Source of the DNA: Siphonodentalium dalli
Lineage: Eukaryota; Mollusca; Scaphopoda; Gadilida; Siphonodentaliidae
NCBI GenBank assembly: GCA_032622095.1
Contig: CP136066.1
Coordinates: forward strand, 231,264,961-231,328,960
Length of the DNA: 64,000 nt
Direction of reading: 5' to 3'
The notes beneath the pieces were generated by a model that was given only the letters and a program-made list of their open reading frames with translations, did no database searches and had not been told where the DNA came from. Position 1 is the stretch's first letter; every line of letters starts with the position of its first letter. A program made the translations under genes and the position numbers. Of the stretch, positions 1-64,000 are shown piece after piece.

Positions 1-1240
1 TTGAAAATATGACTCAATCGTATCGATAGAGTCATGACAGGCTGAAATTGTAAACTTAAAGTCACCGGTGTAATAATATGTTGTTGAAAATATAAATAAT
101 CTGATAGCCTGAAAATAATGTATAACCCATTGGGAGCCCCTGGTGTAGTGAATGGGTAATTTTAATTGGAGTGCGCATGTCTGTTCTGTTGTAGTAACCG
201 CGATCTTTTATTTTCTGTTCATCAAGTCAAAATTGTATCGTATACACAATGTGTTTGTACCGATGGATGTATCGTGACTCGCCTCATTTTTATGGTCATA
301 TAGGCCCTATATAACCTATGATCGCAAAAACGAGCAGAGTCGCGATATCTGATAGAATTCCAGGAATCGTACATTCACTTTCAATAGTATAGATTCTCTC
401 AATCTGCTGCGAAATTCCCAAAATTGTACTTTCATTTTCAATAGGATTTTCCGAATTTCCACTTTTACTTTTCACTTTTACCACGCAAAGCGACCTTAGT
501 TAACACAGATATATGGCACACTGACTGAGTCCATGATAAATAGTTTTATGTAGCATTGCTTCTTTCATTTAATTAAAGCTCACCTCGTTAAAATGCATGT
601 CAATCGTATTTGTTTACAAATTGCATTGGGTGCGACGATTTGCAGTAGGTCCCTATTTGAGGAGGTCACTTTGCGGAAGTTCCCGAATTCGCGGAGGTCC
701 CCTAAAATGGGCGATATATGTAGATTTTAATGAGGGAACGGGTGCGTATATGTCAATTGATATGTATTTTAAACAAATAACGACACGATCATCATAATAG
801 AGGTCTGTTCTATCAATTATATATGCGCCGAGTTCACTTGGTGCAAATCAAATGGCGATAAATATTCTCGTGTGCCAGAAGGACTCCTTAAAGTTGTGAA
901 TAAGATGAATATAAAAATGAATAATATTTTATATTATAATTATATTATAATTTATATTTATGGCTAATAATATGGCGTTACCATTTCTGACTATGGTTTT
1001 CTTGTTCAATACTGGGCACCGGAATGAAGTGCGGTCGCGGAACGGGGAATAAATAAATATTATTTTAATAATAACTTTATGCCGTGAATTATAGCGGCAT
1101 GATTGACTTTTACTGGACCAACCTAACATTGAGCTTCACAAAAACACCTTTTGACTACCTACTCACAGCAGTCTTGATATTTGCTTAATGAGTTATCCAT
1201 ATGTTTGCATTATATGGTAATTCTTAATAGCTAGAACACA
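1..1240. other. 5' flank without recognised gene
   Basis: AT-rich sequence. I see no supported exon, RNA gene or promoter. A fragment of the family G hairpin (ataacccattgggagcccc) lies near 119-138. Only short open frames without family likeness are present. Confidence 0.5.
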
Positions 1241-1353
1241 CAGTAAGTCTGAATATAGTGTGTCTGACATTTGCAGAATGAGGTCCCCAGAGGGTGAATT
1301 TAGTGATGCTATTCCACACTGGGCTAGCGTCACCAAATTGTCCCTCTGGGGAC

Positions 1354-2378
1354 TAGGGTCCTGCGAATATTCGATTCGATTCGAAAGTCAAATTCGATTC
1401 GAAATTTCCAACTCGAAATTTCGAATATACACTGACAAAAAAGTAGGCTGTTTACGAACATGTACACATGTCAATCTTAGCTGTTTCTGTGCCATATTAT
1501 TCCCGAAAATTATGAATATATGCAGCTTATAATTCTTATAGTACATCGCGAACGTTCGCATGATACTAAATATAATTATAGCCAGTAATTAGCCACTATA
1601 GGACGACTAAATACATCTGAATTCTAGCTTTGATCATGGTAGCCAAAAGCTCGGAGATCGCCGATGGACCGACGACGCACGTAAATTATAATAGCGATGA
1701 GACTGAGCAACCGCTAGCGTTATGTACAATGTAAACAACACATGTTCCCGGCGTCGAAAAGTGCACGTGGGCTGTGTTTTCTTTTGAAGTTGACTTTTAG
1801 TTTCGGAGCGTTCCTTGAAACTTGACAATTTGTCGTCCGTTATTCATGTTTATTTTAAACATTATAAAAGCTGCATGCAGTGCTGGAATTTACACGTGTG
1901 ATAAATGCAACATGGTATATAAATCGCAAGCATCTGGGACAATGCATCCAGCACTACATAAACAGCACCCTGCGACTGTTGTTGCATCTTCAAGTTTATA
2001 ACAACGGGTGTTTCCCAGTGCCGATTTGCAATTGTGCATGCAAACTCTAAAAATTGCGCATGATTTTAATTCCGATAATCCGTTTAGTGGTTATATATTT
2101 AATCGTCATGATGACCGCATGGACGTTTTAATGTTTTTTCTCTCTCAACAATTCTCAATTGAAGTTAATAGTATCAGGAATGACGGTTGGTCGCCACATA
2201 AGTTATGATGGAACTTCATGGAAGTTCATAGAACATTTCATAAATCGTCTAATCATTGACATTAAATGCCTAATTGAGAATGCAACACACAGGTATGATT
2301 CGATTCGATATTCGATTCGATTTCGTCGACTCGATTCGATATTCGATTCGATCAAAATCTCCAATTCGCAGGACCCTA
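1354..2378 (+). mobile_element. hAT-like element, 1025 bp, nested in family F
   Basis: Terminal inverted repeats TAGGGTCCTGCGAAT / ATTCGCAGGACCCTA, followed inside by ATTCGATTCGA-rich subterminal repeats at both ends (1370-1430, 2297-2355). It is flanked by 8-bp target duplications ctggggac (1346-1353) and ctgggaac (2379-2386), which lie exactly in the F palindrome. The 8-bp duplication and the BED-finger remnant point to hAT. There is no intact transposase. Confidence 0.75.
1867..2001 (+). pseudogene. BED-type zinc finger remnant of a hAT transposase
   Basis: One frame reads CDKCNMVYKSQASGTMHPAL and then HKQHPATV before a TAA. The C-x2-C ... H-x3-H pattern with a G-T-M-x-x-x-L-x-K-H core is that of BED fingers at the N-terminus of hAT transposases. 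It lies inside the element 1354-2378. The catalytic region was not found. Confidence 0.5.
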
Positions 2379-2720
2379 CTGGGAACCTCATTCTGCCCAG
2401 GCCTCATCTTCTAGGAAGTATCTACCATATATATTCTCAAATTAACATTGTTTTTAATTACTTTTTCCCTTCTGGGAAGTTTCTATATCTCCTAATTTGC
2501 AGAAGATAAATTGCATAATCAAGGTGACTGATGGGTGATCATCACCAACTTCAACTGCGGAACTTCAACCTGATCCTTAGTAGCAGTTGAGGCCTAAGCA
2601 GAATGAGGTTCCCAGAGGATGAATTTGGTGATGCTAGCCCACCATGTGGGATAACGTCACAAAATTCACTCTCTGGGGACCTCATTCGGCAAATGACAGA
2701 CACACTATTTGCAGGATTGG

Positions 2721-3527
2721 CCTGTAATGTATGACATACATTCCAAACTTGACCTATTATAAAAGTTTAATGTATAACCCACAGGGAGCCTCACACAGAT
2801 GGAAGCATACATGGGGCTCTCTATGGGTTAAAATGACAGACACACTAATTGCAGACTTGGGTAAAATGGATTTCATGCTTCCTCCAATATCCCCATCCAT
2901 GTCCGTCCATCCAGCCATACATTTAGATTATCAGATCTCGATGACTCCCTCCAAAACTAAAAAGCATTAATGAGTAGTAATATCTTTGGAAATGTTCAGA
3001 TAATAAGTTCAACAAATGGCCATAGGTAAGTTCAACAAATGGTTATGGTGGTATATATACTTATTTACATTGTAAACCCCCCACCCCGGTATGTCATATA
3101 TCTACTAATTCACATACATGTATGTGTATACCGGTACTTATACTTATGTCCAGCGAGTTCGCAAATTATTTCAGCCCCGAGATCAGATAAAATTTAAATA
3201 ACATAAAATTAGCATCTATGCATGCATAATATAATTGCTTGTGTCTAAATATCACAGACTACTTAACAATTGAACCACTGCAATTGATAGTAGTTGGGTG
3301 CATGGTCAAAAAGATTGAGTGATCTTTTCCTTCACCCCCACGATTTGTTGATTTGAGGATATCTGAACATAGAAAATCGTCATGTCCGAACACTGCAAAT
3401 TTGAATTGAATTGAAGCCCACAAGCTTTAATAGGGGTGTGGGGGTGTCCCTTTAAGTTTGATGTTTGTGTAGTTGCATAGCGAGTCATATGGTGTGCTGA
3501 AATGAGGAATGGGGCTGTGTTATAATC
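2721..3527. other. Flank with one short family G hairpin
   Basis: 2768-2838 is a shortened family G palindrome (ataacccacagggagcctca ... gggctctctatgggtta). The rest, including a short palindromic stretch near 3105-3140 rich in acatacatgtatgt, holds nothing I recognise. Confidence 0.5.
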
Positions 3528-3659
3528 TACAGTAATGCCCTAACTAGTCGACACTGAGAGCTTTCCGATGAATGGCAACAAGTCAGATTTCCGAATAAAT
3601 CCTGAAAAATTACCCATAATTCTGCTGTGGGTAAGGAATTGATTATTCAGGGCATTACT
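3528..3659. repeat. Family H palindrome, left arm mostly deleted
   Basis: Starts tacagtaatgccctaa and ends ttcagggcattact, with the right arm (gctttccgatgaatggcaac ... tacccataattctgctgtgg) complete. Most of the left arm is lost, so no long hairpin remains. 3660-4165 after it has no feature I can name. Confidence 0.75.
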
Positions 3660-4165
3660 TTATCTGCCACATTCCTGATGACATGGTTTGTTGCCTTTGA
3701 TTGGCCATGTTTGATTGGGCAGAGCACTTGACTACTATAATAAAATGTCTTTCACACATGTTGCATCATGAGCAGTGGACTTAACTGTGGATTAGGGTAT
3801 TTGATTTACCTGCATGTACTTCCCATTCAACAGAGTTAACTGGCCAACTGTTACATAACTATCTGTTGTGTTAATCTTTCTGTCAGATTTCCTTTATCAT
3901 GCTGGAAGTAAGTCTTAGTACATGTATGTCAAGTATCTAACAATTTCGTGGAGGCTTTAACTTAATTATGCCCTTAAGGCTATCGTTAGGTAGTATGGTA
4001 TACTTAAGGTCTTAATAACTGAAATAGAGAGGGCTTCAATTTCAAATAAGCCAATGGCCTGAATTTGGTGAATTCGGAGAGCCAGACATAGAAGACGTGG
4101 ACATAGTGGCAGAAGCCAGCGTCCACTAACAGCATAAGGTATCATAAGGTACGGGTAAGTCTGAT

Positions 4166-4915
4166 TATAGCGTGCCTGTCATTTAATCCATATAGAGCCC
4201 CACATAGACTGAAGCAGACGACACTCTGTAGTGCATGCTTCCATCTGTGTGAGGCTCCCTGTGGGTTAAACATAGTGTGCCTGTCATTTAACCCATAGAG
4301 AGCCCCACATAGACTGAAGCAGACGACACTCTGTAGTACATGCTTCCATCTGTGTGAGGCTCCCTGTGGGTTAAACATTATAGTGTGCCTGTCATTTAAC
4401 CCATAGAGAGCCCCACATAGACTGAAGCAGACGACACTCTGTAGTACATGCTTCCATCTGTGTGAGGCTCCCTGTGGGTTAAACATTATAGTGTGCCTGT
4501 CATTTAACCCATAGAGAGCCCCACATAGACTGAAGCAGACGACACTCTGTAGTACATGCTTCCATCTGTGTGAGGCTCCCTGTGGGTTAAACATAGTGTG
4601 CCTGTCATTTAACCCATAGAGAGCCCCACATAGACTGAAGCAGACGACACTCTGTAGTACATGCTTCCATCTGTGTGAGGCTCCCTGTGGGTTAAACATA
4701 GTGTGCCTGTCATTTAACCCATAGAGAGCCCCACATAGACTGAAGCAGACGACACTCTGTAGTACATGCTTCCATCTGTGTGAGGCTCCCTGTGGGTTAA
4801 ACATTATAGTGTGCCTGTCATTTAACCCATAGAGAGCCCCACATAGACTGAAGCAGACGACACTCTGTAGTGCATGCTTCCATCTGTGTGAGGCTCCCTG
4901 TGGGTTAAACATTAT
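4166..4915. repeat. Seven tandem copies of the family G hairpin (about 103-107 bp each)
   Basis: Each unit reads aacccatagagagccccaca ... cgacactctgtagtacatgc ... gaggctccctgtgggttaaa and is a foldback. Units are nearly identical; they differ by 'acatagtg' against 'acattatagtg' at the joint and by chance substitutions. A MITE-like hairpin has become a satellite upstream of the gene. The minus strand stays open for 256 codons only because of the repeat. Confidence 0.9.
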
Positions 4916-5050
4916 AGTTTGCCTGTCATTTGCAGAATGATATCCCCAGAGGGTGAATTTAGTGACGCTATCCTGCTATGTTGGCTAGCATCACTAAATT
5001 CACCCTCTGGGGACCTCATTCTGCTTAGGCCTCATCTTCTCTGGAAAGTT
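4916..5050. repeat. Family F palindrome
   Basis: gcagaatgatatccccagag ... ttcaccctctggggacctca foldback, followed by the F spacer start ctgcttaggcctcatcttctc. It directly follows the family G array. Confidence 0.75.
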
Positions 5051-5132
5051 TCTATTTTATATAAAAATTTCTATAGAAACTAAGATTCTATTTATTTTTT
5101 AGTTTAGTTAAAAAAATTCTCTATATCGCCAA

Positions 5133-5616
5133 ATGCATTGGCCTAACAATATTTACCAGTGCATTCTCTTACCGCTATACTTAAAGTAATTGACCACCAA
5201 TAACGTGGTGTCACCCCGTTAATATGGCGGTACTATACCACGGTATCCTCCAATACCGCGGTACTGATACCGCTTGTTAACGCGAACAAGTATGTGTGAG
5301 TAAATACCTCCCCTCAAAGAGTTCCATGAAAATCACCGCGTTATTCAACAAAATTAATGCGGTGCCCGCTAAAAGACCGCGGTATCATTATCGCCCAATA
5401 CTGTAACTCCACCGCCATGACCGTCTTGATACCGCTACCGTTTATTACCGGTATCACCGCGGTCATGACCGGGGTAACACCCCATTTTTCTGGTCAATTA
5501 CTTTGAGAATAGCGGTATATATGCGAGGCTCCCTATGGGAGACTCGCATTATGTAAAATAATGCACTGGCACAGGATCTTTAATGCTGCCACAGCCTCCC
5601 GTCATGAAAGAATTAA
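5133..5616. repeat. Family C remnant, split by a CCGCGG-rich element
   Basis: Contains gcattggcctaacaatattt, agtgcattctctta | tatatgcgaggctcc and the right end cccgtcatgaaagaattaa, matching the right half of the C elements at 38499 and 47617. The element 5172-5515 interrupts its hairpin arm. Confidence 0.6.
5172..5515. mobile_element. TA-flanked TIR element rich in ACCGCGGT palindromes, 344 bp
   Basis: Termini CCGCTATACTTAAAGTAATT and its imperfect reverse (aattactttgagaatagcgg). Flanking TA is duplicated (5170-5171, 5516-5517) within the expected palindrome sequence ctcttatatatgc. The interior carries many ccgcgg/ggtatc motifs and a poly-palindromic structure. A second copy in opposite orientation is at 40795-41098. 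The TA target suggests a Tc1/mariner-type MITE (inference). Confidence 0.7.
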
Positions 5617-5639
5617 TAATAAAATAATTATTTGATTGA

Positions 5640-6180
5640 CAACCAGGCCTGAGAATAAGGTGTCTGACATTTGCAGAATGAGGTCCCAAGAGGGTGAATT
5701 TATTGACGCCATCCCGCTATCTATAGCGGGCTAGTATAACTAAATTCACCCTCTAGGGACCTCATTCTGCTTAGGCCTAATCTTCTCTGGAAAGTTTCTT
5801 TATTGTCAAATTTCTACATGTACAATGCTATATTTCTGACTAAATCCTGAAAAATTTCCCATAATTCTGCTGTGGTTTAGGGGTCAATTATTTACTGTAT
5901 AGAAACTTCTTCACATAGATTCTATTTCTTTTTTAGTTTAGTTTCCCAAATTGGCAGAGGACACATTGCATAATCGAGGTTCCCAATGGGTGTACATCAC
6001 AATATTCACCATTTGGGAACTTCAATCTGAGTCTATGTCTCCCATAGCATATGAGGCCATGCAGAATGAGGTCCCCGGAGGGTGAATTTGGTGATGCTAG
6101 CCCACTATGCAGGATAATATTACTAAATTCACCTTCAGGGAGCCTCATTCTGCAAATGACAGGCACATTAAACTTAGGCT
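5640..6180. repeat. Composite family F element (two palindromes with linker)
   Basis: Left palindrome 5662-5780, right palindrome 6060-6165, outer ends gcctgagaataaggtgtctg and gacaggcacattaaacttag. The linker includes a third small foldback, caatgggtgtacatcacaat ... caccatttgggaacttc. A family H right-arm scrap (5830-5899, ending ttactgta) sits in the linker. Confidence 0.75.
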
Positions 6181-6185
6181 TTTTG

Positions 6186-6318
6186 TCAACCTGATTACCC
6201 ATCATAATCCAACCTGATTACCCATAATCCAACCTGATTACCCATCAGAATCCAACCTGATTACCCATAATCCAACCTGATTACCCATCATAATCCAACC
6301 TGATTACCCATAATCCTC
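6186..6318. repeat. Tandem repeat of about 20-23 bp just upstream of exon 1
   Basis: Six units of cctgattacccataatccaa, alternating with a form having catcataatcc. The array ends about 14 bp before the putative acceptor at 6332. Confidence 0.85.
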
Positions 6319-6374
6319 ATTTCTCATTTCAGGCTCAGGTTAGTTTGAAGAAAGTAGTAGAGAACAGAGCCATC

Positions 6375-6525
6375 ATGAAAGTGTACATTCTCATGGCAAT
6401 GTTGACGGCATGCGCCTGTGAAGTCAATGAATATGGCTTCAAATATGTCAAAAGGATATCGCCATCAGATCTTCAGGAGTTCATTGTGTCACCTGAAGTC
6501 ACTACGGTGTACTATTATACACGAG
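6375..6525 (+). CDS. TXNDC16: TXNDC16 coding exon 1: start codon and signal peptide
   Basis: Residues 1-50. The ATG at 6375 is chosen because it begins a typical signal peptide: Lys2, then a hydrophobic run VYILMAMLTACAC, then the polar EVNEYG. A TTG-initiated extension upstream would spoil it. A plausible splice acceptor (ttctcatttcag, ending 6332) lies 42 bp upstream, so this may be the second transcribed exon, with a 5' UTR exon elsewhere. The donor is at 6526 (GTGAG), phase 1. The exon ends in TTVYYYTR, the first beta strand of the N-terminal thioredoxin-like domain. Confidence 0.82.
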
Positions 6526-9500
6526 GTGAGCGTAACATTCAAGACTGAATATAGTGTGTCTAACCCATAGAGAGCCCCATACAGACTGGAGCAGACGACA
6601 CTCCGTAGTGCATGCTTCAATCTGTTTGAGGCTCCCTGTGGGTTAAACATTAAACTTTCTCAGTGAGGTTTGAGATGGATGTCTTAGATTTCTCACCAAG
6701 CCTGAGTTTAGTGTGTCTACATTTGTATAATGAGGTTCCCAGAAGGTGAAGTTAGTGATGCTACCCTGTGCAGTGGGCTAACATCACTAAATTCACCCTC
6801 TGGGGAGCTCATTCTGCAAATGACAGACACATTAACTCAGACTTGATTTTGCAATAACTTAAAACAGAATAACTTTTAACAATCTGGATTATTCTAGAAT
6901 ATCCCAACAATTGCAATATTCCTGCTTATTCCAGTTTTCAAATATTCTGTGATGTTCATGTTTATTCTATTCAAATTTTATACCATTTTATTCTATTTTA
7001 TACAGTAATGCACTATACATTCGACCCCTTAACCACAGCAGAATTATGGGTAACTTTTTAGGATTTAGTCGGAAATATGGCTTGTTGCCATTCATCGGAA
7101 AGCTCTCACTGAGAGCTTTCCGATGAATGGCAACTAAATCCTGAAAAGTTACCCATAATTCTGCTGTGGTTAAAGAGTCGATTACTTAGGGCATTACTCT
7201 ACCAGTATAGAATAATTTCTGGACAGGATAGCATCGTTGTATTCCAAATTCATTACCTTAAAATCTCTCTCTCAAATCTTCATATAAGGGGAATTTAACA
7301 TTAAAAGGGAACTTCATCCTCAATGATTTTTGGTTTGATCAACCATTGTGTCATATTGCATAATCCAACCCTTATTCCATTCAATAAACCCAATCTATAA
7401 ATTGTGGTGTCAAACATTCTTTTAATAACAGGATATAGTGCAAGGTTACCTTTTACTTCCGGTTTGTCGTCTCTTTACATTCCATACGCTACTTCTCAAA
7501 ATACTACAGCTTGCATTATTTTTCCAACAAACTATAATGAATGAAGAGTTTGAAAAGTTATGTCATTATACATATACGCCATTAAATACACCAAAGAGTC
7601 TTTATTTATCTGGGACTACATTGCATTTATTTATGCGGGCAAACAGTGCATAGTTATTAAAATGTCATTGCATGCCTTATAGAAGCCGATATTAGTTTCC
7701 CGTCCCATTTGTTGAATTAAGTATGTTTTGTCAAGGTTTTGGATCATGTAATAAATAGAATCTACAGCTCGTCCCCATTTTATAGTGGAATACATGTATA
7801 CAAAACTCTTCCAGTAAATTTGGTCTGGACCTCGCCAAAGACTCAGTTCAGACCTAATTTACTGGACTTGGTTTTGCAAATATCGCTATAAACAGGGACT
7901 CGAAGATCATCTATATACATGTATGCAAGAAGGTTATAATATATTACATTCAAGACTACTTCCATGGAAACTAGTATAAATGTCTTGTAGTTCTTGAATG
8001 GATTTATGCAAAATGTGCCTTTATGGATAGGCATGCATCCTGAATCAATTAGCATACCTAAATCAATACCCTGCACCAGCTTGCACCATACCGTTAAACA
8101 TCACCTGCACACAATCACTTGTAAATACACTTGTAAAGACACTTGTAAAGGTGCTCCAGACACTTAATAATGTGTATTCCTCAATGGTTTTATTGTTTGT
8201 GGGCCATTGTATCTTGAGTGCCATGTGTTTGGACTACACGTATGTGAAAGGCAGTGCATAAAATTTTAGGATTCACCTTAACCTACAGTAATGTCCTAAA
8301 TATGGGTAACTTTATAGGATTTAGTCGGAAATATGGCTTATTGCCATTCATCGGAAAGCTCTCACTGAGTTATATACATAGAATGATAACCACCCTATCA
8401 CTGAGTTATATACATAGAATGATAACCACCCTATCACTGAGTTATATACATAGAATGATAACCACCCTATCACTGAGTTATATACATAGAATGATAACCA
8501 CCCTATCACTGAGTTATATACATAGAATGATAACCACCCTATCCGCCAGATTGAATATTAATCTTTACTTTCTTCTTTCTAGCTATCCCAAGATTAAAGC
8601 AGTTCTTTGCAGAATATGAGAAGGCTGCCCAGTTCCTGAATGGTTATAAGCTGCACTTGGCTATGGTGAGATTATGATTAGGGTTAGAGTTAGGGTTAGG
8701 GAATATGAGAAGGCTGCCCAGTTCCTGAATGGTTATAAGCTGCACTTGGCTATGGTGAGATTATGGTTAGGGTTAGGGTTAGGGAATATGAGAAGGCTGC
8801 CCAGTTCCTGAATGGTTATAAGCTGCACTTGGCTATGGTGAGATTATGATTAGGGTTAGAGTTAGGGTTAGGGAATATGAGAAGGCTGCCCAGTTCCTGA
8901 ATGGTTATAAGCTGCACTTGGCTATGGTGAGATTATGGTTAGGGTTAGGGTTAGGGAATATGAGAAGGCTGCCCAGTTCCTGAATGGTTATAAGCTGGAC
9001 TTGGCTATGGTGAGATTATGGTAGGGTTAGGGTTAGGGAATATGAGAAGGCTGCCCAGTTCCTGAATGGTTATAAGCTGGACTTGGCTATGGTGAGATTA
9101 TGGTTAGGGTTAGTGTTAGGGAATATGAGAAGGCTGCCCAGTTCCTGAATGGTTATAAGCTGGACTTGGCTATGGTGAGATTACATGTTTTTCAAAGATA
9201 CATAATCCGATTTAACCCTTTGAGTGCCAGGTCCGATTTTTTACAATTTTAATAAATTTTTTTAAATCTAAAAAAAAACCAAAAAAAACAACAATTTTTT
9301 AGGGCCGATTTTACAGACCGTAAATTAGGGCCGATGAGATCGGCCCCTGGCACTGAAAGGGTTAATGCCCCTAAATTATTATTTCTTTGGTTTCCATGGT
9401 AAAAAATATTTGAATTGAGTCGAGGAACCCAACTGTCAAAACTCAATGTTATCAGATTTGCGATTTTTCACCACCTGGAATATTTGGCGGCCTGGCAAAA

Positions 9501-12500
9501 ATTCTGCTGACTTCTTCCAGAAATATTACAAACATGCGTGGATGCCGTTACAAGAGGTAATGCAAGGTTATGGCTCCATGTACTATCAGTGCATCAGTGG
9601 CGATCGCAAGGTCATGGCTCCATGTACTATCAGTATATCAGTGGCGATCGCAAGGTCATGGATCCATGTACTATCAGTGCATCAGTGGCGATCGCAAGGT
9701 CATGGATCCATGTACTATCAGTGCATCAGTGGCGATCGCAAGGTCATGGATCCATGTACTATCAGTGCATCAGTGGCAATCGCAAGGTCATGGCTCCATG
9801 TACTATCAGTGCATCAGTGGCAATCGCAAGGTCATGGCTCCATGTACTATCAGTATATCAGTGGCGATCGCAAGGTCATGGCTCCATGTACTATCAGTAT
9901 ATCAGTGGCGATCGCAAGGTCATGGCTCTATGTACTATCAGTGCATCAGTGGCGATCGCAAGGTCATGGATCCATGTACTATCAGTGCATCAGTGGCGAT
10001 CGCAAGGTCATGGATCCATGTACTATCAGTGCATCAGTGGCAATCGCAAGGTCATGGCTCCATGTACTATCAGTATATCAGTGGCGATCGCAAGGTCATG
10101 GATCCATGTACTATCAGTGCATCAGTGGCGATCGCAAGGTCATGGATCCATGTACTATCAGTGCATCAGTGGCAATCGCAAGGTCATGGCTCCATGTACT
10201 ATCAGTGCATCAGTGGCAATCGCAAGGTCATGGCTCCATGTACTATCAGTATATCAGTGGCGATCGCAAGGTCATGGCTCCATGTACTATCAGTGCATCA
10301 GTGGCGATCGCAAGGTCATGGATCCATGTACTATCAGTGCATCAGTGGCAATCGCAAGGTCATGGCTCCATGTACTATCAGTGCATCAGTGGCAATCGCA
10401 AGGTCATGGCTCCATGTACTATCAGTATATCAGTGGCGATCGCAAGGTCATGGCTCCATGTACTATCAGTGCATCAGTGGCGATCGCAAGGTCATGGATC
10501 CATGTACTATCAGTATATCAGTGGCGATCGCAAGGTCATGGCTCCATGTACTATCAGTATATCAGTGGCAATCGCAAGGTCATGGCTCCATGTACTATCA
10601 GTGCATCAGTGGCGATCGCAAGGTCATGGATCCATGTACTATCAGTGCATCAGTGGCGATCGCAAGGTCATGGATCCATGTACTATCAGTATATCAGTGG
10701 CAATCGCAAGGTCATGGATTCATGTACTATCAGTATATCAGTGGCGATCGCAAGGTCATGGCTCCATGTACTATCAGTATATCAGTGGCGATCGCAAGGT
10801 CATGGCTCCATGTACTATCAGTGCATCAGTGGCGATCGCAAGGTCATGGATCCATGTACTATCAGTGCATCAGTGGCGATCGCAAGGTCATGGCTCCATG
10901 TACTATCAGTATATCAGTGGCAATTGCAAGGTCATGGCTCCATGTACTATCAGTATATCAGTGGCAATCGCAAGGTCATCGCTCCATGTATTATCAGTGC
11001 ATCAGTGGCGATCGCAAGGTCATGGCTCCATGTACTATCAGTGCATCAGTGGCGATCGCAAGGTCATCGCTCCATGTATTATCAGTGCATCAGTGGCGAT
11101 CGCAAATTAATTCAGAATGAAAATTATTGCTATCAACAAGAACATGGTATGATGTGTTAGTTGATGTGTGGATACATACAAATACTTATTTACTAATTAG
11201 CAATCGTGTTTTATTTATGCAAGTAAACCTGTTATATGGCACCATGCTGGTTACACATGGAAATACTATGTATTTAACCCTTTCAGTGCCAGGTCCGATT
11301 TTTGTATCAACCCATATACCCTGTGCCAATGCATTCTCTTATATATGCGAGTCGACCATAGGTCGCCTCGCATATATAAGAGAATGCATTGGCTTAACAA
11401 TTTTTTTGTTTTTTTTGTTTTTTTACAATTTTTTACAATTTTAATATATTTTATTATATTCTTTAACAGACTTATTGTGTAGGTTTAGGGCCGATAATAT
11501 CGGCCCCTGGCACTCAAAGGGTTAAGCACAGTAAACCTGTTATATGGCACCGTGCTGGTTACACATGGAAATACTATGTATTTAAGTGTGATAATAAAGT
11601 TTCATCCTGATAAATGCAAAGCGATGACAGTTGGAGACACAAGAGATATTCAATACACAATGATGAATCAAGGAAATAGACAAGCAATAACAGAAACCAA
11701 ACTAGAGAAAGACATTGGAGTGGAGATTGACAGCAAACTTAAATTCGAAGAACATATCAGCAATAAAATCAATAAAGCAAACAGCACTTTTGGAATTATT
11801 AGAAGATCATACAAGAACATGAATGAGAAGATATTCAAAACAATCTACACCACTATGGTCAGAACCAAACTAGAATACGCCCAATCTGTATGGCACCCAA
11901 ACTCAAAGGAACAGATCAAAAATATCGAAAAAGTACAGTAGAGAGCCACCAAACAAATTCCGGGAATGAAAGGATTGAAATATGATGAAAGATTGAAGAA
12001 ATTACAGCTACCAACTCTCTCATTCAGACGAGACAGAGGAGACCTCATTGAAACATATAAATTGACACATGCGGTCTATAAAGAAGGTGAAAAAAAACTT
12101 ATCCCAATGAGAGCAGATATGGTGAAGAGAGGAGAGGGAAGAGGGCATGACTACATAATCTACCATCAATCACATAACAGTAAACAAAGAGCCAGCACCC
12201 TTACTTTCAGAATAGTAAACAACGAGCCAGCACCCTTACTTTCAGAATAGTAAACAACGAGCCAGCACCCTTCCTTTCAGAATAGTAAACACCTGGAATG
12301 CCTTACCATCAGATGTAGTATATGCAGATACGGTTAATTAATTTAAAAATAGCCTTGATAAATTTCTTGAAAAAAAGCAGAAAACGATACATATACGACG
12401 CACCAATAATGGAAATGATAACTCAAGAAGAGCTGACAAAAGAGGCCAAGTCTGCTGTCAGGAACAACCTTAAGTAACCTTAAGTAAGTACTGTCACCCA

Positions 12501-15500
12501 AATCATTTCCCCCACCATTTTGTGGACAATATTGATATTTATCTTGAGCAAACAGTACATACATGTAGCACAGAGCAGCATAGAGGTTTCAAATTGGAGA
12601 AGTCACTTCTTCCTGTTAGTAGATAGAAGTTAACTGTAATCAGGGAGAAGTAACAATGGCTGAAGTTCAATTTACACCCCAACATCACCCTTCTGTGATT
12701 CAATAAGCAAGCCTTGAAATAGGGTGTCTGTCATTTGCAGAATGAGGTCCCCAGAGGTGAATTTAGTGTGATGCTACCCCGCATAGTGGGCTAGCATCAA
12801 CAAATTCACCCTCTGGGAACCTCATTCTGCTAAGGTGTAAGCAGAATGAGGTCCCCAGAGGGTGAATTTGGTGATGCTAGCCTGCTATGCGGGGGTAGCA
12901 TCACTAAATTCACCCTCTGGGGACCTCATTCTGCAAATGACAGACACCATATTTCAAGGCTTGTCAATAAGCATTATACAACTCAAAAGCCCATTTAAAA
13001 AAAAACATTTAGTGAGCAAGAACACCATTATAATAAGTAAATACACCTTGAATATTCTGTTGGACACATGCATACTGGTATATGAGAGAGAAGTCACTTC
13101 TCCCTGGGACAAAAATAAGGAGAAGTGGTACATTTTAGAGAGAAAATGTCTCCAGTCGCCCTCTAGCGAGGGTAGCTATACCTTATTCTTTACTTTCAGG
13201 TTGACTGCACGGAGGTGATGGACTCCCAGTTGAAAACTTGCTCTGAAGAGGAGGTGGAAGAACACCTGTTTGTATACAAGTATGTTCTGACACTCTCCCA
13301 TATGTATCATAGGGCCCTGCGACTCGGACCTCATATGTATCATAGGGCCCTGCGACTCGGACCTCATATGTATCATAGGGCCATGCGACTCAGACCTCAT
13401 ATGTATCATAGGGCCATATGCGACTCAGACCTCATATGTATCATAGGGCCCTGCGACTCGGACCTCATATGTATCATAGGGCCATGCGACTCGGACCTCA
13501 TATGTATCATAGGGCCATATGCGACTCAGACCTTATATGTATCATAGGGCCCTGCGACTCGGACCTCATATGTATCATAGGGCCCTGCGACTCGGACCTC
13601 ATATGTATCATAGGGCCCTGCGACTCGGATCTCATATGTATCATAGGGCCATGTGACTCGGATCTCATATGTATCATAGGGCCATGCGACTCGGACCTCA
13701 TATGTATCATAGGGCCATGCGACTCGGACCTCATATGTATCATAGGGCCCTGCGACTCGGACCTCATATGTATCATAGGGCCCTACGACTCGGACCTCAT
13801 ATGTATCATAGGGCCATGCGACTCGGACCTCATATGTATCATAGGGCCATGCGACTCGGACCTCATATGTATCATAGGGCCCTGCGACTCGGACCTCATA
13901 TGTATCATAGGGCCATGCGACTCGGACCTCATATGTATCAGCTTTCCTTTTTCATAGGGCCCTGCAAGTTTAACCCTTTGAGTGCCAGATCAATTTTTGT
14001 ATCAACCCGTATACCCTGTGCCAATGCATTATCTTATATATGCGAGTCGACCATAGGTCGCCTCGCATATATAAGAGAATGCATTGGCCTGACAATTTTT
14101 TTTTTTTTTTTTTTTTTTTTACAATTTTAATAATTTATTCTTATATTCTTTAACAGACTTATTTTGTAGGTTTAGGGCCGACGAGATCGGCCCCTGGCAC
14201 TCAAAGGGTTAATCTCGAATCGAATCAGCCAAATGATTCTGAATCGCATTGAATCTCAAAATCGAATCTTTGCATCAGGCATAATATTAGTGAAGATGAA
14301 GATATTAATTTGCTCACTTCGTAAAGGCGATAAATGATCATCAGTATACAATGTAAATATTATCGGTAAATGAATCAATACATTTCAAACAAATTAAGTG
14401 CGAATTCTTTGTGGCAGTCTCTGTTATACAATAATGAAACAGTATCAGAAGCAATATTGAAGCCAGAAAGCAATCAAGTTCATAAGTTTGACATATAAAT
14501 GAAATTTTGCTAGATCAGTTGCTTAAGTCTTAGTTTAATGGGCCTGTTAAATTTTTTTTAGTTTAATCTGGTTTAATAGGTAAAAAAATATATATATATT
14601 TGAGTCTCGGACAATTTTTTTTCTGAATCATTGAGGGAGGGAAGATTTATTTTTATATTTAATTTTGTGCACATCGTAAGCTTGGATTATGAAAGCTTCC
14701 CTAGTCTATAAATTTACACCTCTCCATTATAACATAATATGATCATAAATTTGCTCCAGTGCCTTTCAATTGTTCTGGAGTTACAATTAGTACACCAGAC
14801 TATGAGGATCAGCTAATCATTTTCTTAAATTACCGTATGACTCGGACCTCATATGTATCATAGGGCCATGCGACTCAGACCTCATATGTATCAGCTTTCC
14901 TTATTCATAGGGCCCTGCGACTCGGACCTCATATGTATCAGCTTTCCTTATTCATAGGGCCCTGCAACTTGAATCTCGAATCGAATCATTGCATCAGGCA
15001 TAATATTAGTCAAACAAATTAAGTGCGAATTCTTTGTGGCCGTCTCTGTTATACAATAATGAAACAGTATCAGAAACAATATTGAAGCCAGAAAGCAATC
15101 AAGTTCATAAGTTTGACATATAAATGAAATTTTGCTAGATCAGTTGCTTAAGGCTTAGTTTAATGGGAAGGTTTGTCTCTTTATAAAATTGTAATTCTAT
15201 TTTAGATTTGTTTGAGGTGAGTTATATTTGTCATATATACCTCGTCGTCACTTAGTGTGTTGGTGTGTTAGTGGGTGTATTAGTAGCTAACATAGATGTA
15301 CTGTATACAGTAATGCTCTAATTAATCGACCTCTTAACCACAGCAGAATTATGGGTAACTTTTCAGGATTTAGTCGGAAATATGGCTTGATGCCATTCAT
15401 CGGAAAGCTCTCGCCGAGCTTTCCGATGAATGGCAACAAGCCATATTTCCGACTAAATCCTGAAAAGTTACCCATAATTCTGCTGTGGTTAAGAGGTCGA

Positions 15501-18500
15501 TTAATTAGAGCATTACTGTATACCTGTCCATAAGCCCATCCCTGAGGTTAAGCCCAGTCTATGTTTTACTGTATACACTCATCAGTCAGCCCATCCCTGA
15601 GGATAAGTCCAGTCTATGTTTTAGTGTATACACTCATCAGTCAGCCCATCCCTGAGGATAAGCCCAGTCTATGTTTTACTGTATACACTCATCAGTCAGC
15701 CCATCCCTGAGGATAAGCCCAGTCTATGTTTTAGTGTATACACTCATCAGTCAGCCCATCCCTGAGGATAAGCCCAGTCTATGTTTTACTGTATACACTC
15801 GTCAGTCAGCCCAACCCTGAGGATAAGCCCAGTCTATGTGTTATACTGTATACACCCGTCAGTAAGCCCATCTCTGAACATAAGCCCAGTCTATGTTTTA
15901 CTGTATACACTCATCAGTCAGCCCATCCCTGAGGATAAGCCCAGTCTATGTTTTACTGTATACACTCATCAGTCAGCCCATCCCTGAGGATAAGCCCAGT
16001 CTATGTTTTAGTGTATACACTCATCAGTCAGCCCATCCCTGAGGATAAGCCCAGTCTATGTTTTACTGTATACACTCGTCAGTCAGCCCAACCCTGAGGA
16101 TAAGCCCAGTCTATGTGTTATACTGTATACACCCGTCAGTAAGCCCATCTCTGAACATAAGCCCAGTCTATGTTTTAGTGTATACACCTGTCAGTAAGCC
16201 CATCCCTGAAGATAAGCCCAGTCTATGTTTTAGTGTATACCCATCAGTAAGCCCATCCCTGAGGATAATCCCAGTCTATGTTTTAGTGTATACACCCGTC
16301 AGTAAGCCCATCCCTGAGGATAAGCCCAGTCTATGTTTTACTGTATACACCCGTCAGTAAGCCCATCCCTGAGGATAAGCCCAGTCTATGTGTTATACTG
16401 TATACACCCGTCAGTAAGCCCATCTCTGAACATAAGCCCAGTCTATGTTTTAGTGTATACACCTGTCAGTAAGCCTATACCTGATGATAAGACCAGTCTA
16501 TGTTTTAGTGTATACACCTGTCAGTAAGCCCATCCCTGAAGATAAGCCCAGACTATGTTTTAGTGTATACCCATCAGTAAGCCCATCCCTCCTGAGGATA
16601 AGCCCAGTCTATGTTTTACTGTATACACCCGTCAGTAAGCCCATCCCTGAGGATAAGCCCAGTCTATGTTTTACTGTATACACCCGTCAGTAAGGCTGAA
16701 ATGGTCACTGTCACACCCTTTCGTTCAGTTGGGTACCCAGCTTTTTTATTTTTAGTTGGGTACCCAGCTTTTGTAAAATTTACATTTGGGTACCCAGCTT
16801 TATGAAATCTCACACAGAGCTTGATTTAATTAGTGATTGCCCTCAGTTGATTGCGAAATGAACCTGGTAAATTTGTGAATTCTTGTTTACATATGAATTA
16901 TGATGTCTATTCGTCACGATGCTTGAAAATAATAGCAGAGAAGAATTGTATGCATAGGACATAGGTACTGCAGATTGACTGCTCATAAAGCTCAGGACCC
17001 AACTGTAAATTTTATAAAACCTGGGTACCCAACTGAAAGTTTTAAAAAGCTGGGTACCCAACTGAACGAAAGGGGGTGACAATGACCATTTCAGCGTCAG
17101 TAAGCCCTTCCCTGAGGATAAGCCCAGTCTATGTTTTAGTGTATACACCCTTCAGCAAGCCCATCCATGAGGATAAGCACAGTCTATATTTTTGTTTCCA
17201 AAAAAATCATGGTCCTCGTAGATAAGCCCACCCCAATTTTTAGAACTTAGAGTGCGAGTATACATTGATGTGATCTGAATGAAGGCGACAAAAATTCATG
17301 CTAAAAAAGCGAAATTCCAGTTCAAACTCATTAATACTACCTGTCTCATTTTGTTTCAGAATATGTTGTATTACAATACATAAGATGATCTGTGTGTCTA
17401 ATTTTAGATTGTTATCTAACATAATAAACATAAAACAAATAATTTTCATTAAATAAGATAATATACATCATGATTCATTAATACACAACATTAGATTACC
17501 ACTATGAATGCAAACTGAGATTTTGTGGGGGTCCTCGAAGGTAAGCCCAGTCCCAAGTTTTTGTGTCAAACATTTCATGAGCCCCCCCCCCCCCCCCCTT
17601 TCCCCGGTATGTTGCGTGACTCGTTCCTGGATTGGATGAAAGATGCACAATCTGATTTAACGCCCGTAAATTTCTTCAGCTTGGGGGAGGGGGGGGGGGG
17701 GGGGGCAAAAAATCTCAGATTTGAGTTGAGGAACCCACCCATCAAAAGCCCAGAGTTATCAGTTTTGAGTTTTGAAATCTTATTTTTCACCACCTCAATT
17801 ATTTGGCGGCCTGGTAAATATTTGACAAATGCCAACCGACAAATTGAGTTTAACAAAAGTTTATATATGACACTTTTTGGATAATTTTATACTGTAGTTG
17901 ACAGTTGTTAGCATTATTTTTTGCCAATTAATTGATTCTGATAACTGAAGCGGCATTTAAAGAAATGTTGTTGGATTCTGATGATACAGGGATCATCAAA
18001 TCGGATTGAGTGCCTTTAGTATAATGTAGAGTGGATTGAGTACCTTTAGTATAATGTAGAGTGGATTGAGTACCTTTAGTATAATGTAGAGTGGATTGAG
18101 TACCTTTAGTATAATGTAGAGTGGATTGAGTGCCTTTAGTATAATGTAGAGTGGATTGAGTACCTTTAGTATAATGTAGAGTGGATTGAGTACCTTTAGT
18201 ATAATGTAGAGTGGATTGAGTACCTTTAGTATAATGTAGAGTGGATTGAGTGCCTTTAGTATAATGTAGAGTGGATTGAGTACCTTTAGTATAATGTAGA
18301 GTGGATTGAGTACCTTTAGTATAATGTAGAGTGGATTGAGTACCTTTAGTATAATGTAGAGTGGATTGAGTGCCTTTAGTATAATGTAGAGTGGATTGAG
18401 TGCCTTTAGTATAATGTAGAGTGGATTGAGTACCTTTAGTATAATGTAGAGTGGATTGAGTACCTTTAGTATAATGTAGAGTGGATTGAGTACCTTTAGT

Positions 18501-21500
18501 ATAATGTAGAGTGGATTGAGTACCTTTAGTATAATGTAGAGTGGATTGAGTACCTTTAGTATAATGTAGAGTGGATTGAGTACCTTTAGTATAATGTAGA
18601 GTGGATTGAGTACCTTTAGTATAATGTAGAGTGGATTGAGTACCTTTAGTATAATGTAGAGTGGATTGAGTACCTTTAGTATAATGTAGAGTGGATTGAG
18701 TACCTTTAGTATAATGTAGAGTGGATTGAGTGCCTTTAGTATAATGTAGAGTGGATTGAGTACCTTTAGTATAATGTAGAGTGGATTGAGTGCCTTTAGT
18801 ATAATGTAGAGTGGATTGAGTACCTTTAGTATAATGTAGAGTGGATTGAGTACCTTTAGTATAATGTAGAGTGGATTGAGTACCTTTAGTATAATGTAGA
18901 GTGGATTGAGTACCTTTAGTATAATGTAGAGTGGATTGAGTACCTTTAGTATAATGTAGAGTGGATTGCGTACCTTTAGTATAATGTTGAGTGGATTGAG
19001 TACCTTTAGTATAATGTAGAGTGGATTGAGTACCTTTAGTATAATGTAGAGTGGATTGAGTACCTTTAGTATAATGTAGAGTGGATTACCCAGTTAAATG
19101 TCAATGTCACAAATCACTTCTTCCGTTGTTCCCAGATGCCAGCCTGCAAATATTGTCTGACATTTGCAGAATGAGGTCCTCAGAGGGTGAATTTAGTGAT
19201 TCTATCTCGCACAGCTGTCTCGCATCAACAAATTCACCCTCTGGGGACATCATTCTGCTTAGGCCTCATCTTCTGGGAAGTATCTAGAGTCTCAAATTAA
19301 CATTGTTTTTAATTACATTTTCCCTTCTGGGAAGTTTCGATATCCCCTAATTTGCAGAAGACAAATTGCCTAAAATCGAGGTGACTTATGGTGAACATCA
19401 ATCAGCAACTTCAACTGGGGAACTTCAATCTGATCCTAGGTCTCCCATAGCAGTTGAGGCCTAAGCAGAATGAGGTTCCCAGAGGGTGAATTTGGTGATG
19501 CTAGCCTGCCATGTTGGATAGCGTCACTAAATTCACCCTCTGGGAACCTCATTCTGCAAATGACAGATACACTATTTGCAGCCAGGGTTTGCGCTGCCAC
19601 TTGCCAAATTTGCCAATGGCAAAAATAATTCACATTTGGCAAAAAATATTTTCATTTGGCAAAAGTTTTGGCAAGTTACTTTTTAATTCCTCAAGAAAGT
19701 TGAAAAATATTGGTCAATCATATTATATTAGTTGTGTTTTATAAGGTTTAGAAAAAGTCAACACCTCTATTAAGATACAGTTAATCTCATAGCAATAGTA
19801 CCGATGGTTGAATGGATTACTAGTATTTGGTGTGGTGGTAGTGTTTACATAGCTAATCCTCCTGTGATGTGCCCTTCTGATGAAGGAACCCTTCTACCGT
19901 TGTATTGTTCTTATTGTTATATGATACACCACAATAGAGATGCGAGTATAATTAATTATTAACTAACTGCTTTTCTATCGATATCAAAAGTCGTTCAAAC
20001 CACGAGTGTCATAACATAAGACCTAAGGTTGCAGAAAATGATACTATCAGGGATAGAATTTGGCAAATGCTAAAATAATTTGGCAAAAAATATTTTCATT
20101 TGGCAAATTATTTGGCAAAAGTAAATTTTGGTCCAGTGCGGACCCTGTTTGCAGGCTTGCCCAGATGGTTTCCAGATGATAACTTGAGGTTTAGTTGTCT
20201 GATTGTTTTAAAATTTTGTATGTGGATTAATATAAAGGCCAAGTTAGAATTTGTGTTTGGTTCTTCCATTTTTACATGAGTTATGGTCCTTGTCGACTTA
20301 GAATTTGCTGATTATTTTGGTTTCCAGGTGATAACTTCATACACTTATTTATTGATTTATTGATTTTATTTATTGATTTACTGATTATTCTTGTGTCTAA
20401 ACAAATAAAACTAGGTGTGTTAACAACATAGACAGTTGGAAGCGAAGTTTGATTCAATGGTTTGGTGGCCTAGTGGCAAGCCTGATTATAGTGTGTCTGA
20501 CATGTGCAGGTCCCCAGAGGGTGAATTTAGTGTTGCTATCCAGCATAGTGGGCTAGCATCACCAAATTCACCCTCTGGGGACCTCATTCTGCATGGCCTC
20601 GTATGATATGGGAGACATAGACTCAGATTTCATGAAGTTCCCAAGAAGTTTCTATAGAAATTTGATAATAAATAAAACTTTCCAGAGAAGATGAGGCCTA
20701 AGCAGAATGAGGTCTCCAAAGGGTGAATTTAGTGATGCTAGCCCGCTATGTGGGACAGCGTCGCTAAATTCATTCTGGGGACCTCATTCTGCAAATGACA
20801 GGCACACTAAACTCAGACTTGTAAGTAGACACTAACTAGCAATTCATCCACCTAGATGCAAATATGGGGGTTATAAGGCATTATGTACCCTAAATTATGT
20901 TTCGTTTTTTAACCCTTTACCCAACAAACCGGCCAAAATCGGCCAAATAAAGCTTCAACAGCCTAAAATATCTTCAGTCTGTCTCAATAACACCATACAA
21001 ATATGGATATCATTGGAACCGGCTCCTTGACCACATTGTGATAGTTACAGTTATGCCCTGTGCCAATGCATTCTCTTACCGGTATATATGCGAGTCGACC
21101 ATACATGTAGGTCGCCTCGCATATATAAGAGAATGCATTGGCCTTACATTCTTTAACAATTTTATAATTTTTAATGTGTTAAGCCAATGTATTCTCTTAT
21201 ATATGCGAGGCGACCTACATGTATGGTCGACTCGCATATATAAGAGAATGCATTGGCACAGGGCCCTTCTGTTGGGTAAAGGGTTAAACCCCGATGGCAA
21301 TTTAAAATCTCGATCAATGTATTTTTTTATTCAGCTTAGTAATTTTAGCAATGCATAATTATTTCCCCGCAACAAATATATGAGGGTCCATACTGGAGTC
21401 AGCTTGTCCATCTGTCTCTCTGTATGTGGCCGCAATTGGGCACAGCTACATCAATGCCCTAAATAATCAACTCCCTAACCACAGCAGAATTATAGGTAAC

Positions 21501-24500
21501 TTTTCAGGATTTAGTCGGAAATATGGCTTGTTGCCATTCATCGGAAAGCTCTCACTGAGACCTTTCCAATGAATGGCAATAAGCCATATTTCCGACTAAA
21601 TCCTGAAAAGTTACCCATAATTCTGCTGTGGTTAAGGAGTCAGTTATTTAGGGCATTACTGTAAGTAACCTGACCCCTCCAGCACCACTGTATTTTATCT
21701 GTTGTATTTATCCATGCTGAACACTCATACTATATTTGATATGTTGTATATTCCAGGAGTGGACATATATTCATGAAGCTCAAAACGGATACTGTATTTG
21801 ATCTAAATTCAATTATGTCAACAATTTTACAGTAAGTAACAATAACAAGCAAATAAATTTGGTAAAAATGTTCAACAGTTGGAAATTTCAAACCTGATAA
21901 AATATTTTTACACTATATATAGGTAGAAAGTATTCTCATTGTTTCAACCAGTAATGGTGTTTTTAGACCAACATTGGGCCTGTTTTTGTCTGAAATGGGC
22001 ACATCAGTTGGACAATCGATGATTAGGGGGTGCTGGAAAGCTTGAGATACCATGCAATTGGAAAATAGCAAACCTTGAGGGGTGCAAATGAAATTTGATA
22101 AACCTGAGAGTCGGTTTGGTTCAGGGATTGGGGGGGGGGGGCGTGCTGCAGTTGGGACTTTCAAGGTGGACCCCAAATGGGTAACCTCTAACCTCTAACG
22201 ATCCATATAAGCATAATAAGCATACCCGTATGCTTATTAATTAACAAGCTGATGTGCCCGACTTCGTTATTTCTTTGTGATCGCCTCTGTCTGGGGAGAA
22301 TATACAGCATCTGGTCTTGAATGTTGAAAAGTATTCGGCGAAAGAAAAAAACTATTCGATCGGTCAAGAAACATGCCTATATGAACAAGGTCAAGATCAA
22401 GGACATGGTCGCACGTGAAATTGGACCCGCCCATATTGTTCTGGGGATCAAAGTAGGCCTATTGAGTTTGATCGGTCGAGCAGTTTTCAACTCTATTACA
22501 CACACACACACACACACATACATACATACAAACAGACAGACAGAAGTTCCAAAATTTATAATAGATTATTGGAAAAATTGCCGCCCTGTATGGTGCTTAT
22601 TTGGGTCTGTATAGTTGCTGCCCTGTATCATGCTTATTTGGGTCTGTATAGTTGCTGCCCTGTATGGTTACTTATTCATCCTTAATATGTCTTTAAATCT
22701 CAGATGTTATGTTTTATAATTATCTAAAGAGACCAGTCATTTTCATTAACATTGTAGATTACTGAAAAAAGTTTCAAAATATTAACTTTTGTCTACAAAA
22801 GCCAAGTGAAATTAAATAATTATTTAGTTTACTCTCACATTTTTTTTTCCGTTTTCCAGACTGGCCTTGATAAATGAAGTTCCCATCATCCAAACAGAAG
22901 AAAAACTGAAAGAATTGCAAGATAAAAATAAAGGTGTTAAGGACATTATATTCTCATACCAGAAAGCTGTCGGAACATTTGGTAAGACTCTTTGTATAGT
23001 ATATAACCCATAGAGAGCCCCACATAGACTGGAGCAGACGGCACTCTGTAGTGCATGCTTCCATCTGTGTGAGGCTCCCTGTGGGTTAAACATTAAACTT
23101 TATCAGTGAGGTTTGAGATGGATGTCTTACATTACTGACCAAGCCTGAGTTTAGTGTGTATAAACCCATAGAGAGCCCCACATAGACTGGAGCAGACGGC
23201 ACTCTGTAGTGCATGCTTCCATCTGTGTGAGGCTCCCTGTGGGTTAAACATTAAAGTGCATTGGGTTTGAGATGGAAGTCTCACAATAGTGTGCCTGTCA
23301 TTTACAGAATGAGGTCCCCAGGGGGTGAATTTAGTGATGCTATCCCACACTGCTGGCTAGTATCACCAAACTCACCCTCTGGGGACCTCATTCTGCTTAG
23401 GGCTCATCTTCAAGTTGCTAACCCGTACCATACTAAACATACGAACACCAACTTTTCTACCTAAAAACTCAAAGAATTGCAGGATGCAAATAAAAGGTGT
23501 AAATGAAATTATATTCTCATACCAGAAAGATGTCGGAACATTTGGTAAAGATTGTGAAATTGTTTTATTGGTAACCAATATGTCCTAAGTGGGTGTTTGA
23601 CCTGGTAACACATCATGTAGGGTTAGCGAAAATCGCACCTAGCATCCCGGGATGACAGTAAAGGGCCATAACAAAATGCTGGCTGATGGCTTGAAAGCTT
23701 TTAGATATGTCAAATTATGATAAGCTGAAATAAAAATTGACTGAAACCAATTAGTCATATACATTTAATCAGAGAGTGAAGTTGGTACCAAATGTATGAA
23801 TGAGAAAGAGACACGAGAAAGAAGAGGGAATCTGCAAAGCATATTAGTTAGTTAGTTAGTTAGCAACCTCTTATTATACCCCCCGCAACGAGTTGTGGGG
23901 GGGGGGTATACTGGTATCAGCTTGTCCGTCCGTCTGTCTGTCAAGCCGTCTGTGGACACAATGGACACAATTTTGTCCGGCTTTTTTCTCAGTCGTTTTA
24001 TGATAATTTTCCGTGAAACTTGGCACGAACTTGACATCAACCACCATGGGAACCTGTGCACCTGCGATTATGACGTCTGTAAGACTTTTTTTGGTGGAGT
24101 TATCCCCCCTTTTTTTACTTAGAATTTTTTTTGCAACATGTATAATTTTGTCCGAGCTTTCATTCCTACATTTTTAGGTAAATATCTTTTAAACTTGGCA
24201 CAGATATTTAGTACCATGGAAACCTGTGCACCTGCGTTTATGACGTCTGTCCGACATTTTTTGGTGGAGTTATCCCCCTTTTTCGACTTGGAAATTTGTT
24301 CGCAACATGCATAATTTTGTCTGAGCTTTTATTCAGTCAATAAATTTAGGATTAGAGTTAGTGGTTAGGGTTAGGGGGTTAAGGGTTAGGGTTACCTGTT
24401 GACATAATTTCAGTGGCAAATATATGGTAATGGCTACTTCATTCGAATAACATTTTGAATACGGGGGGTATTACTTAGTCCCATCCGGGACAAGCCCATC

Positions 24501-27500
24501 TCTGTTATTGTAACTAAGCAGCCTATTATTGTAACTAAGCAGTCTGTTATTGTAACTAAGCAGCCTGTTATTGTAACTAAGCAGCCTATTATTGTAACTA
24601 AGCAGTCTGTTATTGTAACTAAGCAGCCTGTTATTGTAACTAAGCAGCCTATTATTGTAACTAAGCAGTCTGTTATTGTAACTAAGCAGCCTGTTATTGT
24701 AACTAAGCAGCCTATTATTGTAACTAAGCAGCCTATTATTGTAACTAAGCAGCCTATTATTGTAACTAATCAGTCTGTTATTGTAACTAAGCAGCCTCTT
24801 GTTGTAACTAAGCAGTCTGTTATTGTAACTAAGCAGCCTATTATTGTAATAAGCAGCCTGTTATTGTAACTAAGCAGTCTATTATTGTAACTAAGCAGTC
24901 TGTTATTGTAACTAAGCAGCCTATTATTGTAATAAGCAGCCTGTTATTGTAACTAAGCAGTCTATTATTGTAACTAAGCAGTCTGTTATTGTAACTAAGC
25001 AGCCTATTATTGTAACTAATCAGTCTGTTATTGTAACTAAGCAGCCTCTTGTTGTAACTAAGCAGTCTTTTATTGTAACTAAGCAGCCTATTATTGTAAT
25101 AAGCAGCCTGTTATTGTAACTAAGCAGCCTATTATTGTAATAAGCAGCCTGTTATTGTAACTAAGCAGTCTATTATTGTAACTAAGCAGTCTGTTATTGT
25201 AACTAAGCAGTCTGTTATTGTAACTAAGCAGTCTGTTATTGTAACTAAGCAGCCTATTATTGTAACTAAGCAGCCTCTTGTTGTAACTAAGCAGCCTATT
25301 ATTGTAACTAAGCAGCTTATTATTGTAACTAAGCAGCCTGTTATTGTAACTAAGCAGTCTGTTATTGTAACTAAGCAGTCTGTTATTGTAACTAAGCAGC
25401 CTGTAATCTTTCTATCTTTTCTTTCTTCAGAGCACAGAATTTTTGCTGAAATTGCATTTGCTTATAAGCAACAGTTCCAGTTTGCTCTCACCACACAATG
25501 GAATGCAACTAACTCTATTGTGTAAGTATGTAGATAATATATCTGTAATGGCTACATTGCCAAATAAAGGCTCCCAAAAGGAACCTGTTTCTGCTAGTAT
25601 AATAATAAAACACAAAAAGTAGTGCCTTTACCTCTAGTGTTGAGAAAGGTGTCAAGTTTGTAGGTTTTTCTTAGGTTTTTTAAAACAGATTTTTATCATA
25701 ACATAAAGATGCTTATTATCTCCTTCTATGGACACCACTCTTTCATTGGAATATGTATTTTGAAGTAATCTCGATTCCATGAACGACAACTCACGAAAAA
25801 CCTCAATTCCATGAACGACAACTCACGAAAAACCTCGATTCCATGAACGACAACTCACGAAAAACCTTGATTCCACGAACGACAACTCTGACAAACCTCG
25901 ATTCCATGAACGACAACTCACGAAAAACCTCAATTCCATGAACGACAACTCACGAAAAACCTCAATTCCATGAACGACAACTCACGAAAAACCTCGATTC
26001 CATGAACAACAACTCACGAAAAACCTTGATTCCACGAACGACAACTCTGACAAACCTCGATTCCATGACCGACAACTCACGAAAAACCTCAATTCCATGA
26101 ACGACAACTCACGAAAAACCTCAATTCCATGAACGACAACTCACGAAAAACCTCGATTCCACGAACGACAACTCACGAAAAACCTTGATTCCACGAACGA
26201 CAACTCTGACAAACCTCGATTCCATGAACGACAACTCACGAAAAACCTCAATTCCATGAACGACAACTCACGAAAAACCTCAATTCCATGAACGACAACT
26301 CACGAAAAACCTCGATTCCATGAACGACAACTCACGAAAAACCTTGATTCCACGAACGACAACTCTGACAAACCTCGATTCCATGAACGACAACTCACGA
26401 CAAACCTCGATTCCATGAACGACAACTCACGAAAAACCTCAATTCCATGAACGACAACTCACGAAAAACCTCGATTCCATGAATGACAACTCACGAAAAA
26501 CCTTGATTCCACGAACGACAACTCTGACAAACCTCGATTCCATGAACGACAACTCACGAAAAACCTCAATTCCATGAACGACAACTCACGAAAAACCTCA
26601 ATTCCATGAACGACAACTCACGAAAAACCTCGATTCCATGAACGACAACTCACGAAAAACCTTGATTCCACAAACGACAACTCTGACAAACCTCGATTCC
26701 ATGAACGACAACTCACGAAAAACCTTGATTTCATGAATGACAACTCATAAAAAACCTCGATTCCACGAACGACAACTCATGAAAAACATCGATTCCACGA
26801 ACGACAATTCACAAAATACCTCGACTCAATGAACAACAACTCACAAAAAACCTCGATTCCATGAACGACAACTCATGAAAAACCTCGATTCCACAAACGA
26901 CAACTCACTCTATTCCACGAACGACAACTCATGAAAAACCTCTATTCCACGAACGACAACTCACAAAAACTTCGATTCCATGAACGACAACTCACGAAAA
27001 ACCTCTATTCCACGAACGACAACTCACGAAAAACCTCTATTCCACGAACGACAACTCACGAAAAACCTCGATTCCACGAACGACAACTCACAAAATACCT
27101 CGACTCAATGAACAACAACTCACAAAAAACCTTGACTCAATGAACAACAACTCACAAAAAACCTCGATTCCATGAACGACAACTCATGAAAAACCTTGAT
27201 TCCACGAACGACAACTCACAAAAAACCTTGATACTTTCACTTTATTGTTTTATTCTGATTCAGGAACAACTTTATTAAAAAGATTTGTCCGATGTGGGTT
27301 ATGTTCTGTCATTTGCAGGGTCCCCAGATGGTGAATTTAGTAATGCTACCCTGCATAGCCGGCTAGCATCACCAAATTCACCCTCTGGGGATCTCATTCT
27401 GCATGGCCTCATCTGCTATGAGAAACATAAACTCAGATTGAAGTTCCCAAATGGTGAATATTCCGATGTGCACCCATTAGGTGTTTTTTACATTAATAAA

Positions 27501-30500
27501 GTGTTTTTTTATTCTGATTCAGGAACAACTTTATTAAAAAGAAGCAGAATTGTGCATTGTGGGTAATGTTCTGTAAAGAGCCACATGACGGACACTGTGA
27601 GACCTCTCGATATAAAAACTCGTGGGATATCGTCAACTTATCACTGTATCTCAAAGTGCTCTCTAGGCCTGTAATGGTGAGTATATATAGAATTACTGGA
27701 GTTACGGTCCTTGTCGACTTAGAATTTGCCAATTATTTTAGTTTCCAGCAGGGGAGGGTAGTAAAAAATTTGCAGGAAGGTATGCCAGGGTGGTTGGTGG
27801 CTCGAGGGGGGGGAAACATGTTTTTTACACGCTCATGCAAATATTTTACTAAAGACCTTTTGTGCCCTAAAATGACATTTGTAAGGGGGGGGGGTCTGGA
27901 AAAAATATAGGGCCCAAAAAGTTGTTTTCCGACCCCGAGGGACCCACCACCCCATTTGTGCAAAAAAATTCCTCAAAATTTTGGGGACCCACCCCCCTTT
28001 CTCATGTTTTTATAAAAATTTCGGAGTTTTTTTTAGCCGTTCATCGATAACTGTGTGAACTGCCTTTCAATACCAATCCACTATCCTTTTTTGGTGCAAA
28101 CTCTTGCTGTGTACCATTAAGACTCAAGCAATAACATGCTTAATTGGTAAAGACAGATCAGAAAAACAAACTGTATTTCCAGGTGTTTCCTGGTGTTTTC
28201 CGTATCTGACAACAATAATAAAGCATTGTGTAGGTACACTATATGTCACAAATCACCCTAGACCCCATTATAGCCTTAATATATCGAGTGTGTTGTGTCT
28301 GACAGAACACTGGCCAGTATAAATAGTGGTAAACAGGTCAGGGGTTCCACAATTATTTGTGCATGACCAAAGAACTCTTTAGTCTTATTCACCAATGTGG
28401 GATGGGGAAGGGAAATTGTTTTTGGTTAGAGACAGAGAAACAACAAGATATTAGCATCACCACCCTAATTAAATGCATGACACACTATCAAAGGAAGACA
28501 CACCTGTGTATTGTTAGGAAGAAATTCAGAACGTCAATCAGGATTCGCACTGCCACTTTCCAAATTTGCCAATGGCAAAAATAATTCACATTTGGCAAAA
28601 AATATTTTCATTTAGCAAAAGTTAGCCAAGTCATTTTTTAATTCCACTATAAAGTTGAAAAATATTGGTTGGTCAATTAATACCATTCATTTTAGGAAAC
28701 TATTACCATACTGACCCGCGTTTAGGCCCAGGGGGCCTTTGTTTTATTTGAGCTCAAAAATCCAAGTGGGCTTAAACTCGGATATGACCCTTTGCAGACC
28801 AAAAATCCTAAGAAATCGGGACATTAAAACGTATGAAAGCCGATCTAATGCCGATTATTTGGGAAATATACCCGGTTTCCAGATTAAGTAAAGGTAAGTA
28901 TTTATAAGTTACTTTGAGAAAGTTATTTTTCAATTAAATGTGAATATTAAAATATTATAATAACACTTTAAGTCTTGTAGTTTTATTGCCCAAAATTCCC
29001 ATGTTAAAATGACACTATTATGTAAGCGGCAGTGTGGGTTATGGGTAAATCCCTTATCTTATAGTCTATAAGACGTCTATAGTTTATATCAATGTTCAGA
29101 CTTAATCCGATTAGGAAAACAATAAAATTATATTAGTGGTGTTTTATATGGTTTTTTCGGAATAGTTAACGCCTCCATTAAGATTCAGTTAACCCTTTAC
29201 CCAACAAACCGGCCAAAACCGGCCAAATAAAGCTTCAACAGCCTAAAATATCTTTGGTCTGTCTCAATAGAACCATACAAATATGGATATCATTGGAACC
29301 GGCTCCTTGACCACATTGTGATAGTTACAGTTATGCCCTGTGCCAATGCATTCTCTTATATATGCGAGTCGACCATAGGTCGCCTCGCATATATAAGAGA
29401 ATGCATTGGCCTAAAAAAACTTTTTACCATTTTTTCTTACATTCTTTAACAATTTTATAATTTTTAATGTGTTAAGCCAATGCATTCTCTTATATATGCG
29501 AGGCGACCTATGGTCGACTCGCATATATAAGAGAATGCATTGGCACAGGGCCCTTCTGTTGGGTAAAGGGTTAATCTGGTAACATTACTATCGATGGGTG
29601 GAGGGATTACCAATATTAGGTGTGATGGTGGTGCATACAATAGCTAATCCTCGTGTGATGTTCCTTTCTGATAAAGCAATGTTATTGTTCGGTGATTAGT
29701 TTATTATGGTATGATAAACCACAATAGAGATGTGAGTATAATTAACTGACTGCTTTCCTATTGATATCAAACGTCGTTCATACAGCGAGTGTTGAAACAA
29801 AACTCAATGAAGGTTGCAGAAAATTATACTATCAGGGATAACATTTGGCAAATTCTAATAGAATTTCGGTCCAGCTCGGACCCTGATGTCAATCTACTTT
29901 TGAGAGATGCCCACGTTCGCACAATATGCAATGGAGATTGAACATTTCAACCCTCAAAATTAGCCATGCTGTCAATCAATATAGAAGACAAGCTGGTAGG
30001 AGGTGTCCTCTTCATCAAATTGCTACGTTGTAATATAATATCTTGCCCCAGAAAGCTACAGATGCAAATTGGCCTTTGACTTAAATTTAATAATAATTTC
30101 AAAAGACGAGACAATATAGAAACACGTGCATGTGGTCAAATAGAGGTTCATAGTTATGGTTTTTCATGCAAAGTCAACAGGGCACCGATCTCTGAATAAT
30201 ATTTTTACGAACTTCATGCATGTATATAATTATGCGGACAAAAGGCTAATTAAAGTCAGAATAATCAAGTTCTGGTATTCTTCAGCATAAACAACAAATG
30301 GTGTTTATTTTATAATTATTGGTTTATTTAATATATGGTATGAATAACGAGCATGTGTGTGAAAATTTTAACGTCTGGAAATTTCAGGGTGTTTTTGGAC
30401 GTTTGTTCGTAAAGTATATGAACGCTCTTTATTGTTACATGCTATAGTTTTGGCTGACACTGGTACATGATAAAAGGAAACAATTACTCAATTTGTATCT

Positions 30501-33500
30501 ACATGACCGAACATGCAAAGCTGACAAAGTTCCGTACATGTACGTGTTTCAAACCGCAAAAACACTAAAAATCTGAGATACATGCAGCTCTGCTCATTAG
30601 TTTGCGTATTCTACCCCTACAACCCCCAGAATGTTAGTTAACGGAATTATTTTGTCAAAAAACTATTTTTGTTATCGTCATAATTCTAATTGTATATGTC
30701 TAACAGACCCATTTCGCCAAGAAAATTCAAAATCGAGCAGGTAATATTTTTATTATTATGATATAAAAAAATAGCGGAAGTGACTGATTTGTGCGATCAC
30801 ATGACTACAATACGGTCACATAGCCGATAAGCTGCATCGACGCGGTTAGTTTACCTGATTTACTTACCAGTGACAGCAGTGGGCGGAGCTTGAAATAATT
30901 CCTCCAATCGTGTAACGAGTTGATAAATTACATATAAAATATCGCAGTCTTTAAAGCGATAAAATTCGTGTGAAATGAGATTAAATTATGCTGAAATGCA
31001 ATGAGCGGAATATAGTGTGAAACTAAATTGAAATGTTTCTGAAAGAATACAAGTTGGGCATTCTAGCTTCTTCTTCGTTGTATTGTACAAATTTCGGAAG
31101 CTAGTTTATACACCAGTACATGCCGTTGTGCGCTATAGTAGTACAATTAAACACAAATGGATGTGATTAAAAGGTGGCGGTTATATTATACTAGTGCATT
31201 ATCATGATGGCTCATATTCATCATAATAATGTTCCTCTCTGTTTCTTCACACGAAGCCTTTTGTGTGGAGAAGTGCACAACTGCGGACATGCTTGCTAAA
31301 ATCCTTCCAGTCAAGATACGATCACATAGTACGTAAACAAAAGAATTAACTCGATTACACAACAGACTATTGAAACTACATTAATTATTAATTTTCGGCT
31401 TATTTATTATCCTATCGGAATGGGACTTAGGTCATTTTAATCGCAACAGGGAAGGCTTTCCATTTGCGGGATAGCTTCACTAAATTAACCCTCTGGGGAC
31501 CTCATTCTGTGAATAACAGGCACACTAAACTCAGGCTATATGGTTATTAGCTCAACTTTACTTTGTAAAGTTTGAGCTATTGCCATGGCTTTGTCGTCCG
31601 TGTGTGCGTGTATGCCTGATTCGTCAACAATCAACAAGGTTCTACCTTTGGATTTTACTCTTTCCATGACTAAATCCTTTGGCACGGGCTACAAGTCGTA
31701 GCTTTTGTCAGATCTTCATGAAATTTGTCATGGATGTCAACAATGACATGTAGATGGGAACGAGTCGTTTTGGGGTCATTCGGCCAAAAAACATGGCCAC
31801 CAGCAGCCATCTTGGATTTTACTCTTTGCATGAATAAATCCTTTGGCACAGGCTACAGGTCGTACCTTTGGTCAGATCATTATGAGATTTGTCATGGCTG
31901 TTGACATTGACATGTGGATGGCCAGTGGCCATCTTGGATTTCAAAATTCAATCTATTAGCACGGGCTACAGGTCGTACTGTTCGTCTGATCATCATGAAA
32001 TTTGTCATGGATGTTAATATTGACATGTAGATGGGAACGAGTAATTTTGGGGTCATTCGACCAAAAACATGACCACCAGCAGCCATTTTGGATTTTACTC
32101 TTTACATGACTAAATCCTTTGGCATGGGCTACAAGTCGTATCTTTGGTCTTTTTGGGGTCATTCGGCAAAAAAACATGGCTGCCAGTGGCCATCTTGGAT
32201 TTTACTCTTTGCATAACTAGGCCTTTCAACTTTCCACATTCCTAATCACTCAATTGACTGTAACACATGAAATTATTCCCTTTCCAAGTTGAGCTACAGT
32301 GTCATTGACACTTTCATATTTAAGTACTAGTGAGTAGTGACTAATTCATTTTTATTTTTTTAGTACGACATGTCAGACAGTGGCAAGTCTCCCTTTGAAG
32401 AGCAGTTTATGTCGATACTTTATATGTATTATCGTGAGGATAGCATGAGAGAGGTGAAGGACAGCGCTTCTGCATTGGCACCAGAGCTGCGAGGTTCTGT
32501 GGGAGTGGTCACCGTCAACGTGTAAGTCTATAGAAGTCAACTATTTCTCTCTGTATTTTTATACCAATGTAGGTAAGTGATTGTTTGAGACGTCTGTCCG
32601 GGTAAACGAAAATTACACCTAGCTCTCCGGAATGACAATAACAAGTCAGAATGGAGCACTGGCTAACGAACCTTACGGCCTTTCCATTTGTCAACATAAG
32701 TAAAGTGAAAAAAATAATGACTTACAACCTATCCGTCATATAACATAACTGTACGGATGCCATAAGAAAGGGGAGGATGTCTGCTAGGCATATTAAAGAA
32801 GATTTGAGGCTTAATACAATGATGACCAAGGCCCAATTTCTCGCAGATAAATTGCTCCTCGTTCTAATGACATGAATTTTGAGGTGGATCCTGGAGCGGT
32901 TTAACGGAATAATGAAAATATATTAGAATGTACCCCACAAAAATAAGATTTTATTTTATGCCAAAATTTGAATTTAGACATTTTTTGAAATTACTCCAAA
33001 TGAGTTGAAAAGTTGCCAAAATGTTTGGATAAGACCACCATCAGTTGCAGATTGCTGGCTATGTGGCAAACTAAGCGCATGTCACATTACGTTTCAACTC
33101 AGGTGTTGTGGGAGTCAAAAGAAGTCAAGTATTTCTCTCTATATTTACACAGAACAACAATAGTTTGTTAACCCTTTGAGTGCCAGGACCGATTTTTGTA
33201 TCAACCCATATACCCTGTGCCAATGCATTCTCTTATATATGCGAGTCGACCATAGGTCGCCTCGCATATATAAGAGAATGCATTGGCCTAACAATTTTTC
33301 ATCATTTGTTATTATTTTTTACAATTTTTTACAATTTTAATAATTTTTTAAAAATCTAAAAAAAATGTTTTTTATTTTTTTAGGGACGATTTTACAGACC
33401 GTAAATTAGGGCCGATGAGATCGGCCGCTGGCACTGAAAGGGTTAATGGGTTTGTTGATACAGCATGGGTGTTATTGTGGAAGGATATATGAGAGACACA

Positions 33501-36500
33501 GCCTCGTTTTCTATCCTTCCGTGATGTCACAAGTGCCATATCAACAAACCTATTAACACATGTGTCAATCTGTGTTTATTACACATCACCCGCCCTAGAA
33601 TCCGTGCATTAACCCTTTACCAAACAAAGCGGCCAAAAACGCCCAAATAAAGCTTCAACAGCCTAAAATATCTTCGGTCTGTCTCAATAACACCATACAC
33701 ATATGGATATCATTGGAACTGGTTCATTGACCACATTGTGATGGTTACAGTTATGCCCTGTGCCAATGCATTCTCTTATATATGCGAGTCGACCATAGGT
33801 CGCCTCGCATATATAAGAGAATGCATTGGCCTAAAAAAATAATATTTTCCTACATTCTTTGACAATTTTATCATTTTTAATATGTGTTAAGCCAATGCAT
33901 TCTCTTATATATGCGAGGCGACCTATGGTCGACTCGCATATATAAGAGAATGCATTGGCCCAGGGCCGTTCTGTTGGGTAAAGGGTTAAAAGGTACAAGG
34001 TTTATACAGGTTTGTTTTGTCATGTGTGATGATGCTTTTATTTAATAGTTCAGGTTTCATGGTTGAGGCGAATGTCATGTACGTCATTTGACATCATTGA
34101 GATGTGTACGGAATGTACGTTCTATACGGATTTGTAAATATGGAATGGCCATAACACAGTACTTCTAGGAACAAGCTTTTCAAGTCACCGATTATTTTTT
34201 TAATAGTGCCTTGATATACCGTTTTAATAACAATGTATGACATAAAATATGATTAAATTAATATAATTTATCACCATTTGGAACATCTCAGAATGTTGTG
34301 AGATTATTCAAGGGTTGCAAGATATGTCACTTGACTGAGGGTATGTTCTTAAAACCACTGGTATGCATGCAGGCGATGATATGTCCTGAATACATATTGT
34401 GGAGTATGATACAAGATCTCTACTGTAGTGTCAACTCAAAATATAGAAGTAATTGATAGCTTGACGGCGGAAAGTTTTTAAAGGTCCCAATCACAAATAA
34501 GCTGTGTATACCAAGTCAGAACAGTGGTGGGGTGTACTGCAAAAGGTCCAAAATGTAACTATATTAAAATCATAGCAGAAACACCGTCACCACAGTTAAC
34601 AAATGGGAGAACATAATCGTAACCTGATGTTGGGCTATTACAAATTTAGAAAGTAATTTGGATAGCTAGCAAATGGCCAAGAGAAATTTATAGCCAAAGG
34701 GTTCAATTTAAATTTAATAGTATACATGTGTGTTGTAATAGCAGAATAAAGAAATGTGTGCTTAATTAGTGTGAAAAGATGTGTCTTGTGTTAAAATCAA
34801 AATTTTCATCGACGTTTCATCAGTTACATATCTCGGTGACGAATCCTCTAAGCGAGGAACCGCCGTAGAAAATAGCTGAAATCATAAGTCCCAAAATGCA
34901 AAAAAATTTGAACTAAGATATAGAGTTATTCCCCTTCCATTGAAAATAATGCACTTTGCAGTACAATCCAAATGTAACTTAAGGATAAAAATACACATCG
35001 GTACCTCAACATAAACAACATGTTCACAGTTTACTACACCAGATAAGTTGATAATACAATGTTTTGGAGCTTCCTCTTTCAAATGGTATATAATATGACA
35101 TATATTGTACCCCGTTGGACAAAATAAGTGTCCATTGGCACCACGGTGTATTTGCCGTATATAATATGGCATATATTTTGTTTAATGTGTTCTGGGGGTT
35201 TGAAAATTAAGTGGTCCTTTAATGAGAGCTTCGATAAGAATTCAAGATAGTATAAAATATTTCTGCACTTACATAAAGCCGTGCTTTAGACAGTTTTTGG
35301 AATGTTGGCTAAGTAAGTTAGCCAAACTCAGCCGACATTTTGCCTAAGTATGCAAACAAAATTGCCAAAATAAATAAATAAATAAATGGTCTCTCTCTTC
35401 CGCCGCCGGACCAACAACAACAACATAATTTTTATAAATTTCAATTTCAAGACTACAAATAGTTATACATGTATACAGATAAAAGTGAAGATTTGTCGAA
35501 AAGGCAAAGTAATTACTGTAAATCTCTGAGCTGATATGCAATTTTAATAAGATAGATTTCTCCTTCTTGGTATGCTCCGAACATTTGTATGAATTTCTGT
35601 TCTAAATAAAGCTGTTCTATATATGTCCCATGAATGTGATAAGAAATAAAATTAATATTAATTGATTGAAGCTTTTCCAGACAGGTGTCCTCGATTCATA
35701 TTTATTACATGATCCTACCCTTATGACATGATCCTACCCTTATTACATGATCCTACCCTTATTCCATTCAATAAACCCATTCTATAAATTGTGATATTAA
35801 ATGTTCGTTGCATAACAGGAAATAGTGCCAGGTGACATTTGACTTCCGGTTTGTCGCCTGTTTACATTCTGTACACTACGTCTCAAAACACTATATATGG
35901 CTTCCAATATTTTTCCAACAAACTCTAATGAATGAAGATCAAAAGTTATTTTGACAAATATGTCAGAGTCTTTATTTATCGGGGACTATTTCTATATGCA
36001 GGCAAACAACGCATAATTATGTGAAATGTCATTGCATGCCTTATAGAAGTTAGTGTTTCATGTCCCATTTGTTGATTTAATCCTTTCAGTGCCAAGTCCG
36101 ATTTTTGTATCAATCCATATTTCCTTGATAATTTTTCAAATTTATTGATTATAATAATGTGATACATTGATGGAAATATGGGTTGATACAAAAATCGGAC
36201 TTGGCACTGAAAGGGTTAAAGGATTAGACCAGTGTATTTTTTCGCAGTCAGTATCAATACCCGCTAATCCACTGACTATATTGTCAAAAAGGTTTTTATG
36301 TTTACCCATACCATAGTATGGTAAACATAGTGTCGTTGTCCGGATTGACCACTCGTCGTTGTCCGTCCGTCCGCCTGTACGTCCGTCCGTCTGTCCGTCC
36401 GTAGACACTAAACGTGTAATGCGATAACTCAAACATTTTCTACCTGATCAAAACCAAATTTTGTATATGGGGTTTTCAGCCCAAAATACAGATCAAGTTC

Positions 36501-39500
36501 GAATATGGGTTTGATCCGAGTTTTTTTTACGGAGTTATGGCCCTTTTTCGACTTAGAATTGATGAATTATGCCATAACTCAAACATTTTTTATCTGATTG
36601 GAACCAAATTTGGTATATGAGTTTCTCAGACCAACATACAGATTGAGTTCGAATATGGGTTTGATCGGATTTTTTTTAATGGAGTTATGGTCCTTTGACA
36701 TATAATTCACACATACTTCGATAAATCAACCATTTTTCATCTGATAGGAACCAAATTTGGTATGTGAGATTCTCAACTCAAAATACAGAACGAGTTTGAA
36801 TATGGGTTAGATCCAATTTGTTATACCAGAGATATGGCCCTTTTTCACCTAAGAATTATCCAATTATAACCCAAGTAACTTACAATTAATGAATACCTGC
36901 TTCTCTGTGAGAGAGATAAAAAGACAATATGGTTTATTGAGAGTTATTTATAGCCCTCATATGTTAGCTCTGTATAAGAGTCACAGATTAGTGAATTATT
37001 GGATAAATTGATTTAGCTATCTTTTTAACCACAACTTAGCCATGTGAATTTATTTAACTAGACCAATGGAGCTCTCTAAGTCCTTGGATGATGGGACTAC
37101 ATTGGATCAAACAGGGCAGAGATAGGTGATTTAACCACTTTTACCCATTCCATGTCTTTTAATCTTTTCCATTAAATAAATAATTATATTATTTTGATAT
37201 ATCACATGGCAATTTGCAACATGAATAGAACTGCTTACACTATGATAGTGGTGACAGGCTCTAGAGTTTAGATGTTATATTAACCCTTCTATACTGACTC
37301 AAACATTCCAATAATTGTGTTATTACTGGTTATTATGTACATTTGTCATATACTACTTTAGATCATAACAGTATACTCTATAATTCAACATTAAAAGATT
37401 ATGATTCTGATCATAACAATTTACTATCGCCAAGGGATGGGTTAAACATCTGCCGATCGTGATCGTCCTCTCGTTGTGATAGGCTGCCCATAACTGAAGT
37501 TATGCCGATTTATGCGATTGAATATTCCATTATGGATTATGCAGTCTGAATCGTTAATCGTTCTTCATGTGACCTCACATGAGGGACTACTAGTGACACG
37601 CAGTGTCATACTTGAAAGGCTGTCACAGTTGGCTTTTATTTACTGATTGTTTATACAGAAACAGATGGACTGCAACACCTGACCACCGACTGTGACACCT
37701 AACCACCGACTGTGACACCTAACCACCGACTGTGACACCTAACCACCGACTGTGACACCTAACCACCGAGTGTGACACCTAACCACCGACTGTGACACCT
37801 AACCACCGACTGTGACACCTAACCACCGAGTGTGACACCTAACCACCGAGTGTGACACCTAACCACCGAGTGTGACACCTAACCACCGACTGTGACACCT
37901 AACCACCGAGTGTGACACCTAACCACCGACTGTGACACCTAACCACCGACCAGACTTTATCTGTTCATTTCTCTTTTTTTAGAGACAAATTGGATATGGA
38001 ATCACATAAGTTTGACGGGAGAACGCCTTCAATTAGTTTCAAAAAGAAAGGAGAGGTAATATATGCTTTATTAACCCTTCCATGACTGTAGCTTCCTGTA
38101 GGGAGCCCCATACAGGTGGCAGCTTGTATTGCTGAGTGTCGTCTGCCCACGTCTTTGAGGGGCTCCATAAGGGTAGTTTAACCCTTCCATCACGGGAGCT
38201 TCCTGTAGGGAGCCCCATACAGGTGGCAGCTTGTATTGCTGAGTGTCATCTGCTCACGTCTATGAGGGGCTCCATAAGGGTAGTTTAACCCTTCCATGAC
38301 TGTAGCTTCCTGTAGGGAGCCCCATACAGGTGGCAGCTTGTATTGCTGAGTGTCGTCTGCCCACGTCTTTGAGGGGCTCCATAAGGGTAGTTTAACCCTT
38401 CCATCATGGGAGCTTCCTGTAGGGAGCCCCATACAGGTGGCAGCTTGTATTGCTGAGTGTCATCTGCTCATGTCTGGGAGGGGCTCGATAAGGGTAGTTT
38501 AACCCTTCCATCACTGGAGCTTTCTGACATTTTGAGAAAACTCTGTCCCAATGCAGTTTCTTATATGCAAGGCTCCCTATTGCAAGCCTCCCATAGGGAG
38601 CCTCACATATATAAGAGAATACATTGGCCTGACAATATTTACCTTGACCTATTATATTTGCAAGGCGCCCTATGGGAGACTCGCGTATATAAGAAAGTGC
38701 ACTTTCACATGATATTTAATGCTGCACCAGCATTAAACCCGTCATGAAAGTCTTAAAGAGGCAAAGGGGCTTACAGTCTTTGCAGTGAGTTGATGTGAGA
38801 AATCATAACGTTATTGTAGGAGTTTGTTGTGACGCGATAGTAAAACGAGAACCAGAGGTTCTCGTTTTACCTCGCGGCACGACAAACGAGTGCAATAACG
38901 TTAACATGTTCACACAACTGTGTTGTTCTATGTTTATTGCACACTCTGAAGACAAAACAATGCGATAACTGCATATAATCGGGGTTCCCAATGGGTGTAC
39001 ATCACAATATTCACCATTTAGAAACTTCAATCTGAGTCTATGTCTCCCATAGAATATGAGGCCATACAGAATGAGGTCCCCAGAGGGTGAATTTGGTGAT
39101 GCTAGCCCACCATGTGGGATAACGTCACTAAATTAACCCTCTGGGGACCTCATTCTGCAAATGACAGGTACAATGATCTCAGACTTGCACATCACAACTC
39201 ATTGTCAGTGTACAGTAATCCCCTAAATAATCGACGCCTTAACCACAGCAGAATTATGGGTAACTTTTCAGGATTTAGTTGGAAATATGGCTTGTTGCCA
39301 TTCATCAGCCTCATATTCTCACTGAGAGCTTTCCGATGAATGGCAACAAGCCATATTTCCGACTAAATCCTGAAAAGTTACCCATAATTCTGCTGTGGTT
39401 AAGAAGTCGATTATTTAGGGCCATTACTGTAGATGGGGATCGAAAATCTGGTGGATACCGCTATTTGTTGAGATCCCTTTTCTAATTGCATGCATCCCAT

Positions 39501-42500
39501 ATGGATCCCCAAACAAATAGATGAATGTACTGATGAGTGTCGTCTGCTCACTGCTCTGTGGGGCTCACTGTGGGTTATATGAATAAATAATTTGTTTTTT
39601 TCTTATAAAGTATACAGCTATTTGTTGAGATCTCTTTTGTAATTGCATGCATCCCACATGGATCCCCAAACAAATAGACGAATGTACTGATGAGTGTCGT
39701 CTGCTCACTGCTCTGTGTGGCTCACTGTGGGTTGAAATTGTTTTTCAGACATTACCTGTGTTTATGGCTGAACGATTTAACCAAGTCAACATTGAACATT
39801 TTGTGAAGACAGCCATCGTTAGGGGTACAACCGCCCTCATTGATAAAGAACCAGTCGTGGATGTTGAAGAAGGTAAGTCTGCAAGCCTGCAAATAGTGTG
39901 CCTGTCATTTGCAGAATGAGGTCCCCAGAGGGTGAATTTAATGATGCTACCCCGCACAGCGGGCTAGCATCACCACATTTACCCTCTGGAGACCTTATTC
40001 TGCTTAGGTCTCATCTTCTGGGAAGTATCTACAGTATCAAATTAACATTGTTTTTAGTTTTCCCTTCTGGGAAGTTTCTATACCCCCTAATTTGCAGCAG
40101 ATAAAATCCATAATCGAGGTGCCCAATGGGTGAACATCACCAACTTCAACTGGAGAACTTCAAACTGATCCTGGGTCTACCATAGCAGTTGAGGGCCTAA
40201 GCAGAAAACCATCAAGCCTTGAAATAGTGTGTCTGTCATTTGCAGAATGAGGTTCCCAGAGGGTGAATTTAGTGATGCTATGCGGGATAGCGTCGCTAAA
40301 TTCACCCTCTGGGGACCTCATTCTGCAAATGACAGACACACTATTTTCAGGCTTGTAAGTCTGTTGAAGGGTTCTTTGCAGAATCTTGTTGAAACCGTCT
40401 CATAACCCGTGTGCGCTTCTGATGATCATCGTAGTCCACTTTTATTTTCTAGCTTACCCAACTTTATAATTGTGACATATTTCGGTCTGGTCATAGTAAT
40501 TCTTTCTCTAAAATAGTTCACTTTGCGCTCTCACGCTGACTGGCGGCATTCAAAGATCAGAATTTCTGTACATATCATATATTACAGGTATCACAAAACT
40601 GGACTTATCATATTTATTATACAAAAAACTGTTTATCTGTGTCTGTTGTTTAACCCTTTGAGTGCCAGGTTGATTTTTGTATCAACCCATATACCCTGTG
40701 CCAATGCATTCTCTTATATATGCGAGTCGACCATTGAATATTTTATTGCACACATAATAAGGAATCAGTTGTGGATGTTGAGGATAGTAGCCTACCGCTA
40801 TTCTCAAAGTAATTGACCAGAAAAACGGGGTGATACCCTGGTCATGACCGCGGTGATACCGGTAATAAACGGTAGCGGTATCGAGACGGTCATGGCGTGG
40901 AGTTACGGTATTGGGCGATAATGATACTGTGGTCTTTTAGCGGGCACCACATTAATTTTGTTGAATACCGCGGTGATTTTCATTGAACTCTTTTAGTGGA
41001 GGTATTTACTCACACATACTTGTTCACGTTAACAAGCGGTATCAGTACCGCGGTATTGGAGGATACCGCGGTATAGTACCGCCATATTAACGGGGCGAAA
41101 AAAAATGAACAAATGGTGAAAAAAATGGCTAAATTAATTTCCTCTCAAATATGTCCATCTGGACATGGTGGCGATTATAAACACACCAGCAGTCATCGGT
41201 CTAATAACATCACGCTCAGCTGACATCCGTACAACAAAAGCTTCGGCACCTCGTGTATGTTACACGATCCAATGAGCTTGGAGCAATTAGTAATAGGTGT
41301 ACATTGGTGTTGATTTCATGCATTGTCAATGGCAGATGCTTTGTGTTGTAATAAACACAACTTTTGAGTGGAGATAAGGGAAAGATGCTTAATCACTTTA
41401 AGTGACGGAGGTTTTTGTTGCGAGTCAAGTTTCCAAAATGAATTTCTTGCATTTGCAGTTTGATCCCTATTAATTAATTCCAACTGTTTACAAAACCGAT
41501 CGATCTGTCCAACTAGCCATGATTAAAATTATCATAATTACGTAGTCACCAGGGTATACTTACTAGTTTCCCGCAAATTGAACAAATATGCACCAGGTAC
41601 GCATAGGCATAGATAAAACCATGCACAAACTCGCGAATAAAGAAAACTTGAGGTTGCGTTCAGATATCATATTGCATATTTTCGCTATATGTTAATACAC
41701 CGCAATTTGTTTTTATTTGCGATGGTCTAAAAACTTTTATTGTTTGTGGAATCGCTTGGCAGGATGTTATTGCTCATATTACATCGTTATTGTTTTCTTT
41801 TGTCAATAAAATGTAATATACTTTCAATTTATCTAAAAAAAAATCCTGAACAAGTGACTAAAGTAAATTCAAAGTGGCTAAAAAAATTGCCATTTGGCTA
41901 AAATAATGGCTAACGGAATTTCTCGGCCAGGGTGAACACTGTCGGCGAGAGCTTTCTGATGAATGGCAACAAGCCATATTTCCGACTAAATCCTGAAAAG
42001 TTACCCATAATTCTGCTGTGGTTAAGGAGTTGATTATTTAGAGCATTACTGTAAGTCTGTTGAACAAGTCTGTAAATAGTGTGTCTGTCATTAGCAAAAT
42101 GAGATCCCCATAGGTTGAATTTGGTGATGCTATCCTGCATGGTGGGCTAGCATTACCACATTCACCCTCGGGGGACCCAATCTGCTATGGCCTCATCTTC
42201 CGGGAAGTATCTATAGTGTCAAATTAACATTGATTTTAGTTTCTTTTTCCCTTCTGGGAAGTTTATATATCCCGTATTTTGCAGAAGATAAAATGCTTAA
42301 TCGAGATGACTAATGGGTGAACATCACCAACTTATACTGGGGAACTTCAATCTGATCATAGGTTTCTCATGGTAGTGGAGGCCTAAGTAGAATGAGGTCC
42401 ACAGATGGGGAATTTGGTGACGCTATCCCACAGCTAGCATCATCAAATTCACCCTCTGGGGACCTAATTCTGCTTAGGCCTCATTTTCTCTGGAAAGTTT

Positions 42501-45500
42501 CTTATCAAATTTCTATAGAATCTATCTATTTTTAGTTAAGTTTCTCTATATCCCCAAATTGGCAGAGGACACGTTGCATAACCCAAATGGTTAATATTGT
42601 GATATACACCCATTGGGAACCTCGATTATGCAATGTGTCTGTCAATTTGGGGATATAGAGAAATAAACTAAAAAGAAATAGAATCTATGTGAAGAAGTTC
42701 TATGGAAATTTGATAATCCAGAGAAGATGAGGCCTAGGCAGAATGAGGGAATAGGGATGCAGCTATGCGGGATACCATCACTAAATTCACCCTCTGTGGA
42801 CCTCATTCTGTAAATGACAGACACACTAAACTCGGGCATGTAGTTTGGATTTGTAATTTGGATAAACATACAGATAGATGTCGTTATTCAATGTTATGTA
42901 CAGAATGTGTTTTCTTGTAGAATGTCGTTATTCAATGTTATGTACAGAATGTGTTTTCTTGTAGAATGTAGGTTGTGGTGAAAAGTCATATTGGACTTGA
43001 TGCTGTGTTGTACAAGAAAAACACATACTGTACACAACATTGTATTATAACTTTATACTATTTTATTCTTCTGTTCAAGTTGTGATATATTTCTTTTAGT
43101 TGAGAGCAATGATGATGAAATACTTGAAGGCATTATCAAACTGGAGAAGAAATTTGTTATCTCCCCTCAAATCATGCAATTGACGGACAAGTCATTCAAA
43201 GAGAGGACGTCACAAGATCAATTGACATTTGTCGTATTCTACTATCCTAGTGAGTATCTTATTATAACCCCCCCCCCCCCCCCCCCCCAATGGCGGAAGG
43301 AAATGGTGGAAATACCGGATTACATGCATTCAGGTCTGATATTTTTATCCTAGTGAATATCTTATTATACCCCCCCCCTAATTAATGAAGGAAATGGTGA
43401 GAATAACGGATTACATGCATCCCATCCGATCGTCCGTCTGGGGCAGATATTACTATCCTAGTGAGTATCTTATTATACCACCCCATGACAAAGGAAATGG
43501 TGTATATACTGGATTACATCCGTCCCATCCGATCTTCGGCCCGGGGCAGATATTATTATACTAGCAAGTACCGGTATCTTATTATACCCCCATGACAAAG
43601 GAAATGGTGTATATACTGGATTACATCCGTCCCATCCGATCTTCGGCCCGGGGCAGATATTATTATACTAGCGAGTACCGGTATCTTATTATACCCCCAT
43701 GACAAAGGAAATGGTGTATATACTGGATTACATCCGTCCCATCCGATCTTCGGCCCGGGGCAGATATTATTATACTAGCGAGTACCGGTATCTTATTATA
43801 CCCCCATGACAAAGGAAATGGTGTATATACTGGATTACATCCGTCCCATCCGATCTTCGGCCCGGGGCAGATATTATTATACTAGCGAGTACCGGTATCT
43901 TATTATACCCCCATGACAAAGGAAATGGTGTATATACTGGATTACATCCGTCCCATCCGATCTTCCGCCCAGGGCAGATATTATTATACTAGCGAGTACC
44001 GGTATCTTATTATACCCCCATGACCAGAGGAAATGGTGTCTATACTGGATTACATCCGTCCCATCCGATCTTCGGCCCGGGGCAGATATTATTATACTAG
44101 CAAGTACCGGTATCTTATTATACCACCCCATGACAAAGGAAATGGTGTATATACTGGATTACATCCGTCCCATCCGATCTTCGGCCCGGGGCAGATATTA
44201 TTATACTAGCGAGTACCGGTATCTTATTATACCACCCCATGACAAAGGAAATGGTGTATATACTGGATTACATCCGTCCGGGGCTGATATCTCTACCATC
44301 GGTTGTGGGTGTACTGCATACAGTGAGTAGCTTATTATACCCCCCCCCCCCCCCCATGACCAAAGGAAATGATATGTATACTGGATTACATGTTAGGGAC
44401 ATATCCAGGCCAGTTTTCATACTGTTAACCAGTTTGGGCGCCCAAATTCCAGGCGGCAAAAAAAAACATATTGGAATTTTTTTTTTCTCTCAATTCAGGT
44501 CCTAATTCATATCATAACAAGACACAAAACATTTATATATTTATATATATTAACATAAGACAAGACACAAAACATTTATATATTTATATATATTAACATA
44601 AGACAAGACACAAAACATTTATATATTTATATATATTAACATAAGACAAGACACAAAACATTTATATATTTATATATATTAACATAAGACAAGACACAAA
44701 ACATTTATATATTTATATATATTAACATAAGACAAGACACAAAACATTTATATATTTATATATATTAACATAAGACAAGACACAAAACATTTATATATAT
44801 TAACATAAGACATTTAAGTTTACAAAAAGATTTAAATATAACAGTTGGAATCATTCTGTAAAGTATGTCTGACTTTTTATTACATATCTATCAACATAAT
44901 TCACATGATCGCACGAGTTTCCAGGCGTGTGATAATTCTCAGAATCGCACTAGTGCAATCTGTCGACGGAACTATTTCATTCAGTGTTGTTAGACTTGTT
45001 CTCGCCGTTACTATTTGTACTTTTTCAATCACGACAATAAAGAAACAATAAGCGATCAATCGATGAGATGATTCATTCATGTAGTTTCATTTCAAGAATA
45101 TGTTTGTCGAGGCACAGAATATAATTTCAAATGCATCATTAAAGATGGGTCAAGGTCACTCGCGGATAGACGGGATCCCTGTCTGATTGTTGTGTTAACC
45201 CTAAAATGCCGTTAAAACTCAATTAAATTCACATTTTCTGTACCGGAGATGTACGATTTTGAGTCAACTTACTATGATACGGAGATATGTAATAAAAATA
45301 GAACAGCATGAGTGTCTGGATTTTGACAAATTATTGCGCTCGATTTGTTGGCGGAATTCGTTACCTCTCGTGCAGGACTGTGTCCCGCACTCGAGGTATC
45401 GCTCCGCCAACAAATCTCGTGCAATAATTTGTCAAAATCCAGACACTCATGCTGTTCTATTTTTATCTATATCTAACTTTCATCTGTGAAAACTTCAAAT

Positions 45501-48500
45501 AGTTTGAGTTCAGGTTTGTTATCATTCAGCCTTCGGATTTCAGTATTTCAATCAAATTCAAGTGAAATTACACAACATAGTACAGCAATTAGTAATAGGT
45601 GTACATTGGTGTTGATTTCATGCATTGTCAATGGCAGATGCTTTGTGTTGTAATAAACACAACTTTTGAGTGGAGATAAGGGAAAGATGCTTAATCACTT
45701 TAAGTGACGGAGGTTTTTGTTGCGAGTCAAGTTTCCAAAATGAATTTCTTGCATTTGCAGTTTGATCCCTATTAATTAATTCCAACTGTTTACAAAACCG
45801 ATCGATCTGTCCAACTAGCCATGATTAAAATTATCATAATTACGTAGTCACCAGGGTATACTTACTAGTTTCCCGCAAATTGAACAAATTGAACAAATAT
45901 GCACCAGGTACGCATAGGCATAGATAAAACCATGCACAAACTCGCGAATAAAGAAAACTAGAGGTTGCGTTCAGATATCATATTGCATATTTTCGCTATA
46001 TGTTAATACACCGCAATTTGTTTTTATTTGCGATGGTCTAAAAACTTTTATTGTTTGTGGAATCGCTTGGCAGGATGTTATTGCTCATATTACATCGTTA
46101 TTGTTTTCTTTTGTCAATAAAATGTAATATACTTTCAATTTATCTAAAAAACAATGACAATTTGATAAAATCAGCATGGTTATCAGGTGGGATCTCATAA
46201 TTTCAAATGAATAATTAACATAGATTAGTACTAATAGTAATTTCTATCTTAATAGACATTGTTTCCCTTACCAAATTTCCCTACCTTAATTTCTCATGAG
46301 TTTCTTCTGTGAAACTAAAAACACAATGGGGAAGGTTGTATTAATGAGTTTACAATGGAAATTAGCTTGAGTAATGCTATTTTTATGCATGAATTTTTAT
46401 AATCTTCATTGAGAGTTAACCTGACATCAATGTATACTCGCCCTCTAAGTTCTCTAAATGGGAGTGGGCTTATCTTAGAGGACCACCCAGGGGGGGTGAA
46501 AACAAAATTTTGCCGGGGTGGGTGGGTGGTCAAAGCAATTTTTTCCGCAACTAAAAAAAAAAATTCCTGCTTGTTTTTTAGTGTTTTGGCAATGAGTTGG
46601 GCTTCAAAACCAATTGAATGATTTACATTTGTTTATCAGTGATTATTTCCAGTATCTAAATATTTACCTATCTGTGTCATGTTTTAACCCTTTCATGACG
46701 GGAGCTTCCTGAATTTTTGTAAAAATCCTGTGCCAATGCATTCTCTTATATATGCCAGTCAACCATAGGTTGCCTCGCATATATAAGAGAATGCATTGGC
46801 CTACCAAATTTTATATTATTTTTTATAATTGTTAAAAAATGTAAGAAAAAATGTTAAAAAATTCTGAAAAAATGTAAGAAATAATGATAAAAAATGATAA
46901 AAATTGTCAAAGAATGTAAGAAAAAAATGATAAAAATTGATAAAGAATGTAAGAAAAAATGATATCGAAGAGGACCACCTCATGATTGTTTTAGCTTATC
47001 CTCAGGGTTGGGGTTTCTGACAGGTGTACAGTAATGCCCTAAATAATCGACTCCTTAACCACAGCAGAATTATAGGTAACTTTTCAGGATTTAGTCGGAA
47101 ATATGGCTTGTTGCCATTCATCAGAAAGCTCTCGGGGAGAGCTTTCCGGTGAATGGCAACAAGCCATATTTCCGACTAAATCCTGAAAAGTTACCCATAA
47201 TTATGCTGGGGTTGAGGGGTCGATTACTTAGGACATTACTGTATAAGGTAAGCGATCTAATGCTTTCATCGTTCATTTCCCATTGACAGCATGTACGAGG
47301 AGCCAGGCTTTATTGTGTGCATATAACGAGGTAGCGGAAGCCATTGGAGAGATGTCCACTCTGGCTTTAGTTAATTGTTATAAGTGGACTGACGTCTGCT
47401 CCGATGAATCCGTCTCTGTGTTTCCAACAGCGCGGTACTACAGGAACAGTCAAGCTAAGAAGTACACCGGACCACTACACACAGATAGTATAGTCAACAC
47501 TATCAAATTGTGAGTTTTTTTTTACTTTTAGTTCCTGTAGGGAGCCCCGTAGAGGTGGCAGCTTGTATTGCTGAGTGTCGTCTGCTCAGGTCTGTGAGGG
47601 GCTCCATAAGGGTAGTTTAACCCCTTTCATGACTGGAGCTTCCTGGATTTTTTTCTAAAACCCTGTGCCAATGTATTCTCTTATATATGCGAGGCTCATA
47701 CATTGGCCTTACACTATTTACCTTGACCTTGTAAGCCAGTGCATTCTCATATATATGCAAGGCACCATATTGGAGACTTGTATATATAAGAGAATGCACT
47801 GGCACAGTATCTTTAATGCTGCACCAGCGCAGCTCCCGTCATGAAAGGGTTAAAGTTTCCGACAGCACTGTACTACACGAACAGTCGAGCTAAGAAGGAC
47901 ACTGTGGAGTTATCCCCCTTTTTACATCCCCCTTTTTCCCCCAAGATGCATAATTTTGTTCGAGCTTTTATTCCTATAATTTTAAGTGTAAATTGTTTTT
48001 AGACTTTAATTAATACCATGGGAACCTGTGCACCTGCGATTATGATGTCCATCAGACATTTTTTGTGGCGTTATCCCCCGTTTTTATCTTTGAACATTTT
48101 ATACAGCGGGGGTATACCATATTATAGCATGACTCGCTATGTTACTGTGTACAAACATGCTATGTAATAACGAACCGAAGCCGGACTCGCTATGTTACTG
48201 TGTACAAACATGCTATGTAATAACGAACCAAAGCCGGACGCTTTGGGTCGTATATAGACTATATCTGATTTTGTGATGTCACCAATTATTATCTAATTTG
48301 TCGCACAGTAGATCGGTGGGCTTAAAGCATTAATGTTGTAATCGGAAAATCTTGTTACTGTGTCTTTCGATTACTGGTATTGCAAACGAGAATAATGAAT
48401 ATTGAATTACAATGCAAGTTTATTCGTTAGTTTACCTTTTATTGAGACAATTCATTCGACGAACCCAGGAAATATATTTGGAATCTTATTTGGAGGGAAT

Positions 48501-51500
48501 ACCAGGGAATCTATAAACTGATTTTGATTTTTTTTTAAAGGAAAAAAAGCCACAGCTACCCTAATGTGAGTGGTTCTGCTTTGGTTCGTTAATTATGCTA
48601 GCGTATGGTCATATTAGATTTCTGCTTACACCCTACTGTGTGGTGAACAGCAGTCTGACCGTCAGTTACACTTCTACTGTGTGTAACACATTTCAATGGC
48701 ATTTAAATGATTAAAGTTTACACCCATTGTAGAACTACATTGTAGTTGACCTTCCGAGACCTCGCTCAGGTACACATAAATTTTTCTTACAATTTTTAGG
48801 ACATAAAATAAAAAACATCCATTACCCTGCAGGGAGCCCCACACATATATAGAAGCATATAGAAGCATGTCGTCTGCTCATGTTTGTCTGGGGCTCTGTA
48901 TAGGTGTATTTTTAAAGCATAGCACTTCGCAATGAATACATTTGATACTTTTGATTCAATTGAATATTAACCCTTTCAGTGCCAGGTCTGATTTTTGTAT
49001 CAACCCATATACCCTGTGCCAATGCATTCTCTTATATATGCGAGTCGACCATAGGTCGCCTCACATATATAAGAGAATGCATTGGCCTAACAATTTTTCA
49101 TCATTTGTTATTATTTTTTACAATGTTTTACAATTTTAATAATTTTTTCTTATATTCTTTAACAGACTTATTTTGTAGGTTTAGTGCCAGGGAATCTTAC
49201 GTTTTTCGTGGGCATCAAAATTATTACTATGAATACTTGGTGATAGTTTTGAGTTATAACATGCCCCTAAGGTTTTATCCAGTTTGTTTTTAAATTCGCT
49301 ATAGCATGCTTAAGCATACCCAAACAAAATTTCAACTCAAAAAAATGTTTTTTTTTAGGGCCGATTTTACAGACCGTAAATTAGGGCAAATGAGATCGGC
49401 CCCTGGCATTGAAAGGGTTAAACTCACTATTACCATATATAAGAACATGATTAACAATGAAATTAAGAAGTTTATTTAAGTCTCTTTGGGTCAGACACAC
49501 AAAAATCATGGTAATATATCATTAATTTCAGGCTGATGGCTGTTAACCCGATCACAATATCCTCCGATTCTCAGCTGCAAAATTTACTTGATGACTCATC
49601 AGCAGTGCTTGTGCTCGGCATATTTAGTGCAGGACATTCCAAAGGTTTGTACCTACAGTAATTCTCGGGGAGAGCTTTCCGATGAATGTCAACAAGCCAT
49701 ATTTCCGACTAAATCCTGAAAAGTTACCCATAATTCTGCTATGGTTAAGGAGTCGATTACTTAGGGCATTACTGTAGTTATATTATGCCTGTGCCTCTCA
49801 TTTGCAGAATGAGGTCCCCAGAGGGTGAGTTTAGTGAAGATATCCCGCATAGATATGGATATACAGTAAAGTAATGCTCTGAGTAATCGACTTCTTAACC
49901 ACAGCAGAATTATGGGTAACTTTTCAGGATTTAGTCGGAAATATGGCTTTCCGATGAATGGCAACAAGCCATATTTCCAACTAAATCCTGAAAAGTTACC
50001 CATAATTCTTCTGTGGTTAAGAATTCGATTACTTAGAGCATTACTGTATATTTTACTAGGGTCAGTCAGCTAGGAGCAATTGGAGGTAACCAAGCCTGAA
50101 AATAGCGTGTCTGTCATTTGCAGAATGATGTTCCCAGAGGGTGAATTTAGTGACGCTATCCTGCATAGTGGGCTAGCATCACTAAATTCACCCTCTGGGG
50201 ACCTCATTCTGCTTAGGCCCTCAACTGCTATGGTAGACCTAGGATCAAATTGAAGTTCCCCAGTTGAAGTTGGTGATGTTCACCCTTGGGCGCCTCGATT
50301 ATGGATTTTATCTTCTGCAAATTAGGGGATATAGAAACTTCCCAGAAGGGAAAACGTAACTAAAAACAATGTTAATTTGATACCATAGATACTTCCCAGA
50401 AGATGAGGCCTAAGCAGAATGAGGTCTCCAGAGGGTTAATTTGGTGATGCTAGCACGCTGTGCGGGATAGCATCACTAAATTCACCCTCTGGGGACCTCA
50501 TTCTGCAAATGACAGACACGGTATTTGCAGGCTTGGAGGTAACTTCATCTGGAACATATATAACAGGGTTCATACACCTAGCACAGGGTTCATACACCTA
50601 GCACAGGGTTCATACACCTAGCACAGGGTTCATACACCTAGCACAGGGTTCATACACCTAGCACAGGGTTCATACACCTAGCACAGGGTTCATACACCTA
50701 GCACAGGGTTCATACACCTAGCACAGGGTTCATACACCTAGCACAGGGTTCATACACCTAGCACAGGGTTCATACACCTAGCACAGGGTTCATACACCTA
50801 GCACAGGGTTCATACACCTAGCACAGGGTTCATACACCTAGCACAGGGTTCATACACCTAGTGCTGCACGATAACAGGGTTCATACACCTAGTGCTGCAC
50901 TATAACAGGGTTCATACACCTAGTGCTGCACGATAACAGGGTTCATACACCTAGTGCTGCACTATAACAGGGTTCATACACCTAGTGCTGCACTATAACA
51001 GGGTTCATACACCTAGCTGAGAGTGAAAAGTGCTGCACTATAACAGGGTTCATACACCTAGCTGCACTATAACAGGGTTCATACACCTAGTGCTGCACTA
51101 TAACAGGGTTCATACACCTAGCTGAGTGCTGCACTATAACAGGGTTCATACACCTAGTGCTGCACTATAACAGGGTTCATACACCTAGCTGAGAGTGAAA
51201 AGTGCTGCACTATAACAGGGTTCATACACCTAGCTGCACTATAACAGGGTTCATACACCTAGCTGAGAGTGAAAAGTGCTGCACGATAACAGGGTTCATA
51301 CACCTAGCTGCACTATAACAGGGTTCATACACCTAGTGCTGCACTATAACAGGGTTCATACACCTAGCTGAGAGTGAAAAGTGCTGCACTATAACAGGGT
51401 TCATACACCTAGCTGCACTATAACAGGGTTCATACACCTAGCTGAGAGTGAAAAGTGCTGCACGATAACAGGGTTCATACACCTAGCTGCACTATAACAG

Positions 51501-54500
51501 GGTTCATACACCTAGCTGAGAGTAAAATTCCATAGAGGATCTCACATGAGTTTCTATTTTATACGGAATTTATCAACCGAGTTCACTAAATTCGATTTGA
51601 GCCGAGGTTTACCGAGGCTCAAATAGAATTTAGTGGACGAGGTTGATAAATTACGTATAAAATAGGACGAGTGTGAGATACTTTTTATCACATGATCAAA
51701 TAAACGCGAAGCAATGCGAAATATCCATCGAAAACAACGATAAAAACCGCAGCGATCGCAAGTCATTTGAAGAACGATGTGACGTCATCGCACGCGCTGA
51801 TATTAAACGTGTCTCTTATCGATAATTATGAAACTGCTTTTATGGGCAAATTATGTGATAAATAACTTTTCCATACTTTTTCAAGACTTTCGGACAAATT
51901 TTCGAAGACTTTTCAGTGAAAAAATTCCATAACTTTTCCATACCTCGTACCTAGCTAAACAATGAGGAAGACCAATATATAAATTTCCAGGTTGTTTAGA
52001 CAGAGCACACATATACGATAGTTAAAATGAGCCCTTTATCTCTTTATCTGCAAAGATGCATTTAACTAATTAAGCTGATATGAACAATAAATCATAAATA
52101 GATATACCCAGAGTTTAATGTTCAAGCACCTCATTTGTTATGCCATCCATGTGACTTTTTGATTTAGCGTGGCTGATGAGTGCCGCTTCGCCCATGTTGG
52201 CAATATCCATTAATTCTCCGGATTTAACACAAAGTCGGCATTTTGCCTTCATCCGGGTCTCTGGTACCCGATCTGTCCATGCTTCAAACCGCGTATCCGT
52301 GACCCATTTGTCACGGAAGACACAGTTTCCAGGCATATTTGTTTACTATTACTATTTAGGTCAAATTCTGATATATTTAACGGTCAAACAGGAGTTCCGG
52401 TAAGGGAGACAATTTGTGTTTTGGCATACCGTAAAACGTGTAGTTCAACTACGACTACAGAGATGGTATCGCAAGCTTACACGATAAGATCGGAAAGTAA
52501 CAGCGTTTATTTACCTAAGAACTCGGCCTTGGGATATTCCATGACTTTTCAAGACCTTGAATCTCGGGGTAACTTATTTTCAAGACTTTTCCCATAGTAG
52601 GGTGAAAAAAGGTCCCATTTTCCAGACTTTTCAAGGGTATTGAATCAAAAATTTCGAATTCCTTAACTTTTCCAGGATTCCAGACCCGCGTACGAACCCT
52701 GTATAATGTAATACAAGCCTGAGTTTAGTGTGCCTGTCATTGCAGAATGACATAGACTCAGATGAAATTTCCCAAATTGTGAATATTGTGATGTACACCC
52801 ATTTGGAACCTCGATTATGCAATGTGTCATCTGGCAATTTGGGAATATAGAGAAACTAAACTATAAAAAGAAATAGAATCAATGTGAAGAAGTTTCTATA
52901 GAAATTTGATAATAAAGAAACTTTTCAGAGAAGATAGGTCTTAGTTCTAATCAGAATGAGGTCCCCAGAGGGTGAATTTAGTGATTCTAGCCCACTATGC
53001 AGGATAGGTCACTAAATTCACCCTCCAGGGACGACCTCATTCTGCAAATGACAGACACACTGAACTCAGACTTGGTGCCGCTTCTTCCTCTATTGTCACA
53101 TATTAATAATGTGACTTCTCGGATTTTCTCCATGCTTTTCCAGTTTACATAGGTGGCCTAACTAAAATAAGACAAGCTCTGCATTACAGAGTCTAAAGAA
53201 AATATTGGGCTACTCAGAATCATTAATTCAGTGTCAGCCAATCACAACATTTAACATGAAATTAATGAAACAAATCAGGCGATTATCGTAATTCTGCGAC
53301 ACCCCAGTTTCTTGCTACATAGCTAAAAATTCCTGTCACATTGCTAATTTCACAGTGTTTTCCTACCATCATAAACAGAATTCGAAAAAAAAAATTCTTT
53401 TATTGACTGAGAAAAAAAATATTTTTGTTTGGGTGTAAATTCATCCTATATCACTATCAGCCTCACAACAGAGCTACATTATCACCAATTAACCCTTTAC
53501 CCAACAAACCGGCCAAAACCGGCCAAATAAAGCTTCAACAGCCTAACATATCTTCGGTCTGTCTCAATATAACCATACAAATATGGATATCATTGGAACC
53601 GGCTCCTTGACCACATTGTGATAGTTACAGTTAGCCCTGTGCCAATGCATTCTCTTATATATGCGAGTCGACCATAGGTCGCCTCGCATATATAAGAGAA
53701 TGCATTGGCCTAAAAAAAATCTTTTTTTAACACTTTTTACCATTTTTTCTTACATTCTTTAACAATTTTATAATTTTTAATGTGTTAAGCCAATGCATTC
53801 TCTTATATATGCGAGGCGACCTATGGTCGACTCGCATATATAAGAGAATGCATTGGCACAGGGCCGTTCTGTTGGGTAAAGGGTTAACAGTCATTTTTGT
53901 TTTCCTTCAGAAATTGAGATCTTCCGGGCTGCAGCTAATGATCTCCATGATTACGAGCGATTTGCTCAAATTACGGGAGATGATGCAGCAAAAATGTAAG
54001 TTGTGTAAATTTGAGATCTCCGTCTCTTCATTCTCTATCTCGATCATGGTGGAGTCCAAAGCAGCTATTTTGTATGAAGCAGTCCCCTGTTTCACAATGA
54101 GTCGCAGTTACAAAAACCCGCGCATACCACTGAAAACACTTCAACTGACGAGAATTGGACATACGACAACCCATAACCAAATTTGGTATGTTAGTTTACC
54201 ACACCAAAATACAGATCAAGTTCGAATATGGGTTTCGTCCACGTGATTTTGACTGAGTTATGCCCCTTTTTCGACTTAGATTTTACCTGATATGCAGTTT
54301 CCAGATGATAACTTAAGATTGAATCGAGTGAACTGAACCAAATTTGGCATACAGATCAAGTTCAAATATGGGTTATTAAACCTTGCCCCACACTACTCCA
54401 GAAACGGGCGTATTATGTTGTTTCCTTTATTACACTTATAGACTTTCACATATTACCTTCTAAACCAGGGTTCATGCTGTCGCCATTGCTGTTACCCAAC

Positions 54501-57500
54501 AAAACGGCCAAAACCTGCCAAATAAAGCTTCAACAGCCTAAAATATCTTCGGTCTGTCTCAATAGAACCATACAAATATGGATATCATTGGAACCGGCTC
54601 CTTGATCACATTGTGATAGTTACAGTTATGCCCTGTGCCAATGCATTCTCTTATATATGCGAGGCCTAAAAAAAATCTTTTTTTAACACTTTTTACCATT
54701 TTTTCTTACATTCTTTAACAATTTTTAATGTATTAAGCCAATGCATTCTCTTATATATGCGAGGCGACCTATGGTCGACTCACATATATAAGAGAATGCA
54801 TTGGCACAGGGCCCTTCTGTTGGGTAAAGGGTTAAACTATTTCCCCTTTGGCAAAAAAATTGGCAATATAATATTGAATTGAATGGCCTCCCTGGAGTTA
54901 GCAGTATAATTAATTCACAGCTTAATATGTCATAAGTATGCCTTTATCGCTTGCAGTGAATACAGATTTGGGTTGCAATGTGATACGCTCATGTGTTGAT
55001 TTGTATTGTGAAAACAAAGTAAGCTTCTGTTTATGACACAATCAAGATTTAACGACAGCCATGTCATATTATTGATATACTCATATGTAGTAGTGAATTG
55101 ATAGTATGTGCTTAAATTTATACTCGAAATGAATCCAGTGAGGCAAACGGTAAAAATAAAGTTGTTGGCACACTCAAATTTAAAGTGGCACAAACAAATT
55201 GTAAATGGCACAACATTTGGCACATGAACTTTTTGGGCCAGCGTGGATCCTGTTCTAATCTCATAAAATTTCATATTCAAAAGTCATAAGACAAGTTGGC
55301 TATCCAGTACCAGATAAGAGGGCAGAGATTGTATTGTTCCAGGGCTTATAAAATGTACGTGAATCAGAATCTATTCTTGCAAATGAGGTTCCCAGAGGGT
55401 GAATTTGGTGGTGCTAACTATGCTATGCGGGATAGCGTCACTACATTCACCATCTGAGGACCTCATTCTGCAAATGACACGCACACTAAACTCAGGCTTG
55501 ATCAGTAATGTAAGACATCCATCTCAAACCTCACTGATAAAGTTTAATGTTTAACCCACAGGGAACCTCACACAGATGGAAGCATGCACTGCAGAGTGTC
55601 GTCTGCTCCAGTCTATGTGGGGCTCTCTATGGGTTAGAGATTACATTATCATAGGTGCTACAGGATGTTTCTTTTATTTTGGTTAAAAAATAAATCTTTC
55701 AAAATTTAAAGCTATATGAACAATAAATATTGCAATTCTGCATTCCTGTCACATTCACATCAACTTCAATGAGAAGATACAGGGAGAGGCAAACTTTTTA
55801 AAGATCGTATACTGTTGCCCTGTGCAAATACTTTCTCTTATATATGCGAGTCGACCATTGGTCGCCTCGCATATATAAGAGAATGCATTGGCCTAACAAT
55901 TTTTTATCATTGTTTTTAATATTTTTTATTTTTTTTATTTTAGGACATAAAATAAAAAACATCCATTACCCTGCAGGGAGCCCCACACATATATAGAATC
56001 ATATAGAAGCATGTCGTCTGCTCATGTTTGTCTGGGGCTCTGTATAGGTGAAATTATAAAATTGTTGAAGAATACAAGAAAAAATTATTCAAATTGTAAA
56101 AAATTGTTAGTCCAATGCATTCTCTTATATATGCGAGGCGACCTATGGTCGACTCGCATATATAAGAGAATGCATTGGCACAGGGTATATGCATTCTGCA
56201 TTCCTGTCACATCCACATCAACTCATTTGAGGGAACCTTTTTTAAGATCTTAAAGTAAGATGTCACTGTTGAGAAATTGACTAAATTGAGAAAAGTTATA
56301 ATTAAAGCACAAGCAGTCACAAGACTTGCTCTCATTGCATTGAATTTTTAAACAATTTCCAGGGTATGCCCTTCTGACCACCTCTAATATGGAACGAGTG
56401 ATACTCCATATACCATTCCCACCCAACTTGTGGCATATCATAATTCATTTTTGATTCTCGTACCATCAAACTTGTGGATCAATTTTGATTCTTGCAAAAA
56501 TGTATGGATTTTAAGGCCTGTTGTTCAAACTTGGCAACTCGCACATTCGGATTTACATCAATCGTATTATGATTTTACACAAACTTCCGCTACTGTCATA
56601 GTTTTATATTTACATACACTTGATGTTGCATCCGTGTTTTCCATATGACAGACAGTGAATGTTGTTCATAGGCCTATGAACACATTGACAATGGAAATCG
56701 CGGGAGTTTGTCCAATATGAACGATTCATAGAATCACATTTGAATTGGAAGTGTGCCAGAAGAAATTTGGGTATGATGTTACATTCAGTCCTGAGAATAA
56801 GGTGCCTTTCATAGCGTGCTAGCATCACTAATTTTACCCTCTGGGGACCTCATTCTGCTTAGGCCTCATCTTCTCTGGAAAGTTTCTTTATTATAAAATT
56901 TCTATAGAAACTTCTTCACATAGATTCTATTTCTTTTTTAGTTTAGTTTCTCTATATCCCCAAATTGGCAGATGACACATTGCATAAACGAGGTTCCCAA
57001 TGGGAGTACATCACAATATTCTTCAATCTTAGGCTATGTCTCCCATAGCTGATGAGGCCATGCAGAATGAGGTCCCCAGAGGGTGAATTTAGTGATGCTA
57101 GCCTGCTATGCGGGATAGCATCACTAAATTCACCCTCTGAGGACCTCATTCTGCAAATGACAGACACACTAAACTCATGCTTGGTTACTTGATATGATTT
57201 AGCATGGAATACGTCAGTGTGATAGCTGGTTTGATATGATTTAGCATGGGATACCTCAGTGTGATAGCTGGTTTGATATGATTTAGCATGGAATACGTCA
57301 GTGTGATAGCTGGTTTGATATGATTTAGCATGGAATACGTCAGTGTGATAGCTGGTTTGATATGATTTAGCATGGAATACCTCAGTGTGATAGCTGGTTT
57401 GATATGATTTAGCATGGGATACCTCAGTGTGATAGCTGGTTTGATATGATTTAGCATGGGATACCTCAGTGTGATAGCTGGTTTGATATGATTTAGCATG

Positions 57501-60500
57501 GGATACCTCAGTGTGATAGCTGGTTTGATATGATTTAGCATGGGATACCTCAGTGTGATAGCTGGTTTGATATGATTTAGCATGGAATACCTCAGTGTGA
57601 TAGCTGGTTTGATATGATTTAGCATGGAATACGTCAGTGTGATAGCTGGTTTGATATGATTTAGCATGGGATACCTCAGTGTGATAGCTGGTTTGATATG
57701 ATTTAGCATGGAATACGTCAGTGTGATAGCTGGTTTGATATGATTTAGCATGGAATACGTCAGTGTGATAGCTGGTTTGATATGATTTAGCATGGAATAC
57801 GTCAGTGTGATAGCTGGTTTGATATGATTTAGCATGGAATACCTCAGTGTGATAGCTGGTTTGATATGATTTAGCATGGAATACCTCAGTGTGATAGCTG
57901 GTTTGATATGATTTAGCATGGAATACCTCAGTGTGATAGCTGGTTTGATATGATTTAGCATGGGATACCTCAGTGTGATAGCTGCTTTGATATGATTTAG
58001 CATGGAATACGTCAGTGTGATAGCTGGTTTGATATGATTTAGCATGGAATACGTCAGTGTGATAGCTGGTTTGATATGATTTAGCATGGAATACGTCAGT
58101 GTGATAGCTGGTTTGATATGATTTAGCATGGGATACCTCAGTGTGATAGCTGGTTTGATATGATTTAGCATGGAATATGTCAGTGTGATAGCTGGTTTGA
58201 TATGATTTAGCATGGAATACGTCAGTGTGATAGCTGGTTTGATATGATTTAGCATGGGATACCTCAGTGTGATAGCTGGTTTGATATGATTTAGCATGGG
58301 ATACCTCAGTGTGATAGCTGGTTTGATATGATTTAGCATGGGATACGTCAGTGTGATAGCTGGTTTGATATGATTTAGCATGGAATACGTCAGTGTGATA
58401 GCTGCTTTGATATGATTTAGCATGGAATACGTCAGTGTGATAGCTGGTTTGATATGATTTAGCATGGGATACCTCAGTGTGATAGCTGCTTTGATATGAT
58501 TTAGCATGGAATACGTCAGTGTGATAGCTGGTTTGATATGATTTAGCATGGGATACCTCAGTGTGATAGCTGGTTTGATATGATTTAGCATGGGATACCT
58601 CAGTGTGATAGCTGGTTTGATATGATTTAGCATGGGATACCTCAGTGTGATAGCTGGTTTGATATGATTTAGCATGGGATACCTCAGTTTGATAGCTGGT
58701 TTGATATGATTTAGCATGGGATACCTCAGTGTGATAGCTGGTTTGATATGATTTAGTATGGGATGCCTCACTATGATAGCTGGTTTGATATGATTTAGCA
58801 TGGGATACCTCAGTGTGATAGCTGGTTTGATATGATTTAGCATGGGATACCTCAGTGTGATAGCTGGATTGATATGATTTAGCATGGAATACGTCAGTGT
58901 GATAGCTGCTTTGATATGATTTAGCATGGGATACCTCAGTGTGATAGCTGGTTTGATATGATTTAGCATGGGATACCTCAGTGTGATAGCTGCTTTGATA
59001 TGATTTAGCATGGGATACCTCAGTGTGATAGCTGGATTGATATGATTTAGCATGGAATACGTCAGTGTGATAGCTGCTTTGATATGATTTAGCATGGAAT
59101 ACGTCAGTGTGATAGCTGGTTTGATATGATTTAGCATGGGATACCTCAGTGTGATAGCTGGTTTTATATGATTTAGCATGGGATACCTCAGTGTGATAGC
59201 TGCTTTGATATGATTTAGCATGGAATACCTCAGTGTGATAGCTGGTTTGATATGATTTAGCATGGGATACCTCAGTGTGATAGCTGCTTTGATATGATTT
59301 ATCATGGGATACCTCAGTGTGATAGCTGGTTTGATATGATTTAGCATGGGATACCTCAGTGTGATAGCTGGTTTGATATGATTTAGCATGGGATACCTCA
59401 GTGTGATAGCTGCTTTGATATGATTTAGCATGGAATACCTCAGTGTGATAGCTGGTTTGATATGATTTAGCATGGGATACCTCAGTGTGATAGCTGCTTT
59501 GATATGATTTAGCATGGGATACCTCAGTGTGATAGCTGGTTTGATATGATTTAGCATGGAATACGTCAGTGTGATAGCTGGTTTGATATGATTTAGCATG
59601 GGATACCTCAGTGTGATAGCTGCTTTGATATGATTTAGCATGGGATACCTCAGTGTGATAGCTGCTTTGATATGATTTATCATGGGATACCTCAGTATGA
59701 TAGCTGCTTTGATATGATTTAGCATGGGATACCTCAGTATGATAGCTGCTTTGATATGATTTAGCATGGGATACCTCAGTGTGATAGCTGGTTTGATATG
59801 ATTTAGCATGGGATACCTCAGTGTGATAGCTGGTTTGATATGATTTAGCATGGAATACGTCAGTGTGATAGCTGGTTTGATATGATTTAGCATGGGATAC
59901 CTCAGTGTGATAGCTGGTTTGATATGATTTAGCATGGGATACCTCAGTGTGATAGCTGGTTTGATATGATTTAGCATGGAATACGTCAGTGTGATAGCTG
60001 CTTTGATATGATTTAGCATGGAATACGTCAGTGTGATAGCTGGTTTGATATGATTTAGCATGGAATACGTCAGTGTGATAGCTGGTTTGATATGATTTAG
60101 CATGGAATACGTCAGTGTGATAGCTGGTTTGATATGATTTAGCATGGAATACGTCAGTGTGATAGCTGGTTTGATATGATTTAGCATGGAATACGTCAGT
60201 GTGATAGCTGGTTTGATATGATTTAGCATGGAATACGTCAGTGTGATAGCTGGTTTGATATGATTTAGCATGGAATACGTCAGTGTGATAGCTGGTTTGA
60301 TATGATTTAGCATGGAATACGTCAGTGTGATAGCTGGTTTGATATGATTTAGCATGGAATACGTCAGTGTGATAGCTGGTTTGATATGATTTAGCATGGA
60401 ATACGTCAGTGTGATAGCTGCTTTGATATGATTTAGCATGGAATACCTCAGTTTGATAGCTGGTTTGATATGATTTAGCATGGAATACGTCAGTGTGATA

Positions 60501-63500
60501 GCTGGTTTGATATGATTTAGCATGGGATACCTCAGTGTGATAGCTGCTTTGATATGATTTAGCATGGAATACGTCAGTGTGATAGCTGGTTTGATATGAT
60601 TTAGCATGGAATACGTCAGTGTGATAGCTGGTTTGATATGATTTAGCATGGGATACCTCAGTGTGATAGCTGGTTTGATATGATTTAGCATGGAATACGT
60701 CAGTGTGATAGCTGGTTTGATATGATTTAGCATGGAATACGTCAGTGTGATAGTTGGTTTGATATGATTTAGCATGGAATACGTCAGTGTGATAGCTGCT
60801 TTGATATGATTTAGCATGGAATACGTCAGTGTGATAGTTGGTTTGATATGATTTAGCATGGAATACCTCAGTGTGATAGCTGGTTTGATATGATTTAGCA
60901 TGGGATACCTCAGTGTGATAGCTGGTTTGATATGATTTAGCATGGAATACGTCAGTGTGATAGCTGGTTTGATATGATTTAGCATGGAATATGTCAGTGT
61001 GATAGCTGGTTTGATATGATTTAGCATGGGATACCTCAGTGTGATAGCTGGTTTGATATGATTTAGCATGGAATACGTCAGTGTGATAGCTGCTTTGATA
61101 TGATTTAGCATGAGATACCTCAGTGTGATAGCTGGTTTGATATGATTTAGCATGGAATACGTCAGTGTGATAGCTGGTTTGATATGATTTAGCATGGAAT
61201 ATGTCAGTGTGATAGCTGCTTTGATATGATTTAGCATGGAATACGTCAGTGTGATAGCTGCTTTGATATGATTTAGCATGGGATACCTCAGTGTGATAGC
61301 TGCTTTGATATGATTTAGCATGGAATACGTCAGTGTGATAGCTGGTTTGATATGATTTAGCATGGAATACGTCAGTGTGATAACTGGTTTGATATGATTT
61401 AGCATGGAATACGTCAGTGTGATAGCTGGTTTGATATGATTTAGCATGGAATACGTCAGTGTGATAGCTGGTTTGATATGATTTAGCATGGAATACGTCA
61501 GTGTGATAGCTGGTTTGATATGATTTAGCATGGAATACGTCAGTGTGATAGCTGGTTTGATATGATTTAGCATGGAATACGTCAGTGTGATAGCTGGTTT
61601 GATATGATTTAGCATGGAATACGTCAGTGTGATAGCTGGTTTGATATGATTTAGCATGGAATACGTCAGTGTGATAGCTGGTTTGATATGATTTAGCATG
61701 GGATACCTCAGTGTGATAGCTGCTTTGATATGATTTAGCATGGAATATGTCAGTGTGATAGCTGGTTTGATATGATTTAGCATGGGATACGTCAGTGTGA
61801 TAGCTGGTTTGATATGATTTAGCATGGGATACGTCAGTGTGATAGCTGCTTTGATATGATTTAGCATGGGATACCTCAGTGTGATAGCTGGTTTGATATG
61901 ATTTAGCATGGAATACGTCAGTGTGATAGCTGGTTTGATATGATTTAGCATGGGATACCTCAGTGTGATAGCTGCTTTGATATGATTTAGCATGGAATAC
62001 GTCAGTGTGATAGCTGATTTGATATGATTTAGCATGGGATACGTCAGTGTGATAGCTGGTTTGATATGATTTAGCATGGGATACCTCAGTGTGATAGCTG
62101 GTTTGATATGATTTAGCATGGAATACGTCAGTGTGATAGCTGGTTTGATATGATTTAGCATGGAATACGTCAGTGTGATAGCTGGTTTGATATGATTTAG
62201 CATGGGATACCTCAGTGTGATAGCTGGTTTGATATGATTTAGCATGGAATACGTCAGTGTGATAGCTGGTTTGATATGATTTAGCATGGGATACCTCAGT
62301 GTGATAGCTGGTTTGATATGATTTAGCATGGGATACCTCAGTGTGATAGCTGATTTGATATGATTTAGCATGGGATACCTCAGTGTGGTAGCTGGTTTGA
62401 TATGATTTAGCATGGAATACGTCAGTGTGATAGCTGGTTTGAAATGATTTAGCATGGAATACGTCAGTGTGATAGCTGGTTTGATATGATTTAGCATGGG
62501 ATACCTCAGTGTGATAGCTGGTTTGATATGATTTAGCATGGAATACGTCAGTGTGATAGCTGGTTTGATATGATTTAGCATGGAATACGTCAGTGTGATA
62601 GCTGGTTTGATATGATTTAGCATGGGATACCTCAGTGTGATAGCTGATTTGATATGATTTAGCATGGGATACCTCAGTGTGGTAGCTGGTTTGATATGAT
62701 TTAGCATGGAATACGTCAGTGTGATAGCTGGTTTGATATGATTTAGCATGGAATACGTCAGTGTGATAGCTGGTTTGATATGATTTAGCATGGAATACGT
62801 CAGTGTGATAGCTGGTTTGATATGATTTAGCATGGAATACGTCAGAGTGATAGCTGCTTTGATATGATTTAGCATGGAATACGTCAGTGTGATAGCTGGT
62901 TTGATATGATTTAGCATGGGATACCTCAGTGTGATAGCTGGTTTGATATGATTTAGCATGGAATACGTCAGTGTGATAGCTGGTTTGATATGATTTAGCA
63001 TGGGATACCTCAGTGTGATAGCTGGTTTGATATGATTTAGCATGGAATACGTCAGTGTGATAGCTCTTTTGATATGATTTAGCATGGAATACGTCAGTGT
63101 GATAGCTGGTTTGATATGATTTAGCATGGGATACCTCAGTGTGATAGCTGCTTTGATATGATTTAGCATGGGATACCTCAGTGTGGTAGCTGGTTTGATA
63201 TGATTTAGCATGGGATACCTCAGTGTGATAGCTCTTTTGATATGATTTAGCATGGAATATATCAGTGTGATAGCTGGTTTGATATGATTTAGCATGGGAT
63301 ACCTCAGTGTGATAGCTCTTTTGATATGATTTAGCATGGAATATATCAGTGTGATAGCTGGTTTGATATGATTTAGCATGGAATACGTCAGTGTGATAGC
63401 TGGTTTGATATGATTTAGCATGGAATACCTCAGTATGATAGCTGGTTTGATATGATTTAGTATGGGATGCCTCACTATGATAGCTGGTTTATTGTTTTTT

Positions 63501-63651: not shown

Positions 63652-63673
63652 GTAAGTGTATATGATGCATTAA

Positions 63674-63884
63674 TACAGTAATGCTCTAAATAATTTACTG
63701 TTTAACCACAACAGAATTATGGGTAATTTTTCAGGATTTAGTCGGAAATATGGCTTGTTGCCATTCATTGGAAAGCTCTCAGTTTGCCGATGAATGGCAA
63801 CAATCCATATTTCCATCTAAATCCTTAAAAATTACCCATAATTCTGCTGTGGCTAAGGAGTCGATTATTTAGGGCATTACTGTA
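63674..63884. repeat. Family H palindrome, full length
   Basis: tacagtaatgctctaaataa ... ttatttagggcattactgta, beginning 22 bp after the exon 15 donor. Arms about 100 nt with several mismatches. Confidence 0.88.
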
Positions 63885-64000
63885 TGAGGTCCTGGTTAAC
63901 TCAAACATAATATAATAAATTGCAGGTAACAAGTCGTAACGTAATGTAACATGCACTTAGCACGGCACATAGTCAGCAATCTTCAACTGAATATGATCGT

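Follow-up and report, generated by a model that had tools for sequence, protein, structure and literature searches.

Probable tandem duplication of exon borders, mainly at splice donors, beside TXNDC16 exons and in other genes

Pieces of TXNDC16 exons recur in the adjoining introns of the window, the whole stretch of 64,000 nucleotides that was analyzed. This locus raises the question of whether a recurrent process duplicates exon–intron borders, as the initial annotation had proposed from copies at seven exons of the gene. The gene model is anchored by the joined peptide of exons 1–7, which matches the Pfam profiles PF24508 (E 8e-17) and PF24509 (E 1.6e-18) over nearly their full length, and these correspond to the N-terminal and second thioredoxin-like domains of TXNDC16. 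The third thioredoxin-like domain, PF24510, gives a weak match of 14 bits, below the cut-off of 27, and a whole-genome profile search returned no match to PF24510. The exons concerned and the copies beside them are listed in Table 1.

Table 1. Exons of TXNDC16 and their local copies, with positions in the window.
Feature	Position	Strand	Basis
Exon 1, protein start	6375..6525	+	Splice/ORF scan and Pfam on joined exons
Exon 2; last 54 nt form the first unit of the donor-spanning array	8583..8665	+	Pfam-tested gene model
Exon 2 array, seven units including the exon, spacing 82–89 bp	8612..9183	+	Sequence comparison
Exon 5	22860..22981	+	PF24509 on exon 5 alone, E 3e-06
Copy of exon 5 end and donor	23463..23548	+	Against 22901–22985, 89.5% over 86 bp
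Copy of exon 7 acceptor and exon start, 5' of the exon	27245..27309	+	Against 27504–27574, 83% over 71 columns
Exon 7	27523..27676	+	Splice/ORF scan and Pfam-tested model
Exon 8	32364..32523	+	Splice/ORF scan; PF24510 14 bits, below cut-off
Copy of exon 8 donor and ~36 nt of intron, no exon	33108..33146	+	Against 32520–32558, 84%
Exon 10	39749..39872	+	Splice/ORF scan only, without own domain match
Copy of exon 10 end and donor region	40757..40789	+	Against 39843–39875, 82% over 33 bp
Exon 11	43100..43249	+	Splice/ORF scan
Exon 11 array, ~9 units of ~107 bp, from ~10 nt before the donor	43240..44352 (end approximate)	+	
Exon 12; real start probably tens of bp more 5'	47371..47509	+	Splice/ORF scan; PF00085, E 5e-08
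Copy of a segment from within exon 12	47855..47902	+	Against 47420–47467, 87.5% over 48 bp

A same-strand copy is found nearby at seven of 13 TXNDC16 exons or exon borders, and a similarity comparison at the locus revealed no local copy of exon 1. Copies of exons 2, 5, 7, 10, 11, and 12 lie where they had been placed initially, but that assigned to exon 8 had to be redefined. This exon ends at about 32,521–32,523 in the Pfam-tested gene model, and its supposed copy is therefore a copy of the donor and intron, not of the exon. The copies of exons 2, 5, 7, 10, and 11 span a border, but the piece copied from exon 12 comes from the exon interior. The alignments include the donor site in the copies of exons 2, 5, and 11, the donor region in that of exon 10, and the acceptor in that of exon 7. 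As also claimed, all copies are in the gene's own orientation, with no inverted local copy among the 13 exons, and none of the TXNDC16 copies comprises a whole exon.

At exons 2 and 11 the copies form minisatellites that begin within the exon and run across the donor. The unit of the exon 2 array consists of 54 nt of the exon, the donor GTGAGA, and TTAGGG-like intron sequence. GT is kept at all six downstream donors, and on read-through an in-frame stop follows the exon 2 donor within four codons. The units at exon 11 each contain just ~10 nt of exon, and the donor GT has become GC in five of the seven aligned copies. The remaining copies are spaced. The exon 5 pair is separated by 477 bp (91% dispersed repeat) and aligns better in its exonic than in its intronic portion, the exon 7 pair is separated by 194 bp (90% dispersed repeat), and a dispersed repeat adjoins the left side of the exon 12 copy. 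The cover of dispersed repeats between the copies amounts to 91, 90, 73, 85, and 37% in the five spaced pairs, with exon 8 as the low exception; the intron baseline, at 58%, is not much lower than the general level of these values. With an identity of 82–90%, the spaced copies are old. These alignments suggest that exons 5, 7, 10, and 12 each underwent one tandem duplication whose two copies were subsequently parted by dispersed repeats, and a tandem origin is the simplest reading of the duplications at TXNDC16.

Resampled sequence gave no match in 567 tiles, and the TXNDC16 copies are therefore not a product of chance similarity. Local duplication is nevertheless pervasive across the window: tandem arrays make up 30.7% of it, and 310 of 567 non-exon tiles have a direct and 165 of 567 an inverted local match. 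Seven exons by themselves thus prove no special process. Since dispersed repeats dominate these tiles, they were dropped as the sole control and replaced by unique array-free tiles and by collapsing each array to one unit. In unique array-free intron, both direct (14/269) and inverted (16/269) matches occur, and against this background the exon contrast is sharper, the exon copies being direct only.

The comparison was extended to 199 exons of kinesin, CCT, DEAD-box, and myosin genes from a genome of nine contigs and 2.2 Gb. The CCT (42 of 53 matches) and kinesin (111 of 123) genes contributed 153 exons; excluded were matches that ran long in a single frame, those that seemed to be recent duplicates, and a small remainder. 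For myosin, 19 of 85 matches were taken, the matches being largely one recent gene cluster on contig C4, and for DEAD-box 27 of 53; the choice in these two families favored short exons. Splice sites were assigned automatically, and the 12 exons at which no donor was assignable were excluded from the donor count, which covers 187. In pieces L034–L158 the flanks were short (420 or 250 bp), so that distant copies were missed. Ten further exons were added by tblastn, the other seven of its 17 matches being discarded because they copy exons already known. This addition was by homology only because searching arrays for donors is biased. Exons with copies are perhaps slightly easier to find in this way, and totals are given with and without them.

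Direct local copies with at least 10 bp of exon accompany 29 of the 199 sampled exons (26/153 and 3/46), and inverted local copies accompany none (0/199 against 16/269 unique intron tiles, Fisher P 1.4e-4). These counts uphold the suggestion of recurrence outside the locus and support a recurrent process reaching beyond TXNDC16. Downstream of one kinesin exon lie 34 additional donor copies, and one CCT exon, read by eye, is followed by a 47-bp unit repeated ~10 times. Array units are ~30–107 bp long, and six contigs out of nine carry donor arrays (C1, C2, C4, C6, C7, and C9). Such arrays are also present at exons outside the sample list (L009, L017, and L021); the L021 exon was subtracted from the background but does not enter the donor tally.

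Tandem arrays span 13 of 187 donors against 4.8 expected (P 1.1e-3) but only two of 199 acceptors against 5.1 expected, a deficit that is not significant (P 0.12); the two frequencies differ with P 2.8e-3. The proposed recurrent duplication of borders is accordingly borne out in part: among the exons sampled, border copies are commoner than those of random segments at donors and no commoner at acceptors. The array excess at donors and its absence at acceptors imply that donors, rather than borders generally, are the target of the process or of its surviving outcome. With the ten homology-found exons the counts become 16/195 and 2/209. The donor excess holds across TRF score cut-offs of 40–100 and extends to arrays with a self-match of at least 90% (9 donors against 2.1 expected, which is 9 of the 13 donor arrays) and of at least 95% (6 against 0.8).

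The excess varies with batch and with the manner of counting. The first batch shows it most strongly (donor arrays at 8 of 74 exons, P 5e-4) and the two later ones show it modestly (7/125, expected 3.1, P 0.04), while batch 2 alone, counted by match ends with donors and acceptors pooled, is not above background (5/158 borders against 4.3, P 0.43). Counting by match ends gives 15 donors to 4 acceptors. Array edges number 9 within the final 55 bp of the exon against 3, 5, 8, and 7 per 60–65 bp into the intron; near donors they are raised only mildly. Automatic assignment missed two donor arrays visible by eye (L081 and L085). The two acceptor arrays counted with refined splice sites are L015 and L017, the latter looking misplaced by eye, with an array ending in the pyrimidine tract, and two others were left uncounted (L018, with ~5 nt of exon, and L157, visible by eye), so that the true number may be three or four. 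Overall, the splice-donor end seems to be duplicated above chance. Donor-like motifs in background arrays, seemingly 4.4-fold enriched in the sense direction, were not used as evidence because seven of 16 stem from one AT-rich repeat that is present antisense too (2/8), and because the window lacks such an enrichment (one of 35 arrays).

The copies thus share the strand of their source, stand head to tail in most cases, occur across many genes, and are more frequent at donors than at acceptors or in random intron. We consider it likely, with a probability of roughly 0.72, that they are tandem duplications of the kind called 'mirages', in which a segment of ~30–110 bp crossing an exon border, usually the donor, gains a head-to-tail duplicate in the intron. 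Some duplications would remain single, the extra copy decaying and being pushed away by insertions of dispersed repeats (exons 5, 7, 10, and probably 12), and others would grow into minisatellites (exons 2 and 11), presumably by slippage or unequal exchange. The original donor adjacent to the exon is intact and presumably used, and the gene would for this reason tolerate the decoys. Donors may be either preferentially duplicated or preferentially retained.

These two options lead to different accounts of the asymmetry. On a tentative view, new tandem duplications in this genome have their hotspots at donors, for a reason tied to transcription or to recognition of the 5' splice site, and the contrast with acceptors is mutational and not only selective. 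R-loops or polymerase pausing at U1 binding, for example, would then make the downstream exon border prone to duplication, and ~7–8% of donors would head a tandem array, in which as many as ~34 intact donors follow one another. A comparably tentative view needs no hotspot: minisatellites would arise uniformly, donor arrays would be tolerated, and acceptor arrays would be purged since decoy acceptors sit upstream and are transcribed first. The pervasive local repeats of the window, array edges in flanking intron that are not much rarer than at donors, and the scarcity of acceptor arrays, with none in the 125 later-batch exons by match ends, are consistent with it. However, purifying selection cannot raise donors over the neutral rate, which they exceed, the more so for young arrays, and the acceptor deficit lacks significance. 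It is improbable that selection merely freezes one copy and so keeps old exon duplications visible for longer. This would suit the age of the spaced TXNDC16 copies and the better exonic alignment of the exon 5 pair, but for arrays it is contradicted by a donor excess that is equal or larger at a self-match of at least 95%.

Just as improbable is a repair of breaks that copies a nearby border segment into an intron site without any tandem duplication. The copies of exons 5, 7, 8, 10, and 12 do lie hundreds of bp from their sources, and copies not contained in TRF arrays occur for 11 of 153 sampled exons; such patches could, however, take either orientation, whereas none of the sampled copies is inverted, the separating DNA is mostly dispersed repeat in four of five pairs, and inspection by eye shows head-to-tail arrays. 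Misassembly of repeated units, a possibility that the paper on lancelet PGBD5 raises and, in its available text, argues against (PMC3902484), is very unlikely here, given copies that often differ from each other or have other sequence between them and donor arrays that are spread over most contigs. The least probable account makes the copies alternative exons with a coding role. GT is retained in 82 of 96 downstream donor copies and nine of 19 donor-array units are divisible by three, but the latter proportion is not above one third (P 0.15), the TXNDC16 copies are all incomplete, and the stop shortly after the exon 2 donor further opposes a coding role.

The presumed kinship to amphioxus mirages is upheld in form. 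In the text available of the lancelet studies, mirages are minisatellite-like tandem repeats over exon–intron boundaries of globin, Adh3, troponin C, and PGBD5 genes (PMC3087553, PMC3902484), with units of 10–160 bp and, in BflGb6, copies that are 81–100% identical (PMC3087553). Mirages and the present arrays both span borders, have similar unit lengths, and keep splice signals in many copies. The mirages described in that text concern both borders in few genes, whereas donors predominate here over 199 exons, and acceptor cases (the exon 7 copy and the two in the automatic count, one doubtful by eye) are rare beside them. Splicing and length instability were examined for the lancelet repeats, whereas the present arrays are known from the sequence of one assembly. 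Profile searches of this genome gave no match to molluscan haemocyanin (PF14830), the annelid erythrocruorin linker (PF16915), or GFP (PF01353), although such misses do not establish absence. The nine contigs, the size of 2.2 Gb, and the missing GFP-family match suggest that the host is probably not a lancelet. Ordinary intronic minisatellites share head-to-tail units, variable copy number, and the same means of detection, but in the present arrays the first unit overlaps coding sequence and a functional donor, and their frequency at donors exceeds the intron background. A short duplication that copies splice signals is also the basis of intron gain in the Rogers model, described for potato RdRp and vertebrate ATP2A1, and in the available text the potato duplication covers an intron–exon structure (PMC4974935). 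That event yields a new intron, whereas the present duplications sit in existing ones.

In the literature searched, border-spanning minisatellites are described from lancelets only, and the available text of the mirage papers names cephalochordates alone as hosts (PMC3087553, PMC3902484); single border-crossing tandem duplications are described outside lancelets, for example, in potato (PMC4974935). The form of the mirage was therefore known already, and what is new is a host that is probably no lancelet, a frequency estimated from a genome-wide sample, and the bias toward donors. Such repeats are a hazard to automatic gene annotation. Should they be widespread in an unrelated animal and skewed toward donors, they would indicate that splice sites are generally subject to a mutational process; the repeats would also provide starting material for novel introns and modified exons and offer natural experiments on how the spliceosome chooses among many identical donors.

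In Siphonodentalium dalli, tandem arrays span splice donors more often than they span acceptors or random points in introns, and local copies of exon sequence lie on the same strand as their parent exons, mostly head to tail and in many cases recent. The initial annotation had placed partial copies of seven TXNDC16 exons in the adjacent introns, always in the direction of the gene. The TXNDC16 exon model was built from open frames and splice sites and then checked with Pfam. The joined peptide of exons 1–7 matches TXNDC16_N (PF24508, E = 8e-17, positions 3–105 of 105) and TXNDC16_2nd (PF24509, E = 1.6e-18, positions 4–120 of 120), and that of exons 8–13 has a thioredoxin match (PF00085, E = 5e-8) and a weak one to TXNDC16_3rd (14 bits, below the cut-off of 27). 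Support is good for exons 1–7 taken together and weaker for exons 9, 10, and 13 and for the precise boundaries of exon 12. A search of the surrounding 1.5 kb on both strands, using each of the 13 exons plus 30 bp of flank per side, gave same-strand matches at seven (exons 2, 5, 7, 8, 10, 11, and 12) and inverted matches at none. The claim of a constant direction is thus borne out, and that of seven exon copies holds except at exon 8, where the match starts at the donor and is intronic sequence. Exon 2 is flanked by two tandem arrays, since an array of 36-bp units stops about 40 bp short of its acceptor (see table).

Tandem arrays and related features. Positions are those of the window unless a piece (L-number, a part of the same genome around sampled exons of other genes) or contig is named
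Feature	Position	Strand	Description
TXNDC16 exon 2 array	8612–9183	same as gene	seven units
Exon 2 unit, intron part	8666–8700, later units to 9183		largely TTAGGG-like (telomere-type) hexamers
Array before exon 2	8362–8543		36-bp unit, five copies, 100% match
TXNDC16 exon 11 array	43240 to ~44352	same as gene	local match
Long array	57189–63490		42-bp unit, 150 copies, 6.3 kb; open in two minus-strand frames (2178 and 2145 aa)
L031, after kinesin exon	to piece end		34 further copies of 34-bp unit, 33 with GT
L033			14 further copies, unit 30–32 bp, 12 with GT
L021, after CCT exon			47-bp unit about ten times; GTAAGT in copies displayed
L029, donor array	3102–3444
L029, second cluster of exon-end unit	1522–1800		~1.3 kb beyond donor array, as if array split or copied
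L092, kinesin exon	774–859		acceptor and both exon ends copied ~250 bp downstream, middle absent; nearly whole-exon duplication
L017, kinesin acceptor	1239–3192		~49 copies of 40-bp unit reach pyrimidine tract; exon not clearly included
L157, myosin gene	40–320		acceptor-side array, 33–34 bp units, mostly exon sequence beginning CAGGT
Contig C4, myosin-head exons	~158–292 Mb, dense at 274–276 Mb		many similar exons, over a dozen loci

Local repeats are extremely abundant in this DNA. Tandem arrays occupy 30.7% of the window and, in 31 gene regions totalling 173 kb, 10.2% of the sequence, and among 567 non-exon window tiles 310 have direct and 165 inverted local matches, against 0/567 with any match in a resampled-sequence control. 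Copies by themselves are therefore no sign of a special process; their direction and position are. In unique, array-free tiles the two directions are found in 14/269 (direct) and 16/269 (inverted).

Exons of other genes were sampled from four gene families, several sharing a gene with others, and are thus not fully independent: 153 kinesin and CCT model matches (a first batch of 74 in 31 long pieces and a second of 79 in short pieces) and a last batch of 46 DEAD-box and myosin exons. With 30 bp flanks, 15 of the first 74 had direct local copies and none inverted, vs 7/13 in TXNDC16, a gene selected for its copies (P = 0.017). Direct copies containing 10 bp or more of exon occur at 26/153 kinesin and CCT exons (15 in arrays, 11 outside), again with none inverted, and the last 46 gave local matches at four, every one direct, of which three include 10 bp of exon or more; the totals are 29/199 direct and 0/199 inverted. 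Outside arrays, the rates for exons (11/153, 7%) and unique intron tiles (14/269, 5%) are close, so the exon excess sits in the arrays. The many similar myosin-head exons on contig C4 suggest that myosin heavy chain genes have recently expanded on a large scale.

The null for array positions was the chance of a random point falling in an array, each array first being collapsed to one unit. With borders taken from match ends, 17/306 borders of the 153 exons lie in arrays (13 donor, 4 acceptor) vs 8.3 expected; the first batch contributed 12/148 and the second 5/158, which is not above chance (P = 0.43), and the last 46 exons added two donor arrays and no acceptor array. With refined splice sites, assigned automatically, donors are spanned in 13/187 cases vs 4.8 expected (P = 1.1e-3; donor arrays at L081 and L085, seen by eye, are missed, and that at L150 is a compound repeat). 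Acceptors show no excess at 2/199 vs 5.1 expected (L015 and L017, the latter apparently misplaced by eye; acceptor-side arrays at L018 and L157, seen by eye, are left out). The two sides differ (P = 2.8e-3), also when ten homology-found exons are added (donors 16/195, P = 4.7e-5 over background; acceptors 2/209; donors vs acceptors P = 4.0e-4). Arrays of at least 95% self-match span 6/187 donors vs 0.8 expected and 0/199 acceptors, and the donor count is unchanged across TRF thresholds of 40–100. In the later batches (125 exons, match ends), seven donor and no acceptor arrays (P = 0.016) repeat the asymmetry, and the donor excess over background persists (P = 0.037), smaller than in the first batch. 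The proposed process duplicating border-crossing segments, or what is left of its products, accordingly fits donors, which are spanned above the intron background, but not acceptors; within TXNDC16, exon 7 is the sole acceptor case and the exon 12 match comes from within the exon.

By eye, array units take in roughly the last 10 to 70 bases of the exon, cross the donor, and continue into the intron. Unit lengths show no bias to multiples of three (9/19 arrays, P = 0.15). Across 17 arrays (15 in other genes and those of TXNDC16 exons 2 and 11), GT is kept in 82/96 downstream copies, and the donor letters (0.92 and 0.93 identity vs 0.84–1.00 at other positions) have not changed more than the letters around them. 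The TXNDC16 exon 11 array is exceptional, with GT changed to GC in 5/7 copies; the second array in L026 has lost GT in 4/9.

The five separated TXNDC16 copies have no other match in the DNA compared. Dispersed repeats fill 91% (exon 5), 90% (exon 7), 73% (exon 10), 85% (exon 12), and 37% (exon 8) of the gap between parent and copy. Tandem duplication followed by dispersed-repeat insertion is consistent with these gaps but not proved by them, since 64 intron intervals of the window already average 58%, with 45% of intervals at 72% or more. Among known relatives are the lancelet 'mirages', minisatellite-like tandem repeats across exon-intron boundaries (PMC3087553), to which PMC3902484 adds PGBD5 and troponin C, while PMC4974935 concerns intron gain through tandem duplication; titles and abstract openings in the literature searched revealed no genome-wide count of donor- vs acceptor-spanning repeats.

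Arrays may expand through slippage or unequal exchange, the first, exon-adjacent donor probably being the one used, and acceptor arrays would be removed, since their decoy acceptors come first. Purging of acceptor arrays alone does not account for a donor rate above neutral, nor does unequal decay explain the young arrays. As neither suffices, either donor-side DNA is more often duplicated or donor-side arrays are longer-lived.
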